57,383 nt of DNA from an uncultured Anaerolineaceae bacterium. Its GTDB lineage: Bacteria > Chloroflexota > Anaerolineae > Promineifilales > Promineifilaceae. Of the stretch, positions 1 through 57,383 are shown in pieces. The stretch spans positions 1 through 57,383 of the forward strand of contig CALBTC010000137.1 in the NCBI GenBank assembly GCA_937967805.1, written 5' to 3'. The translations under genes were made by a program, and so were the position numbers. A model generated the notes under the pieces. It was not told the origin of the DNA. It was given only the letters and a program-made list of their open reading frames with translations, and ran no database searches. Each line of letters begins with the position of its first letter. Position 1 is the stretch's first letter.

Positions 1-196
1 TAAAAATCTGTGTCATCGGTTTGCAAGCAACTATGGTTCATAAACTGGTAGTTCCATGAGCATTCAAAACACTTTAAGTAAAAAAAGCAGCTGGCCAACA
101 TCCTTGATTTCTATCCCAACAGAAATCCATTATCGCACACAGCAAACTTTTAAGCATACCGATAAACTGATTCGCCCTCGGGAGGGCATCATCGAC

Positions 197-790
197 ATGA
201 AGCGTGTACTCATTATTGGCTCAAGTGGTTCAGGCAAATCTACGCTTGCCCGGCAGCTTGGAGCCAGATTAGAATTACCGGTTATTCACCTGGACCGCCA
301 TTACTGGCATCCAGGCTGGGTTGGCACACCGCATACGGAATGGCAAAAAACCGTTGCCAGGCTCATCGCGCGCGATACCTGGATCATGGATGGTAACTAT
401 CGCAGCACGATGCAAATGCGTTTAGATGCGGCCGACTCGGTTGTGTTTTTAGATTTGCCCCCCTGGATTTGCGCGCTGCGGGCTATCAAACGCCGCATTC
501 AATACCGCAATCGGCCACGCCCTGATATTGCCGACGGCTGCAAAGAACCGCTCTTCGACCCCCAGCTGTTTCAGTTTATCCGCCACGTTTTAAGCTATCC
601 AGATCGGGCTAAGCCCCATGTGATGAAACAGTTGGCAGGCATTGCCAACGAAAAACATGTGGTGCTGTTACAATCGACAAAAGATGTGAATAATTTCCTC
701 AGCGCTCCCCTGGACTTCCCCTCGCTGAACTTCATCCGCAACAGCAACCTCTCACAGAGGCCACAAATGGCGCGCATAACCCTGGACTAA
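197..790 (+). CDS. P-loop adenylate kinase-like protein
   Basis: Small nucleotide kinase-like protein of about 197 residues. Right after the start it has a Walker A loop GSSGSGKST, followed by a short helix and a HLDRHYWHPGW segment typical of the AAA_17/FlaR-like 'DNA topology modulation' P-loop family, and later RRIQYRNRPRPD, which looks like the basic lid. The frame is open from 56, but ATG 197 is preferred: GGGAGGG at 180-186 is a ribosome site about 10 nt upstream, and the protein then begins directly with the P-loop strand (MKRVLIIG). The substrate is unknown; these proteins are usually annotated by fold only. Its last codon overlaps the stop of the convergent phosphodiesterase gene by 4 nt. 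Confidence 0.8.
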   Translation: MKRVLIIGSSGSGKSTLARQLGARLELPVIHLDRHYWHPGWVGTPHTEWQKTVARLIARDTWIMDGNYRSTMQMRLDAADSVVFLDLPPWICALRAIKRRIQYRNRPRPDIADGCKEPLFDPQLFQFIRHVLSYPDRAKPHVMKQLAGIANEKHVVLLQSTKDVNNFLSAPLDFPSLNFIRNSNLSQRPQMARITLD

Positions 791-1350
791 ACAAGCTGCG
801 CCGAATGGCGCACCGTGTAAACAGCGCCGGACGGCCGTAACTCGCTCTGCACCAGTTGAACGGCCGTTACCCCAAATTCCATTTTCGCCAGCGCAACATC
901 CCAATTGAGCGCCCTTGCATTTTTGGCATCTTTTACCCGCCCCAACGTAACGTGTGGACTGAACGGCCGTTTCTCCCGCGGCCAACCCAATGCCACAATG
1001 CGATCTTCGAGCTCTGTCTGCATCGTTTGCAGATTGGCCAAATCCCCGTTCAGACCGGCCCACACCACGCGCGGCCACCTGCGGCTAGGGAATGCGCCCA
1101 CGCCGTTTAGATGCAAACGAAAGGACGTGTGTTGACTGGTTAGTTGAGTTAGCTGGTCTTGCAGGTCAGGGAGTTGGGAAACGGCCGTATCCCCTAAAAA
1201 ACGCAGCGTCAGGTGCAGTTGTTCGGGCCGCACCCAGCGCACCGCTTTGTTGGGCAGTCGCTGTCCCATTTGTGCCGCCGTCTGCAACAGCACATCCTTT
1301 ACCGCTTCCGGCAAATCGATGGCAATGAACAAACGAATCTTTTGGTTCAT
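787..1350 (-). CDS. thpR: RNA 2',3'-cyclic phosphodiesterase (2H family)
   Basis: A 187-residue cytoplasmic 2H phosphoesterase, the ThpR/LigT group, which opens 2',3'-cyclic phosphate ends of RNA (historically called 2'-5' RNA ligase). Both HxTx catalytic motifs are present: LHLTLRFLG near residue 46 and FSPHVTLGRV near residue 132. The length matches the family. It begins RLFIAIDLPE, the normal N-terminus. GGAGGT on the minus strand (plus 1362-1367) lies about 11 nt before the start and touches one arm of an inverted repeat (1368-1429), so initiation could be influenced by that hairpin. It lies downstream of the ubiA-like gene on the same strand, 41 nt away, and may be co-transcribed. Confidence 0.9.
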   Translation of the reverse strand: MNQKIRLFIAIDLPEAVKDVLLQTAAQMGQRLPNKAVRWVRPEQLHLTLRFLGDTAVSQLPDLQDQLTQLTSQHTSFRLHLNGVGAFPSRRWPRVVWAGLNGDLANLQTMQTELEDRIVALGWPREKRPFSPHVTLGRVKDAKNARALNWDVALAKMEFGVTAVQLVQSELRPSGAVYTVRHSAQLV

Positions 1351-1367
1351 GGCCCCATTTTACCTCC

Positions 1368-1429
1368 AGGAGTGGCAGTCCTCCACCTGTATTATGATTG
1401 ATTTAATGAGCCAAAGGACTGCCACTCCT
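1368..1429. repeat. Perfect 15-bp inverted repeat between ubiA-like and thpR genes
   Basis: Arms AGGAGTGGCAGTCCT (1368-1382) and AGGACTGCCACTCCT (1415-1429) are exact reverse complements separated by 32 nt. The right arm lies inside the last codons of the ubiA-like gene and the left arm abuts the thpR Shine-Dalgarno. No T-run follows on either strand, so it is not a standard terminator. It could be an intercistronic mRNA stem or a dispersed REP-like element. Confidence 0.75.
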
Positions 1430-2411
1430 TATCAACAAGCGAGTCAGCGGTGAAGAGCGGGAGTGTAAAGGCCAGAACAATCGCCCAGCGGCTGAGGGGA
1501 TTGACTTGGGGAAGAACGGCCGTAAACAGCAAAAGCAGCATCAAAATATTGTGTGCCATCAACCACGGCGCCATTTGCGCCAGGGGAATTTTGAACCTGG
1601 TCACTTGGAACAGGTAGACAAAACAGATAATCGACAATAGTTGTAGCACAATATTTAAAACCACCGGGTCTTCCCCCGGGCCAAGCGGAAACTTGTCTAT
1701 CACAGGCAATATCAGCGCCAGGGCGTTTAGAATGAGCTGCCAAAACAAAGCATAAATTTGCAGGCGGGCGGGAATGAAGAAGCGGTCGTCGGGCAACGGC
1801 CGTGCCCCCAACCAAATTGCCGTCGTCCGCGTGCCAAACGCATAATCGTTGACCAAGTCGCGCAGGCTGCCGTTGATACCGTTTACCAGCAAAATGTAGA
1901 CAATGATAAATCCGGCTGCCACCCAGGTTTGTCCGGTCGGCTGGCCAACAACCGAAGCGCCAAAAAGCAGCAGCGCCGCCCAACTGGAACCTTGTACTAA
2001 ATCTGTCAGCGGCGGCAGCGGGCTGCGCTTGCCCCAGAAATTGTAAAGCGTCATCCCCATCACCGCCCAGCAAAGCCAGAGCAGGGAACGGCCGTTCCCA
2101 TCCAACAGCCACCACAAAAACAGCAAAATGGGCAGCTGCCCCACCACCCAAAACCACACCTGCCGCACCGTCACCAGCCCGCGTACCAGAGGATAATCAG
2201 CTCGCGACGGCTGGCTGCGGTCTAGCGGCAGGTCGATAATGTCGTTGAGCAAGTAAGCAAACAGGTGGAAGGAAACGGCCGTCGCCAGCAGGACACCGAT
2301 CTGCCAACCCGTTACAAACCCAGTTGCCGTGCCGGCGCCAATGAGCGGCAGAACGGCCGTGTAGCCAAAAATCGCCGTATGCCCAAACCGAAACCAGTCT
2401 CGTGCTTTCAT
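1392..2411 (-). CDS. UbiA-family prenyltransferase
   Basis: Polytopic membrane protein of about 339 residues. The first aspartate-rich motif NDIIDLPLDR and the second DLVNDYAFGTRT match the Mg-diphosphate binding motifs of the UbiA superfamily, which transfers isoprenoid chains to aromatic or other acceptors. About eight hydrophobic segments alternate with short loops. A GTG at 2444 would extend the frame, but it lies in a terminator stem; ATG 2409-2411 begins MKARDWFRFGH, normal for the family. A TATAAT (minus strand, plus 2419-2424) lies only 7 nt before this ATG, so the mRNA may be leaderless. The acceptor cannot be told: no menaquinone, chlorophyll or haem genes are nearby. Confidence 0.85.
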   Translation of the reverse strand: MKARDWFRFGHTAIFGYTAVLPLIGAGTATGFVTGWQIGVLLATAVSFHLFAYLLNDIIDLPLDRSQPSRADYPLVRGLVTVRQVWFWVVGQLPILLFLWWLLDGNGRSLLWLCWAVMGMTLYNFWGKRSPLPPLTDLVQGSSWAALLLFGASVVGQPTGQTWVAAGFIIVYILLVNGINGSLRDLVNDYAFGTRTTAIWLGARPLPDDRFFIPARLQIYALFWQLILNALALILPVIDKFPLGPGEDPVVLNIVLQLLSIICFVYLFQVTRFKIPLAQMAPWLMAHNILMLLLLFTAVLPQVNPLSRWAIVLAFTLPLFTADSLVDKEWQSFGSLNQS

Positions 2412-2418
2412 CCGGCAA

Positions 2419-2424
2419 ATTATA
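2419..2424 (-). promoter_or_regulatory. Putative -10 box for leaderless ubiA-like mRNA
   Basis: An exact TATAAT on the minus strand ends 7 nt before the ATG at 2411. A start site at the usual distance would put transcription at or next to the start codon. No good -35 is seen; the place it should occupy lies in the preceding terminator stem. Confidence 0.4.
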
Positions 2425-2429
2425 GCAAC

Positions 2430-2462
2430 AAAAAAAGCCCGCACCGGCCACCCAATGCGGAC
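2430..2462 (-). terminator. Intrinsic terminator after the M50 protease gene
   Basis: Minus-strand stem GTCCGCA / TGCGGGC (7 bp with one G-T pair, 12-nt loop) followed by a run of seven T. It lies about 50 nt past the stop of the M50 gene and directly before the ubiA-like promoter. Confidence 0.7.
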
Positions 2463-2513
2463 TTCCTACTTAGTTAAACCGATTACTGACCCACTGATTA
2501 CTGTTTACCGATC

Positions 2514-3626
2514 TCAGGCCGACTGCACTCTAGGGAACAGCTCCGGCTGCATCGCCGCCATGCGCAGCATCTGTTGAATGTGCCGGGTAGAAATGACGCC
2601 GACGATACGGCCGTATTCCACCACCGGCAGCGCGCTCAAACTTTCATTGCTCATGCGCTGCTGCACGTCGTACAAATCAGTCGTGAGCGTGACCGGTTCC
2701 ACATGGCGATCCATCGTCGCCGCCACCGTCTGGTTTGGACCGGCCTGCTGCAAAGCGTCCATCAAACGCTGATTGTCCAAAAAGCCCACGTAAGTATCAA
2801 ACTGAGAAACAGGGAAGTCGGTAACGCCCCGTGCCATCCAGTTGGCCACATCGCGCAGGCTGTCCTCCGGCTGCAGAATCGGTATCCGGTTAGAGTAAGC
2901 TTGCTGCACCGTATAACCGCGCAGGCGCTGGCGAAACTTCACCACCTGCCCTTCCTGGGTCGCCCCGGAGAAGATGAAAATGGCGATGAGCACGCTGAAA
3001 AACTGGCCGTTCAACAGGCCATACAGGCCAAACAGCATGGCCAGGCCACGTCCCAAAGAGACGGCAATGCTGGTCGCCTGGCCATAGTCCAACTTCAGGG
3101 CCAGGGCCGAACGCAAAACGCGTCCCCCGTCCATCGGGAAAGCCGGAATCATGTTAAAGACGGCCAAAATGACGTTGTAGAAGAAGATGTAAGAGAAAAG
3201 TGCGCCAAACGTCAATGAGATGCCGCTGGTAAGTGGATTAGTGAGGGACAGGCCAAACAGGACGGCCGTTCCACCCATCAAAATGGCCAAAACCACGTTT
3301 ACCGCCGGACCGGCCAGAGCTATCACTAATTCCTGCTTCGGATTGTCTGGCATGTGGCGCAGCTGGGCCACGCCGCCAATCGGCAGCAGCACAATACGCT
3401 CGACCGGCACGCCGTAATGAAGAGCAGCAAAGCTGTGCCCCAGCTCATGCAGCGTCACCAGCACAAAAAGTAACGATATGGCAATCACCCCAAACAGCGC
3501 CCCTGCCAGGCCCCCACCCGCCAATACGCCAAACTGAAACGCTGCCCAGACCAAAATCAAGGGAAATGTTAGGTGCAGCCGAATATCAATTCCGCGTACA
3601 GAAAACAGTTTCAATGAGCTGTTCAT
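2514..3626 (-). CDS. Site-2-protease-like M50 metallopeptidase with CBS domains
   Basis: A 370-residue intramembrane zinc protease. The zinc-binding HELGH is followed by SFAALHYGV in the second hydrophobic segment, and the third zinc ligand lies in NMIPAFPMDGGRVLRS, the NPxPxxDGG-type motif. After about six membrane segments, the C-terminal 130 residues form a pair of CBS repeats (GVTDFPVSQFDTYVGFLD and LSALPVVEYGRIVGVIS). This matches the SpoIVFB-type M50 + CBS group, where CBS domains may sense nucleotides and gate proteolysis. AAGGAAG lies 6 nt upstream of the ATG. The substrate, probably a membrane-anchored regulator, is not evident here. Confidence 0.92.
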   Translation of the reverse strand: MNSSLKLFSVRGIDIRLHLTFPLILVWAAFQFGVLAGGGLAGALFGVIAISLLFVLVTLHELGHSFAALHYGVPVERIVLLPIGGVAQLRHMPDNPKQELVIALAGPAVNVVLAILMGGTAVLFGLSLTNPLTSGISLTFGALFSYIFFYNVILAVFNMIPAFPMDGGRVLRSALALKLDYGQATSIAVSLGRGLAMLFGLYGLLNGQFFSVLIAIFIFSGATQEGQVVKFRQRLRGYTVQQAYSNRIPILQPEDSLRDVANWMARGVTDFPVSQFDTYVGFLDNQRLMDALQQAGPNQTVAATMDRHVEPVTLTTDLYDVQQRMSNESLSALPVVEYGRIVGVISTRHIQQMLRMAAMQPELFPRVQSA

Positions 3627-3689
3627 GTTTTACTTCCTTTTTGGATGCGAGAAAACCAATTATTTACCGAATAAATGAAGTGGATTCTC

Positions 3690-3713
3690 AAAAAACAGAG
3701 AGTGTGCTCTCTG
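3690..3713 (-). terminator. Terminator-like hairpin upstream of the M50 gene
   Basis: On the minus strand the stem CAGAGAG-CACA-CTCTCTG (3696-3713) is followed by six T (3690-3695). It lies about 64 nt before the M50 ATG with no minus-strand gene behind it, so it could attenuate a long leader or stop antisense transcripts. Confidence 0.45.
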
Positions 3714-3872
3714 GTTATTTTTGTCAAGTTATTGTCCAGTTTAGTAAAAAATTGTTTAAATGGTGTTAACATTGGATTAAGGCCACATGAATGCACGTTG
3801 CGCCGTTTTCTGGAATGATGTTTGCGGTGGAAACGGCCGTTTCACCACCTGTACACCCCTCATCCGCCGCCA

Positions 3873-3888
3873 TGTGAAATATCTCACA
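3873..3888. promoter_or_regulatory. Crp-type operator TGTGA-N6-TCACA
   Basis: The sequence TGTGAAATATCTCACA is an exact match to the TGTGA-N6-TCACA dyad of Crp-family regulators. Its centre is about 40 nt before the expected start of a transcript using the TATATT at 3908-3913, the spacing of class II activation. The next gene but one encodes a Crp/Fnr protein whose recognition helix keeps the Arg-Glu pair (GATRESTNKIL). Confidence 0.6.
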
Positions 3889-3907
3889 GCGGCTCAGCAT
3901 TTCATCC

Positions 3908-3913
3908 TATATT
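3908..3913 (+). promoter_or_regulatory. Putative -10 box (TATATT) for the DUF3307-like gene
   Basis: TATATT lies 90 nt before the GTG start. The -35 position overlaps the Crp-type dyad and has no TTGACA, as expected of an activator-dependent promoter. Confidence 0.4.
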
Positions 3914-4002
3914 CTGTATTTACATAGTAAAACATACAAGGCGTCTGCACAAGAAATCTTATGTGCGCACGCAACATTGACCATCATATCGGGAGGTAAC
4001 CC

Positions 4003-4692
4003 GTGATCATCGCCATGTACTTAGCGCACTTAGTTGGAGATTACATTTTGCAATGGAACAGCCTGGCAGCCTGGAAAAGCCGCGAAATGAAAGGAGTCAT
4101 TGTGCATTGCCTGGTTGTGTTTGCCGTTACCTGGCTTTTCATTCTGCCCTTCAATGCCAACTGGTGGCCTTGGGTCATTTTCATTGGTGTCATGCATTTC
4201 TTGATCGATGCCATTCAATTCCGCTTCAAGCTGCCAATTCCAGAGTTGGCCCGCTTCTCACTGGATCAACTGGCCCATTTTATTGTGATTACTTTGGCGC
4301 TGGTTGGCGGTGGTTACCTGGATCTAAATACATTGCTGCAAAGCAGCCAAGCTGTGCTGCAAAGTGATCTACTGCTCATTTACTTGCTGGGCTATGCCTT
4401 TATAACTATGCCCGCCTGGGTGCTGGTTAAATTTACTGCCTACGGGCTGGTACAGGGCTCTGCCCCCCAGTTTGGTGACTCCGGCAAATATCTCAGCATT
4501 CTGGAACGGCTGCTGATGACCACCTTTGTTGCCTTAGGCCAATACCTTTTGGTTCCAGCTGTCATCCTGCCCCGGCTGCTCATGGAATGGCCTCAGGTGG
4601 CCAATGATGAGCGTGCACCAGTTTATTTGGCCGAGCTATTAATCAGCGTGATTCTGGCCGTTACCGTGGGCATTTTATTTAGATTTGTTTAA
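4003..4692 (+). CDS. DUF3307-like integral membrane protein
   Basis: A 229-residue membrane protein. The opening (MIIAMYLAHLVGDYILQWN) and the segment HFLIDAIQFRFKLP match the DUF3307 family, with conserved His/Asp in the first and third helices; about six hydrophobic helices are visible. The start is GTG 4003, because GGGAGGT at 3991-3997 sits 5 nt upstream; the next ATG (4015) would be too far from it. The function of the family is not known. It is preceded by a Crp-type operator and followed 130 nt later by a Crp/Fnr regulator, so the two may form a regulated pair. Confidence 0.75.
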   Translation: MIIAMYLAHLVGDYILQWNSLAAWKSREMKGVIVHCLVVFAVTWLFILPFNANWWPWVIFIGVMHFLIDAIQFRFKLPIPELARFSLDQLAHFIVITLALVGGGYLDLNTLLQSSQAVLQSDLLLIYLLGYAFITMPAWVLVKFTAYGLVQGSAPQFGDSGKYLSILERLLMTTFVALGQYLLVPAVILPRLLMEWPQVANDERAPVYLAELLISVILAVTVGILFRFV

Positions 4693-4822
4693 AGTTAATG
4701 GTGAGCCATCAGCCGATGACCCACCTTAATCATTGAAGAGTTCTGTAATTGGAAATGAAATCAGTTTGTCTAAAACTTAACTGTCTGGCAGGCTGCTCAA
4801 ACTCTTTTCGGGAGGTATGAAA

Positions 4823-5566
4823 ATGAAGGTTCAACCAATTCATCGGCCAGTTGTATCGATCCGAAGGGAGACCAAAACCATGAACATGATTCGTTTTTTA
4901 CAGGATATTCCGCTATTTCAGGAACTCTCTGCCCAGCAGCTTGAATCAATCTCCCAAGATGTGCAGCCGCGTAAATTTGGCCAGGGGGAGATTATTTTTC
5001 GCGAAGGCGATCCGGGGCAGGTGGTATATCTGGTGCAGTCTGGCCAGGTACGCATTTACGTAAATGGGTTGGACGGCAGCGAAACGTCGGTGATTTTGTT
5101 TGGACGGCCTGGAGATATGTTTGGCGAACTGGCGGTGATTGATGGATTGCCCCGGTCGGCAACGGCCGTTGCCCTGGATGAAACCTTGCTCTACACCATC
5201 AGCCGGGAAAGCTTCCGCCAGCATATGCAGCGCTTCCCCCAACTGGCGCTCAACTTTATGAAAGAGCTGACGCACCGGGTACGGTACAACACGCGGCAAA
5301 TGGACAGTTTGGCCTCGCTGCCCGTGTCGCAGCGGTTGGCGCGTAAATTGCTGGAACTGGCTCAGGATTACGGCCGTATCGAAGCCGACAACGTCATCAT
5401 CGACATGACGCTCACCCAAACCAACCTGGCCAGCCTCATTGGTGCCACGCGGGAAAGCACCAACAAGATTCTACGCGACTTCCGGGAACGGGCGCTGATT
5501 TGGTTTGAATACGGCCGTATTACTATCCTAGATGCCGATGCTTTACGAGCTGAAGTAACCGCTTAA
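4823..5566 (+). CDS. Crp/Fnr-family transcriptional regulator
   Basis: About 247 residues. The N-terminal cyclic-nucleotide-binding-type beta-roll begins IRFLQDIPLFQELSAQQLESI and contains GQGEIIFREGDPGQVVYLVQSG and GDMFGELAVIDGLPRSATAVA, the phosphate-cassette position with the family's Glu but an altered Arg/Ser pattern. A long helix precedes the C-terminal winged HTH (TLTQTNLASLIGATRESTNKIL). There is no cysteine cluster, so it is not an Fe-S FNR. GGAGGT at 4811-4816 favours ATG 4823; ATG 4880 (GGGAG 9 nt upstream) would fit the usual family start better. The recognition helix has Arg-Glu followed by Lys, compatible with GTGA half-sites such as the one at 3873-3888. Confidence 0.9.
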   Translation: MKVQPIHRPVVSIRRETKTMNMIRFLQDIPLFQELSAQQLESISQDVQPRKFGQGEIIFREGDPGQVVYLVQSGQVRIYVNGLDGSETSVILFGRPGDMFGELAVIDGLPRSATAVALDETLLYTISRESFRQHMQRFPQLALNFMKELTHRVRYNTRQMDSLASLPVSQRLARKLLELAQDYGRIEADNVIIDMTLTQTNLASLIGATRESTNKILRDFRERALIWFEYGRITILDADALRAEVTA

Positions 5567-5600
5567 AAAAATCGCTGGCCTGTGTTTTTGCAGGCCAGTG
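5567..5600 (-). terminator. Convergent terminator between crp-like and ATP-grasp genes
   Basis: Stem CTGGCCTG / CAGGCCAG (5575-5582 and 5591-5598, 8-nt loop). On the minus strand it is followed by seven T, so it terminates the ATP-grasp gene; for the plus-strand gene it is a stem without a T-run. Confidence 0.75.
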
Positions 5601-5610
5601 ATTGACGCAA

Positions 5611-6669
5611 CTAATTTCCCAACCCATACCGCTCTGCAGCTTCATCCAAAATCTGGTTCACCAGCTCTTCGTACGTCCAGCCCCCGGCCTTGGCCTCAAT
5701 ACACAAATCTGAATAATCTGGGTTTAGGCCCGGCAACGGATTGATCTCCAAAATATACGGCTTGTTGTTGTCGTGAGCATCGAGACGAAAATCTACCCGT
5801 GCCACATCCAAACATCCGGTTACGCGGAATGTTGCGGCCGTAAGCCAGTTAAGCTCCTCCAGCATTTCATCGCTGATGGGGGCAGGACACAAATAGTGGA
5901 ATTCATGAGCCAGTTCCGTTTTAATGCGGCTGGTGTAAACACCAGCCTCTTCCTCTGGATAGCGGCTCATGTCCACTTCCAGCGGTGGTAAAAAGTGCAG
6001 ACCGCGGGAAAGCCGCGGCGCTTCTTCATCATCGGGCAGCCGCCAGGCCACAGGGGAACTCAGGTTACCCACGACCCCAACCGTAATTTCTCGGCCATCA
6101 ATAAACTGCTCGGCCAACACAGGCTGGTCATACCGGTCGAACAGACGGCGCAATTGTGTGCGAAGCTGCGCCTCATCTTGGACAATTGATGCGCTACTCA
6201 CACCCATCCCCGTGCCCTCACGGCTGGGCTTCACAAAGATAGGAAAGCGCATCTGCGGATCAAGGGGCTCGTTGACTCGTTCAAAAACTTGAAAAGTCGG
6301 TGTCGGTAAATCATGGTAAGTCAACACGCGTTTGGTCATGGGCTTGTCCAGCGTCAGGGCCAGCGTAAGCACCTGAGAACCAGTGTATGGCAGGCGCAAC
6401 ATCTCCAACATCGCCGGCACATGCGATTCGCGGGAATCCCCAACGTGTCCCTCGCAGATGTTGAAACAGATATCTGGCTTTAGCTTTGTCAACTCGCGAA
6501 ACAACCGGGTATCCCCCTCAATAAAGTTCACCTCGTGACCATTTGTCTGCAAAGCAGCCATGATGGCTTCAATTGTCGCTTCGCTGTCGAGATCGTCCCA
6601 ATAGTCTGGCGAGATGCCGGACCAATGGGGCGCATTCTTCTTTAAATTGGCTAATAACGCAACACGCAT
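5611..6669 (-). CDS. D-alanine--D-alanine ligase-like ATP-grasp protein
   Basis: About 352 residues with the ATP-grasp layout of the D-Ala-D-Ala ligase group: N-terminal Rossmann-like part (MRVALLANLK ... DICFNICEG), central lysine strand FPIFVKPSREGTGMGVS with a glycine loop, AEQFIDGREITVGVVG, and the Mg-binding end DVARVDFRLD ... PYILEINPLPGLNPDYSD. The first eight in-frame residues (from 6693) are excluded because GGAAAGG on the minus strand sits a few nt before the ATG at 6669. It stands alone with its own terminator and is longer than a typical Ddl, with an extended loop after residue 220. A ligase for another dipeptide or amino acid is possible; no mur genes are nearby. Confidence 0.8.
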   Translation of the reverse strand: MRVALLANLKKNAPHWSGISPDYWDDLDSEATIEAIMAALQTNGHEVNFIEGDTRLFRELTKLKPDICFNICEGHVGDSRESHVPAMLEMLRLPYTGSQVLTLALTLDKPMTKRVLTYHDLPTPTFQVFERVNEPLDPQMRFPIFVKPSREGTGMGVSSASIVQDEAQLRTQLRRLFDRYDQPVLAEQFIDGREITVGVVGNLSSPVAWRLPDDEEAPRLSRGLHFLPPLEVDMSRYPEEEAGVYTSRIKTELAHEFHYLCPAPISDEMLEELNWLTAATFRVTGCLDVARVDFRLDAHDNNKPYILEINPLPGLNPDYSDLCIEAKAGGWTYEELVNQILDEAAERYGLGN

Positions 6670-6922
6670 TTTTCCTTTCCCTTCCCTCATCATAAAACCC
6701 CATTCTCAGCGCTAAACAGAAAATGGGGTTGAGATCATTGATGTGTCAATTTTGGGCAAAGTATAAAAGAAAAAGATCAAGCTGTCTACATAATTGGGAA
6801 GGAGTAATTCGACAATTTTTTGCTGGGCAACGGCCGTTCCCCCTACCAACATCCAAGTTGAACACAGTGATCAAACTTCCTAAAATAGCTCGCAAAATTC
6901 TTTGCAAAAGGATACAACATTC

Positions 6923-7603
6923 ATGAAAGATAAAACATTGGTTGGCGGCATCGTCGTCATGGTAGTTGGCGTCCTACTCATCGGCATCGTCTGGCTTTTG
7001 TTTCTGCAACCTTCCCGCACCCCAAGCCAACCAATCATAGCAATTCCCGTCACAATTGAAGAGGACAGCAGCCGCTACACTGTGTTTGAAATTGTGCCGG
7101 CTGAATCTGAAGTCACCTTTACCCTAAACGAGACACTGCGTGGCCTGCCTACGACGGTTGTTGGCCGCAGCCGGCAGGTAGCCGGGCAAATTGCCGTCGA
7201 TTTTGCTAATCCTGCCGCCAGCAAAATTGGCCCTATCCTTATCAACGCCCGGACCTTGCTCACAGACAACGAGTTTCGCAACAACGCCATTCACAGCTTC
7301 ATCCTCGACAGTGAACCATATGAGTTTATTACATTCACGCCAAACCAAATCAGTGGATTACCGAACGAATTTGTGCCAGACCAACCCATTTCGATACAAA
7401 TAGCGGGCGATTTAACCATACGCGAAGTGACACGGCCGATCACATTTACGGGGACAATTACGCCAAACGGCCGTATCCAAATAACCGGCTCCGCAACCAC
7501 ACAAATAATGCGAGAAAACTTTGACCTGCAAATCCCCAACGCCCCCGGTGTGGCCAACGTCAGTGAAGAAGTATCGTTAACAATTGATTTCGTTACTAGA
7601 TGA
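6923..7603 (+). CDS. YceI-like domain protein with N-terminal membrane anchor
   Basis: About 226 residues. An uncleaved-looking hydrophobic helix (residues 7-29) leads to a single YceI lipocalin-like beta-barrel: YTVFEIVPAESEVTFTLNE, then a short-region like KIGPILINARTLLTDNEFRN, then EPYEFITFTPNQISGL and IREVTRPITFTGTI. YceI proteins bind isoprenoid quinones or related lipids in the envelope. ATG 6923 is chosen because AAAAGGA lies 10 nt upstream and the frame then begins directly at the anchor; an upstream TTG (6902) has no ribosome site. No cytochrome b561 partner is adjacent. Confidence 0.85.
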   Translation: MKDKTLVGGIVVMVVGVLLIGIVWLLFLQPSRTPSQPIIAIPVTIEEDSSRYTVFEIVPAESEVTFTLNETLRGLPTTVVGRSRQVAGQIAVDFANPAASKIGPILINARTLLTDNEFRNNAIHSFILDSEPYEFITFTPNQISGLPNEFVPDQPISIQIAGDLTIREVTRPITFTGTITPNGRIQITGSATTQIMRENFDLQIPNAPGVANVSEEVSLTIDFVTR

Positions 7604-7699
7604 GCATAGCATAAGAAATAGGTACCATCATGGATATATTTTTGGATATATTCTACCAGGAGCTCCTTTAAAAATTTTTAGTGGCCCATGAGTAAGGGG

Positions 7700-7728
7700 G
7701 TGACAGTTTTTATAAAATCGTGTAGACT
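7700..7728 (+). promoter_or_regulatory. Sigma70-type promoter for the structured RNA
   Basis: GTGACA (7700-7705; 5 of 6 to TTGACA), a 17-nt spacer and TAGACT (7723-7728; 4 of 6 to TATAAT). Expected start near 7735. Confidence 0.5.
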
Positions 7729-7734
7729 ATAAGC

Positions 7735-7954
7735 AAGTTCGGTCAGTTTAGGCCTAAGGAAAGAACTCCTCCCCCAAACTGGCACGAGAGAAACGCGACT
7801 GGAACAAGCTGATCGAGCTTACAGTGATGCCGTTGGCGAAAGCCACCCTCCTCCTTAGGTCTTTGGCAGAAACTGGACTGCTCGATGCACACCCCTCCTG
7901 GTGCATGAGCAAACAACAAGAACCGCTCTCTTCTCACGAAGGGAGCGGTTTTTT
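7735..7954 (+). ncRNA. Unclassified structured small RNA, about 220 nt
   Basis: Between a sigma70-like promoter and a strong terminator lies a stretch with dense pairing and no credible ORF. Visible helices: a closing stem CCTAAGGA (7753-7760) with TCCTTAGG (7852-7859); AAGCT-gatcg-AGCTT (7806-7820); a GNRA-capped TGGC-GAAA-GCCA (7834-7845); an 10-bp stem with one bulged G, GCTCGATGCAC with GTGCATGAGC (7880-7910); and the terminator. The size would suit a 6S-like RNA, but I do not see conserved features of RNase P, tmRNA, SRP RNA or a riboswitch class I can name. It could also be a long leader of the mrp operon that usually terminates early, though about 230 nt separate its terminator from mrpA. 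Confidence 0.55.
7921..7954 (+). terminator. Strong intrinsic terminator of the small RNA
   Basis: A 13-bp stem (7921-7933 with 7938-7950, one G-U pair, loop TCAC) runs straight into a T-run. It is one of the clearest terminators in the window. Confidence 0.88.
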
Positions 7955-8053
7955 CTTTGCCCTCTGTCTTTGAACTAAACGAACATCCAACTGTATTTCC
8001 CGGCAATCCATGCCTCATAAAATTCACTATAATTTCGCGCTAATTTAACCAAG

Positions 8054-8082
8054 TTGACTTTTTATCATATTGTTGATAGAAA
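8054..8082 (+). promoter_or_regulatory. Possible promoter of the mrp operon
   Basis: TTGACT (8054-8059), 17-nt spacer, TAGAAA (8077-8082). It would give a leader of about 95 nt before mrpA, in an otherwise AT-rich, gene-free stretch. Confidence 0.35.
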
Positions 8083-8184
8083 TTAAATTAATGCGCAAAC
8101 TGCTGTGCAAGCCCTGTATCTATCAATCTGATTTTTAGAGCTGCTTACCAAGTAAACTGACATTTATCTTGGATTAATCGAGAA

Positions 8185-11124
8185 ATGAATGTCAGTTTTT
8201 CATTGCAGTCATCATCACTTTTTGGTTATTTAATGCAAGTCAACACAGTTTTCATGCCTTTTATTGCTATATTAGCGGCCGCTTTAATCGCAGCCATTTG
8301 CGGCCAAACAAACTGGTTGCAGAGGCGAAACGGCCATAACCACCTTACCATCCTCGCCTGGCTCCTGGCCAGCGCCCCACTTTTTTCATTCTTTCTGCTT
8401 CTGCAACAAGTAAGACTTATCAACAGTGGTGAAACAGTTAAAGCCAGCCTCACCTGGTTGCCCAGTGTTGGCCTAAATTTCGGCTTTTTTCTGGACGGCC
8501 TGAGCCTATTGTTTGCCCTGCTCATAACTGGCATCGGCACGTTGATCATCATTTACAGTGGCTACTACTTCCAAAATGAGCCTTCTGCCTGGCGGTTTTT
8601 AAGCTACCTGTTTTTGTTCATGGCCGCCATGTTGGGTCTGGTGCTGGCAGACGACCTCATTACCCTGTTTGTTTTTTGGGAGGGTACCAGCATCACCTCA
8701 TTTTTGCTGGTGGCCTATAAATTTAAATACCCGGAAGCTCGACAAGGGGCGTTTAAAGCGTTGTTCATTACCGGTGGTGGTGGGATTACGCTGCTGTTTG
8801 GCTTGCTGCTTGTAGCCAACGTCACTAATGAAACCAGTCTGTCTGCCATCTTACAAAGTGGGGAACTGCTGCGCGACAATGCTTTATACCCGTTCATATT
8901 AGGCCTGCTGGCCCTGGCGAGTTTAACCAAAAGTGCCCAATTCCCGTTCCACATCTGGCTGCCGCAGGCCATGAGCGCCCCGACCCCTGCCAGCGCCTAT
9001 CTACATTCTGCCACGATGGTGAAGGCCGGCATCTATTTGATGGCCCGCTTCAATCCTGTTTTAGGAGAAACAGAGCTGTGGTTTTGGCTGTTCAGCATCG
9101 TGGGGCTGATAACAATGGTGTTGGGTGCCTACCTGGGGTTAAAACAAAACGACCTTAAGGCGCTGTTGGCCTATTCCACTATCAGCCAACTGGGTGTGTT
9201 GATGATGCTCATTGGCCAGGATACAAATATTGCCTTCAAGGCGCTAGTGGTGGGCGTGCTGGCTCACGCCCTGTACAAGAGCGCGCTTTTCCTTATAGCG
9301 GGCACGGTAGATCATGAGAGCGGCACTAGGGATTTGCGGCTGCTTGGTGGTTTGCGGCAAAAGATGCCCATTACGGCCGTTCTCGCCATCATCGCCGGGC
9401 TATCTATGGCCGGACTCCCGCCCATGTTTGGCTTTTTGGCCAAAGAGACACTGTTGGCAACGGCCGTTCACCCTACCCTGCCCGTCATTGTTAGTTGGTT
9501 ATTGGCGGCCGCTTCTGTAGTAGCCGGCGCGCTGCTGCTGACCCAGGCCGGCTTGCTGGTACACGGCACCTTTTGGGGCAAACCGGGCGAAGCCGCCGCC
9601 AAAGCACATGAGGCCCCAAGATTGATGCTGCTGGCTCCGGCCATTCCGGCACTGCTCTCGCTGGCCATTGGGCTGCTGCCAGAGCCGGAAGGGTTAGCGG
9701 CGCTGCTGGCAAAAGGAGCCGGGGCTGCCTTTGGCGATGAGGTGAAAGTTTCCTTGGCTTTGTGGACGGGGCTGAATGTGCCACTGTTATTGTCTGTGGT
9801 GGCCGTTAGTTTGGGCGTCACGTTATTCTATTTCCGGCATCCCATCCGGCAGTGGCAAAATCAATTTGTACCTACCCTTGATTTGAACCGTGGTTTTGCC
9901 GCCACGCTGAACGGGATTGATTGGCTGGCCAACCAGGTGACGCGGCTGCAAAACGGCCGTCTCCGTTTTTACCTCTCCGTTATCATTTTGGGCATGGTTG
10001 GTCTGGTGATTCTGTTCACTCAGGGACAGTTCAACCAACTGCTGCTCACCGTGCAAAATAACGTTCGTTTTACCTGGACAGGCAGCCAGGACTTATTGCG
10101 CCTGGTGGCGATTTTAGTGGCTATGGGGGCTGCCATCGCCAGCGTGCTGCTTAAGCGGGACTTTGCCGCCATTGTGGCGCTGGGGGCTTCCGGGCTGAGC
10201 ATCGCCGTGCTGATGGTGCTGGAACCCGCACCCGACGTTGCCCTGGTACAAATTGTGGTCGATATTTTGTCGGTGGTTATCCTGGTGCTGGCGCTGCGAC
10301 TGCTGCCGCGCAAGGAGCGGCAAAATGCACTGGCGCTGAATATAGAGGTAGGGAATCTCAATAGAATTCGCAATCTCATCGTGGCGATTACAAGTGGATT
10401 GGTGGTAACGGTTATCACCCTGTTCGCCCTCACCTCTAGGGAACGAGACAGTATCGTTACGCCCTTTTTTACCGAGAATGCCAAACCATTAACGGCCGCC
10501 AAGGACGTTGTTGGGGCCATCATCGTCGATTTCCGGGCACTGGACACGATGATTGAGATCGCCGTCTTTAGCATGGCAGGGTTGGGGATGTTTACGCTGC
10601 TGCGACATGCGGCGCGGGCATTGGGCGACACGGTGGGTGAGGAACGGCCGTTTGCCATCAACCTACCTTCATTAAATATTTTTGGCCAGCGTACCTCCGC
10701 CTTCATCCAGGCCCTGGCTCGCCTCGCCTTGCCGCTGGCTATTGTCATCGGTGCCACCCACATGATGTACGGTCACGACCAGCCCGGAGATGGTTTTACC
10801 GCCGGTGTCATTATTGGCCTGGCCGTCGCTTTCACCTACGTCGTGTTCGGCTATGCCGAGACGCGCCAGCGGTATAAATGGATCACGGCTCCTTTGATTG
10901 CTTCGGGCATTTTTCTGCTGCTGTTTGTGGGAATTTCTGGCTGGCTAATTAACGGCACCTTTTTATCCACGGTGGACTACGGTGCCATGCTGAATCTGTC
11001 CTTACCCACCGGCTTCAATTTAAGCAGTTCCTTTTTATTTGAAGTTGCCATTTGCCTGAGCGTTTTGGGCAGCGTCTTTTTTATGCTCAGCACGCTGGGC
11101 CATCCGGAATTAGGAGAAGTTTGA
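8185..11124 (+). CDS. mrpA: Mrp-type Na+/H+ antiporter subunit A fused to subunit B
   Basis: A 979-residue membrane protein, the largest subunit of the multisubunit cation/proton antiporter. Residues about 40-600 are a NuoL/MrpA proton-channel module (FVFWEGTSITSFLLVAYKF, SAQFPFHIWLPQAMSAPTPASAYLHSATMVKAGIYL). Residues about 635-715 match the DUF4040/MbhD-like part and about 760-810 the MbhE-like part. From about 820 a whole MrpB-like domain follows (MMYGHDQPGDGFTAGVIIGLAV), and there is no separate mrpB gene, so A and B are fused. The start is uncertain: ATG 8185 has a weak ribosome site, and ATG 8233 would also leave a full protein. The stop shares its last base with the mrpC ATG. Confidence 0.93.
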   Translation: MNVSFSLQSSSLFGYLMQVNTVFMPFIAILAAALIAAICGQTNWLQRRNGHNHLTILAWLLASAPLFSFFLLLQQVRLINSGETVKASLTWLPSVGLNFGFFLDGLSLLFALLITGIGTLIIIYSGYYFQNEPSAWRFLSYLFLFMAAMLGLVLADDLITLFVFWEGTSITSFLLVAYKFKYPEARQGAFKALFITGGGGITLLFGLLLVANVTNETSLSAILQSGELLRDNALYPFILGLLALASLTKSAQFPFHIWLPQAMSAPTPASAYLHSATMVKAGIYLMARFNPVLGETELWFWLFSIVGLITMVLGAYLGLKQNDLKALLAYSTISQLGVLMMLIGQDTNIAFKALVVGVLAHALYKSALFLIAGTVDHESGTRDLRLLGGLRQKMPITAVLAIIAGLSMAGLPPMFGFLAKETLLATAVHPTLPVIVSWLLAAASVVAGALLLTQAGLLVHGTFWGKPGEAAAKAHEAPRLMLLAPAIPALLSLAIGLLPEPEGLAALLAKGAGAAFGDEVKVSLALWTGLNVPLLLSVVAVSLGVTLFYFRHPIRQWQNQFVPTLDLNRGFAATLNGIDWLANQVTRLQNGRLRFYLSVIILGMVGLVILFTQGQFNQLLLTVQNNVRFTWTGSQDLLRLVAILVAMGAAIASVLLKRDFAAIVALGASGLSIAVLMVLEPAPDVALVQIVVDILSVVILVLALRLLPRKERQNALALNIEVGNLNRIRNLIVAITSGLVVTVITLFALTSRERDSIVTPFFTENAKPLTAAKDVVGAIIVDFRALDTMIEIAVFSMAGLGMFTLLRHAARALGDTVGEERPFAINLPSLNIFGQRTSAFIQALARLALPLAIVIGATHMMYGHDQPGDGFTAGVIIGLAVAFTYVVFGYAETRQRYKWITAPLIASGIFLLLFVGISGWLINGTFLSTVDYGAMLNLSLPTGFNLSSSFLFEVAICLSVLGSVFFMLSTLGHPELGEV

Positions 11125-11453
11125 TGGAACTTTTAACCGCAATTGCCATTGGCACACTGTTCGCCGTGGGCATTTACCAGATGCTGCGCCGTAACGTCAT
11201 TCGCTCGGCGATTGGCCTGATTATTTTGTCGAGCGGCATCAACTTGTTTTTGCTCAGCACCGGCGCTTTTCTAGGCACAGAACCAGCTTATGACGGTGCA
11301 GCCAATCCCAGCGATGCCCTGCCCCAGGCGCTCATTTTGACGGCCATTGTCATTAGCATGGGCGGGCTGGCATTTGTGCTGTCGCTGCTGGCCGTCATTT
11401 CGGCCCGCTATCAGACCAGCAACATTGATGAAATTGACAGGCTGAAGCAATGA
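11124..11453 (+). CDS. mrpC: Mrp antiporter subunit C (NuoK-like)
   Basis: A 109-residue, three-helix NuoK-like subunit (IRSAIGLIILSSGINLFLLSTG, DALPQALILTAIVISMGGLAF). The ATG at 11124 overlaps the mrpA stop (TGATG) and has GGAGAA 10 nt upstream. The stop overlaps mrpD as ATGA, giving strict translational coupling through A-C-D. The upstream in-frame ATG (11052) lies inside mrpA and is rejected. Confidence 0.93.
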   Translation: MELLTAIAIGTLFAVGIYQMLRRNVIRSAIGLIILSSGINLFLLSTGAFLGTEPAYDGAANPSDALPQALILTAIVISMGGLAFVLSLLAVISARYQTSNIDEIDRLKQ

Positions 11454-12937
11454 ACCATCTTGCTTTGTTACCGATTCTCATTCCATTTTTCGGGGCGGTG
11501 ATTGCCCTGTTTTTGATGCGCGCGCCGCGCTGGCAAGGGTATTGGAGCCTGGGGGTGTTGGGCACGGCCGTTTTCAGCAGCAGCTATCTTTTGTGGACGG
11601 TTCATGCAACAGGCGAAGCTATCGTTTTTTACGGCGGTGGCTGGATAGCACCCTTTGGCATTGCCATCGTGGGTGACCTGCTGGGCGCGCTCATGGCCCT
11701 GATGAGCCAGGCAGTGCTGCTGCTAGGCACCCTCTACGCTCTGGGCGCTAAGGATAAAAACGCGCGCTATCCCGGCTTCTACCCCCTTTTTCTCATGCTC
11801 ACTACCGGCCTGACGGGCACGTTCCTGACCGGCGACCTGTTCAACCTTTTTGTTTTCACCGAACTGCTGGTCATCTCCGGCACGGTGCTCACCGCCATCT
11901 CCGATGACAAATTGGGAGCTGAAGCCGCCTACAAATATTTCTATATCAGCCTGCTGGCCGCCACCTTTTTACTCCTGGCCAACGGCACGCTGTACGTCTC
12001 TTATGGCACGCTCAATCTGGCCGATCTGGCCGAGCGCATCGCCCAAAATCCAGACGTGCCGCTGCTCACCACCAGCATCGCCTTTTTAATGGCCACTTTC
12101 ATGATTAAGAGCGCCGTCTTCCCGTTCCATTTTTGGCAGCCGGATTTTCATACGGCCGCACCAACGGCCGTCTCCGCCATGCTCTCTTCGGTGGTAGTGA
12201 AGCTGGGCGTGTATGGCTTCTTGCGTATGACCACCCTGCTGTTTGTAGAACAGGCCGCGCTGATTCAAACGCTGCTGGTAGTATTGGGCGTGATCGGCAT
12301 CTTTTTTGGCGGCCTGTCGGCCATCGGCACGCACAACGTTAAGCGGATGCTGGCTTATTCCACGCTGGCCCAAATTGGCTTCATTTTGGTGGGCATTGGC
12401 TGGGGCACGCCGCTTTCCATCGCCGCGGCCCTGGTGTTCACCGTCAACCACAGCCTCATCAAAGCCGCCATGCTGATGCTGGCCGGGTTTGTGGCCAGCC
12501 GCGCCTCGGTGAAGTCAGCGGCTTTTGCCGTGGTGACCGGGCTGGGCCAGCAGCTGCCGCTGGCGGGCGGGCTCTTTTTTGTAGGGGCGCTGGCGCTGGC
12601 CGGCATTCCACCGACCAACGGGTTCATCAGCAAGCTGCTGCTGTTTAACAGCGGCGTGGCGGGAACGCAGCTGCTGGTGCTCAGCCTGATGGCGTTGGGC
12701 AGCCTGGCCACGCTCATCTACACCATGCGCGCTTTTCAGCGGATTTGGTGGGAGCCGCAGTTGGATACGGCCGTCACCCTCAAACCCACCGGAGATAACT
12801 TGATCGCTCCGGCCTTGCTCATAGGGCTGGTCGTGGCGCTGGGGTTATGGGCCGAGCCGCTGGTGCAGCTCACCGATGCCACCACGCGCTGGCTGGCCCA
12901 GCCGGAATTTTACATTACGGCTGTTTTAGGCAATTGA
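11450..12937 (+). CDS. mrpD: Mrp antiporter subunit D (NuoM/N-like)
   Basis: A 495-residue proton-channel subunit with about 14 helices. Typical segments are FNLFVFTELLVISGTVLTAISDD, MIKSAVFPFHFWQPDFHTAAPTAVSAMLSSVVVKLG with the channel lysine, and VKRMLAYSTLAQIGFILVGIGWG. It starts at an ATGA overlap with mrpC. It forms the antiporter core with MrpA. The 17-nt gap to mrpE contains an ACAGGAGAA ribosome site. Confidence 0.94.
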   Translation: MNHLALLPILIPFFGAVIALFLMRAPRWQGYWSLGVLGTAVFSSSYLLWTVHATGEAIVFYGGGWIAPFGIAIVGDLLGALMALMSQAVLLLGTLYALGAKDKNARYPGFYPLFLMLTTGLTGTFLTGDLFNLFVFTELLVISGTVLTAISDDKLGAEAAYKYFYISLLAATFLLLANGTLYVSYGTLNLADLAERIAQNPDVPLLTTSIAFLMATFMIKSAVFPFHFWQPDFHTAAPTAVSAMLSSVVVKLGVYGFLRMTTLLFVEQAALIQTLLVVLGVIGIFFGGLSAIGTHNVKRMLAYSTLAQIGFILVGIGWGTPLSIAAALVFTVNHSLIKAAMLMLAGFVASRASVKSAAFAVVTGLGQQLPLAGGLFFVGALALAGIPPTNGFISKLLLFNSGVAGTQLLVLSLMALGSLATLIYTMRAFQRIWWEPQLDTAVTLKPTGDNLIAPALLIGLVVALGLWAEPLVQLTDATTRWLAQPEFYITAVLGN

Positions 12938-12953
12938 CACACAGGAGAAGCAA

Positions 12954-13433
12954 ATGCACTATCTGACGTTTATGATACCGATTTGGCTGCTTTATCTGCT
13001 GCTGACGGGTAACTGGGCGCTGAACAATTTAGTGACGGGATTCATTCTGGCCGGTTTGGTGGTTGTTTTGGTTCGTCCGGCGAAACGGCCGTTTGCCTGG
13101 AAGCGTCTGCCCGACGCCCTGCTTGCCTCGGTCCTGTATCTGCTTAGGCTGTTTTGGGACCTGCTGGTCAGCGGCATTCAAGTTTCTCGCATCGTGCTTA
13201 CGCCTTCATTGCCCATCAAGCCCGGCATCGTCGCCATCCCGTCACACTGTGAAACCGATTTGGGGGTGGCCCTCAGCGCCCATGCCATCACCTTGACGCC
13301 GGGAGAACTGGTTATTGAAATTGATGAAGCCGGCGTCATGTACACTCACATGCTGGATGCAACCGCACCCGAGAAAAAAATAGCCGAAGCTCAAAAAGAG
13401 CGGCGGGACCTATTGAGCCGCATCTTTGCCTAA
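12954..13433 (+). CDS. mrpE: Mrp antiporter subunit E
   Basis: A 159-residue subunit with two or three N-terminal hydrophobic helices and a cytoplasmic C-terminal domain. PSHCETDLGVALSAHAITLTPGELVIEID is the family signature (usually ...NSITLTPGT...). AGGAGAAGC lies just upstream of ATG 12954. It is the assembly subunit of the Mrp complex; length and position are normal. Confidence 0.92.
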   Translation: MHYLTFMIPIWLLYLLLTGNWALNNLVTGFILAGLVVVLVRPAKRPFAWKRLPDALLASVLYLLRLFWDLLVSGIQVSRIVLTPSLPIKPGIVAIPSHCETDLGVALSAHAITLTPGELVIEIDEAGVMYTHMLDATAPEKKIAEAQKERRDLLSRIFA

Positions 13434-13461
13434 ACACAAAACGATTGGAGCGAAACCAACT

Positions 13462-13737
13462 ATGGCACAAGTTTTAAATGTAACCTTGCAGGCAGCCCTT
13501 GTTATTCACACTTTGCTGCTGGCCTTTGTCGTCTACAAAGTGTGGCGAGGTAAAGAAATCATGGAGCGACTGGTGGGGGCAGATATTGTAGCCACCCTCA
13601 CAATTGGCATCCTTGTGCTCACGGCGCTGATTCAGTCCAACGGCATTTACATTGATGTGGCTCTGGGATTAGCGGCTTTGGGCTTTGTAAGCACCATCGC
13701 CCTGGCTAAATATGCGGCCGACGAGCAGATGTTTTAA
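13462..13737 (+). CDS. mrpF: Mrp antiporter subunit F
   Basis: A 91-residue, three-helix subunit (VYKVWRGKEIMERLVGADIVATLTIGILVL), including the conserved Asp in RLVGAD. The true start is taken as ATG 13462, after TTGGAGCG; the frame opens earlier (13426), inside mrpE, but those codons do not resemble MrpF. Confidence 0.88.
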   Translation: MAQVLNVTLQAALVIHTLLLAFVVYKVWRGKEIMERLVGADIVATLTIGILVLTALIQSNGIYIDVALGLAALGFVSTIALAKYAADEQMF

Positions 13738-13746
13738 GGAAAATCG

Positions 13747-14079
13747 ATGTCTACGATTACTGAAATTGGCGTGATTATTGCGATTTTTATTGGCACCTTT
13801 TTTTCCATCGTGGGTGTGCTTGGTTACCTCAGGTTGCCCGATGTCTACACCAAGCTGCACGCTTCTGGCAAGGTAGGTATCTTTGGCGTCGTGCTGCTGC
13901 TCATTGCTACCATCATCTGGTCACCCACCAACTTTAACGCCGGGCGTGGTCTTATCCTCATGGCACTTCTTTTAATCACTGGGCCCGTTACGTCTCATGC
14001 CATCAGCTCAGTTGCATACCGGCTGGGCATTCGCCTGGAAAAGTCCATCAGAGACGATCTGGCTGATAAAACACCATAA
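13747..14079 (+). CDS. mrpG: Mrp antiporter subunit G
   Basis: A 110-residue, three-helix subunit containing FFSIVGVLGYLRLPDVYTKLHASGKVGIFGV, the family hallmark. It follows mrpF by 9 nt with AAGGAAA as ribosome site and closes the set A(B)-C-D-E-F-G. It is followed by 16 nt and a strong ribosome site for the exchanger gene, so the operon continues. Confidence 0.92.
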   Translation: MSTITEIGVIIAIFIGTFFSIVGVLGYLRLPDVYTKLHASGKVGIFGVVLLLIATIIWSPTNFNAGRGLILMALLLITGPVTSHAISSVAYRLGIRLEKSIRDDLADKTP

Positions 14080-14095
14080 CTGGAGGAATATCTTC

Positions 14096-15019
14096 GTGGC
14101 TATCTTACTTGACGTTCTCATTATCGTTGCCTGTATTGTCGGTTTGTGGCGTGGCGCGGAAATGGTGGTTAATTCCGCCACCCATATCGCGCGCAAAATC
14201 GGCATGTCTGATCTGGTCATTGGCCTGACCGTCGTGGCTATCGGTACATCGGCACCGGAATTTGCCGTTACCGTTGTGGCTGCGCTGGAGGGACAGTCAG
14301 ACATCTCTGTGGGCAATGTCGTCGGGTCCAACATCTTCAACCTCGGCTTCATTTTGGGTGGGCTGGCGCTGCTGCGCGGGATTGCCACCACCAAAACCAT
14401 GGTGTATCGTGATGGCGGCATGCTCATCGGCACGACCATCCTGCTCATTATCTTCCTTTGGGATCTCACCTTGAGCCGTTTTGAAGGTGTGGTCCTGTTG
14501 ATCATTTTGGTTACTTACCTCGGACTACTTATCTATCGCCGTTCAGAAAGCGATGAACATATTCCTGAAGGAAACTTTAGCTGGCTAGACGTTCCGAAGT
14601 TTATTCTAGGAATCGCCATTATTGTCGTCAGCGGGCATTTTTTCGTGGAAGCCGCTTCTGATCTGGCGCGCCTGATTGGCATATCCGAGTGGGTGATTGG
14701 CGTTACAATTGTGGCCGTTGGCACCTCCGCTCCAGAAATTGCCACGTCGCTGGTGGCTTTGCTGCGCGGACAATCGGGCATGTCGGCCGGGAATCTGGTA
14801 GGCAGCGATCTGTTTAATTTGCTTGGGGTTTTGGGTTTGGCCGGCCTGCTTGTTCCGTTAACGGTCAATCCGGCAGCCCAGGGCAGCATCTTTTTGCTGG
14901 GCGGCATGGTTATAGTGGTGGTGGTCATGATGCGTACCGGCTGGCGCATGTCTCGCTGGGAGGGTGGCTTGCTTATCACCATTAACCTGGCGCGCTGGGC
15001 GATGGATTTCACGCGTTAA
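14096..15019 (+). CDS. CaCA-family Na+/Ca2+ exchanger-like protein
   Basis: About 307 residues made of two homologous halves. Each carries the alpha-repeat of calcium/cation antiporters: GTSAPEFAVTVVAALEG with GNVVGSNIFNLG in the first half, and GTSAPEIATSLVALLRG with GNLVGSDLFNLL in the second, separated by a short loop. This is the YrbG/CaxA-like arrangement, exchanging Ca2+ for Na+ (or K+). The start is GTG 14096, with TGGAGGA 9 nt upstream; longer frames from 13997 run inside mrpG. Placed behind mrpG, it could use the Na+ gradient made by Mrp. Confidence 0.9.
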   Translation: MAILLDVLIIVACIVGLWRGAEMVVNSATHIARKIGMSDLVIGLTVVAIGTSAPEFAVTVVAALEGQSDISVGNVVGSNIFNLGFILGGLALLRGIATTKTMVYRDGGMLIGTTILLIIFLWDLTLSRFEGVVLLIILVTYLGLLIYRRSESDEHIPEGNFSWLDVPKFILGIAIIVVSGHFFVEAASDLARLIGISEWVIGVTIVAVGTSAPEIATSLVALLRGQSGMSAGNLVGSDLFNLLGVLGLAGLLVPLTVNPAAQGSIFLLGGMVIVVVVMMRTGWRMSRWEGGLLITINLARWAMDFTR

Positions 15020-15034
15020 GACGAATAGCTTTTG

Positions 15035-16822
15035 ATGACTTTTGACCACATACTGGTATTGGGCATTCTAACGGCCGCAATCGCACTTTTTATCAGTGAC
15101 CGGCTGCGTGTTGATCTGGTTGCGCTGCTCGTTCTCATTGCCCTCATTCTTACCGGCTTGCTTACCCCTGAGGAAGCTTTTGCCGGTTTTGCCAGCCCGG
15201 CGGTAATTACCGTTTGGGCTGTCTTTATCATCAGCGGCGCCATGTTTCAGAGCGGCGTAGCTGACATGCTGGCCCGGCAAATGCTGCGCCTGGCCGGCAA
15301 CAATCCCACACGTCTGCTCATCGTCATCATGATTACGGCGGGCATCATGTCTGCCTTTATGAACAATATTGGCGCGGTAGCCATTTTGCTGCCGGCGGTG
15401 GTGGCCATTGGCCGCAGCCAGCAGATTGCGCCGTCCAAGCTGCTGATGCCGCTGGCGTTTGCGGCGCTGCTGGGCGGCAACATGACCCTCATTGGCACGC
15501 CACCGAACATTTTGGCTACTACCATTTTGCAGGATTACGGCGGCGTAGAACCGTTTCAATTTTTTGACTTTCTGCCGATGGGCATCATCGTTCTGGCAGC
15601 GGGCATTTTGTACATGGTGCTGTTTGGGCGGCACCTGCTACCGGAACGGCAAAGTGGCGATGAGCTGGTGGACGCTTATCCGGTACGGGATTATGTGACC
15701 GAAGTGCGGATAAGTGAAAGGTCGCCGCTGGTCGGGCAAACGGTAAAACAATCCGGCTTTGGTGAAAAGTTCGATCTGAACATTTTACGCGTGCGGCATG
15801 AAGTGGATGAAATGGAGTCGCCAATGGCAGAACGGCCGTTACATGCCGGCGACGTGTTGCTGATCGAGGGACCGGTGCCGCAAATCTTAACGGTCTGCCG
15901 CACCCATGAACTGCAATTGGTCAAAGAGTGGCAGTCACAGGCGTGGCATCCCAGCCCGGAGACAGAGGGAATGCAGCTCATTGAGCTGACACTTGCGCCC
16001 CAATCAAATCTCACCGGGCAAACGTTAAAAGAGATGGGCTTCCGGGCCCGCTTTGGCCTGTCTGTGCTGGCGATCCGGCACAGCGGCAAGTCGATTACCG
16101 ATCATCTAGGGGATGTGCCGATTGAATTTGGCGATGCGCTGCTGGTTCAGGGCCCTCCCGGCAAGTTTGGCCTGCTGCGCACCAACTCCAATTTCCTGGT
16201 TCTAGACGCACCGCCGGTGGAGTTGAGACGCACAGAAAAAGCGGCCGTTGCCCTCGTCATTCTGTTTGCTGCCCTGCTGACCGCCACCGTTGGCTGGCTA
16301 GGCATTGCCACCACAATGGTGCTAGGTGCTGTCTTAATGATCATCGCCGGCGTCTTGACAATGGACGAAGCGTACCAGGCCATCGACTGGCAGTCGATCT
16401 TTCTCATTGCCGGGATGCTGCCGCTGGGCATTGCCATGGAGGAAACGGGCACCGCCCGCCTGCTGGCCGATCAGCTGGTGAATCTGGTCGGCAGTTGGGG
16501 GCCCGTGGCCGTGCTGGGTGGCGTTTTTGTGCTCACGGCATTGCTCACCGAGGTGGTTTCCAACGCGGCCGCCACCGTGCTCATGGTACCCATTGCCATT
16601 GACGCCGGCTTTGGCCTGAACGTGGCCCCGGAACCGTTTGTGATGGCTACCGTTTTGGCGGCGTCCACCTCCTTTTTAATGCCCGTGGGGCACCAGGTAA
16701 ACGTTATCATTTACGGACCGGGCGGCTACCGCTTCTCCGACTACACTCGCGTGGGCGTCTGGCTCAACTTGATCATCTTGGGATTGGTCCTGACAATTTT
16801 GCCCTTAATCTGGCCATTTTGA
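15035..16822 (+). CDS. DASS/SLC13-type transporter with two RCK_C domains
   Basis: About 595 residues. Two membrane halves carry the divalent anion:sodium symporter hairpins (AFMNNIGAVAILLPAV with GGNMTLIGTPPNILATT; TEVVSNAAATVLMVPIA with SFLMPVGHQVNVIIYGPG). Between them, residues about 215-390 form two TrkA_C/RCK_C domains (SPLVGQTVKQSGFGEKFDLNILRVRH; SNLTGQTLKEMGFRARFGLSVLAIRH). Such proteins move dicarboxylates, sulfate or other anions with Na+. ATG 15035 is preferred over the adjacent TTG. Only 15 nt follow the exchanger stop, so it may belong to the mrp transcript. Confidence 0.9.
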   Translation: MTFDHILVLGILTAAIALFISDRLRVDLVALLVLIALILTGLLTPEEAFAGFASPAVITVWAVFIISGAMFQSGVADMLARQMLRLAGNNPTRLLIVIMITAGIMSAFMNNIGAVAILLPAVVAIGRSQQIAPSKLLMPLAFAALLGGNMTLIGTPPNILATTILQDYGGVEPFQFFDFLPMGIIVLAAGILYMVLFGRHLLPERQSGDELVDAYPVRDYVTEVRISERSPLVGQTVKQSGFGEKFDLNILRVRHEVDEMESPMAERPLHAGDVLLIEGPVPQILTVCRTHELQLVKEWQSQAWHPSPETEGMQLIELTLAPQSNLTGQTLKEMGFRARFGLSVLAIRHSGKSITDHLGDVPIEFGDALLVQGPPGKFGLLRTNSNFLVLDAPPVELRRTEKAAVALVILFAALLTATVGWLGIATTMVLGAVLMIIAGVLTMDEAYQAIDWQSIFLIAGMLPLGIAMEETGTARLLADQLVNLVGSWGPVAVLGGVFVLTALLTEVVSNAAATVLMVPIAIDAGFGLNVAPEPFVMATVLAASTSFLMPVGHQVNVIIYGPGGYRFSDYTRVGVWLNLIILGLVLTILPLIWPF

Positions 16823-16830
16823 CCATATCG

Positions 16831-17613
16831 TTACTGGAACAGCTGGCCAATCCACGCAAAAATACCCAGCAGTTGAGCGGCCGATACAGCAACGACGGCG
16901 ATGAGTAGCCAGCGCACAAAGTTGGCCCCGCGCTCCACCGCCATGCGGGCCGCGGCCCAGGCTCCCAGCGAGTTACCGACCGCCAGCAGCAGCCCTATCC
17001 CCCACAGCACCTGGTCATTCAGCATAAAAACAACGAGCGACGAAATGGTAAACGCCAGAACGATAAACACTTTTACGGCGTTGGCCCGCACCAGATCATA
17101 GCCGATGCCGAGCACCAGCCCGGCCAGCAGGAAAATACCAACGCCGGCCTGCAAGAAACCGCCGTACATGCCGATGAAGAAAAAGAGGATGAGCTGGAGG
17201 ATGGACGGCCGTTCCCCCATCTTCTTTAATTCCCCTTGCAGCCACCGCTTGGGTCGCAGCAAAATGACAAACAGCATGATCACCATCAACACGCCTATCG
17301 CCTGCTCCAGCAGCGCCTCGTCTAAATCAACTGCAATCTGTGCCCCGATGATGGAGCCGAAGATAGCCGGCAGAGACAAAATCAGCCCGCCGCGAAAATC
17401 CATCATCTGCTGCCGGCGAAAACTTTCAACCGACACGATATTTTGAAACAGCACGCCCACCCGGTTGGTGCCGTTGGCCACGTTGGCCGGAATCCCCATG
17501 AAGATGAGCAGCGGCAGCGTAATGAGCGATCCGCTGCCCGCCAACGTGTTGATAAACCCTGCCCCAAAACCGGCGGCCAAAACTGCCGGATAAATATACC
17601 ATTCCCATTCCAT
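16831..17613 (-). CDS. TauE/SafE (TSUP) family permease
   Basis: About 260 residues with the two-fold repeat of the TSUP family. The first repeat has GFINTLAGSGSLITLPLLIFMGIPANVANGTNRVG and the second GGFLQAGVGIFLLAGLVLGIGYDLVRANAVK; eight helices in all. Members export sulfite, sulfonates or related organic anions. The start is ATG 17611-17613 with AGGAG 9 nt upstream; the frame continues upstream through a low-complexity repeat that is not protein-like. It converges with the DASS transporter, 8 nt apart, with no terminator between them. Confidence 0.88.
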   Translation of the reverse strand: MEWEWYIYPAVLAAGFGAGFINTLAGSGSLITLPLLIFMGIPANVANGTNRVGVLFQNIVSVESFRRQQMMDFRGGLILSLPAIFGSIIGAQIAVDLDEALLEQAIGVLMVIMLFVILLRPKRWLQGELKKMGERPSILQLILFFFIGMYGGFLQAGVGIFLLAGLVLGIGYDLVRANAVKVFIVLAFTISSLVVFMLNDQVLWGIGLLLAVGNSLGAWAAARMAVERGANFVRWLLIAVVAVSAAQLLGIFAWIGQLFQ

Positions 17614-17633
17614 CGATTGACTCCTAGATTTTT

Positions 17634-17663
17634 TAACGCAGAGGCGCGGAGACGCAGAGAGAT
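17634..17663. repeat. GCAGAG-rich dispersed repeat fragment
   Basis: A tract reading AACGCAGAGGCGCGGAGACG and then CAGAGAG, with a GCAGAG-like unit repeated. Similar GCAGAG(G/A)C tracts recur between genes in many bacterial genomes. It lies 20 nt upstream of the permease start on the minus strand. Confidence 0.5.
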
Positions 17664-17784
17664 TTCGGGACTGTGCTTCGCATTCTGCAAATTTTAATTC
17701 CTCAACCGAATTATAGTTGGTCCCTAGAATCATGCGATTTATTAGACCTGTTTCTGGCAGCGAGATTCGTTAAATGGACACATC

Positions 17785-17800
17785 CATGATAAAAATCATG
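17785..17800. promoter_or_regulatory. Operator-like dyad CATGAT-AAAA-ATCATG
   Basis: A perfect 6+6 inverted repeat with a 4-nt spacer, 33 nt before the hydantoinase ATG, in the position of a promoter-proximal operator. No regulator gene is adjacent to pair with it. Confidence 0.35.
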
Positions 17801-17832
17801 TCGGATTGAGCAATTTGTCAGGAGGTAATGGC

Positions 17833-19197
17833 ATGTATGATTTGGTGATTAAGAGGGGGACGGTGGTGACGGCCGTTGCCACATTCCCGGCAGACATCGG
17901 CATCAACGGCGAAACAATCGCCGCCATCGGGCAAAACCTGGACGGCCAGGAGGTGCTGGACGCAACCGGCAAGCTTGTCACCCCCGGTGCGGTGGACATG
18001 CACGTCCACCTGCAAATGCCCATCGGCAACTTTACCTCTGCAGACAGCTTCTACAGCGGCAGCCGCGCCGCCGCTTTTGGCGGCACCACCACCATTGTGG
18101 ATTTTGTAGAAACTCACCCTGAGGAAACGATGGTCGAAGCGATTGCCGCCCGCCGCGCTCTGGCCGACCCCAACGTGGTGATCGATTACGGCCTGCACAT
18201 GACGATTGGTCCCAGCGACATGGCTAAACTGGACCAGGTGCCCGACGCATTTGCCGCCGGCTGCACCAGCTTTAAGCTGTACATGGCGTACGGGCTGCGC
18301 TTACGTGATGATGAGCTGATGCGGGCGCTAACGGCCGTACGCAACGTCAGCGGCATCCCGGTGGTCCACGCCGAAAATTGGGACGTCATCACCGAGCTGA
18401 TCCGGCAGAATCTGGCTGCGGGACGCACCGGCCCGCACTGGCATCCGCGCAGCCGCCCCGCCCTGCTGGAAGCCGAGGCTACCGGCCGGGTCATCGACAT
18501 TGCCAGCTTTGTCGGCGTGCCGCTGCACATCTTCCACGTCTCCTGCGGCGAGACGGTGAGCCGCATCGCCAACGCCCGGCGGCAGGGACTGCCCGTCACC
18601 GGCGAGACGTGCCCGCAGTATCTGTTCCTCACCTGGGACGTGTACGACGCGCCCGGCGTAGACGGCGCGCTGCCCGTCTGCTCGCCCCCCATCCGCGACA
18701 GCGCCGCCCAAACCGCGCTGTGGCAGGCACTCAGCCGCAACGATCTGCAAATTGTGACCACCGATCACTGCCCCTTCACCTACGAAGAAAAGGCATCTGG
18801 CCTGGAAAATTACAGCCAGATTCCCGGCGGGGTGCCCTCGATTGAAATGCGCTTTGCCGCGCTTTATTCGCACGGGGTGCGCAAGGGGTGGCTCAGCCTG
18901 CCGCAGTGGGTGGCGCAGTGCTGCACCAATCCGGCCAGGTTGATGGGTTTAGCCAAAAAAGGGGAAATCACCGTGGGCTACGATGCCGACCTGGTGATTT
19001 TTGATCCGGAAGCATCAAAAACGCTCACGCCGGAAACGCTGCACGAGACGGCCGGCTGGACACCGTATGCAGGGCTGACGCTGCAAGGCTGGCCGCAAAC
19101 CACGCTCAGCCGGGGCAAAGTTGTGGTGCAGGATGGGGAGTTTTTAGGTGAGGCGGGGAACGGCCGTTTCCTCCACCGCACTCAGGCCAACCTGTAA
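17833..19197 (+). CDS. Dihydropyrimidinase / D-hydantoinase family amidohydrolase
   Basis: A 454-residue cyclic-amide hydrolase. All metal ligands are visible: HVHL (His57, His59), carboxylated Lys148 in GCTSFKLYM, His179 in VVHAEN, His235 in LHIFHVSC, and Asp311 in TTDHCPF. This is the binuclear centre of enzymes opening dihydropyrimidine, hydantoin or allantoin-type rings. AGGAGGT lies 6 nt before ATG 17833. No beta-ureidopropionase or carbamoylase follows; the next gene is convergent and belongs to the NRPS cluster, so the substrate remains open. Confidence 0.92.
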   Translation: MYDLVIKRGTVVTAVATFPADIGINGETIAAIGQNLDGQEVLDATGKLVTPGAVDMHVHLQMPIGNFTSADSFYSGSRAAAFGGTTTIVDFVETHPEETMVEAIAARRALADPNVVIDYGLHMTIGPSDMAKLDQVPDAFAAGCTSFKLYMAYGLRLRDDELMRALTAVRNVSGIPVVHAENWDVITELIRQNLAAGRTGPHWHPRSRPALLEAEATGRVIDIASFVGVPLHIFHVSCGETVSRIANARRQGLPVTGETCPQYLFLTWDVYDAPGVDGALPVCSPPIRDSAAQTALWQALSRNDLQIVTTDHCPFTYEEKASGLENYSQIPGGVPSIEMRFAALYSHGVRKGWLSLPQWVAQCCTNPARLMGLAKKGEITVGYDADLVIFDPEASKTLTPETLHETAGWTPYAGLTLQGWPQTTLSRGKVVVQDGEFLGEAGNGRFLHRTQANL

Positions 19198-19231
19198 ACT
19201 GATTACCGACCTACCGTTTACCATTCACCGC

Positions 19232-19978
19232 TCACAGCCACTGCCACGTGCGCAACTGCCACTCCTGCCCTTCAGCGATGACGGCGCCGGCGTAGCCAGC
19301 GGCCGGCTCCAGGTTTTCCAGCTTCCAGCGGGCGGCGGCTTCCCGGCTGCCTTTCACCTGGAGCAGTTCGGCCGGCTCGCCCGGCTTCAGCGTCACATCA
19401 AACGAATCCAGCGGGCAGGAGAGCCCTTCGCCAATGACTTTGATGAAGGCTTCTTTGCGGGTCCAGCAGTTGAAGAACGCCTGGGGTTTTTGCGCGACGG
19501 GAACGGCCGTAAACACCGCCACCTCATTTCTGGAGAAAAAACGCTCGGCAATTTGCTCGCCGTCTTCTAACGGCCGTACCTGTTCAATGTCCACCCCCAC
19601 TTCCCGCTGACGGGCAAAAGCCAGCAGCGCCACCCCCTGAGCGTGCGAAATGTTGAAGCGCACGCCGGACCGGGCCTGCTCAGCGACTAACTCCGGCTTT
19701 CCATGCTCGCCGTAGACAAAAGCGATGTGATGCGCCGGCAAATTTAAGTAGCTGCCTAAAAGCTGCCGCAGCAAACCCCGTGCCACAATGTAATGGGCCC
19801 GGTCGTGATCAAAATAAAAGCGGTTGGCCCGCGCCCGCTCATCTTCGGCCAGGTGCTGCCACAACTGGTTGAGCTGCGTTGGCGGCCGGTCAAGGGAGGC
19901 AACCCAGACGTGGAGTTCGTCCTGGGGCAAGGTGGGCTTGGCCGGAGGCAGCGGCCAGGTGGAGCGAAACGGGGTCAT
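19232..19978 (-). CDS. Sfp-type 4'-phosphopantetheinyl transferase
   Basis: A 248-residue enzyme that transfers phosphopantetheine from CoA to the serine of carrier domains. It has FNISHAQG, GVDIEQVRP (Mg ligands Asp130 and Glu132) and CWTRKEAFIKVIGEGL (Glu176 with Lys175), the pattern and length of the two-domain Sfp group used for NRPS/PKS carriers. Its ATG overlaps the big NRPS stop as ATGA, so it is translationally coupled and is the last gene of the minus-strand cluster. It can be expected to activate the six carrier domains encoded upstream. Confidence 0.93.
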   Translation of the reverse strand: MTPFRSTWPLPPAKPTLPQDELHVWVASLDRPPTQLNQLWQHLAEDERARANRFYFDHDRAHYIVARGLLRQLLGSYLNLPAHHIAFVYGEHGKPELVAEQARSGVRFNISHAQGVALLAFARQREVGVDIEQVRPLEDGEQIAERFFSRNEVAVFTAVPVAQKPQAFFNCWTRKEAFIKVIGEGLSCPLDSFDVTLKPGEPAELLQVKGSREAAARWKLENLEPAAGYAGAVIAEGQEWQLRTWQWL

Positions 19979-22900
19979 GCAAACGGTTCCAGTTGTTGTT
20001 TGAGCTCGGCAGCGACCTGATCGATGTACGGCCGTTTCAAAATTCCCAAATGAGTCGATTCCACCGCGTACATTTGGAGCCCTTCTTCGGGCAAATCAGA
20101 CCATCCTAATGACTTATCCCCGTCATTTTCCAGCGTGGAGTAAAACAGGATGGCCTCACCGGGATATCGCTGTGGCCGGTAGCTCTGCGTCGCCTGTGTT
20201 GAAATAACGTGCATAAAATAAAAATCGCTGAAGCGGGTGGGCACAACTTGCCAACGGTTGATGTATTGTTGAATCAGCCGGGCACGGACGTTACGCCAGT
20301 AGCGCACCCAGGCGCGGTACCCGCCGTGCCAATACCCCTTCAGCCGGTTCTTGCTGCTGTTTAAAATGTATCGCAGGCGAGCCAATCGGCCAAGTTGGGC
20401 CAGGTTGCTTTTGTGCCGGGCCAGTCGATCGGCGATTTCTTCGGCAGAATCAGCTTGCGGCACAGAAGGCTTGTTTTGCGGCGTCGAGGGATCGATGAAC
20501 ACCAGCAGGCCAACCTCTTCTCCGGCCCGTTTAAGCTGCTGGGCCATCTCGTACACCACAATGCCGCCAAAGCAGAAGCCGCTCAGCAAATACGGTCCCT
20601 CCGGCTGCACCATTTTGATCTCCTGAATGTAATGGGCTGCCATCTCTTCGACATCGGTAAACAGTGATTGGTGGGTTGTTTTATCCAGTACCGGTTGCAG
20701 GCCGTAAAACGGCCGTTCCGTCCCCAACAACTGCGCCAGATCACGGTAATGAAACACGTGCCCCGCCCCGCCGTGCACGCAAAAGAGCGGCGTCTTGCGG
20801 CCCAGCGGCTGAATGGGCACCAGTGAGGACCATTTTGGTGTTTCCCCGCGCCGGCGGATGGCGTCGGCCAGTTGGGTCACAGTGGGCGCCTCAAACAGCA
20901 GCGAGACGGGCAGCCGCAGCTTGAGCCGTTTTTCGATGGCGGCAAAAAGCGTCACCGCCTGGAGCGAGTGGCCGCCAAGCTCAAAATAGTTGGCGTCGGT
21001 ACTGATGGCGGTCAGCTTGAGAACATCCTGCCAAACCTGGAGAAGCTGGGATTCCAGCGCATCCTGCGGCGCGACAAACGTCCCATCGGCTGAACCAGGC
21101 TTGCTGTCCGGCGCGGGCAAGGCCTTGCGGTCGATTTTGCCGTTGGGCGTTTGCGGGAATTTTTCCAAGAAGATAAACGCAGCCGGCACCATGTAGGCCG
21201 GGAGGAATTGATTAAGGAACGGCCGTAAATCCCGCAGTTCCTCCTCATCCCCTACCACGTAAGCCACCAACTGCAACCCGCTGTCCGTCTCACGAGCCAA
21301 CACCAGCGCATCCTGCACGGCCGTATGCTGCCGCAGCGCCGCTTCGATTTCGCCAAGCTCTATGCGAAAACCGCGAACTTTAACCTGGTTGTCCAAGCGG
21401 CCACGAAATTCAATATTGCCATCGGGCAAGTAGCGAACGTTGTCGCCAGTTTTATAAAGCCGTTCACCCAGCTTACCGCCAAATGGATCAGGCAGGAAGT
21501 TAACAGCCGTCAAGTCGGGCCGGTTGAGATAACCGTGGGCCAGCCCCACGCCACCGATGTACAGCTCACCCCACACCCCCACAGGCACCGGTTGCATCTG
21601 GTTGTCTACTATGTAAACAGACGTGTTCGGAATTGGGCAGCCAATGATCGATCGACTTACGTCAGAAAGAGAATTCTGTCCAGCCACGACACAGAAGGTC
21701 TCCAGAATTGTCGCTTCAGTAGGGCCATACCCATTCACCAACTTCACCTCCGGTGGCGCAGCTTTCCGCCACGATTGTATGTGCTCAATTGACGCCTTTT
21801 CCCCACCGATGAAGAGAAGGCGTAATGATGCAGGAATGAGATAGGCATCCTCAGACAAGTGCATACACAACAGGTGCCAATAGGCTGTAGGCAAATCCAG
21901 TATTGTCACACCATTAGCGGCGCAAGTTTGCCAGAATCGCGCGGTTGTGCCTATCATGGCATCGTCGCGCAGCAGCAGCCTGGCTCCGTATGCTAATGTG
22001 GAAAATATTTCTTCCACAGCTACATCAAAACTGATCGATGCAAATTGCAGCACGGTATCTTCCGGTTGAAGTTCAACGTGCGCCATGCCCACCGTAACGT
22101 AATGGTACAGTGACCGGTGAGAAATCAAGACACCTTTAGGCTGACCGGTAGAGCCTGAAGTATACATAATGTATGCAGTGTAATCGGGTGTGATCCGAGG
22201 TTTGGGATCAACTTCATCTGCCTGCCCAATCGTTTGCCAATCAACATCCAGGCACAAAGTTTTAATCTGCCAGGGCCCGAGACGGTTTTGCAAAGAGGCC
22301 TGGGTGAGGATAACCTTTGCGGCCGTGTCTCGTAAGATGAAGTCAATGCGTTGCTGAGGATAAACAGGATCAATGGGAACATAAGCAGCCCCTGTTTTCA
22401 GAATGCCCAACAGCGCCACAATCATATCGGGCGACCGTTCCAGACAAACAGCAACGGCCGCATTTGGGCGAACACCCAACGATTTTAAGGTGTGCGCCAG
22501 TTGATTGGCACGGCTATTTAGCTGCGCGTAAGTTAGGTTCTTGGTTTGTTGCTGTTGTAACGTAGCGACGGCCGTTGCCTGCGGCTGGTTTGCTACTTGA
22601 GCTGCAAACCGATCCAAAATGGTTTCCTCTTGATTGTAAGGAACAGCAGTATTGTTCCAATCTCTCAAAAGCTGCTGCTGTTCCGCGGAAGTCAGCAGCG
22701 GCAAAAGGCCAATCCGCTGTTCCGGATCGGCGACAATGCTTTGTAGCAAAGTGAGGAAATGCCCAGCCAGCCGCGTAACGGTAACGCTATCAAACAAATC
22801 GACATTGTAGTGAAAGTTGGCCATCAGGCCATCGCCCGTTTCGATCAACTCCAGATCTAAATCGAACTGGGCGATCCCGTTGTTTAGGTCAATGGGCGTG

Positions 22901-25900
22901 ACGGTGAGGTTGGGCAACGGCCGTTCCGCCAAAGTTTGATATTGAAACGAAAACATGACCTGGAACAGTGGATCGAAGCTCAGGTTGCGCTCCGGCTGGA
23001 GCAGCTCCACCAGCTTCTCAAAAGGCACGTCGGGATGCTCGTAGGCAGTGGTGGCCATGTGGCGTACCTGGGCCAAAAGCTGCCGGAACGTTTGCCGGCC
23101 ATTCACCCGGCTGCGCAGCACCAGGGTGTTGACAAAAAAGCCAACCAGCCCTTCCACTTCTGGCTGCTGCCGATTGGCAATGGGGGTACCCACCAAAATA
23201 TCTTCCTGGGCGGTGTAGCGGTGCAGCAACACCTTAAACGCCGCCAGCAGCAGCATAAACGGCGTGCTGCCGCTTTGCTTACACAAAGCCATGATCTGAG
23301 CTATGAGTTCAGGCGAGAGCATTACAGTTTCTACCGCACCATTGTGTGTTTTGACTGCAGGGCGCGGCCTGTCGGTGGGCAGCTGCAAAAGGGGCAGCTC
23401 GCCTGCCAATTGTTCTCGCCAGTAATCAAGCTGAGCTTGCAGCGTCTCGCCCGTCAGCCAGTCGCGCTGCCACAGAGCAAAGTCAGCGTACTGGACGGGC
23501 AGTTCGGGCAGGTCTGGCTGCCGTTTGTTGCTGATGGCCTCATACAACGTCACCAGTTCATCCACCACAATGCCCGCCGACCAGCCATCAAAAATTATGT
23601 GATGGAACACAAGCAGCAAAATGTGTTCGTCTTCCTCAAGTTGCAGCAGGTAGAAGCGCAGGAGTGGGCCTTTTTCCAAATCGAATGGGTGCTGCACGGC
23701 CGTTTGCAAAACATCATCCAGTTCATCAGCCGACACGCTCATTTTGTTCAACGTCACCGGCCACTTATCGTGGATGATTTGTTGTGGGGTGCCGGCAACG
23801 GCCGTAAACGTGGTGCGCAAGCTCTCATGCCGCTGCACCAGCGCATGGCACGCCTGGGTCAAGGCGGTCTCATCCAGCCGGCCCGTTAGCCGCAGCGCCA
23901 ACGGTGTATTAAACAGGGAGCTGCCCGGCGTGAGCGCGTCCAAAAACCAGAGACGCTGCTGGGCAAAGGAAAGCGGCAGCGGCTGGTCTTCCTGGGCTCG
24001 AGGGGGTATTGTGGGCGTCACGGCCGTTTCCGCCAATCCCTCGTCAGCCATTGGTGGCTGCTGCACCACCTGAGCCAGACCCGCTACGGTGGGGGCGGCA
24101 AACAGAGCACGCAGCGACAGCTCAATGCGCAGCATTTGCCGTAGACGGGCTACCAACTGGGTGGCCAGCAGAGAATGTCCTCCCAGCTCGAAAAAGTTAT
24201 CGTGAACACCGACGCGATCCCGCTTGAGCACTTTAGCCCACACGTTGGCGATGACGGTTTCGAGGTCGTTGCGCGGCGGGGTGTATTCGGTGACGGTCGC
24301 TGCCATTGGTGCGGGCAATGCTTTGCGGTCAATTTTGCCGTTGGGCGTCAGCGGGAAGGCATCCAGCAGCACAAAGGAAGACGGAACCATGTAAGCCGGC
24401 AGCCGCCGGCTCAACGTGGCGCGCAAATTGGCAGCATCTGCATTTGGCCCCACGATGTAGGCCACCAACTGTGGCCCGGTTCGGGCATCATCTCGGGCCA
24501 TAACGAGGGCATCTTGAACGGCCGTTTGCCGCCGCAGCACCGTCTCAATTTCGCCCAGCTCAATGCGATAGCCGCGAACCTTCACCTGGTGGTCCAACCG
24601 GCCCAGGAAATCAACGTTTCCATTGGGCAGGTAACGAGCCAGATCACCGGTTCTGTAGAAGCGTGACCGGGTGACCGGGTGACCGGGTGACAAGGTGACC
24701 GACTGTTTTTTCACCTTGTCCCCTTGTCCCCTTGTCACCTTGTCATAGAGGTTTTCAATAAATTTCTCCGCCGTCAGCCCCGGTCGGTTCAAATAGCCGC
24801 GGGCCACGCCGATGCCGCCGATATACAGCTCGCCCGGTGTGCCAATGGGGACAAGCTGTTGGGCTTCGTTGAGGATGAAGAGCTGAACGTTGTCGATGGG
24901 GCGGCCGATGTGGGGATTGGCGTCATCCGGGGTGAGAACGGCCGTTGTCGCACAAACAGTTGCTTCAGTAGGACCATACCCATTGACAAAACGCCGCCCC
25001 GCCGACCAACGGGCCATCACCTCGGCCGAACACGCTTCGCCGGCAGCCACAACGGTTTGCAACGAGGGGAAATCGTCTGGGTTGAGAATGGCTAAGGCAG
25101 ATGGGGGGAGGGTTACGGCCGTAATCCCCTGCTCCTTCACCAGTGCCACTAGATCCGGACCGGGCAGCATCTCCTCCGCTTCAGCTAAAACCAGCGTTGC
25201 GCCCGTCGTCAGCGTGACAAACATCTCCGAGACCGACGCATCAAAGCCAAAGGCGGCAAATTGCAGCACCCGGCTCTCTGGCCCGATGGCAAACGCCTTG
25301 TGCTGCGCCTGCGCAAGGTTGGGCAGGCCACGGTGGGTCACCACCACCCCTTTGGGCTGTCCGGTCGAACCAGACGTGTAGATGATATAGGCGGCGTTTT
25401 CGGCCGTGGCGCCGCCGCTGGGGTTCTCGTCGCTGCATGAGTTGATTTTGGCCCAGTCGGAATCGAGTTTAATGGTCAATGGTAAATGGTTAATGGTTAA
25501 TGGTAAATTTTCACTCTCAGCATGCCTCCTGCCGCCTGTAACCAGTTGTTCTTGCGTGAGCAGCACGTTTGACTTTGCGTCGGTCAGCATGAAGTGGATG
25601 CGTTCTGGCGGATAGGCAGGATCGAGCGGCAGGTAGGCAGCGCCGGCTTTGAGCACGGCCAGGGCGGCAATGACCATTTCCGGCGAGCGGTTGAGATAGA
25701 CGGCCACGATGGTTTCCGGGCCAACGCCGCGTGTCTGCAAGAAGTGGGCCAGATGGTTGGCTTTGGCGTTAAGCTGAGCGTAGGTAAGCTGCTGATTGTG
25801 GTAGGTGACGGCCGTTTTCCTACCCCTCTCTTCCGCTACCTGCGCCACCCATTCGTGGATGAGTTGGTGGGGGACGGCCGTTTCCGTTTCGTTCCAATCC

Positions 25901-28900
25901 ACCAGCAGCGTTTGCAGTTCGGCCGTGCTGAGCGGGGAGAACGTATGGTGGGCTGCATCTGGCTCGGCAGCCAGCGCCGCCAGCGCGCGCTCAAAATAGC
26001 CGGCCAGCCGTTCGATGTGGGCCGCGCCAAATTGGGCCGGATTGTATTCCAGCCGCAGCGCCAATGTGCTCTCAATTGAATTTAGCTCCGCCTCGACCGC
26101 CAGATCAAAGTTCGCATGGCCATAAAATTGCTCACCCAAAATTTTAATCTCGTTACCATCGGCCAATTCATCAAAAACGTGAAAATGGAGGTAGTTAAAC
26201 GGCACCTCAAACAGCGGCTGGCCGCCCATCATCTGCTGCATTTCGGCCAGCGGGAAGCGGCGATGGGGCAGCAGCATCTTCTCGGTGGCAAACGTTTGCC
26301 GAACGAGATCGAGCCAACTGCCGTCGGCCAGTTTTTGGCGGAAGGGCACGGTGTTGAGGAACAGCCCCAGGGCGCGCTCGCTGCCGCTTTGTTCGGGACG
26401 GCCGTTCATCACCAGACCGCTCACCACCTCATTTTGCCCACAGACGAAACTCAAAACCTTGAGATGTGCCGCAAGTAAAACACTCTTAAGCGGCACGCCG
26501 GCCCGTTGGGCTACCTGGTTGAGTTGGCTAACCTGTTCGGCGGGAATGATGGTTTGGTGCACGGCCGTTTCCGGCAAATTATCATCCACTTCCGGCAGCG
26601 GCAGGCGGGGCACCGTACTGACGCTGCTCTCAGCTAAATTTTCCTGCCAAAACGCCCGCGATCTGTCTGAGGTAAGAATGGCTTGCTCGGCCGCCACAAA
26701 CTTTCGGTAAGGAATAGCGGGTCCCAGTCCAATAAAGACTCCGGCAAGCAGCGCCCGGTACGTCTGGAACAGCTCGGTCACCAGCGAGGCCACGCTCCAG
26801 CCATCCAGAATGGCGTGATGTTCGGCCATGATCATCTGGAAGCGGGTGGCGCTGCACCGGAAAAAGTGGAAGCGCAGCAGCGGTGGCTGCGTCCAATCAA
26901 ACTTTTCGGCAACGGTTTGCTGCACCCAGCGGTTAATTTCTACCTCCTGTGCTTCAACTTCAAACCGGCGCAAATCATGTAACGTTACGGGGATTCGCAC
27001 CTGCGGCCAGACCAATTGTAGCGGCTCACTGTAGGTCGTCAGGTCAAAGCTGGTACGCAAGATGGTATGTTTTTGGGCCAACTGCTGCACGGCCGTTTGC
27101 AATAATCTACCATCAAACACACCCTCAATCTGCCAACTGGTAACGTTATGGTAAACGGCCTGCACTGAGCCTGCCGAAGCGGCCGTTGCCGCCGCCAGTT
27201 CCACATGGAACAACATGCCCGCCTGCAATTTGCTCAGCGGATACGCATCTTCAACCTCAGACGGCAGCCGGCTGCGGTCCGCCTGGCTGATGAGGCTGAA
27301 GGGTGCCGCTTCGATGACGGCTACACCAGCTTCCACCAGCTCAATACGGGCGAACTGCTCCGAAAGGCGGCCAATCGTTTGCAGGTTGAACAGGTCCGCC
27401 AGCGAAAAGTTGAGCCCAGCCTGTCGGGCCTGGGCCAGCACTTGAATGCTGCGGATTGAGTCACCGCCCAGCTCAAAGTAGTTGTCGTCGATGCCCACGC
27501 GGGCTGCACCGAGCACACGGCTCCAGATGCCGGCCAGGATTTCTTCGGCGCGGGTGCGGGGTGGGGTGTACGGCCGTTCCAATTCAGGCCGCGTTTCGTC
27601 TGGCGCAGGCAGGGCGCGGCGGTCGATCTTGCCGTTGGTGGTCAGGGGGAAGGCGTCCAGCAGCACAAACGCTGCCGGAATCATGTAGGCAGGCAGCCGG
27701 GGCTGCAAATGGCGGCGCAATTCAGAAACGGTAACAGATTGCTCTGGATCGAGTACCAGGTACGCCACCAGCCGTTTTTCCCCTGGCTCATCTTCCCGCA
27801 CCAGGACCAGAAGCTGGCGAACGGCCGTGTGGCTGCCCAACGCCGCCTCAATCTCACCCAGCTCAATGCGAAACCCACGAATCTTCACCTGGTGGTCAAT
27901 CCGGCCCCGGTATTCGATGTCCCCATCCGGCAGCCAGCGGGCGAGATCGCCGGTGCGGTATAAACGTGAACGGGTGACAAGGTGACGGCGTTCTGCGAAC
28001 GCTGGTGACAAGGTGACCGGCTGTTTTTTCACCTTGTCAAAAAGATTCTCTAAAAACTTCTCCGCCGTCAATTCCGGCCGGTTCAGGTAACCCGCCGCCA
28101 CGCCCGCGCCGCCGACGTAAATCTCGCCGGGCACGCCGATGGGCACGGGCCGCTGCTGCGGGTCCAGAATGAAAAGCTGCAAGTCGGGGATGGGCTGGCC
28201 AATGACGCTGCCGGGCGCCTGGGCTACATCGTTTCTGAAAATGGGCCGGTAGGTGACGTGCACGGTAGTCTCGGTGATGCCGTACATATTGATCAGCTGC
28301 GGCTTTTGGTCACCGTGCCGGTCAAACCACGGCTGCAATGTGTTCAATTCCAACGCCTCACCGCCAAAAATCACGTACCGTAACGCCAATTCACCGGTAA
28401 ACGATAACTGATTACCGCTTACCGCTTCTGCCTCTGCCTGAATGAGCTGGCGGAACGCCGACGGTGTCTGGTTCAATACCGTGACGCCTTCATCCACGAG
28501 CAGACGATAAAAATCGTGCGGCGAGCGGCTGGTGAGATAGGGCACCACCACCAAACGGCCGCCGACCAGCAGCGCGCCCCAAATCTCCCACACAGAAAAG
28601 TCAAAAGCGTAGGAATGGAACAACGTCCAGACGTCATTTTGGTCAAAATGGTACCAATTGTCGGTTGCCTGCATCAGGCGCATGACGTTGTAATGGGTTA
28701 CCAGCACCCCCTTGGGCTTGCCCGTCGAGCCGGAAGTGTAAATGACGTAGGCGCGGTTGTGCGGCTGGACGGCGCTGGTGGGGTTTGTGGCGGGGTGGCC
28801 GGCAATTTGGGGCCAGTCGGTGTCAAGTTTAATTGCGAATTGTGAATTGTGAATTGTGAATTGTGAATTTTCACCTGCAACATGCCGCCTGCCACTTGCC

Positions 28901-31900
28901 ACTTGCCACTTGCTACTTGCCACCAGCTTTTCCTGCGTGAGCAGCGCTACCGGCTTGGCATCCTCCAGCATGAAGGCGAGGCGATCTTCCGGGTAGGCGG
29001 TGTCTATTGGCAGGTAAGCTCCGCCGGCTTTGAGGACGCCTAAAATGGCGATGACCATTTCTAAGGAACGTTCCAGGTAGAGCGCTACCAGATCGTCGGG
29101 CTGCACGCCTTGCTGCTGCAAGAAGTGGGCCAGTTGGTTGGCTTTGGCGTTGAGCTCGGCATAGGTAAGCTGATCATTACCGAAAGTGACGGCAACTGCG
29201 TTTGGACTTTGGGTGACTTGCCGCTCAAACTCCTGGTGAATACACGAAGCTGGTGTGAAATGTGTGTCCCAGTTGTTCCATTCAACAATGAGCTGTTGGG
29301 CTTCGGCTTCGGTGATGAGGGGGAGTTGGCTTAACGGCCGTTCCCCGTCCACCACCATCCCCGCCAATAAATTGCAGTAATGGTCAAACAGGCGGGAAAC
29401 GGCCGCTTCCGCCAGCCGATCGGCGTCAAACACCAGGAAAACGTCTAATCCCTCATCGGGCACCAGGCGCAAAGTGAGCGGATAGTTGGTGCGTTCGTAA
29501 GAGAAATAGTCGCGAATGGTGAGCTGCTTCCCGGCGGCGTGGCGCTGACGCGGATAATTTTCCAGCACCAGCAGCGACTCAAACAGGGGCTGGTCAGCGG
29601 GCAGCGCGCTCCAGCTTTGTACCTGCGTTAGCGGCGTTGTTTCGTGCTGCTGTAAGGCCAGCAGGCTGCGTTGAAACTGCTTCAGCCAGGGCAGCACGGT
29701 GTCTTCGGGGGCAATCCGGCAGCGCAGCGGCGCCGGGTTGATGAGCACCCCGGCAATCTGGTCCACGCCGGGCAGTTGGGGCACGCGACCAGACATCATC
29801 GTGCCAAAAACCACGTCCGGCTCGCCGCTGTAACGGCTGAGCAGCAGACCCCAGGCAGCTTGCAGCAGCGTGCCCAGAGTGAGCCCATGCTGTCGGCCGA
29901 ACTGCTTCAACTGTTCATGGAGATCAGTTGGCAACTGACGGCGGATTTCGCCATGCGTCTCGGCGCGATGATGGCCCGTACGCCGGCCCAAATCAATAGT
30001 CAGCGGCGTAGGCACGACAAAGCCCGAAAGCACCTCTTGCCAGAAATGCTTTGCGTCGGTCCAATCTTGCTGCTGCTGCCAGCGGATGAAGGATTCAAAC
30101 GGCTCGGGATCGGGCAGTTCTGCCTGTTCGCTCCATACCATTGCTTCATAAAGCGAAAAAAGCTCCTTGTACAGCAGGCTCTCCGTCCAACCGTCAATGA
30201 TGATGTGGTGAACCGCCCAGATAAAGCGCGTTTCCTGCTCGCTCAAGCGAATGAGCGTCAGGTGATGTGGCGGTTTTTCCAGCGACAAACCGGCCGCCCG
30301 ATTGTCGGCCAGCAGTTGGGCCATGCGGCCGGCTTGCTCGCCGGCGCTCAGGTCACGCCAGTCAAGCAGCCGGCTGCGCGGTGGCGCGTTTTGCAGGACG
30401 ATTTGCAACGGCCGTTCCCACCCCTCCCACACAAAAACGGTGCGCAAAATAGGGTGTCGGGCCACAACCTGCTGCCACGCCTGCATAAGCATCTCCGGGT
30501 CCAGTTCGCCCTCAATGGTGAAGGCAGGCTGCTCAAAATAGATGTCATCTTCGGGATGGAGCAGCGTGTGGAACAGAATGCCTTCTTGCAGCGGTGAAAG
30601 TGGATAGGCGGTCACAAATCGGTCGCCAAACTCAGTTTGCAGGCGGGATTGCCCGACAAGGGTGAGCAGCGGTTTCGCTTCGGCAGGCTCAGCGACCGGT
30701 GCAGTTATTGATACGGCCGCTTCGGCAAGCTCAGTGCAGGACGTTGCCAGTTCGGCCACCGTGGGCTGCTGGAAAAGCTGGGCCTGCGACAAATCAAAGC
30801 CAGCAGCGCGTGCTTTGGCCACAATCTGGATGCCTAAAATGGAGTCGCCACCTAAACCAAAAAAGCTGTCGTGAACGCCCACGGGAGAGATACCCAGCAC
30901 CTCTGCCCAGATCTGGCTCAGCGTTTCCTCTTCAGGAGTGCGCGGCGGGGCGTAAGATTGCGGCAGCTCGGGGCGAACACTTTCCGGCGCGGGCAGCGCT
31001 TTGCGGTCGATTTTGCCGTTGATTGTCAGCGGCATGGCGTCAATCAGTACAAATCGGGCGGGAATCATGTAGTCTGGCAGGCGCTGCGCCAGAAAATCAC
31101 GCAGCTCGTCTGTCGTGGGTGCAGGCGTTTGTTCAGGCGTCAGGTAGGCGATAAGCTGTTTGCTGCCGGCGGTTTCGTGAACGAGAACGGCCGTTTCCCG
31201 CACGTTCTCATGCTGCCCCAATACCGCCTCAATTTCCCCCAGCTCAATGCGGTAACCGCGAATCTTTACCTGGTGATCGATGCGGCCCAGAAATTCAAAA
31301 TTACCGTCGGGGCGCAGGCGGGCCAGATCGCCCGTGCGGTAGAGGCGGGCACCAGGCACACGGCCGAACGGATCGGGTACAAATTTTTCGGCGGTGAGCG
31401 ACGGCCGTTGCAAATAGCCGCGCGCCACCCCTTCACCACCAATGTAAAGTTCACCCACTTCGCCATCCGGCAAGGGCTGTAACTGCTCGTCTAAAACGTA
31501 AAGCTGCGTGTTGGCAATCGGCCGGCCGATGGGCACTGCACCATTCAGGTCATCATCAGGCAAAATTTCGTAAACGCAGCAGCCGACGACCGTTTCCGTG
31601 GGTCCATATTCGTTGAAGAGACGCGTATTGGGGGCGTGTTTGCGCCAGAAGGCGAGCTGTTCGGCCGTCAACTGCTCGCCGCCAATGACAAATGATTGGG
31701 TGGCCGCGGCGGCCATTTCGGCAGGCACAATCTGGTTGAGCAGCAGCAGATGAGCCGGCGTAATTTTGACCAATCCAAAACCACCTGGTTTGGTCAGTGC
31801 CTGGCCCAGTAAGCTGCCGGCATCTCCTTGCGGCAGCAGCGTTACCGGCTGCCCGGCCAACAGCGGCACAAACAGGCTGGTCACAGTGAGATCAAAACCA

Positions 31901-32508
31901 ATCGAGGAATGCACCGGCGCACCGCCGACCTGTGCCGGATAATTTTCTAACGCCCAACCCAAATAGTTGGCCAGGCCACGATGGGTAATCATCGCTCCTT
32001 TCGGCCTGCCGGTGGAACCAGACGTGTAGATGACGTAGGCTAAATTGTCTGGCTGCACGGGCACGAACACGTCTTCACGGGGCAGCAGCGATAAAATGAA
32101 GTCGAATTGGTCGAGGAAGATGGTGCTGTCCTGGGCGGATTCCGGCAGCTTGTGGGCTAATTGGGAGTGGGTGAGGCAAACGGCCGTCTCCGCATCATCC
32201 AACATCCATTTAATTCGGTCAGCAGGGTAGCCGGGGTCAATGGGCACATAAGCCGCACCCGCTTTAAGCACGGCCAGCAGGGCCACCACCATTTCTATGG
32301 AACGCTCCAGGCAAACACCAACAACGGATTCCAAGCCAATGTCTTGCTGCTGCAAAAGGCGGGCTAACTGGTTGGCACGGCCGTTTAATTCAGCAAACGT
32401 TAATTGGTGGTCCCCCGCAGAAACGGCCAGCAAATGTGGGGTTTGTTGTGCCTTTGCGGCCAAACGCTCCGGCAGCAAAGAAGATGTGGTATAGACGGTA
32501 TTCATCAT
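19975..32508 (-). CDS. Four-module NRPS: A-T-C-A-T-C-A-T-C-A-T-TE
   Basis: A 4177-residue peptide synthetase that starts directly with an adenylation domain. Order, with carrier serines and C-domain histidines: A1 15-505, T1 (Ser556), C1 630-1050 (HHIIIDG, 767), A2 1080-1637, T2 (Ser1684), C2 1755-2180 (HHAILDG, 1897), A3 2215-2735, T3 (Ser2779), C3 2840-3260 (HHIIFDG, 2969), A4 3295-3800, T4 (Ser3848), TE 3905-4170 (Cys3979, Asp4006, His4153). Pocket residues aligned by eye: A1 DLTKVGEVGK (Asn-like), A2 DFWNIGMVHK (Thr), A3 DASTVAGVCK (aromatic, Tyr-like), A4 DVEDFGGILK (no match I know; acidic positions hint at a basic residue). T1 and T2 read GGDS, T3 and T4 GGHS. No epimerisation or methylation domain. 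A2 and A3 carry repeat-derived in-frame insertions. The first two codons are both ATG, with a poor ribosome site. Confidence 0.95.
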   Translation of the reverse strand: MMNTVYTTSSLLPERLAAKAQQTPHLLAVSAGDHQLTFAELNGRANQLARLLQQQDIGLESVVGVCLERSIEMVVALLAVLKAGAAYVPIDPGYPADRIKWMLDDAETAVCLTHSQLAHKLPESAQDSTIFLDQFDFILSLLPREDVFVPVQPDNLAYVIYTSGSTGRPKGAMITHRGLANYLGWALENYPAQVGGAPVHSSIGFDLTVTSLFVPLLAGQPVTLLPQGDAGSLLGQALTKPGGFGLVKITPAHLLLLNQIVPAEMAAAATQSFVIGGEQLTAEQLAFWRKHAPNTRLFNEYGPTETVVGCCVYEILPDDDLNGAVPIGRPIANTQLYVLDEQLQPLPDGEVGELYIGGEGVARGYLQRPSLTAEKFVPDPFGRVPGARLYRTGDLARLRPDGNFEFLGRIDHQVKIRGYRIELGEIEAVLGQHENVRETAVLVHETAGSKQLIAYLTPEQTPAPTTDELRDFLAQRLPDYMIPARFVLIDAMPLTINGKIDRKALPAPESVRPELPQSYAPPRTPEEETLSQIWAEVLGISPVGVHDSFFGLGGDSILGIQIVAKARAAGFDLSQAQLFQQPTVAELATSCTELAEAAVSITAPVAEPAEAKPLLTLVGQSRLQTEFGDRFVTAYPLSPLQEGILFHTLLHPEDDIYFEQPAFTIEGELDPEMLMQAWQQVVARHPILRTVFVWEGWERPLQIVLQNAPPRSRLLDWRDLSAGEQAGRMAQLLADNRAAGLSLEKPPHHLTLIRLSEQETRFIWAVHHIIIDGWTESLLYKELFSLYEAMVWSEQAELPDPEPFESFIRWQQQQDWTDAKHFWQEVLSGFVVPTPLTIDLGRRTGHHRAETHGEIRRQLPTDLHEQLKQFGRQHGLTLGTLLQAAWGLLLSRYSGEPDVVFGTMMSGRVPQLPGVDQIAGVLINPAPLRCRIAPEDTVLPWLKQFQRSLLALQQHETTPLTQVQSWSALPADQPLFESLLVLENYPRQRHAAGKQLTIRDYFSYERTNYPLTLRLVPDEGLDVFLVFDADRLAEAAVSRLFDHYCNLLAGMVVDGERPLSQLPLITEAEAQQLIVEWNNWDTHFTPASCIHQEFERQVTQSPNAVAVTFGNDQLTYAELNAKANQLAHFLQQQGVQPDDLVALYLERSLEMVIAILGVLKAGGAYLPIDTAYPEDRLAFMLEDAKPVALLTQEKLVASSKWQVASGRRHVAGENSQFTIHNSQFAIKLDTDWPQIAGHPATNPTSAVQPHNRAYVIYTSGSTGKPKGVLVTHYNVMRLMQATDNWYHFDQNDVWTLFHSYAFDFSVWEIWGALLVGGRLVVVPYLTSRSPHDFYRLLVDEGVTVLNQTPSAFRQLIQAEAEAVSGNQLSFTGELALRYVIFGGEALELNTLQPWFDRHGDQKPQLINMYGITETTVHVTYRPIFRNDVAQAPGSVIGQPIPDLQLFILDPQQRPVPIGVPGEIYVGGAGVAAGYLNRPELTAEKFLENLFDKVKKQPVTLSPAFAERRHLVTRSRLYRTGDLARWLPDGDIEYRGRIDHQVKIRGFRIELGEIEAALGSHTAVRQLLVLVREDEPGEKRLVAYLVLDPEQSVTVSELRRHLQPRLPAYMIPAAFVLLDAFPLTTNGKIDRRALPAPDETRPELERPYTPPRTRAEEILAGIWSRVLGAARVGIDDNYFELGGDSIRSIQVLAQARQAGLNFSLADLFNLQTIGRLSEQFARIELVEAGVAVIEAAPFSLISQADRSRLPSEVEDAYPLSKLQAGMLFHVELAAATAASAGSVQAVYHNVTSWQIEGVFDGRLLQTAVQQLAQKHTILRTSFDLTTYSEPLQLVWPQVRIPVTLHDLRRFEVEAQEVEINRWVQQTVAEKFDWTQPPLLRFHFFRCSATRFQMIMAEHHAILDGWSVASLVTELFQTYRALLAGVFIGLGPAIPYRKFVAAEQAILTSDRSRAFWQENLAESSVSTVPRLPLPEVDDNLPETAVHQTIIPAEQVSQLNQVAQRAGVPLKSVLLAAHLKVLSFVCGQNEVVSGLVMNGRPEQSGSERALGLFLNTVPFRQKLADGSWLDLVRQTFATEKMLLPHRRFPLAEMQQMMGGQPLFEVPFNYLHFHVFDELADGNEIKILGEQFYGHANFDLAVEAELNSIESTLALRLEYNPAQFGAAHIERLAGYFERALAALAAEPDAAHHTFSPLSTAELQTLLVDWNETETAVPHQLIHEWVAQVAEERGRKTAVTYHNQQLTYAQLNAKANHLAHFLQTRGVGPETIVAVYLNRSPEMVIAALAVLKAGAAYLPLDPAYPPERIHFMLTDAKSNVLLTQEQLVTGGRRHAESENLPLTINHLPLTIKLDSDWAKINSCSDENPSGGATAENAAYIIYTSGSTGQPKGVVVTHRGLPNLAQAQHKAFAIGPESRVLQFAAFGFDASVSEMFVTLTTGATLVLAEAEEMLPGPDLVALVKEQGITAVTLPPSALAILNPDDFPSLQTVVAAGEACSAEVMARWSAGRRFVNGYGPTEATVCATTAVLTPDDANPHIGRPIDNVQLFILNEAQQLVPIGTPGELYIGGIGVARGYLNRPGLTAEKFIENLYDKVTRGQGDKVKKQSVTLSPGHPVTRSRFYRTGDLARYLPNGNVDFLGRLDHQVKVRGYRIELGEIETVLRRQTAVQDALVMARDDARTGPQLVAYIVGPNADAANLRATLSRRLPAYMVPSSFVLLDAFPLTPNGKIDRKALPAPMAATVTEYTPPRNDLETVIANVWAKVLKRDRVGVHDNFFELGGHSLLATQLVARLRQMLRIELSLRALFAAPTVAGLAQVVQQPPMADEGLAETAVTPTIPPRAQEDQPLPLSFAQQRLWFLDALTPGSSLFNTPLALRLTGRLDETALTQACHALVQRHESLRTTFTAVAGTPQQIIHDKWPVTLNKMSVSADELDDVLQTAVQHPFDLEKGPLLRFYLLQLEEDEHILLLVFHHIIFDGWSAGIVVDELVTLYEAISNKRQPDLPELPVQYADFALWQRDWLTGETLQAQLDYWREQLAGELPLLQLPTDRPRPAVKTHNGAVETVMLSPELIAQIMALCKQSGSTPFMLLLAAFKVLLHRYTAQEDILVGTPIANRQQPEVEGLVGFFVNTLVLRSRVNGRQTFRQLLAQVRHMATTAYEHPDVPFEKLVELLQPERNLSFDPLFQVMFSFQYQTLAERPLPNLTVTPIDLNNGIAQFDLDLELIETGDGLMANFHYNVDLFDSVTVTRLAGHFLTLLQSIVADPEQRIGLLPLLTSAEQQQLLRDWNNTAVPYNQEETILDRFAAQVANQPQATAVATLQQQQTKNLTYAQLNSRANQLAHTLKSLGVRPNAAVAVCLERSPDMIVALLGILKTGAAYVPIDPVYPQQRIDFILRDTAAKVILTQASLQNRLGPWQIKTLCLDVDWQTIGQADEVDPKPRITPDYTAYIMYTSGSTGQPKGVLISHRSLYHYVTVGMAHVELQPEDTVLQFASISFDVAVEEIFSTLAYGARLLLRDDAMIGTTARFWQTCAANGVTILDLPTAYWHLLCMHLSEDAYLIPASLRLLFIGGEKASIEHIQSWRKAAPPEVKLVNGYGPTEATILETFCVVAGQNSLSDVSRSIIGCPIPNTSVYIVDNQMQPVPVGVWGELYIGGVGLAHGYLNRPDLTAVNFLPDPFGGKLGERLYKTGDNVRYLPDGNIEFRGRLDNQVKVRGFRIELGEIEAALRQHTAVQDALVLARETDSGLQLVAYVVGDEEELRDLRPFLNQFLPAYMVPAAFIFLEKFPQTPNGKIDRKALPAPDSKPGSADGTFVAPQDALESQLLQVWQDVLKLTAISTDANYFELGGHSLQAVTLFAAIEKRLKLRLPVSLLFEAPTVTQLADAIRRRGETPKWSSLVPIQPLGRKTPLFCVHGGAGHVFHYRDLAQLLGTERPFYGLQPVLDKTTHQSLFTDVEEMAAHYIQEIKMVQPEGPYLLSGFCFGGIVVYEMAQQLKRAGEEVGLLVFIDPSTPQNKPSVPQADSAEEIADRLARHKSNLAQLGRLARLRYILNSSKNRLKGYWHGGYRAWVRYWRNVRARLIQQYINRWQVVPTRFSDFYFMHVISTQATQSYRPQRYPGEAILFYSTLENDGDKSLGWSDLPEEGLQMYAVESTHLGILKRPYIDQVAAELKQQLEPFA
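24661..24744 (-). repeat. In-frame repeat insertion in A3, before the YRTGDLA motif
   Basis: Codes for residues about 2589-2616 of the big NRPS. It contains three copies of GTGACCGG, then a perfect 10-bp palindromic pair GACAAGGTGA (24689-24698) and TCACCTTGTC (24711-24720), then CCCTTGTC-type repeats. Modules A1 and A4 have the ordinary DPFG..PG.RLY(R/K)TGD linker here instead. Confidence 0.8.
25468..25539 (-). repeat. In-frame heptamer-repeat insertion in A3, before the A3 core motif
   Basis: Codes for residues about 2324-2347. The plus strand shows AATGGTT-type 7-nt units (AATGGTTAATGGTTAATGG). The peptide TGGRRHAESEN resembles SGRRHVAGEN at the matching site of A2, although the tandem units differ. 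Confidence 0.75.
27967..28038 (-). repeat. In-frame palindromic insertion in A2, before the YRTGDLA motif
   Basis: Codes for residues about 1491-1514. It shares with the A3 element the core GACAAGGTGA (28007-28016), a short spacer, six T and TCACCTTGTC (28029-28038), a 10-bp perfect stem. Confidence 0.8.
28831..28920 (-). repeat. In-frame heptamer-repeat insertion in A2, before the A3 core motif
   Basis: Codes for residues about 1197-1226. The plus strand has four GTGAATT units and then four near-copies of CACTTGC. Such tracts are typical of spacer DNA, not of A domains, yet the frame stays open. Confidence 0.8.
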
Positions 32509-32549
32509 TTGTTTGCGCAGATTTCAGTTACGATAAGAGCGGCAAACCA

Positions 32550-32747
32550 TTACGAGGCCTGCCGGCGCAAACTGAGCGGTCTCATATCGGTCCATGCCTG
32601 ATTGATGTAGGCCAGGCATCTCTCTTTCGACCCAAGCTGGCCGACAGAACGCCACCCGTTTGGGATGGTTTGCCCCGCCGGCCAGATCGAATATTGTTCT
32701 TCCTGATTGACGACAACTGTATACAGATATTCAGCTTCGCTTTTCAT
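32550..32747 (-). CDS. MbtH-like NRPS accessory protein
   Basis: A 65-residue chaperone of adenylation domains. The family residues are present: [43 protein letters not shown]. The start is taken at ATG 32745-32747 (TAGGAT 7 nt upstream); an ATG five codons earlier (32762) is also in frame. It lies 41 nt upstream of the big NRPS and 64 nt downstream of the PKS on the same strand, so it is very probably co-transcribed, and it may be needed for folding or activity of one or more of the A domains. Confidence 0.93.
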
Positions 32748-32811
32748 TGGATATCCTACCATTACTTAAATCGGCCGTTTGGTTAACGATGTTTGACCAT
32801 TCTAGAAAATA

Positions 32812-35800
32812 TCAACTGTCTTGTATAGCCTTATCGATGCTCAACTTCAACAAACGGGCCAACTCTGCCACGTAAGGTTCCTTCACAATATTGTGCGTGC
32901 CGTGAATAATGTGTACGTCCAATCCACCCTGAGCCAGTGGTGCCCAGCCAATGCCGTCGCCACTTGGATTGCCCACTTCCGTTTCACTGGCCCGGAATAA
33001 GGTCACGCGACCTGGGTACGGTTTCAGTTGATGCTTGTTCACCAAATCAATGTGCGACTTCCACAGGAAGGGTGAAATAAGTGACTGCGGCAATGTTTGC
33101 CCCGCCCGCATCAGGCGGCGCACCCGCCAGAACAGCTTGTATTTTTGCACGTCCATGCGGGCCAGCCTGTAGCGCAAAATTGCCCACCGTTTTAACAAGC
33201 GCAGATTGTTCAGCAAACCTTCACCGAATTCAGGTGTTTCTTCGCTGGCAACGGGCGTCTCCTCTTCCGGTCCTTCTGCCATGCGCAGCACGTTGTTACG
33301 CCGGCGGGCAAATTCGGGATTGTGCGTGTCCAGCAGCGCCACCAGCGCTACCTCTTGCCCCTGGGCATGGAGCTGCTGCGCGATTTCATAGGCCACTTCA
33401 CCACCCATCGAAAAGCCGCCAACCATGTAAGGACCTTCCGGCTGCACGGCGCGCATTTGCTGCACGTAGGCCGCGGCCATTTCGGTCAGCGAGGCAAAGG
33501 GTGGCTGCTTGCCGTCAACGCCACGCGCCTGCAGGCCGTAAAACGGCTGGTCCTTGCCCAAATAGCGGGTGAGATCGTAGAAGTTCAGCACGTTGCCAAA
33601 ACCGCCATGCACGCAGAAAAACGGTATCTTGTTGCCCTTGGGCTGAATCGGCACCAGCGGCGTCCATTCGCCGGATTTGCGTCGGCGTTTATCGGTTTTG
33701 GGTTGGTCCGTTTCTTGTGCTGCTTCCACGGGCACATCGTATTCCGTTTGCAGCAGCTCGGCGCATTGGGCGATAGTTGGCGCTTCAAACAGCGTCGCCA
33801 GAGAGAGGTCCACGGCGTACGTTTTCTTGATTTTGGCAAAAAGCCGCACGGCGATCAGTGAATGGCCGCCCAGCTCAAAGAAATCGTCGTGAATACCGAT
33901 GTCGGTGATGCCCAGCAGCTCTTCCCAGAACTTAACCAGGGTTTTCTCCAGCTCGTTTCGCGGCGCTTCGTAGCTGCTTTGCAGTTCGGGTCGGGAAAGT
34001 TTGAGGCCTCCGTCGTCACCATCGTCCTGCTCACTAGCAGCCTGCTCGACCAGCGCCTGCAAATCCAGCGAGCTCACGATTATTTGCGGCGGTACCGCGT
34101 TGCTTAGGATGCGGCGCAGCGCCGCCATACCCTCTGCGGGGGCGATGCCGTCGGTGAGGGCCAGTTGCAGTAGGGTGGGTTCGGCGTCGGCAGTTACGGC
34201 CGTTCCGCCACCCCTACCATTTTGCTTCCTGCCGTTCACCATCGACTCATAGCTGACTCGCTTGAGCATAAATTCATTGATCTCCACCAGGGCACGGCCG
34301 TTTTCATCCATAATCGTCACGTCAAACGCAGGCACTTCCTGGTGATTACGGCCGTCTTTGTTGTGGCGCACATGGCTGTAGATGCGGCGCGGCAAACGAC
34401 CGTGAACCTGCACCTTTTTGTAAGAGAGTGGCACGTAAAAATCGCTGCTCGTCTCGTAACCATCCACCAGAGGCAAACCGGCGCTGGTAGCCAGGTCCAT
34501 TAGCGCGGGATGCAGCGTGAAGCTGTCCAGATCGTTGCTAAACTGCTCCGGCAGTTCCAGCATGGCCAGCACTTCATTTTGCCCGTAGCAAACCTGCCGC
34601 AGATTCTTCCAGCGCGGGCCAAAGTTCAGGTACTTTTCCTGCTTCGTCTCCTGCTCCATCGGGCCAAAGCGAATTTCGCGCAGGGTACAGCGGGCGGCAA
34701 TCTCCTGGATGTTGTGCATAATTGGTTGTGGGGAACGGCCGTTGCTCACCTTACCCCGTACATGTTCCTGCCAGGTATGCTCCGGCGTGCGGCTGGTAAC
34801 GGTGAAGCCGTAACCGCTGCCGTTTTTCTCCAACGAGACGCGCACTTCGCGGGACTCATCTTCATGCACTTCCAGCGGAGACAGGAAAAACAAATCCTGA
34901 ATCTCTACTGACTCATTGACCGACCCTTTGGTTAATGCTGCTTTGGCAATTTCAAGGTAGCCGGTACCGGGAATCAGCGCCTCGCCATCTTTAATGCGAT
35001 GCTGGTCCAGAATCCAATGAGTGTCGGTGCGGTAGTTGGTGGCGTAAACGATCTCATCATCGGTTTCCACAATGATTTTGTCCAGCAGTGGATGGGGCAC
35101 GTCGGTGCCGACCGATTGAATTTCATCGGCCAGCCCCAGGCGCACGGCCGCATCCACCGCCATCCCTACCTCTTGCCAGACGCCCCAGTTCACAGCCACG
35201 GTAAAAATAGTGGAAGAAGCGGTTTTGCTCTCAGCGAACGCATTGAGGAAAGCGTTGGCCGCCACGTAATCTACCTGTCCCGCCGCGCCAATTTCGGTAC
35301 TGGTTGAGGAAAACAGCACGAAGAAGTCGAGCGGCTCGTTGGCCAAATATTCATCCAGCAGCAGCGTGCCGCGCGACTTGGGGGCCAACACCCGGCCTGC
35401 TTCCTGGGCTGTTTTGAGCTGGATCAGGTTGTCATCCAGCACACCGGCGGCGTGAATAACGCCGTTGATCGCGCCAAAGCGCTGTTTGGCCTGGGCCACG
35501 GCTTGCCGCACCTGCTCCCGGTTGGTCACGTCGGCCTCCACCAGCAGCACCTCGGCCCCGGCGGCTTCCAGCGCCTGGATTTTCTGGATGCGGCGGCTGG
35601 TTTTGTCGCTGACGCTGTGGTTTTTAATCCAATCGGCCCACATCTCTCGCTTGGGTAAGCCGGAACGGCTCAGAAGCACCAGTTTTGCCTGCGCCGTTTC
35701 CGCCAAATGCTCGGCCATGATGAGGCCGATGCCGCCCATACCACCAGTGATGAGGTAGACGCCCCCTTGCTTGATCCTGGAATCGTCTAAATTGCCTTCC

Positions 35801-38800
35801 GGCTGCGGTGCGGCTTCAAACTGCTGCTGCCAGCGACGGCCGTTCCGATAAGCAAACAACCCATTCTGGGGCTCAGCCAATAAATCCGCCTTCACAAGCG
35901 TGGCCAAACCTTCCACCTGGTCGGCAGCCAGGCTGGCAGGTAAAGCTAAATCAATCAATCGGGCCGTCACGCCAGGGAATTCGCGAGGCATCACCTTAAT
36001 TGGACCAAGCAAGGTCGCTTTATCTGGGTAGGGCACTTGTTCATCGTCGATGCGTTGACTGCCGTTGGTAACGGCCGTAATGTCCAGCGTCCCCGGCAAA
36101 CCTTCTTCACCTAAGGCCTGCGCCAGGAAAAAGAGGCTGTAGAAGCCTAAATCCTGGCTCTGGTAATAAACTTGCATCCGGTCGTTGGCCGGCAGGTGAT
36201 TCAAGGTCCACAAATGGGCCACGCGCTGCGGCAGCAGTGACTGAGCGACCAATTCTTCAACCAGCGTATCGTAATCGATCCGGGCACGGGGATTGACCTC
36301 GTAGGCAAACTCATCCAGTTGGCGGAACTGCTCCCCTACCGTCACGGAAACGACCGTGTGTCCGGCATTGCGTAACTGCTGCTGTAGCTGTTCGCCGACG
36401 CCGAGTTGGTCCTTAAACAACAGCCAGGTGATTGGCTCTACCACGGCCGTTGCCGGTTTGTCGGTAAGCTGCCAGGTGCGTTTATAGAACCAATCGTCCA
36501 GCTCCGGCATCTTGGCCAGAACGGTTTTAGCGACTTCGGCACCGCTGAACAGCGTGGTGCCCGGCTCAATCCAATAGCGCTGCCGCTCAAAGGGGTAGGT
36601 GGGCAGCGGCACGCGGTAGCGCAGTTCGTCGGCGTAAAAAGCATCCCAGTCAGGCATAACGCCAGCCAGCCAGAGGCGGCCCAGGCTGGTGAGGGCAAAT
36701 TGCAGATCGGCCAGCTCTTCTTTGCGGTGACGCAGGGAGGAAACGGCCGTATGCAACTTTCCTTTTTCGGGATGCATCCGCACCAGCGAGCTGAGCGTCT
36801 GGCCTGGCCCCACTTCTAAAAAGACCCGGTTGGGCTCTTGCAGCAGCGTTGTCAGGCCGTCGGCAAAACGCACCGTGTGGCGCAGATGGCGCACCCAGTA
36901 ATGCGGATCGGTCGCCTCTTCCGGCTTGATCCAGCCGCCGCTGAGGTTAGAAATGAAAGGCATCGTTGGCGGGCTGAACTGGATTTTAGCCAGTTCGCGG
37001 CCAAATTCATCCAGAATCGGTTCCAGCATGGGGGAGTGTGCGGCAACGTTGATGCGCACCCGGCGGCACTCCACTTCTATTTCGGCCAGAGCGGCTTCCA
37101 ATTTTTCCAATGCGGCCACCTCACCGGAAACCACACACAGCTCCGGGTTGTTGATCACGGCAATTGAGAGTCCATCGGTAAGGTACGGCTTAAGCGCATC
37201 CTCGGTCATGGGCACGCTGACCATGCCGCCTTCGGGCAGGGTCTCAAACAGCTTACCGCGCAGCGTGACGATGAACAACGCATCTTTGAGCGACAGTACA
37301 CCGGCCAGGCAGGCGGCGGTGTATTCGCCCAGGCTGTGCCCGGTCATGGCCGCCGGTTCAATGCCCCAGGAGCGCCACAGCTGGGCCAGGGCGTATTCGG
37401 TCATGAAGATGGCGGGCAGGTTGCGTGACGGCCGTTTCAATTCTTCAGCCGCCTGTTTCAGATTGTCGTCTGTGGGGAACATCAGTTGGCGCAGATCGGT
37501 ATTGAGATACGGCCGTACCAAAGCCAGACATTCATCAATCGCCTCCCGGTAAACCGGTTCCGCCTCGTACAAACTCAGCCCCATGTTGGGGTACTGCGCC
37601 CCGCCGCCGGGAAACATAAACACCACCGACGGCTCGGCATCGCCGGCCTGCTGGCTGATGACCCGTTGGCGGTTGCCGCTGGTTAACGCTTCGGCCGCAT
37701 CGGCGGCATCTTTCACCGCCACGATACGACGATATGGCATTGGTTGACGACCCACTTGCAGCGTGTAGGCGACGTCAGCCAATGGAACGTCCGGATTTTC
37801 TTGCAGGAAGGTGGCTAAATTTTGGCCGGCAGCATCCAGCGCCGAACTGGTCTTGGCCGAAAGCTGCAAGAGCTGCCAGTCGCGCGATTTGCTTGATGGC
37901 TCCAACTCTGGCGCTTCTTCAATAATGACGTGGGCATTGGTGCCCCCTACCCCCAGCGAACTGATACCGGCGCGCCGGGGCGACTCACCTAGCGGCCAGT
38001 CACGCAGCTCGTGATTGACAAAAAATGGGCTGTCTTCCAGGTTCAGCATCGGATTGGGCGCTTTGTAATTCAAACTCGCTGGAATTTGCTTATGTTTCAG
38101 GGATTGGACCACTTTGATGAAGGCGGCGACGCCTGCGGCCGTATCCAAATGACCAATGTTGGTTTTCACCGACCCCAAACCGCTAAACTGTTTCTTGTCC
38201 GTTGTCTGGCGGAACGCCTGCGTCAATGCGGTTACCTCAATAGGGTCGCCGATTCGGGTGCCGGTGCCGTGGGCTTCTACGTAGTCGATTGTGTCAGCAT
38301 CGATGTTGGCCAGGGCAATGGCTTCGGCAATGGCCGCAGCCTGGCCATCTACGCTGGGCGCCAGATAATTGACTTTACCAGAGCCGTCGTTGTTAACGGC
38401 CGAACCTTTGATCACAGCATGAATCGTGTCGCCATCCTCAATCGCATCAGCCAGACGGCGCAGCGTCACCACGCCCACGCCGCTGCCAAAAATGGTGCCG
38501 TCAGAATCGGCGTCAAACGAGCGGCAGTGGCCATCCGACGAGAGAATTTCGCCGTCCTGGTACAGGTAACCCTGGCGGTGGGGCATCTCAATGGTGACGC
38601 CACCGGCCAGCGCCATGTCGCACTCACCGCTAAGCAAGCTTTGCGACGCCATATGGATGGCCACCAGCGAAGTGGAGCAGGCCGTTTGCACATTGACGCT
38701 GGGACCGCGCAAATTCATCAGGTAAGAGACGCGCGTGGTGAGAAAATCTTTGTCGTTGCCGGTGTGACGCAGGAGGAAAAAGCCGACGGAGGCGACCAAT

Positions 38801-39234
38801 TCTGGATTGGTGAGCAGGTTGTATGGCATGTAGGCATTGTGGCCGGAGCCGCCAAACACGCCAATCGCCCCATCAAACCGTTCAGGGTCGTAGCCGGCGT
38901 GCTCCAGAGCAGTCCAGGCAACTTCCAGAAAGTTGCGGTGCTGCGGGTCCATGATGGCCGCATCACGCGGCCCAAAGCCAAAGAAGCCGGCGTCAAACTT
39001 GTCCATCTCGTCCAGCGGCGCGCCGGATTTAACATAGTTGGGATGGCGCAGCAGCGATTCAGGCACACCAGCGGCCCGCAGATCTTCATCGGTGTAAAAC
39101 GTGACAGATTCAACGCCGTCGCGCAGGTTGCGCCAGAAGGTTTCGATGTCTTGCGCTCCGGGAAAACGGCCTGCCATCCCCACGACGGCAATCTCCGTAC
39201 CCTCCAAAGCGTCCAAAATATCCTGATTGCTCAT
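32812..39234 (-). CDS. Type I PKS module KS-AT-KR-DH-ACP-TE
   Basis: A 2140-residue single-module polyketide synthase. Ketosynthase 13-440 has Cys186 (TACSTS), His322 (HGTGT) and His362 (NIGH). Acyltransferase 535-830 has GHSLGEY (Ser634) and AAHSPM (His733), suggesting malonyl. The ketoreductase didomain spans 905-1385, with GGMGGIG at 1164 and Tyr1323/Asn1327 in VDYVAANAF. Dehydratase 1390-1665 has His1412 and Asp1580. The carrier has Ser1792 (GGHS). Thioesterase 1855-2130 has Ser1942 (GFSMGG) and His2114. KR before DH is the reverse of the common order. There is no ER, so an enoyl thioester is expected. A TE here, between two NRPS genes, is unusual. The ATG has AGGA upstream; the 330-nt gap to the preceding gene holds two large inverted repeats. 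Confidence 0.94.
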   Translation of the reverse strand: MSNQDILDALEGTEIAVVGMAGRFPGAQDIETFWRNLRDGVESVTFYTDEDLRAAGVPESLLRHPNYVKSGAPLDEMDKFDAGFFGFGPRDAAIMDPQHRNFLEVAWTALEHAGYDPERFDGAIGVFGGSGHNAYMPYNLLTNPELVASVGFFLLRHTGNDKDFLTTRVSYLMNLRGPSVNVQTACSTSLVAIHMASQSLLSGECDMALAGGVTIEMPHRQGYLYQDGEILSSDGHCRSFDADSDGTIFGSGVGVVTLRRLADAIEDGDTIHAVIKGSAVNNDGSGKVNYLAPSVDGQAAAIAEAIALANIDADTIDYVEAHGTGTRIGDPIEVTALTQAFRQTTDKKQFSGLGSVKTNIGHLDTAAGVAAFIKVVQSLKHKQIPASLNYKAPNPMLNLEDSPFFVNHELRDWPLGESPRRAGISSLGVGGTNAHVIIEEAPELEPSSKSRDWQLLQLSAKTSSALDAAGQNLATFLQENPDVPLADVAYTLQVGRQPMPYRRIVAVKDAADAAEALTSGNRQRVISQQAGDAEPSVVFMFPGGGAQYPNMGLSLYEAEPVYREAIDECLALVRPYLNTDLRQLMFPTDDNLKQAAEELKRPSRNLPAIFMTEYALAQLWRSWGIEPAAMTGHSLGEYTAACLAGVLSLKDALFIVTLRGKLFETLPEGGMVSVPMTEDALKPYLTDGLSIAVINNPELCVVSGEVAALEKLEAALAEIEVECRRVRINVAAHSPMLEPILDEFGRELAKIQFSPPTMPFISNLSGGWIKPEEATDPHYWVRHLRHTVRFADGLTTLLQEPNRVFLEVGPGQTLSSLVRMHPEKGKLHTAVSSLRHRKEELADLQFALTSLGRLWLAGVMPDWDAFYADELRYRVPLPTYPFERQRYWIEPGTTLFSGAEVAKTVLAKMPELDDWFYKRTWQLTDKPATAVVEPITWLLFKDQLGVGEQLQQQLRNAGHTVVSVTVGEQFRQLDEFAYEVNPRARIDYDTLVEELVAQSLLPQRVAHLWTLNHLPANDRMQVYYQSQDLGFYSLFFLAQALGEEGLPGTLDITAVTNGSQRIDDEQVPYPDKATLLGPIKVMPREFPGVTARLIDLALPASLAADQVEGLATLVKADLLAEPQNGLFAYRNGRRWQQQFEAAPQPEGNLDDSRIKQGGVYLITGGMGGIGLIMAEHLAETAQAKLVLLSRSGLPKREMWADWIKNHSVSDKTSRRIQKIQALEAAGAEVLLVEADVTNREQVRQAVAQAKQRFGAINGVIHAAGVLDDNLIQLKTAQEAGRVLAPKSRGTLLLDEYLANEPLDFFVLFSSTSTEIGAAGQVDYVAANAFLNAFAESKTASSTIFTVAVNWGVWQEVGMAVDAAVRLGLADEIQSVGTDVPHPLLDKIIVETDDEIVYATNYRTDTHWILDQHRIKDGEALIPGTGYLEIAKAALTKGSVNESVEIQDLFFLSPLEVHEDESREVRVSLEKNGSGYGFTVTSRTPEHTWQEHVRGKVSNGRSPQPIMHNIQEIAARCTLREIRFGPMEQETKQEKYLNFGPRWKNLRQVCYGQNEVLAMLELPEQFSNDLDSFTLHPALMDLATSAGLPLVDGYETSSDFYVPLSYKKVQVHGRLPRRIYSHVRHNKDGRNHQEVPAFDVTIMDENGRALVEINEFMLKRVSYESMVNGRKQNGRGGGTAVTADAEPTLLQLALTDGIAPAEGMAALRRILSNAVPPQIIVSSLDLQALVEQAASEQDDGDDGGLKLSRPELQSSYEAPRNELEKTLVKFWEELLGITDIGIHDDFFELGGHSLIAVRLFAKIKKTYAVDLSLATLFEAPTIAQCAELLQTEYDVPVEAAQETDQPKTDKRRRKSGEWTPLVPIQPKGNKIPFFCVHGGFGNVLNFYDLTRYLGKDQPFYGLQARGVDGKQPPFASLTEMAAAYVQQMRAVQPEGPYMVGGFSMGGEVAYEIAQQLHAQGQEVALVALLDTHNPEFARRRNNVLRMAEGPEEETPVASEETPEFGEGLLNNLRLLKRWAILRYRLARMDVQKYKLFWRVRRLMRAGQTLPQSLISPFLWKSHIDLVNKHQLKPYPGRVTLFRASETEVGNPSGDGIGWAPLAQGGLDVHIIHGTHNIVKEPYVAELARLLKLSIDKAIQDS

Positions 39235-39351
39235 ATTGATTGTTGGTCCTAACTTTTGACAGTTGTTTTATAGCTCACCTAACTAGAATGCATGGCATAT
39301 CTAACAGCAACGATTACGTTAGTTACGTAGATTTCACATAGCCTTTTATCC

Positions 39352-39411
39352 AGACCCTATGGGTTTGCTCTGGAGCAATATGACCTTTTAGAGGTTAAAC
39401 CCTTAGGGTCT
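39352..39411. repeat. 15-bp inverted repeat (one mismatch) upstream of the PKS gene
   Basis: AGACCCTATGGGTTT (39352-39366) pairs with AAACCCTTAGGGTCT (39397-39411). A small inner hairpin GCTC-TG-GAGC sits in the loop. It is about 120 nt before the PKS start on the minus strand and has no T-run. Confidence 0.65.
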
Positions 39412-39493
39412 TACCGGAGGAACCTGAATAGTTACTTGTGATTTGCGTATGAAATTGGTGAAGAACTGTTCTGTATTTTGGGTCATTGCAACA

Positions 39494-39538
39494 ATTTCCC
39501 CGGAAGCCAGGGGATTGCTAAGCAGCTTCCGGGGAAAT
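39494..39538. repeat. 14-bp perfect inverted repeat after the first NRPS gene
   Basis: ATTTCCCCGGAAGC (39494-39507) and GCTTCCGGGGAAAT (39525-39538) with a 17-nt loop, 27 nt past the stop of the split-module NRPS gene. There is no T-run on either side, so it looks like an mRNA-stabilising or processing stem between cistrons, not a clean terminator. Confidence 0.7.
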
Positions 39539-39564
39539 ATTGTCCATGCTGATGTGTTTGTGAT

Positions 39565-42500
39565 TTAGCGAACCCGCTGCCGTCTTTGGCGACGCTGCAT
39601 CATCGCTTCGCGGCGGCTGGCGGCGCGATCAACGCTTTGTTCAACGGCCGTTGGCGAACGGTGTTCGCTCCCATTGCTCCCATCATCTTCGTTCAGAAAA
39701 TCAGCCAGCGTGCGGATGGTGGGGAAGCGGAACATGTCGGTAATCGAGATTTCCTTGTCCACCACTTCCTTGAGTTGGCGATGGGCCTGCACCGTCAGCA
39801 GCGAATGGCCGCCCAGGTCGAAGAAGTTATCGTTAAGGCCTACCTGAGGCACGTTGAGCAACCGCTGCCAGATTTCAGCGATCTTTTGTTCCAGATCGTT
39901 GGTCGGAGCCACGTAAACCGTCTGCGGCTCAACCAATACCTGGCCCGGCGCAGGCAGCGCCTTGCGATCGGTCTTTTTGTTGGGCGTCAGCGGGAAGCTG
40001 GTCATGGGCACGTAGGTGGCAGGCACCATGAACTCCGGCAGGTCAGCGCGAAGCGCTTCCTTAAGTACCGTCGAATCCAGCTTCTGCCCCGGCTGCATGA
40101 TGACGTAGGCCACCAGCCGCTTGTCGCCGGGCGTGTCTTCGCGGGCCACAACCACCGCCTCGCGCACCGATTCCTGCGCGTTAAGCAGCGCTTCAATCTC
40201 ACCCAGCTCAATGCGGTAACCGCGCAGCTTCACCTGGAAGTCAGCCCGGCCCAGGAAGTCGATGTTGCCATCGGCGCGGTAGCGGGCGAGATCGCCAGTG
40301 CGGTAAACGGTATTCGGTATTCGGTGATCGGTATTTGGTGAACCGTTATCGGTACCGTTTACCGACAACCGATTACCGATAACCGATAACGGAATAAACC
40401 GCTCCTCCGTCAGCTCCGGCCGGTTGTGGTAGCCGCGCACCACGCCATCGCCGCCGATGTACAGGTCGCCGGCCACGCCAACGGGGACGGGCTGCATGTG
40501 TTGGTCCAGAATGTAGATTTGGGTGTTGGCGATGGGGGTGCCGATGGGCACGGCCGTTTCTTCACCCGTCACCTCGTAAGTGGAAGACCAGATGGTGGTT
40601 TCTGTCGGGCCATACATGTTGATGACCCGGCCGGGCACAATTTGCTTGAGCTGCTGTGCCAGGGCAGCGGGCAGCGCCTCGCCGCCGACCATCACTGTTG
40701 GCACTTTGCCCAGGGCAGCGGCGTTACGCTCATCCAAGAGCAACATGCTGGCCATGGAAGGCGTGCATTGGAAATGGGTCACGTTGTGCCGCTCGATCTG
40801 AGCCGGGATGGAGAAATCTTCGGTAGCCAGCTTGGGCTCGGCCAGGTTTTTCAGCTCGTTCAGGCGATCCAGGTGCTGCAAAACCACCGTTGACGGCACG
40901 CCAAAGTCGATCAGGCAGGCGATGTCGTCCACGTCGATTTCCTTGAGGCGGTTAACCATGTGCAGCGCCGAGCGCGGCGTGCCGAACAGTCCGCTTGTCT
41001 CAAAGTAGCGCTCGAAGGCAAAGTTGAGCAGGGCGTCTACATCTTCTGGCGTCAAGTCCTCTTCATCGAAGATTTCAAACGGGCTCCTGCCGGTTTCTTC
41101 CGCCTTTTGCTTGAAGGTGGGAAAATGCCAGGCGGCGGCGCGCACCAGGTTCATGGCGCTGCTGAGATATTGCTTCATCGGACCGCGCACGATTTCGCGC
41201 ACTTCGTCCACATCGTCGCCGATGAAGGTGTGCAGCATAAGGGAGACAATGCCCTTGCCGGCGTGTCCGGCCTGCTCGTAGGCGTCACGGTAAACCTTTA
41301 TTTTCTCGGCCAGTTCATCCACGCTTTGGCCCAGCAGGTGGGTGAGGATGTTGAAGCCGTTGGCTCCGGCCTCGCGGAACGTTTCCGGATTGCCGGCGGC
41401 CGTTACCCAGATGGGCAGCTCTTTTTGTACGGGATGGGGCAGCGTTTTCACTTCCACATCCTTGCCCAGATCGTTTTTCATGGTGATGGTGCCGCCGCGC
41501 CACAGTTCACGCACCACTTCAATGTCGCGGAACATGATCTCTTTGCGGTCGGCGTAGTTGCCGGGACGCAGGACAAAATCGTTGGGCTGCCAACCGGAGG
41601 CAAAGGAGATACCAACACGGCCGTTTGAAATATTGTCCACCACCGACCATTCTTCGGCCACGCGGATGGGGCTGTGCAGGGGCAGCACGCAGCTGCCGGA
41701 GCGAATCTGTACGTTCTCGGTGATGGCGGCGATGGCCGCGCCGGTGACGGACGGATTGGGATACAGGCCGCCAAAGGCATGGAAGTGGCGTTCGGGCGTC
41801 CAAACGGCCGAAAAACCGTACTTGTCGCCAAATTTGGCCCCTTCCAGCAGCAGGTGATATTTGTTGGTGATACCTTCTTCACTTTCGTCGCTGGAAAAGT
41901 AGAAGAGGCTAAAGTCGATTGGTTTGTCATTTTTAGGTGGTTCAGGAACGGCCGTCACATCCTCCCGCGTTTTGTCGTCAAAAATGATTACCTTAAAGCC
42001 GCGCGCCAGCGTCCAGAACAGCTCCAGGACGGAAATGTCAAACGAGGTGCTGGTGACGGCCAGCCAGGTGTCGGGCGGATCGTGTGGGATTCGGTCATCC
42101 ATGCCGACAAAAAAGTTGACGACGTTGCCGTGCTGCACCATGACGCCCTTGGGCTTACCGGTGGAGCCGGAGGTGTAAATGACGTAAGCCAGGTTGTGCG
42201 GTGCGACGCCGCTGAAAACGTTCTCGCCACTCTGCTCGGCAATCTGCTCCCAATCGGCATCGACGCGCACAACTTGCGCCTGGTGCGGCGGCAGGCTGGC
42301 CACGAGATGTTTTTGGGTGAGCAGCACCGGCGTGGCGGTGTCTTCCACCATAAAGGCCAGACGGTCCTTGGGATAGGTGGGGTCCAGCGGCAGATACGCC
42401 CCGCCCGCTTTGTGGATACCCACCAGGGCGACCATCATCTCGATGGAACGGTCCATAAACACGCCCACGATTGTTTCTGGACCAACACCCAAATGGCGCA

Positions 42501-44334
42501 GGTGGCGGGCCATCTGGTTGGCGCGCTGGTTGAGCTGGCGGTAGGTGAGCTGTTGGTCTTCATAAACGATGGCAATGTCGTGCGGCCGTTCCTCGGCCTG
42601 GGCTTCGATAAGCTGGTGGATGCAAACGGCCGTATCGTAGGCAACGGCCGTATCGTTCCAATCAACCAGCAGTTTTTGAATCTCGGCTTCGCTGAGGAAG
42701 GCAGTCTCGGCCAGAGTGCGATTGCCATTTTGGGCCGCGTTTTGCAGGAAGGTGGCAAACTGGGTTTGCATGGCGGCGATGATCTCTGGGGGAAAAACGG
42801 CCGTGTCGTATACCCAGGTCAAGCGCGATTGGTCCGGCGTGAGCAGCAGCGCCAGTTCCGTTCCGGCCAGCGGCGTAAAATCAGTGGCGGAAGCAGCCGA
42901 TTGCACCAGAACGGGCAGCAAAGCGCCATCCACTTTGGGCCGCAGGGATTCCAAATCGGGCTGGCGCAGGAAGATGTCGCGGTTGAACGTTTTGCGCTTG
43001 CTTTGCAGCGTCTCTAAATCGGCTTGTAATGCGGCGAGCGTATCGGCAACCGAGGTGGTGCTATCGGTGTTGACCTGGAAGGGCACCTGGGTGGCGAAGT
43101 AGTTGGCGAAGCGGCCAACTTCATCAGCCAGAGCAGGCAGGCTGAGGGCAATATCGAAACTGCTGCTGCCGCTGAGGCGGGCCAGGAAGGCGGCAAAAGC
43201 GGCCGTCAGCGTCTGCGCCTCACCCGAAACGCCGGCGGGCAGCGGCATGACGGCCGTGCCATAATTTTGACCGATGGTCGTGCTGCTGTGATCGGCGTAA
43301 GGCAATTCGACGGCACGCATCTGGCTCAGGCGGCGCAGCCAGTAGCCTTCCTGCCGCACGATGGTGTCGTTAAGGGCGGTGAGATCGGCGATGGTGGCGG
43401 CGTCCAGGCCGGGCAGCTGCTGGTTGAGGCTGAATTTTGTGGGGGAAACGGCCGTGCCGTCTAACGTCTGCAAACCGGAGAGCACAATCGAGCCGTTGGC
43501 GGTGGCTACAGTGATGGATTCATCGTCAGCAGAAATGATTGTGCCGGGAACAGCCTGCCCTGAGCTTGCCGAAAGGGCCATTGTCGGTTCGCCTTGTTTT
43601 GCAGCGGTGGGGATGAGGAGACGGCCACTCACGTTCAATTTCGGCAGTGCCAGCGGATTGGCATAGCCGCCAAATTGCAGTGCGTTGACCAGAGCGACCA
43701 GCTTGTCGGCCGGTTGCGTCCAATCCAGCGTGGCGGCGGCGGCTGGACGGTCGTATTTGCCAAAGTAGGTCTGCTCCGCCAGATTCTGCGAACGGGGCTG
43801 CAAGCTGTTGTTCTCGATACCTTCCACCAGTTCGGTGAAGGATGCAATGCCCGCTTCGTACGCTTTCACGTTGAGCGTGAAGGCGGTTTCACCCTCCGCA
43901 ATGTCGAAAAGCTGCTGGACGAGGATGTTGCCCTTGTCGATGCCGCTGCCCATCTCGTGCCAGGTGACGCCGTGTTGGTCCGCCTGGTGCAGCAGCGCCC
44001 AGGAGGTGGCGTACAGGCCGGCAAATTTGGGCAGCGGGCCGTCGTGGAAGTTGATGGCTCCCCGTTGGGGCATACTCAAAATGGCATCGGGGATGATTCG
44101 CAGGTTGGTGATGCTCAGGAAATAGTCGAAGGGTGGCTGCTGGGCCAGCGTTTCCGGCAGGCTTTTGCCCGGAATCAGGACGGGCAGATCTTTCGCGGCT
44201 GCCCAGTTGGTGATGGCCGGTGATTCAGTAATCACGCCGCGCACATCGTGACCGCGTTCCAGCAAAATTTCGGTGCATTGGATGAGCAAAGATTCTTCGC
44301 CCATCACATAACAGCTAAATAAAGTGCCGCTCAT
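39565..44334 (-). CDS. NRPS: formyltransferase, half C domain, A split by monooxygenase, T
   Basis: A 1589-residue synthetase and probably the first gene of the cluster. Residues 1-200 are a formyltransferase N-domain (NFHDGPLPKFAG: Asn95, His97; GIDKGNIL: Asp133), followed by a short FMT C-like part (265-295). Residues 330-535 resemble only the C-terminal half of a condensation domain; no HHxxxDG is present. The A domain starts at 555 and is interrupted after FDISVLELF (766) by a luciferase-like FMN monooxygenase of the MupA/Atu3671 type (about 805-1165, VWTPERHFHAFG, RVGISFASGW). It resumes at 1175 and ends with NKKTDRKAL. The carrier serine is 1511, followed by a basic tail. Pocket residues DILQMGMIWK read as glycine. 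Embedded monooxygenases in Gly modules (myxothiazol/melithiazol type) oxidise the bound glycyl unit. Residues 1316-1342 are encoded by repeat-like DNA. Confidence 0.93.
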   Translation of the reverse strand: MSGTLFSCYVMGEESLLIQCTEILLERGHDVRGVITESPAITNWAAAKDLPVLIPGKSLPETLAQQPPFDYFLSITNLRIIPDAILSMPQRGAINFHDGPLPKFAGLYATSWALLHQADQHGVTWHEMGSGIDKGNILVQQLFDIAEGETAFTLNVKAYEAGIASFTELVEGIENNSLQPRSQNLAEQTYFGKYDRPAAAATLDWTQPADKLVALVNALQFGGYANPLALPKLNVSGRLLIPTAAKQGEPTMALSASSGQAVPGTIISADDESITVATANGSIVLSGLQTLDGTAVSPTKFSLNQQLPGLDAATIADLTALNDTIVRQEGYWLRRLSQMRAVELPYADHSSTTIGQNYGTAVMPLPAGVSGEAQTLTAAFAAFLARLSGSSSFDIALSLPALADEVGRFANYFATQVPFQVNTDSTTSVADTLAALQADLETLQSKRKTFNRDIFLRQPDLESLRPKVDGALLPVLVQSAASATDFTPLAGTELALLLTPDQSRLTWVYDTAVFPPEIIAAMQTQFATFLQNAAQNGNRTLAETAFLSEAEIQKLLVDWNDTAVAYDTAVCIHQLIEAQAEERPHDIAIVYEDQQLTYRQLNQRANQMARHLRHLGVGPETIVGVFMDRSIEMMVALVGIHKAGGAYLPLDPTYPKDRLAFMVEDTATPVLLTQKHLVASLPPHQAQVVRVDADWEQIAEQSGENVFSGVAPHNLAYVIYTSGSTGKPKGVMVQHGNVVNFFVGMDDRIPHDPPDTWLAVTSTSFDISVLELFWTLARGFKVIIFDDKTREDVTAVPEPPKNDKPIDFSLFYFSSDESEEGITNKYHLLLEGAKFGDKYGFSAVWTPERHFHAFGGLYPNPSVTGAAIAAITENVQIRSGSCVLPLHSPIRVAEEWSVVDNISNGRVGISFASGWQPNDFVLRPGNYADRKEIMFRDIEVVRELWRGGTITMKNDLGKDVEVKTLPHPVQKELPIWVTAAGNPETFREAGANGFNILTHLLGQSVDELAEKIKVYRDAYEQAGHAGKGIVSLMLHTFIGDDVDEVREIVRGPMKQYLSSAMNLVRAAAWHFPTFKQKAEETGRSPFEIFDEEDLTPEDVDALLNFAFERYFETSGLFGTPRSALHMVNRLKEIDVDDIACLIDFGVPSTVVLQHLDRLNELKNLAEPKLATEDFSIPAQIERHNVTHFQCTPSMASMLLLDERNAAALGKVPTVMVGGEALPAALAQQLKQIVPGRVINMYGPTETTIWSSTYEVTGEETAVPIGTPIANTQIYILDQHMQPVPVGVAGDLYIGGDGVVRGYHNRPELTEERFIPLSVIGNRLSVNGTDNGSPNTDHRIPNTVYRTGDLARYRADGNIDFLGRADFQVKLRGYRIELGEIEALLNAQESVREAVVVAREDTPGDKRLVAYVIMQPGQKLDSTVLKEALRADLPEFMVPATYVPMTSFPLTPNKKTDRKALPAPGQVLVEPQTVYVAPTNDLEQKIAEIWQRLLNVPQVGLNDNFFDLGGHSLLTVQAHRQLKEVVDKEISITDMFRFPTIRTLADFLNEDDGSNGSEHRSPTAVEQSVDRAASRREAMMQRRQRRQRVR
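40309..40389 (-). repeat. In-frame CCGATTA-type repeat insertion before YRTGDLA
   Basis: Codes for residues about 1316-1342 of the split-module NRPS. The DNA is built of CGGTATT / CCGATTA / CCGATAA units, like the spacer repeats at 19.2 and 52.2 kb, at the same linker as the insertions in modules A2 and A3 of the big NRPS. Confidence 0.8.
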
Positions 44335-44776
44335 AAAAATACCTACCTACAGTCATTGATTGGTCAGTGTCAATAAAAACAGCCTGTCACCTTTTTGCTC
44401 AATTACAAAAAGCTTGCACAGGCCACAAAACATTTTCTAAACAGTTAGCGATGTCCAAAATCATCCGGGGGAAACGTGTCAAAGTCCTTGAAATCTACCC
44501 ACTTTTTTAGCCGAGCATTCTTACGATTAGCCTTTCACGGGGGCGGGGGCAACCGTCTGTTTTTAAGCTGGGAAAACGCTTCAGGGCATCGGGGAAAAAT
44601 GTTTCAAAAGAATAAATTGTCCCTTTTTATGCTACAATACCGGCCAGGAGACGATATCTCGTTCCTCTGTTTTTTCTTTCCACAAAATCCGTTAGAACTA
44701 GAATTTTTCAAGGTGATTTGCCTATCCAGTGTAAATTGACTCATCTTGGCTGAATAGATACGAAAAGGAAATCAAC
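44335..44776. other. Divergent intergenic region upstream of the biosynthetic cluster
   Basis: 442 nt without a credible gene. On the minus strand AGGTAGG is a ribosome site for the first NRPS gene, and TTGACA (44368-44373) is a possible -35 without a convincing -10. On the plus strand an AGGA-G-ACGA-TATC-TCGT-TCCT hairpin near 44646-44666 is followed by CTG and six T, a terminator-like element about 105 nt before the SDR gene. The 87-codon frame at 44476-44739 has no family resemblance. Confidence 0.5.
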
Positions 44777-45481
44777 ATGACAACACAGAAAACAGCAATT
44801 GTCACGGCCGCAGGCAAAGGAATGGGTGCAGCGATTGCCCGCGAATTGGCAGCGGTGGGTTATAATTTGGCGCTGTTGTCGCCATCAGGCGGGGCAAAGG
44901 CGCTGGCGGAGGAGCTGGGCGGCTTTGGCGTGACCGGCTCGGTGACGAGCAATGATGATTTGCAAAAATTGGTGAGTGGGACGATGGTGCGGTACGGCCG
45001 TATCGACGCCGTCGTCAACCACACAGGCCATCCTCCCAAAGGGCAAATCCTGGAAATCTCCGATGAAGATTGGCACAAGGGGCTCGATTTGGTCATGCTC
45101 AACGTGGCCCGCATGGCCCGGCTGGTCACACCGATTATGATTGAGCAAGGTGGTGGCGCGATTGTTAACATCTCCACCTACGCCGTCTTTGAACCGGAAG
45201 CCACTTTCCCCGTGAGTGCAGCAATGCGTGCGGCGCTGGCTGGCTACACCAAGCTGTACGCCGACGAATACGCCGGCCACGGCATCCGCATGAACAACGT
45301 CCTGCCCGGCTTCATCGACAGCCTGCCGGAGACCGAAGAACGCCGCCGGCGCATCCCCATGGGGCGCTACGGCACCGTGGAAGAAATTGCCCAAACGGTA
45401 CGCTTTTTGCTCTCCGACTCAGCCGGGTACATCACCGGGCAAAACATTCGCGTAGATGGCGGCATTACCCGGTCGGTTTAA
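44777..45481 (+). CDS. Short-chain dehydrogenase/reductase-fold protein with altered active site
   Basis: A 234-residue Rossmann protein. TAAGKGMGAAIA is the TGxxxGxG dinucleotide loop; IVNIST gives the usual Ser strand, and the end GYITGQNIRVDGGITRSV is typical. The catalytic YxxxK is missing: where YSASKAAL is expected the protein reads FPVSAAMRAAL, with no Tyr and Arg in place of Lys. Either the catalysis differs or the protein binds cofactor without classical reduction. AAAGGAAA precedes the ATG. It is divergent from the NRPS cluster and could be a tailoring protein or unrelated. A hairpin repeat separates it from the next gene on the same strand. Confidence 0.85.
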   Translation: MTTQKTAIVTAAGKGMGAAIARELAAVGYNLALLSPSGGAKALAEELGGFGVTGSVTSNDDLQKLVSGTMVRYGRIDAVVNHTGHPPKGQILEISDEDWHKGLDLVMLNVARMARLVTPIMIEQGGGAIVNISTYAVFEPEATFPVSAAMRAALAGYTKLYADEYAGHGIRMNNVLPGFIDSLPETEERRRRIPMGRYGTVEEIAQTVRFLLSDSAGYITGQNIRVDGGITRSV

Positions 45482-45487
45482 ACGGTG

Positions 45488-45543
45488 AACCTCCCGCAGG
45501 CTCCGTTTACGAGGGTGGTTTTGTACAAAACCTGCGGGAGGTT
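45488..45543. repeat. REP-like 13-bp inverted repeat
   Basis: AACCTCCCGCAGG (45488-45500) and CCTGCGGGAGGTT (45531-45543) are perfect reverse complements with a 30-nt loop containing GTTTTGTACAAAAC, itself a palindrome. No T-run follows. It sits between two plus-strand genes. Confidence 0.7.
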
Positions 45544-45584
45544 TGGCAGCAAGTTTACATAAAAGTCAAAAGGGGAACTTCGCT

Positions 45585-46772
45585 TTGAAAAATCAACAAT
45601 TTGACGTCATTTTTGTGGGTGCGGGGGTGATGGGCTGCGCCATTGCCACCTACCTACTGCGGCATGACAGCCAACTCAAAATTGCGCTCATCGAGAAGGA
45701 TTTGACCTACCAATATTCCTCCACCGTTTTGTCCGACGGCAACAGCCGGGTGCAGTTCAACGTCAAAGAAAATATCCAGATGTCACAGTACGCGCTGAAG
45801 GTATTGGAGACATTCGCCGACGACATGGCCGTGGATGGCGACAGGCCGGATGTGGCGTTTCGGCAGCAGGGCAATTTATTCCTCACCGACGAGGCAGGCC
45901 GTGCTGAAGTGGAAGCAGGGTTGGCCTTGCAGCAAAGCTTGGGCTGCAATGTAGAATGGCTGACGCCGGGCGAAGCCAGGAAAGTGTACCCCTTGCTCAG
46001 CGCGGATGAGTCATTGTTTGTTGGGGCCACGTTTGGCCGGGACGACGGCACGATGTCACCCCAGGCAGTGCTGGAAGCGTACAAAAAGAAGGCGGTGGCA
46101 CTTGGGGCGGGATTGATTGAGGCGGAGGTGACGGCCGTTCTCCACCAAGCCAATCAAGTCACCGGCGTCCAGCTAAAAGACGGCGACGTACTGCAATCTA
46201 ACATCGTCGTCAACAGCGCCGGAGCCTGGGGCACGCACGGTGCCCAAGCCTGCGGCGTGCAGATCCCGGTGCAGCCGGTGATGCGCCAGGTGTACATTGT
46301 GGAAACGGCCGTTCGTCCCAAAAACATTCTCCCCCTGTTGCTGCTCCCCTCCGGCACCTACCTCATCCACGAGGGACACGGCGTCTTCATGACGGCCCAC
46401 TCCTTCGCCGATGATCTGGTCACCACTACTGATTTTAGCTGGCAGCGCAGCAAGTTTGAGGAGCGCATCTGGCCCGAACTGGCCGAATTTCTGCCCGCGT
46501 TTGATTCACTGAGAGTGGCCGATGGCTGGGCCGGTATGTACGCCGTCAACACCTTTGACGGCAACGCCATTTTAGGAGAATGGCCTGAGCTGCGCGGCTT
46601 TTACCTGGTGAACGGCTTTTCCGGACACGGCTTCCAGCAGTGCCACGCCGTGGGGCGCTACCTGGCGGAGCGCATTTTGGGCCTGCCGCCCACGCTGGAT
46701 TTATCCATCTTTTCGCCGCGCCGCATTTTGGAAAACGCGCCCGTGTTTGAGAATAAGCAGAAGATTATTTGA
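45585..46772 (+). CDS. FAD-dependent oxidoreductase of the DAO family
   Basis: About 395 residues. FDVIFVGAGVMGCAIATYLLRH is the FAD-binding dinucleotide fold, followed by LIEKDLTYQYSSTVLSDGNSRVQF; late in the protein DGWAGMYAVNTFDGNAILG and GFYLVNGFSGHGFQQCHAVGRYLAERI match the glycine/sarcosine oxidase, DadA and FOXRED1-like group, which oxidises secondary or primary amines. The start is TTG 45585, because AGGGGA sits 9 nt upstream and the frame then begins right before the FAD strand; earlier codons overlap the hairpin repeat. The substrate is unknown. Whether it serves the NRPS cluster, 1.2 kb away, cannot be decided. Confidence 0.85.
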   Translation: MKNQQFDVIFVGAGVMGCAIATYLLRHDSQLKIALIEKDLTYQYSSTVLSDGNSRVQFNVKENIQMSQYALKVLETFADDMAVDGDRPDVAFRQQGNLFLTDEAGRAEVEAGLALQQSLGCNVEWLTPGEARKVYPLLSADESLFVGATFGRDDGTMSPQAVLEAYKKKAVALGAGLIEAEVTAVLHQANQVTGVQLKDGDVLQSNIVVNSAGAWGTHGAQACGVQIPVQPVMRQVYIVETAVRPKNILPLLLLPSGTYLIHEGHGVFMTAHSFADDLVTTTDFSWQRSKFEERIWPELAEFLPAFDSLRVADGWAGMYAVNTFDGNAILGEWPELRGFYLVNGFSGHGFQQCHAVGRYLAERILGLPPTLDLSIFSPRRILENAPVFENKQKII

Positions 46773-46865
46773 GGCAACCCGTAGGGGCAAGGCCGGTGGG
46801 CAAGACCTTTGCCAAGCATATAGCCATTTCTCCACCGGCCTCGTCCAACCAACGGAAGGTGAGAA

Positions 46866-49109
46866 GTGGCCACTGCGATTGAATTTGTAATCCGCCGGAC
46901 AAAGCCGAGAGAAGGATGGCTAACGCTGCTGCTGCTGCTGGCGATTGTGGGTTGTGTGAATGCGGCCGTTCTCGAAGCCACCTGGGTCGCGGAAGACGGT
47001 GTTGTCATTCCGGCGACGCTGGCAGGGCTGTTATTGGGCACGGTGCTGGCCAAACGGCCGCTTTCCCCTCTGTTCGCCTGGATTCTACTTACCGTGTATG
47101 GCGTGCTTATTTCCGTGATCCTGTTGGCAGAGTTGTGGCCTACCTGGGCAGCGCTGCTGAATGGTTGGACGGGGTTGAGGCAGCAGTGGCTGCAAAACGG
47201 GGCACTGTTTTTGGACCGGGTTGGGGGTTGGGGGACGGCCGTTTTCAGCGGTGAGAGCAGCGAAGAAACAGCGGTATTTGCCCTGGGGTTAGGGCTAATC
47301 AGCTACGTGTTAATCGCTTTTACCTGTTGGCAAACCTTCCGCCACCATCGCCCCCTGGCCGGATTGGTAAGCGTGGGGTTGGCGCTGGCGCTTAACGGCT
47401 ATTTTGGGGGCGCACAAATTCGCTGGCTCGGTTGGTTTGTAGGGTTGGCCGCCATGTTAACGGCCGTTATCCACTTCGCTGCCCTGGCCGATTCATGGGA
47501 AATACACCAGGTTGACTACTCCGATGAGGTGAAGCTCGATTTGTACACTCATGCCGCTGTGCTGGCTCTATTGATACTGTCCCTGGCCCTGGCGCTGCCC
47601 AGCTTTAGCATTCGCCAATTGGTGCGTGCTTTTCAGGAGCAGCCGGCCGTGCAGCAGGCAGAGGCGTTGCTGGAGCGTACCTTTGCCGGTGTAGAAGGAA
47701 ACCAGCCCCGCCGCGACGCGGTCGGCGGCAGCGGCCTCTTGCCGCGGGAATTTTTGCTGGGTAACGCACCTGAACTATACGAAACAGTGGTAATGACGGC
47801 CGTTGTCCAATCCGAAGCAAGTCTGGCGGGCGTCCACTGGCGGGCGCTGAGCTATGATGTATACACCGGCCGCGGCTGGGCCCTGTCTGAGGAGCGGACT
47901 CAGCCTATCAGCGCCAATTCTCCCATTCCCCTACCCCTGGTTGAAGCCACGGTCACCGTTTCCCAAACCGTGCATTGGCTGCAAGACGATCGCCTGGTGC
48001 GGTACTCGCTGGGGCTGCCGCTGGCCTTTGACCAAGATGTGGACACGCTCTGGCGGGGACAAACTGATCTGGTACGGACCCATGGGGATAGGCCGACTTA
48101 TTCGGTGCGCTCGCGGCTATCGCAGGCAGCGCCAGACATGCTGCGCGCAACGGCCGTCGCCAACATTCCGCCACAAATTTTGGCGCGCTATACGGCCTTG
48201 CCGGCCGGCCTGCCCCAGCGGGTGCGCGATCTGGCCCAAGAAGTCGCCGGCCAGGTGGACAATCCATACGACCAGGCGCGGTCGCTGGAACAATTCTTGC
48301 GCCAATATACCTATTCATTGGATGTTGCACCGCCGCCCGGCGGCGTGGACCCGGTTGATCATTTTTTGTTCGAGCAGCAAATGGGCTACTGTGATTTTTA
48401 CGCCTCGGCCATGGTGGTGATGGCCCGGGCCGTTGGGCTGCCGGCGCGGTTGGGTATTGGCTTCACAAACCAGCCGTCAGACAGTGACGGCGTGCAAACC
48501 ATCTACCAAATCAACAGTCACTCCTGGGCCGAGGTTTATTTTGCCGGATTTGGCTGGGTGGAGTTTGAGCCCACGGCCACATTCACCACAGCGCACGCCG
48601 GCGCAAGCGCCGCACCCACGTTTGATCAGTTTGAAGCGCCGCTCCCCAAGACGGATGGTCCAGCACCACCTCCTTTGCCGACCGTTGAAACGGTACGGCC
48701 GTTCCCCTGGACCCCGCTTCTCATTATGGGGCTGCTGGCCGGCGTGATTGGCTGGCTGTGGCGGCGCGGGCAGCTGCCGGCGGGGCAAGATGCGGTGGTG
48801 TGGAGCTACGGTCGTTTACAGCAAAATGCGGCAAAGTTGGGCCAGCCAGCTTCCCCTAACCAAACGCCGCAGGAGTTTTTGGCAGCTTTTCAGAACTATT
48901 TGCAACGATACGGCCGTTTTCCCTGGCTCATCAAACCCATCGAACAAATTCAGCCGCACCTGGCCAGATTAACCAGCCTGTACGTGCGCCGCCGCTACGC
49001 GGGGGATGAAAAATCTGGCGGGATAACGGCGTGGCAAAGCTGGCAAAATGTGAAACGGCCGTTGTGGCTGCTGCGCATCGTCAGACTGTTTGCCAAAAGT
49101 AAACTTTAA
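46866..49109 (+). CDS. TgpA-like membrane protein with transglutaminase domain
   Basis: A 747-residue protein. The N-terminal 240 residues hold about six hydrophobic helices, then an extracytoplasmic region with a transglutaminase-like cysteine-protease fold: Cys in GYCDFYASAMVVMARAVGLPARLGIGF, His in INSHSWAEVYFAGFGWVEFEPT with the acidic partner after it. A final helix (FPWTPLLIMGLLAGVIGWLW) leads to a DUF4129-like cytoplasmic tail (TPQEFLAAFQNYLQRYG). The start is GTG 46866 after GGAAGGTGAG. Such proteins often sit beside DUF58 and MoxR genes; none is seen here. The role is unknown, possibly in envelope or peptide modification. Confidence 0.88.
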   Translation: MATAIEFVIRRTKPREGWLTLLLLLAIVGCVNAAVLEATWVAEDGVVIPATLAGLLLGTVLAKRPLSPLFAWILLTVYGVLISVILLAELWPTWAALLNGWTGLRQQWLQNGALFLDRVGGWGTAVFSGESSEETAVFALGLGLISYVLIAFTCWQTFRHHRPLAGLVSVGLALALNGYFGGAQIRWLGWFVGLAAMLTAVIHFAALADSWEIHQVDYSDEVKLDLYTHAAVLALLILSLALALPSFSIRQLVRAFQEQPAVQQAEALLERTFAGVEGNQPRRDAVGGSGLLPREFLLGNAPELYETVVMTAVVQSEASLAGVHWRALSYDVYTGRGWALSEERTQPISANSPIPLPLVEATVTVSQTVHWLQDDRLVRYSLGLPLAFDQDVDTLWRGQTDLVRTHGDRPTYSVRSRLSQAAPDMLRATAVANIPPQILARYTALPAGLPQRVRDLAQEVAGQVDNPYDQARSLEQFLRQYTYSLDVAPPPGGVDPVDHFLFEQQMGYCDFYASAMVVMARAVGLPARLGIGFTNQPSDSDGVQTIYQINSHSWAEVYFAGFGWVEFEPTATFTTAHAGASAAPTFDQFEAPLPKTDGPAPPPLPTVETVRPFPWTPLLIMGLLAGVIGWLWRRGQLPAGQDAVVWSYGRLQQNAAKLGQPASPNQTPQEFLAAFQNYLQRYGRFPWLIKPIEQIQPHLARLTSLYVRRRYAGDEKSGGITAWQSWQNVKRPLWLLRIVRLFAKSKL

Positions 49110-49165
49110 ACTTGCGCTTCGTAGGTTGCTACAAAAGGTAGTCAAAAATTCAACTCATCAACCAT

Positions 49166-50587
49166 ATGAAATCCTTTGCGCAACGCCTAAAAGATTTATT
49201 CTTTCCGCCCCTCCGGGAATTTTCCTTTCAGGCCCATTCCAACGTTTTTTTAGATTACATTCGTGAGCGGGTTATCACCGTTCTACTGCGGCTTTGTGTC
49301 CTCTTTGGTTCAATTTCCGTCTTTGTAGGCAGTGTGGCTTTATGGCAGGAACAAAATTGGGAGGGAATCATTTTAGGGAATCTCTCCTTTTTGGGCGTTC
49401 TGTTTCTGGCATTAAGACGGCAAATCCATTACAAGATACGGGGTGCTGTTCTCATCATTCTTGCCTATCTGTTCGTCTTTTTCTCATTAGCAAACGAGCT
49501 GAATGAATTCTCCTACGTGCCGCTGTTTGCTTTTGTTGTCATGACCACCCTTTTAACCGGACGATGGGGTGGCGTTGTCGCCATTTTAATCAGTCTAGGC
49601 ACGCTGCTATGGGTCAATTGGCGATTAACTGTGGGCGATGTCACCCTTTCGCAGTTTATGCCCGGCTTCAACGCGCCATTCTCGGTTATCTTCACAGTCT
49701 ATACAGATTGGATATTTTATGCCGGCATCTTTTTGTTTACTTTCTGGATGTATTTTGACGGATTTAATCTTGCCTGGGAGCGGGAAAACCGAGCCATGCG
49801 GCTGCTCTATGAGGAACGAGACCGACTGGCAGAGGCAATAGCGCGCGAACAAGCACTGTTGGCGCAGCTTAGCCAAAGCCATCAGCAAGAAATTGAGCTT
49901 AGCCGGCTAAAGTCGCAAATTATTACAACGGTCTCGCATGAGTTTCGCACGCCGCTTACGGTCATTAATAGTTCGGTTGAACTACTTACAACCTACCACG
50001 ATAAGTTTGACGCGAAAAAAAGAGAAGCGATTCAGCAGCGCATTGATGAATCCATTTATTATCTAACCGGGCTGTTGCAAGATACCTCACTGGTGAATAA
50101 AGCATATACCCAGGGCTTCCAGGCCAATCCAATCTCGATGCCGCTAAACAGCATGGCGCAGCGGCTAAAAAAGGATTTATTGCAGGAGGTCCATGACCCG
50201 CCTAATGTGGTTTTTCAATATGATCGAGAAGATGATACGGCCGTTTGCCTGGACTACGACTTTACTTACCGTGTTGTCTTCATTTTCCTTAGCAATGCCC
50301 TGAAGTATTCGCCATCTTCCGAACCAATTTACATCAAACTGGCGTTGGCCAAGCAGCTGACGATTTCCGTTTCTGATGCCGGCATCGGCCTTGCCCCAGA
50401 GGAAGCACAGCAAATCTGGGAACTATTTTACCGGGGGAGCAATACGCTTAACCAGGGTGGGCTGGGGCTGGGTTTATATTTAGCCAAACGGATGGCTCAG
50501 GCAATGGATGGATCGGTTACGGCCGTTTCCCCCGGACTTGATCAAGGCAGCACCTTTTCCCTTCACATTCCCTATCGAACATGTTAA
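49166..50587 (+). CDS. Membrane sensor histidine kinase (orphan)
   Basis: A 473-residue kinase. About six hydrophobic segments (residues 30-205) form an N-terminal membrane sensor without a large periplasmic loop, then a coiled linker rich in Glu/Arg/Gln, then HisKA with phospho-acceptor His258 in SHEFRTPL. The HATPase_c domain has N-box FIFLSNALKYSP, G1 SDAGIGLAPEEAQQIWELFYRG and G2 GLGLGLYLAKRM. All ATP motifs are intact. No response regulator is adjacent, so its partner is elsewhere. The ATG has a weak upstream ribosome site and lies 56 nt after the transglutaminase gene. Confidence 0.9.
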   Translation: MKSFAQRLKDLFFPPLREFSFQAHSNVFLDYIRERVITVLLRLCVLFGSISVFVGSVALWQEQNWEGIILGNLSFLGVLFLALRRQIHYKIRGAVLIILAYLFVFFSLANELNEFSYVPLFAFVVMTTLLTGRWGGVVAILISLGTLLWVNWRLTVGDVTLSQFMPGFNAPFSVIFTVYTDWIFYAGIFLFTFWMYFDGFNLAWERENRAMRLLYEERDRLAEAIAREQALLAQLSQSHQQEIELSRLKSQIITTVSHEFRTPLTVINSSVELLTTYHDKFDAKKREAIQQRIDESIYYLTGLLQDTSLVNKAYTQGFQANPISMPLNSMAQRLKKDLLQEVHDPPNVVFQYDREDDTAVCLDYDFTYRVVFIFLSNALKYSPSSEPIYIKLALAKQLTISVSDAGIGLAPEEAQQIWELFYRGSNTLNQGGLGLGLYLAKRMAQAMDGSVTAVSPGLDQGSTFSLHIPYRTC

Positions 50588-50768
50588 ACAGTTGTGTAAA
50601 AGCCGGCGGTTTGTTGAGACAGACAAGCCATTTTCCCGCTTTTACCTGGCAAATTACAAGATGTATTTAATTTTGCCCACCTTTTTGTAACTTGCTTGAT
50701 TGCTTTTACAGTTGAGAATCTTTTACAATGTCGCCATCATCAACAACTCACTGGAGGCAAACTTCTTC

Positions 50769-52184
50769 ATGCTACAAAGTTTTGAATGTCCCAACTGCCA
50801 GGCTACACTGGATTACGATGCCAACACCAACGCACTAACGGTACGCTGCGCCTACTGCGGCAGCACGGTCATTGTGCCGGATTCGCTGCGTCGGGAGCGC
50901 GGTTCCGGCTCCGGCCAGGAACAAATGTTGGCCGAGGTCGTACAGCTGGTGCAAAACGGCCGTAAAATCGAAGCCATCAAGCGTTTCCGCGAAACGTTCA
51001 ACGTGGGCTTAAAAGAAGCCAAAGACGTTGTTGAGGCCATCGAGCGACACGAAGACATTCACCTTGGCGGTACCTCTTTCCACACTGAATCAGTCTCCAT
51101 CTCTTCCTATACCACAACCCCACCTGTGCAAACCAGCAGTGGACGAGGTGGCTGCGCCGTACTGTTCGCTGTCCTCATTTTGATATTGATTGGCATTGGT
51201 GCATTTTGGGTCATCAATCCAGCCAGCCAAACCGACCGTATTTTTGAACAAATTGCCAGCCTAACAGAATTACAAGGGGAAACCACGACCCAAGAAGACG
51301 ACACGTTCATCGTCATTACGACCATCGAAGCTATTGTTCCCGGCCAGGCTCAGGAAAACCGCAGCGAAACCACAGACGGTCCCGCATTTGCCGAGGTTAT
51401 CCTGCAAATTGGCGGCGAGGAGGGGATTGGCCCCGGCTTTTTCAACGATACGCGCCGGCTGGGCGTAGACGGCGAGGGCAACATTTATACCGGCGATTAC
51501 AGCGGCGGGCGCATTCAGGTATTTGATGCCGAGGGTAACTTTCTGGCCACCTGGAACGCGGGCGAAGAGCTGTATATGGCGGGCATGACGGTAGACCGCA
51601 GCGGCACTGTCTACATTATCAACGTGGATACGGTTGAAAAGTTCAACGGTATGACGGGCGAATTTTTGGGTACGGTTGATTTGCCCGGTGGCCAGCGCAC
51701 TTATTTTGAAACGGCCGCAACCGGCCCGGACGGCAACGTTTACCTGATCGGTGAAGATCGTCTGGTGCGGCTGGACAACAGCGGCAACGTTGTGCTAGAT
51801 GTGGCCGAGCCGTTTGCCAACGTGCCCGATTTTGCCACTACGTATGATGATGCGGCCGTTGACGGCGCAGGCAACATTTACATGCTGGGCAGCGAGACGA
51901 TTTACAAGCTCAATGCGCAGGGCCAGTTTGTGGACCAAATCGGCAGCAAAGGGGAGGCGGAAGATCAGTTCTTCACGTCCCCAACAGCCATTGCCGTCGA
52001 CGGCAAAGGGCGCATTTTTGCCAATGATTTTTGGGGGATTAAGGTGTTTGAAGGGAACGGCCGTTACCTGGCAACAATCGATTCAGCCGGCGTTGCCTTC
52101 GACATGATCGTCACGGTTGAGAACGATCTTCTGGTGATGGACCGTAACAGTAATGAAGTGGTGAAGTATCGCCTGCTTCAGTAA
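50769..52184 (+). CDS. Zinc-ribbon / L7-L12-like / NHL-type beta-propeller membrane protein
   Basis: About 471 residues in a mosaic order. Residues 1-38 are a zinc ribbon (FECPNCQATLDYD ... RCAYCGSTVIVP, four Cys). About 55-95 resembles the C-terminal domain of ribosomal protein L7/L12 (GRKIEAIKRFRETFNVGLKEAKDVVEAIE). One transmembrane helix follows (GGCAVLFAVLILILIGIGAFWVI), and from about 205 five or six NHL-like repeats (VDGEGNIYTGDYSGGRIQVFDAEGNFL, VDGKGRIFANDFWGIKVFEGNGRYL) form a propeller on the other side of the membrane. The start is ATG 50769, with TGGAGG 12 nt upstream. A similar zinc-ribbon/L7-L12-like start is common in Chloroflexota-type proteins. Function unknown. Confidence 0.8.
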   Translation: MLQSFECPNCQATLDYDANTNALTVRCAYCGSTVIVPDSLRRERGSGSGQEQMLAEVVQLVQNGRKIEAIKRFRETFNVGLKEAKDVVEAIERHEDIHLGGTSFHTESVSISSYTTTPPVQTSSGRGGCAVLFAVLILILIGIGAFWVINPASQTDRIFEQIASLTELQGETTTQEDDTFIVITTIEAIVPGQAQENRSETTDGPAFAEVILQIGGEEGIGPGFFNDTRRLGVDGEGNIYTGDYSGGRIQVFDAEGNFLATWNAGEELYMAGMTVDRSGTVYIINVDTVEKFNGMTGEFLGTVDLPGGQRTYFETAATGPDGNVYLIGEDRLVRLDNSGNVVLDVAEPFANVPDFATTYDDAAVDGAGNIYMLGSETIYKLNAQGQFVDQIGSKGEAEDQFFTSPTAIAVDGKGRIFANDFWGIKVFEGNGRYLATIDSAGVAFDMIVTVENDLLVMDRNSNEVVKYRLLQ

Positions 52185-52243
52185 TCGGTAATCCGTGCCA
52201 ATTAATGACCGATTACCGATTACCGTTCACGGATTACCGACAC
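52185..52243. repeat. CCGATTA-type short tandem repeats in spacer
   Basis: The 59-nt spacer between convergent genes is made of GATTACC units in both orientations (TAATCGGTAATCC ... ACCGATTACCGATTACCG). Related units occur at 2478-2513 and 19197-19225 and, in coding frame, at 40309-40389. Confidence 0.65.
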
Positions 52244-53023
52244 CTAATCCGCCGCTTCCGCCTGGGCCTCAATCTCCGTTTCCGGTGCCGGCTCTTCTTC
52301 TTCCTCAACATCTTGCAGCGTAATACGGAAATACCCTTCGGCGTGCAGGTAGCCTACTTTTTTGCCGGTTTCGGCTGTCCACTCACGCACCCGCTCCTCC
52401 GGGTCCCAATCACCTAGCTGGCTGACGTGCTTGCGCAAAGCGGCAATCTTTATATCAAGCGTTTCGGTAATATCGACGTAGGTGTTGGCATCGCGCCGAC
52501 CAAAAGAGATGTAGACGTAATTTACTTTGTGCGGCTCGTACCCTTCTTCAATCAGTTCCGGAAACAGCAGCGGTGAGTCACTGGAAGGGAATACGGCTTC
52601 CAGCGCCACCTGTCCCGCATTGCGATGGTCGGGGTGGTTGATGTAGCCGTCGCTGTAGAAAAATTGGGGATCGCCACATATCACCACGTTGGGTTTGTAT
52701 TGCCGGATGAGCCGGACTAACTTTTGGCGCAGTTCGAGCGTGGGTTGGAGACGGCCGTCCGGCTCCCCCATAAACAAACAGCGGGCTACGCCGGCCACCT
52801 CTGCCGCTTCACTCTGCTCGCGACGGCGAATCTCGGCCAGCTTTTCGGCCGTCATGCCCGCCTCGCGGCTGCCAATGTTGCCGTCGGTTAGCACCACGTA
52901 GGTGACATCGCAGCCGTATTTGGCCCACTTTGCGGCCGTTCCCGCCGTACCAAACTCAATATCATCAGGGTGGGCAAAAATGAGCATCGCCCGTTCAGGA
53001 ATATAATCATTGGCGTTGATCAT
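52244..53023 (-). CDS. PIG-L family (LmbE-like) deacetylase
   Basis: A 259-residue zinc-dependent deacetylase fold. AHPDDIEFGTAGTAAKWA carries the His-Pro-Asp-Asp zinc motif, VVLTDGNIGSRE follows, and NHPDHRNAGQVALEAVF provides the later His. Members deacetylate N-acetylglucosamine conjugates (bacillithiol, mycothiol, GPI-like lipids). It overlaps the upstream copy as ATGA, has the same length plus an acidic tail (EEEEEPAPETEIEAQAEA), and is about half identical to it. An in-tandem pair may act as a heteromer or on two substrates. Confidence 0.88.
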   Translation of the reverse strand: MINANDYIPERAMLIFAHPDDIEFGTAGTAAKWAKYGCDVTYVVLTDGNIGSREAGMTAEKLAEIRRREQSEAAEVAGVARCLFMGEPDGRLQPTLELRQKLVRLIRQYKPNVVICGDPQFFYSDGYINHPDHRNAGQVALEAVFPSSDSPLLFPELIEEGYEPHKVNYVYISFGRRDANTYVDITETLDIKIAALRKHVSQLGDWDPEERVREWTAETGKKVGYLHAEGYFRITLQDVEEEEEPAPETEIEAQAEAAD

Positions 53024-53754
53024 TGGATCACTTCCTCCTCCGGAATAGGTAACGGGGTCACGGTGAACCGGCGAAATGCCTCAGCATAAGCCAGGCCAAC
53101 TTGCTTACCGATGTTGGATGCGCGCTCCCGCATTCGATCGGAATAATCAATATCGCCCAACTGGCTGCGGTGCTCGTTCAGCGCCTTCAGTTTAATCTCT
53201 ATCGACTCGGAAATGTCCTCAAAATGGTTCAGCTCCTGATCGGTGGTGATAAACACAAAGTTGACCTTGTGCGGCTGAATTCCCTCCGCTTCAAATTCCG
53301 GATACAGCAGGCGCATTTCGCAGGCCGGGAAAACGGCGTCCAGCGCCGCCCGTGCCGCTGCCCGGTGATCGGGATGGTTGAGCCGTTCGCCGCGAAAATA
53401 CATGTTGGGGTCGCCACACACCACCGCATTGGGCCTGTACTGCCGAATCAGCTTAACCAACTGCTTGCGCAGCGTCAGGCTCGGCTCCAGCGAACCATCA
53501 TCATAGCCCAGGAAGATACAGGTGGCGGCGCCGGCCACTTTGGCCGCGGCGGCCTGCTCCTGCCGCCGAATCTTGCCGATTTGCTCCCGGGTCATCTCTG
53601 GGTCATGCGAGCCGACGTTGCCGTCGGTAAGCACGACGTAGGTGACTTCGCTGCCGTGTTTGGCCCACTTTGCGGCCGTTCCTGCCACGCTAAATTCAAT
53701 ATCGTCCGGATGAGCAAAAATAAACATTGCCCGCTCAGGAATATAGCTACTCAT
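53020..53754 (-). CDS. PIG-L family (LmbE-like) deacetylase, upstream paralogue
   Basis: A 244-residue homologue of the downstream gene with the same motifs (AHPDDIEFSVAGTAAKWA, VVLTDGNVGSHD, NHPDHRAAARAALDAVF). The key His/Asp residues are kept. It is translated first, and its TGA overlaps the next ATG. Between the pair the N-terminal 60 residues are nearly the same, while the C-terminal thirds have diverged, as expected after an old tandem duplication. Confidence 0.88.
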   Translation of the reverse strand: MSSYIPERAMFIFAHPDDIEFSVAGTAAKWAKHGSEVTYVVLTDGNVGSHDPEMTREQIGKIRRQEQAAAAKVAGAATCIFLGYDDGSLEPSLTLRKQLVKLIRQYRPNAVVCGDPNMYFRGERLNHPDHRAAARAALDAVFPACEMRLLYPEFEAEGIQPHKVNFVFITTDQELNHFEDISESIEIKLKALNEHRSQLGDIDYSDRMRERASNIGKQVGLAYAEAFRRFTVTPLPIPEEEVIQ

Positions 53755-53883
53755 TGTTCTGTGTTTGCCTCCATTTTAGTTTGTCGTGGCGGATTATACC
53801 GGACTCAATTCCACTTGCGAATGATCAAAAGACCAGGTTCAACATGTTTCCAGCAAACTATAAACAGCCGAATCTAGTTGTGA

Positions 53884-54006
53884 TATACTTATGTCACCCC
53901 GCAGCAAGAAGCTGAGGCGACTGCTGGCTTGACAATATTTGACTTTACCCAATCTGCTTGTTTCTAAGCAGATTTTATTTAGTCAGTAGATATCAAGAGG
54001 CCAGCA
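53884..54006 (+). promoter_or_regulatory. Candidate structured leader (attenuator) of the P-type ATPase
   Basis: A 5' hairpin pairs TGTCA (53892-53896) with TGACA (53930-53934), with an inner GCAG/CTGC pair. TGCTGGC (53922-53928), part of that hairpin, is also complementary to GCCAGCA (54000-54006), which lies beyond the terminator at 53951-53974. The two pairings exclude each other, the logic of a transcriptional switch. TATACT (53884-53889) is a possible -10. I cannot assign a known riboswitch class. Confidence 0.4.
53951..53980 (+). terminator. Intrinsic terminator in the ATPase leader
   Basis: Stem AATCTGCTT / AAGCAGATT (9 bp, 6-nt loop) followed by TTATTT, about 80 nt before the ATPase ATG. 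No plus-strand gene precedes it within 1.7 kb. Confidence 0.65.
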
Positions 54007-54058
54007 AGCAAATCACAGAAAAACCTTAACTGCCCCGGCCTGGAAGAGAGGATACCCG

Positions 54059-56779
54059 ATGACCTGGTACCAACAGGATGTAGAAGCAACAATTAATGAA
54101 CTAAACACCGATGCCAAAAACGGCCTGACGGCCGCAGAGGCCAAAAAGCGGCTGGATAAATATGGTCTGAATGAGCTTATTGAAAAAGGGACCAAAAGCC
54201 CGTGGCTCATTTTGCTGGATCAGCTTAAGGACGTCATGGTCATCATTTTGATCATCGCCGCCGTTGTGTCCGGCTTTTTAGGCGAGTCAGAAGACGTCAT
54301 CGTCATTCTGGCCATTGTAGTGCTCAATGCCGCGATTGGCTTTTCCCAGGAGTACCGGGCCGAGCAAGCCATTGCCGCGCTGAAAAAGCTGGCGGTGCCT
54401 ACCGTAAAGGTCCGCCGCGACGGCCAGATTGTGGAAATTTCAGCGCGCGAGCTGGTGCCGGGCGACATTGTTATTCTGGAGTCAGGCAACCTGGTACCGG
54501 CAGACGGCCGTCTCCTGGAAAGCGTCAATCTCAAAGTGGAAGAAGCCGCGCTCACCGGCGAATCCGAAGCCGTCTCAAAGATCGTCGAGCCGCTGGAAGA
54601 CGAAGATATGCCCATTGGCGACCGCAAAAACATGGTGTTTATGGGCACGGTAATTACGTATGGTCGGGGAACGGCCGTTATCACCGAAACCGGCATGAAC
54701 ACGGAGCTGGGCAACATTGCCGAGCTCATTCAAGGCGTTGAGCAGGAACAAACCCCGCTCCAACGCCGCCTGGATGATTTGGGCAAAAAGCTGGCCTGGA
54801 TTGCCCTGGTCATCGTCGGCCTTGTGGTTATCATCGGCTTCATCTCCCGCGATCCCAACGAGGCGCTGATGGATACGCTGGAAGTATTGTTCCTCACCGG
54901 CATCAGCATGGCCGTGGCCGCCGTGCCCGAAGGACTTCCCGCGGTAGTCACCATCACCCTGGCGCTGGGCTCACAGCGAATGCTCAAGCGCAATGCCCTC
55001 ATCCGCAAGCTGCCCGCCGTGGAGACGCTTGGCTCCGTCACCGTCATTTGCTCCGACAAAACCGGCACGCTCACCGAAAACAAAATGACCGTCACCGTGT
55101 TAGACGTCACCGACCGCAAGGAAACCTTTGAAACGCTGCGCGATAAAAAAGGTGCCGTCATTGACGCCGAACTCAAGCCAGATTTAGAAGCGTACCGGCG
55201 TACGCAGAGCTTGCTGCTCAAGGCAGGCGCTTTGTGCAATGACGCCGTTTTGCAAACAGAAAATGGCGTTGAGCGAGCCATTGGCGATCCCACAGAAGGG
55301 GCGCTGGTTGTGGCGGCTGCCACCGTCGGCTACCGTAAAGAAGAGCTGGACGAGCGTTGGCCGCGCATAGATGAAATTCCCTTCACTTCTGAACGCAAGC
55401 GCATGACCACTATCCACAAGGTCAATATTGATGCAGATGACACCGAAGCACCCTGGAGCGGATCGCCTTACGTTGCATTTACCAAAGGTGCTGTTGACAG
55501 CCTGCTGGAAATTTCTGACCGCATCTGGACCGGGGACCGCAAAGATTTTGAACCGCTTGACGATTCCTGGCGGCAGCGCATTTTGGACGGCAACGCGAAG
55601 ATGGCCAGCGAAGGACAGCGCGTGCTGGCCCTGGCATTCCGCCCCTTGGAACAGGAAGATGAAGAGCGTGAAAACAACGCCATTTTGATTGGTCTGGTAG
55701 GCATGATTGATCCGCCACGACCGGAAGTAAAAGCGGCCGTGGCCACCGCCAAAGAAGCAGGCATTCGCCCCATCATGATCACCGGCGACCACCCCCTCAC
55801 CGCCCAAAATATCGCTAAAGATTTAGACATCACCGATACAGACACCAATCTCACCGGCTATGAACTGGCCAAGATGGATACACCGACGCTGAAAAGCAAG
55901 GTTGCTGATATTTCTGTTTATGCCCGCGTCTCGCCCGAGCACAAGCTAAACATCGTGGAAGCATTGCAAGACAAAGGCCAGATTGTGGCCATGACCGGCG
56001 ATGGCGTCAATGATGCCCCCGCCCTCAAGCGGGCTGAGATTGGCATCGCTATGGGCATCACCGGCACCGATGTCTCTAAAGAAGCGGCCGACATGGTGCT
56101 GATGGACGATAACTTCGCCACCATCGTGGCCGCCGTAGAAGAAGGGCGCAAAATCTTTGACAATATTCGCAAGTTTGTCAAGTATACGCTTTCCAGCAAC
56201 ACAGGTGAGCTTTTCGTGATGCTCATCGGCCCATTTTTAGGGATGCCGCTGCCGCTGCTGCCTCTACAAATTTTGTGGATCAACCTCGTCACAGACGGGC
56301 TGCCCGGTCTGGCATTGGCGGTAGAAGACAGTGAACGAGGCATTATGAAACGTTCGCCGTTTCATCCCAAAGAAAGTATTTTTAGCCGGGGCTTGGGCAC
56401 TCAAATCATTTGGATTGGCATTCTCATGGGTTTGGTATCGTTGAGTGTTGGCTATTTTTACTGGCTGCGCGACCCTGAAGGGCCATGGCAGACCATGGTT
56501 TTCACAACGCTTACGCTGGCCCAGATGGGCAATGCTCTGGCCACCCGCTCCAACATTGATTCAATCTTCAAGATTGGATTCTTCTCCAACCGGCTCATGC
56601 TGGTGGCAGTTGCTGTAACCTTCTTGCTGCAAATGGCCTTGATTTACGTGCCATTTTTGCAGGAGTTCTTCCACACCGAAGCGCTGCCGCCTATGGATTT
56701 GCTTATTGCTTTGGGCACAAGCTTAGTTGTGTTTGTTGCCGTAGAACTCTCGAAGCTGCTAAAAAGAAATCGAGAATAG
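54059..56779 (+). CDS. P-type cation-transporting ATPase (P2, SERCA/PMR-like)
   Basis: A 906-residue pump. The N-terminal cation ATPase domain begins [22 protein letters not shown]. The actuator loop is LTGESEAV, the phosphorylated aspartate is Asp333 in [13 protein letters not shown], nucleotide-site KGAVD lies in the N-domain, and [21 protein letters not shown] is the hinge. About ten helices follow the P2A/P2B layout, with [10 protein letters not shown] in helix 4 (Ca2+-type P-E-G-L-P) and the C-terminal cation ATPase domain. Likely substrate is Ca2+, but Na+ or K+ pumps share most motifs. A structured, terminator-containing leader precedes it and a strong terminator follows it, so it is a single-gene unit. 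Confidence 0.93.
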
Positions 56780-56801
56780 GCCAGGTTTTTTACGATTGAA
56801 A

Positions 56802-56838
56802 AAGCCCCGCCTTCTGGACAAGGAAGCGGGGCTTTTTT
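56802..56838. terminator. Bidirectional intrinsic terminator
   Basis: Stem AAGCCCCGC (56802-56810) with GCGGGGCTT (56826-56834), extended by TTC/GAA, flanked by A on the left and six T on the right. It serves both the ATPase gene and the convergent glucosidase gene. Confidence 0.88.
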
Positions 56839-56905
56839 GCTATCTTAGGATTTACGCAACACTTGGTCGCCCGCGAATGCGGGCGTGACACATTCAATTG
56901 TTGCT

Positions 56906-57382
56906 TTAAGTAAATCCGTTTTGGGCGATGACGGAGCGATACCAGAGGGCGCTGTCTTTGAGGATGCGTTCCTGCGTGTCATAATCGACCCAGACAATGC
57001 CAAAGCGCTGTTTGTAGCCAAAGGCCCATTCAAAATTATCAAACAGAGACCAGACGAAGTAACCCGCCAGCGGTACGCCAATCTGTATGGCCTCGTGAAT
57101 TTTGGCCAGGTAAGTGCGCAGGTACGCTTGGCGGCGCGCGTCGGCGATACGGCCTTCACCATCCGGCCCATCACTGTAACTGGCACCATTTTCAGTGATG
57201 TACAGCTTGCCGGGACGATAATCATACTCCAGCCGCAGCAGCAAATCACGAATGCCTTCGGGAGCCACTTCCCAACCCATCTCCGTGTAGTTATCGTATG
57301 GTTCCAGCGTGGGCGGCTGGTTGTTTACGGCCGTTTCATCCCGAGCAATCGTGCGGAAATAGTTGTTGACGCCTAAAAAGTC
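56906..57382 (-). CDS. GH1 family beta-glucosidase, 3' part (gene runs off the window)
   Basis: The C-terminal 158 residues of a glycoside hydrolase family 1 enzyme. The visible protein begins DFLGVNNYFRTIARDETAV, contains the nucleophile motif LYITENGASY, and ends with the conserved GYFVWSLFDNFEWAFGYKQRFGIVWVDYDTQ, where Glu/Trp bind the sugar at subsite -1. The reading frame is open to the window edge, so the start and acid/base part (TxNEP) lie outside. It is expected to hydrolyse beta-glucosides in the cytoplasm or after export. The codons for ETAV (57327-57334) are one of the ACGGCCGT copies. Confidence 0.93.
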   Translation of the reverse strand, partial: DFLGVNNYFRTIARDETAVNNQPPTLEPYDNYTEMGWEVAPEGIRDLLLRLEYDYRPGKLYITENGASYSDGPDGEGRIADARRQAYLRTYLAKIHEAIQIGVPLAGYFVWSLFDNFEWAFGYKQRFGIVWVDYDTQERILKDSALWYRSVIAQNGFT

Positions 57383-57383
57383 C

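What the first reader, a model, noticed from the sequence alone, without database searches (positions are those of the whole stretch)
831..57334. HIP1-like iterated palindrome ACGGCCGT spread over the whole window
About 94 exact copies (manual count; small error likely) against about 1 to 1.5 expected from composition. Copies sit in every reading frame, mainly as Thr-Ala-Val, Asn-Gly-Arg or Arg-Pro-(Phe/Leu/Val) codons, and also in spacers, so protein selection does not explain them. Flanks prolong the dyad (GGAA...TTCC). Cyanobacterial HIP1 (GCGATCGC) is the known parallel; I know of no described equivalent with this sequence. It could be a methylation, repair, uptake or chromosome-structure signal, or the trace of a directed substitution process.
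Basis: seen in the sequence. Interest (0 to 1): 0.8.

Follow-up and report, generated by a model that had tools for sequence, protein, structure and literature searches.

The report
HIP1-like genome palindrome in Chloroflexota
One group of Chloroflexota bacteria carries the eight-letter palindrome ACGGCCGT (or a sister form with other outer letters) about one to two thousand times per million bases, mostly kept letter for letter between relatives, and these genomes nearly all carry a methyltransferase of a kind that in related lineages sits beside a NotI-type restriction enzyme; it looks like an independent counterpart of the unexplained HIP1 palindrome of cyanobacteria.

Summary
The window is Chloroflexota, near Ca. 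Leptofilum. The nearest held genome, G001, has 12,866 copies in 7.7 Mb. Of 396 genomes of its class, 19 have 1-2 copies/kb; the 17 with a usable rpoB fall in one clade, whose other members carry TCGGCCGA (G009), GCGGCCGC (G189), flank-free CGGCCG (4) or have lost the octamer (5). Copies are kept: 48 of 56 aligned window copies are identical in G001 against 26% of GC-matched 8-mers; third positions at unchanged amino acids agree 97% inside, 61% outside. A ~660-aa amino-methyltransferase occurs in 18 of 19 ACGGCCGT genomes, G009 and G189; outside the clade it lies beside a NotI-family endonuclease in 15 of 25 genomes, inside in 2 of 25. Best reading: a new HIP, target of a mostly orphan NotI/EagI-type methyltransferase. 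Methylation and function are inferred; exceptions exist, and a kinship-corrected test has no power.

The parts
831..57334 (.). 94 copies of the palindrome ACGGCCGT, starts at 831 860 963 1181 1516 1796 2088 2275 2353 2607 3262 3833 5162 5370 5511 6830 7467 9373 9460 9953 10644 11564 12164 12767 13085 15832 17205 17869 18331 19160 19503 19570 20028 20709 21219 21317 22568 22917 23696 23798 24020 24518 24938 25115 25808 25874 26398 26561 27089 27570 27821 29334 30408 31187 31401 32180 32377 34196 34294 34348 34735 35836 36071 36443 36743 37428 37509 39644 40550 41617 41948 42626 42644 42797 43250 43448 44994 46131 46305 47235 47460 47796 48150 48695 48910 49055 50237 50519 50956 52057 52751 54504 54671 57327
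   Evidence: spacing mean 607, CV 0.92 against 0.98 +- 0.09 for random placement
3833..3840 (.). copy in the spacer between genes 2514-3626 and 4003-4692
6830..6837 (.). copy in the spacer between genes 5611-6693 and 6902-7603
6902..44334 (.). stretch with orthologues in G001 contig C93 (JADLAX010000093.1); 11 orthologous genes of this stretch were used for the conservation tests
   Evidence: first 20 kb of C93 aligned, the rest through the protein matches; conservation

Best explanation
ACGGCCGT is a highly iterated palindrome (HIP) of one Chloroflexota clade (Promineifilales-like). Its core CGGCCG is most likely the target of an amino-methyltransferase (by inference N4-cytosine, since the core holds no A or T) related to the enzymes of NotI/EagI-type restriction-modification systems and mostly without its endonuclease here. 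Once the enzyme was solitary, methylated sites became useful as a genome-wide mark (for strand or self discrimination in repair, recombination or replication), and exact copies are kept by site-specific selection or by repair that restores them. The outer base pair is part of the word that is kept and drifts between lineages as a dialect: A..T, T..A, G..C. Shown: enrichment, clade, dialects, conservation, co-occurrence with the MTase, MTase-NotI adjacency in relatives. Inferred: that this MTase methylates the site, which base, and the use of the mark.
For: Enrichment beyond composition and codon usage. One clade: 19 of 396 genomes of the class have 1-2 copies/kb; of 191 genomes of the phylum none but G001 exceeds 0.2/kb. 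Dialects on one core: G009 7,668 TCGGCCGA and 85 ACGGCCGT; G189 216 GCGGCCGC and 0 ACGGCCGT in 140 kb. The G189 dialect was found by prediction: of 15 MTase-bearing genomes without the two known octamers, looked at in pieces of 4-20 kb, 1 (G189) showed a new octamer, 6 showed CGGCCG at 2.3-5.4 fold, 8 little or nothing. Conservation: 48 of 56 aligned window copies identical in G001 against 25.8% of GC-matched 8-mers; third-position identity at unchanged amino acids 103/106 inside, 4477/7320 outside; same codons 87/90 inside against 57% outside; 70% within 4 bases of the site, so the word itself is kept. MTase: strong profile hits in 50 of 396 genomes, among them 18 of 19 ACGGCCGT genomes (Fisher p 5e-17, not corrected for kinship), G009 and G189; of the 7 ACGGCCGT genomes not in the query alignment, 6 hit. 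PF12183 (NotI family) lies beside the MTase in 15 of 25 MTase-bearing genomes outside the clade (4 at 116-197 bits, 11 at 27-56 bits, cut-off 22) and in 2 of 25 inside (p 2e-4). NotI/EagI specificities are recalled.
Confidence: 0.56

Rival explanations
1. Binding site of a chromosome-structure or segregation protein (nucleoid or SMC type). The MTase is a clade marker without a causal part; dialects follow changes of the DNA-binding protein.
For: Spread over coding and other DNA alike (1.92/kb in ORFs of 250 aa or more, 1.70/kb outside, 200 kb of G001); sharp 8-bp footprint; octamer present in G141 without an MTase hit; close pairs are fewer than random (under 50 bp: 19 against 33.3 and 11 against 20.0 expected on two G001 stretches) and spacings under 300 bp show a weak 11.0-bp phase in one of the two stretches (mean vector 0.23 on 100 spacings; 0.10, 0.14 and 0.04 in the other three tests).
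Against: No regular spacing: CV 0.95 against 1.00 +- 0.05 and 1.14 against 0.99 +- 0.06. A palindrome has no orientation, so no polarity signal. Does not explain the MTase family in 20 of 21 octamer genomes. Three pieces with plasmid- or phage-like genes carry it at 3.0-3.7/kb (picked by a close pair, so biased upward).
Confidence: 0.18
2. Directed substitution: a methylation-linked repair or conversion process creates and restores the octamer without any use for it (Elhai's GmeC mismatch-repair ratchet, or conversion between genome copies).
For: Single-base variants at positions 2-4 are not enriched but reduced in sum (O/E with copies masked: G001 0.60, G009 0.66, G189 0.75, window 0.82), and only 1 of 56 aligned window copies is a single-base variant in G001 (4 of 64 in the other direction), as if one-offs were restored. 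Mobile-looking pieces carry the word too.
Against: Elhai's ratchet needs a GC formed with the base outside the MTase core (PMC4390886 section 3.4 part 1); here GC lies inside CGGCCG, so the outer base and its dialect change are not predicted. Third-position identity at 5-10 and 11-30 bases (0.69, 0.63) is close to background (0.61), so there is no wide repair shadow.
Confidence: 0.13
3. DNA uptake sequence of a competent lineage (DUS/USS type).
For: Density (1-2/kb) and lineage dialects resemble DUS (recalled); the word is conserved between orthologues.
Against: Palindromic, while the Pasteurellaceae and Neisseriaceae words are not (PMC1939737, passages). Not enriched in spacers: 3 of 94 outside called genes against 8.5% of the bases. 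Single-mismatch forms of an uptake word are about 11-fold over expectation (947 against 86, A. pleuropneumoniae, PMC1939737 table 6); here all single-mismatch forms together are 0.75-1.34 fold (sums over the positions). Competence genes were not looked for.
Confidence: 0.06
4. By-product of codon or amino-acid usage.
For: 51 of 91 genic copies read Thr-Ala-Val.
Against: Synonymous shuffles reach 23 at most against 91; all three frames used; the same codons agree 57% outside against 97% inside; nine other genomes that encode a relative of the window's Mrp protein have 14-123 copies each.
Confidence: 0.01

Closest known systems
HIP1 (GCGATCGC) and alternate HIPs of cyanobacteria (Elhai 2015, PMC4390886: abstract, sections 2.3, 2.4, 2.5.3, 2.6, 3.3 and part 1 of 2 of 3.4 read)
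   Same: Palindromic octamer, 0.5-2.5/kb, clade-wide, replaced by sister words in some members (e.g. TCGATCGA for GCGATCGC), soft palindromic extension, MTase proposed for the inner hexamer. In G001 and the window deviations are most frequent at positions 1 and 8, as in HIP1; not so in G009 and G189.
   Different: Another phylum and another word; core CGGCCG; the outer pair takes three values (A, T, G) on a constant core; one-off forms 0.75-1.34 fold instead of about 11-fold for the Synechocystis 10-mer (1830 against 160; Chi, an 8-mer, 2.5-fold; PMC1939737 table 6, passage; simpler expectation there); the GC needed by the GmeC model lies inside the core. The MTases were not compared with the cyanobacterial ones.
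NotI/EagI-type restriction-modification systems (specificities recalled)
   Same: Core palindrome; MTase family adjacent to PF12183 genes in relatives.
   Different: In the HIP clade 23 of 25 MTase-bearing genomes have no PF12183 hit, and the target is accumulated, while in pieces of 4-20 kb of seven R-bearing genomes outside it is 0.4-1.8 fold.
Solitary MTases with a housekeeping use (Dam/GATC, CcrM/GANTC, M.Ssp6803II GGm4CC)
   Same: Orphan MTase, genome-wide target.
   Different: Targets of Dam and CcrM are not accumulated some 70-fold (recalled). M.Ssp6803II (abstract in the listing) acts on the inner GGCC only.
DNA uptake sequences (DUS/USS) and Chi
   Same: Very many copies of a short word; lineage dialects (DUS, recalled).
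   Different: DUS are not palindromes and favour non-coding DNA (PMC1939737, passages); Chi is not a palindrome.

Membership tests
Highly iterated palindromes (HIP, general sense of Elhai) | palindromic word of 5-8 bases at 500-2,500 per Mb, an outlier among all words | tested here: met
   1,638 per Mb in the window, 12,866 in 7.7 Mb of G001; top octamer of the window
Highly iterated palindromes (HIP, general sense of Elhai) | spread over coding and non-coding DNA and over the whole genome | tested here: met
   whole-genome count and 200 kb of coding/non-coding counts for G001, not for the window's own genome
Highly iterated palindromes (HIP, general sense of Elhai) | genome carries an MTase able to methylate the word | tested here: inconclusive
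   MTase family linked to NotI genes in 20 of 21 octamer genomes; specificity not measured; none in the window
Highly iterated palindromes (HIP, general sense of Elhai) | one-off forms biased to the outer positions | tested here: inconclusive
   G001 position 1 O/E 2.26, positions 2-4 0.70, 0.51, 0.61; window 1.81, 0.71, 0.57, 1.73 (last on 7); G009 1.08, 1.45, 0.30, 0.53; G189 0.75, 0.96, 0.34, 1.11
HIP1 proper | sequence GCGATCGC, cyanobacteria | tested here: not met
   other word, Chloroflexota
NotI/EagI restriction-modification system | PF12183 endonuclease with the MTase | tested here: not met
   2 of 25 MTase-bearing genomes of the HIP clade; none in G001
NotI/EagI restriction-modification system | MTase specific for GCGGCCGC/CGGCCG | not testable with these tools
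   needs methylation data or an enzyme assay
DNA uptake sequence | preferred uptake of DNA with the word | not testable with these tools
   needs transformation
DNA uptake sequence | non-palindromic, favoured in spacers | tested here: not met
   palindrome; 3 of 94 outside 27 called genes

The most novel reading that the evidence does not exclude
The methylated octamer is a self mark, in the manner of Chi, read by the HerA-NurA end-resection machine: in six clade members of all three octamer dialects (G009, G189, G306, G365, G380, G385) the MTase is followed by a NurA-type gene, and in 2 of the 5 of these whose gene order I printed HerA follows a small conserved gene. DNA with the lineage's own outer base would be spared or repaired and DNA with a foreign dialect degraded, so that selection keeps thousands of exact copies, disfavours near misses, spreads the word to resident plasmids, and lets the dialect act as a barrier between lineages.
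Probability: 0.1. Interest if true: 0.93.

Novelty: new variant of a known kind. Interest (0 to 1): 0.78.

Why it matters
HIP1 was described in 1995 and has stayed unexplained, partly because it was known from one phylum, where anything that follows cyanobacterial descent can seem linked to it. A second, independent HIP with three octamer dialects on one core, a clade with losses, and a candidate MTase whose relatives still sit beside an endonuclease gene gives a comparative replicate. It points to solitary methyltransferases as a source of HIPs, it speaks against the GmeC ratchet as a general cause (the GC is inside the core, yet the outer base is fixed and changes), and it makes the question testable by methylome sequencing and by swapping MTases between dialects.

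Tried and rejected
C5 methyltransferases as the common factor: 9 of 24 HIP or CGGCCG-rich genomes have no PF00145 hit; a C5 MTase with a GHKL ATPase shared by G001 and G009 was not found among the other C5 enzymes compared. Ordinary PF01555 enzymes: many per genome; the only type I saw recurring was the split-motif ~660-aa one, by inspection of a capped list. Specificity-determining residues: 3 columns conserved in at least 14 of 15 A..T enzymes differ in both G009 and G189, one of them (486) also in the four octamer-less enzymes; no conclusion. One-clade tests: A..T enzymes alone rejected (p 0.0015), A..T plus G189 not (p 0.1), A..T plus G189 plus octamer-less not (p 0.43); on rpoB the genomes with A-type enzymes are not one clade against B-type (p 0.003), so exchange or old duplication. 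Kinship-corrected association: no power. Fold search: split class-I MTase core, substrate not told. Plasmid collection, near mode: no match to window 4000-19000. PMC6329791 (passages): three lake Chloroflexi genomes, two of them CL500-11-like, methylate GANTC, TTAA and GCWGC, not CGGCCG; not shown to be of this clade. Xu, Lawrence and Durand 2018 on HIP1 is not held under the DOI I tried and is only recalled.

Limits of the counts: GCGGCCGC and CCGGCCGG were not surveyed class-wide, so further dialects may exist. The A1 search scored only 3 candidates per genome; 149 of 396 genomes hit at E 1e-10, and I counted as strong the 50 at 439 bits or more (the next genome, G382, scores 376). G365, G390, G374, G177 and G362 are not on the rpoB tree; G365 and G390 are counted to the HIP clade by their octamer, and G374, G177, G362 to the outside. 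G362 has a PF12183 hit on another contig, not counted as adjacent. The rpoB and MTase trees are the quick kind (SH-aLRT only). After the recount of orphan MTases outside the clade I lowered the best explanation from 0.60 to 0.56 and raised the first two rivals by 0.01 each.
Full report
CHECK. The window holds exactly 94 ACGGCCGT, 831 to 57334. Dinucleotide shuffles give 0.97 on average, 4 at most. Expectations by Markov order 0-6 are 1.3, 1.1, 2.9, 5.3, 9.8, 37.7, 79.9; the high orders are not independent of the copies, since 94 of 157 CGGCCG lie in the octamer. In 27 called genes (52,491 bp) lie 91 copies; shuffles that keep proteins and codon usage give 13.7, at most 23 in 200. All frames are used (51/20/20). 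Spacing is near random (CV 0.92 against 0.98 +- 0.09).

SOURCE. Pfam scans of 26 ORFs show ordinary bacterial genes. The 979-aa Mrp-type ORF (8185-11124) has its best genome contigs match in JADLAX010000093.1, Anaerolineae bacterium SJ142, 77% identity; I call that genome G001. The G001 MTase described below is 82% identical to two proteins named Candidatus Leptofilum, a genus NCBI places in Promineifilales. The window's own genome is not held. Window 6.9-44.3 kb has its orthologues on G001 contig C93.

CLADE AND DIALECTS. In 396 genomes of the class of G001 (drawn evenly by the tool from a larger group), 19 have 0.99-2.1 ACGGCCGT per kb: G001 12,866, G141, G175, G202, G222, G242, G252, G262, G306, G322, G353, G365, G370 14,867, G375, G380, G385, G390, G395, G400; next are G289 (0.51/kb) and G159 (0.42/kb), the others are under 0.2/kb. 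In 191 genomes of the phylum only G001 is above 0.2/kb. TCGGCCGA is at 1.5/kb in G009, 0.3/kb in G159 and G359, under 0.2/kb elsewhere. G189 has GCGGCCGC, 216 in 140 kb. In G009 and G189 ACGGCCGT is absent from 240 and 140 kb (expected 7.6 and 2.6). G159, G289, G359 and G212 have CGGCCG 7-12 fold over a dinucleotide expectation in 15-20 kb pieces, with no fixed outer base. Genome-wide CGGCCG against GCCGGC is 21,019 to 132 in G159, 13,814 to 51 in G189, 21,032 to 864 in G001; such ratios also reflect scarcity of GCCGGC. On an rpoB tree of 60 genomes (quick method) one clade of 28 (SH-aLRT 100) holds G009, G189, the four flank-free genomes, 17 of the 19 ACGGCCGT genomes (G365 and G390 gave no rpoB hit) and five genomes without the octamer (G044, G076, G122, G297, G335) nested among them.

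CONSERVATION. Of 56 window copies aligned to G001 by blastn (77% identity), 48 are identical, 1 has one mismatch, 7 have three or more; control 8-mers are identical in 19%, GC-matched ones in 26%. Reverse: 49 of 64 identical, 4 with one mismatch. By codon alignment of 11 genes: 42 of 59 window copies identical, 9 over gaps, 1 with one mismatch, 7 with three or more; reverse 43 of 60. At unchanged amino acids third positions agree in 103 of 106 inside copies and 4,477 of 7,320 outside; the same six codons agree in 87 of 90 inside against 57% outside. Agreement is 0.70 within 4 bases, 0.69 at 5-10, 0.63 at 11-30, 0.60-0.61 beyond. In the rpoB region (all 16 comparisons): G242 to G262 16/16 and back 16/18, G242 to G370 18/20, G252 to G322 12/13, G380 to G395 4/4, G202 to G385 4/5, G222 to G252 3/4, G001 to G370 9/14, G001 to G242 8/14, G370 to G353 7/17; towards genomes without this octamer G001 to G044 2/7, to G076 0/7, to G009 0/4, to G189 0/5, to G289 1/4, G370 to G122 0/6. 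Controls there are 59% for G242/G262, 30% for G242/G370 and 6-16% for the rest.

ONE-OFF FORMS. With the copies masked and an order-3 model, O/E at positions 1-4 is 2.26, 0.70, 0.51, 0.61 in G001; 1.08, 1.45, 0.30, 0.53 in G009; 0.75, 0.96, 0.34, 1.11 in G189; 1.81, 0.71, 0.57, 1.73 in the window. All positions together: 1.34, 0.82, 0.75, 1.28. For the Synechocystis 10-mer GGCGATCGCC and a Pasteurellaceae uptake word single-mismatch forms are about 11-fold, for Chi 2.5-fold (PMC1939737 table 6, passage; simpler expectation, so only the contrast counts). This HIP behaves in a more all-or-none way.

METHYLTRANSFERASE. C5 enzymes (PF00145) are missing from 9 of the 24 HIP or CGGCCG-rich genomes searched. 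A ~660-aa protein with a split PF01555 domain (DPMMGGGTT near residue 80, DPPY near 476) recurs. Its profile A1 (12 rows, all from ACGGCCGT genomes, so picked for recurrence and leaning to them) hits at 439 bits or more in 50 of 396 genomes: 18 of 19 ACGGCCGT genomes (not G141), G009 (frameshifted, two pieces), G189, the five clade members without the octamer, and 25 others. Of the 7 ACGGCCGT genomes not in A1, 6 hit. No hit at E 1e-10 in G159, G289, G359, G212. Of 15 MTase-bearing genomes without the two first octamers, one (G189) revealed a third octamer, six have CGGCCG at 2.3-5.4 fold, G201 1.8 fold and seven nothing clear (pieces of 4-20 kb).

NOTI LINK. Beside the MTase in G252, G158 and G084 lies a NotI-family endonuclease gene (PF12183, 179-197 bits); in G201 it is broken; in G189 a weak member (42.6 bits). 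By place, PF12183 matches lie beside the MTase in 15 of 25 MTase-bearing genomes outside the clade (G084, G158, G185, G201 at 116-197 bits; eleven at 27-56 bits) and 2 of 25 inside, where the other 23 have no PF12183 hit at all. Genome-wide CGGCCG/GCCGGC in the 15 is 0.19-1.0 in 12 and 2.1-2.4 in 3; in the 10 without an adjacent gene it is 0.29-0.93 in 6 and 1.29-1.75 in 4, so an orphan MTase alone does not make a HIP. NotI (GCGGCCGC) and EagI (CGGCCG) specificities are recalled.

LIMITS. The octamer changes about three times on the tree, so co-occurrence with the MTase is mostly shared descent. MAGs are incomplete. No methylation data exist here. Literature searches listed no paper that reports, in title or abstract, a HIP outside cyanobacteria or this word as one; the library lacks most subscription papers.

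VERDICT. A real, strong, clade-wide HIP of Chloroflexota with dialects, most likely the mark of a mostly orphan NotI/EagI-type methyltransferase. New variant of a known kind.

Noticed in passing
window 19232-44334: Large assembly-line block: ORFs of 4177, 2140 and 1589 aa on the minus strand beside a 4'-phosphopantetheinyl transferase; the 1589-aa protein joins formyltransferase, AMP-binding, luciferase-like monooxygenase and carrier domains. Of the three only the 1589-aa ORF was scanned.
   Followed up: no
L161, L166, L168, L171, L172, L214: The MTase is followed by a NurA-type gene in genomes of the A..T, T..A and G..C dialects, and by HerA in L172 and L161: a possible link between the palindrome and end resection.
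   Followed up: partly
L381, L418, L369 (IMG/VR contigs): Pieces with ParA-like, FtsK-like, ParB-like, DnaC-like and PAPS-reductase-like genes carry ACGGCCGT at 3.0-3.7/kb, denser than the chromosomes; three of 120 pieces found through a close-pair pattern in a scan that stopped at its limit, so biased upward.
   Followed up: partly
G189, G159: GCCGGC, the inside-out hexamer, is nearly absent: 51 in 8.0 Mb and 132 in 4.1 Mb.
   Followed up: no
L083 1369-4210, L082 1435-4198: C5 MTase next to a GHKL ATPase with weak BbrUII/HgiDII and MutL likeness. The ATPase is 94% identical between G001 and G009, the MTase 78%, while their rpoB is 77% identical, so at least the ATPase looks recently exchanged.
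   Followed up: partly
L081 (G001 C90): A C5 MTase region of 3.9 kb with no copy of the octamer and no CGGCCG, consistent with recent arrival.
   Followed up: no
G001 C26: Fewer close pairs of the octamer than random (30 under 50 bp against 53 expected over two stretches) and a weak 11.0-bp phase of short spacings in one stretch.
   Followed up: no
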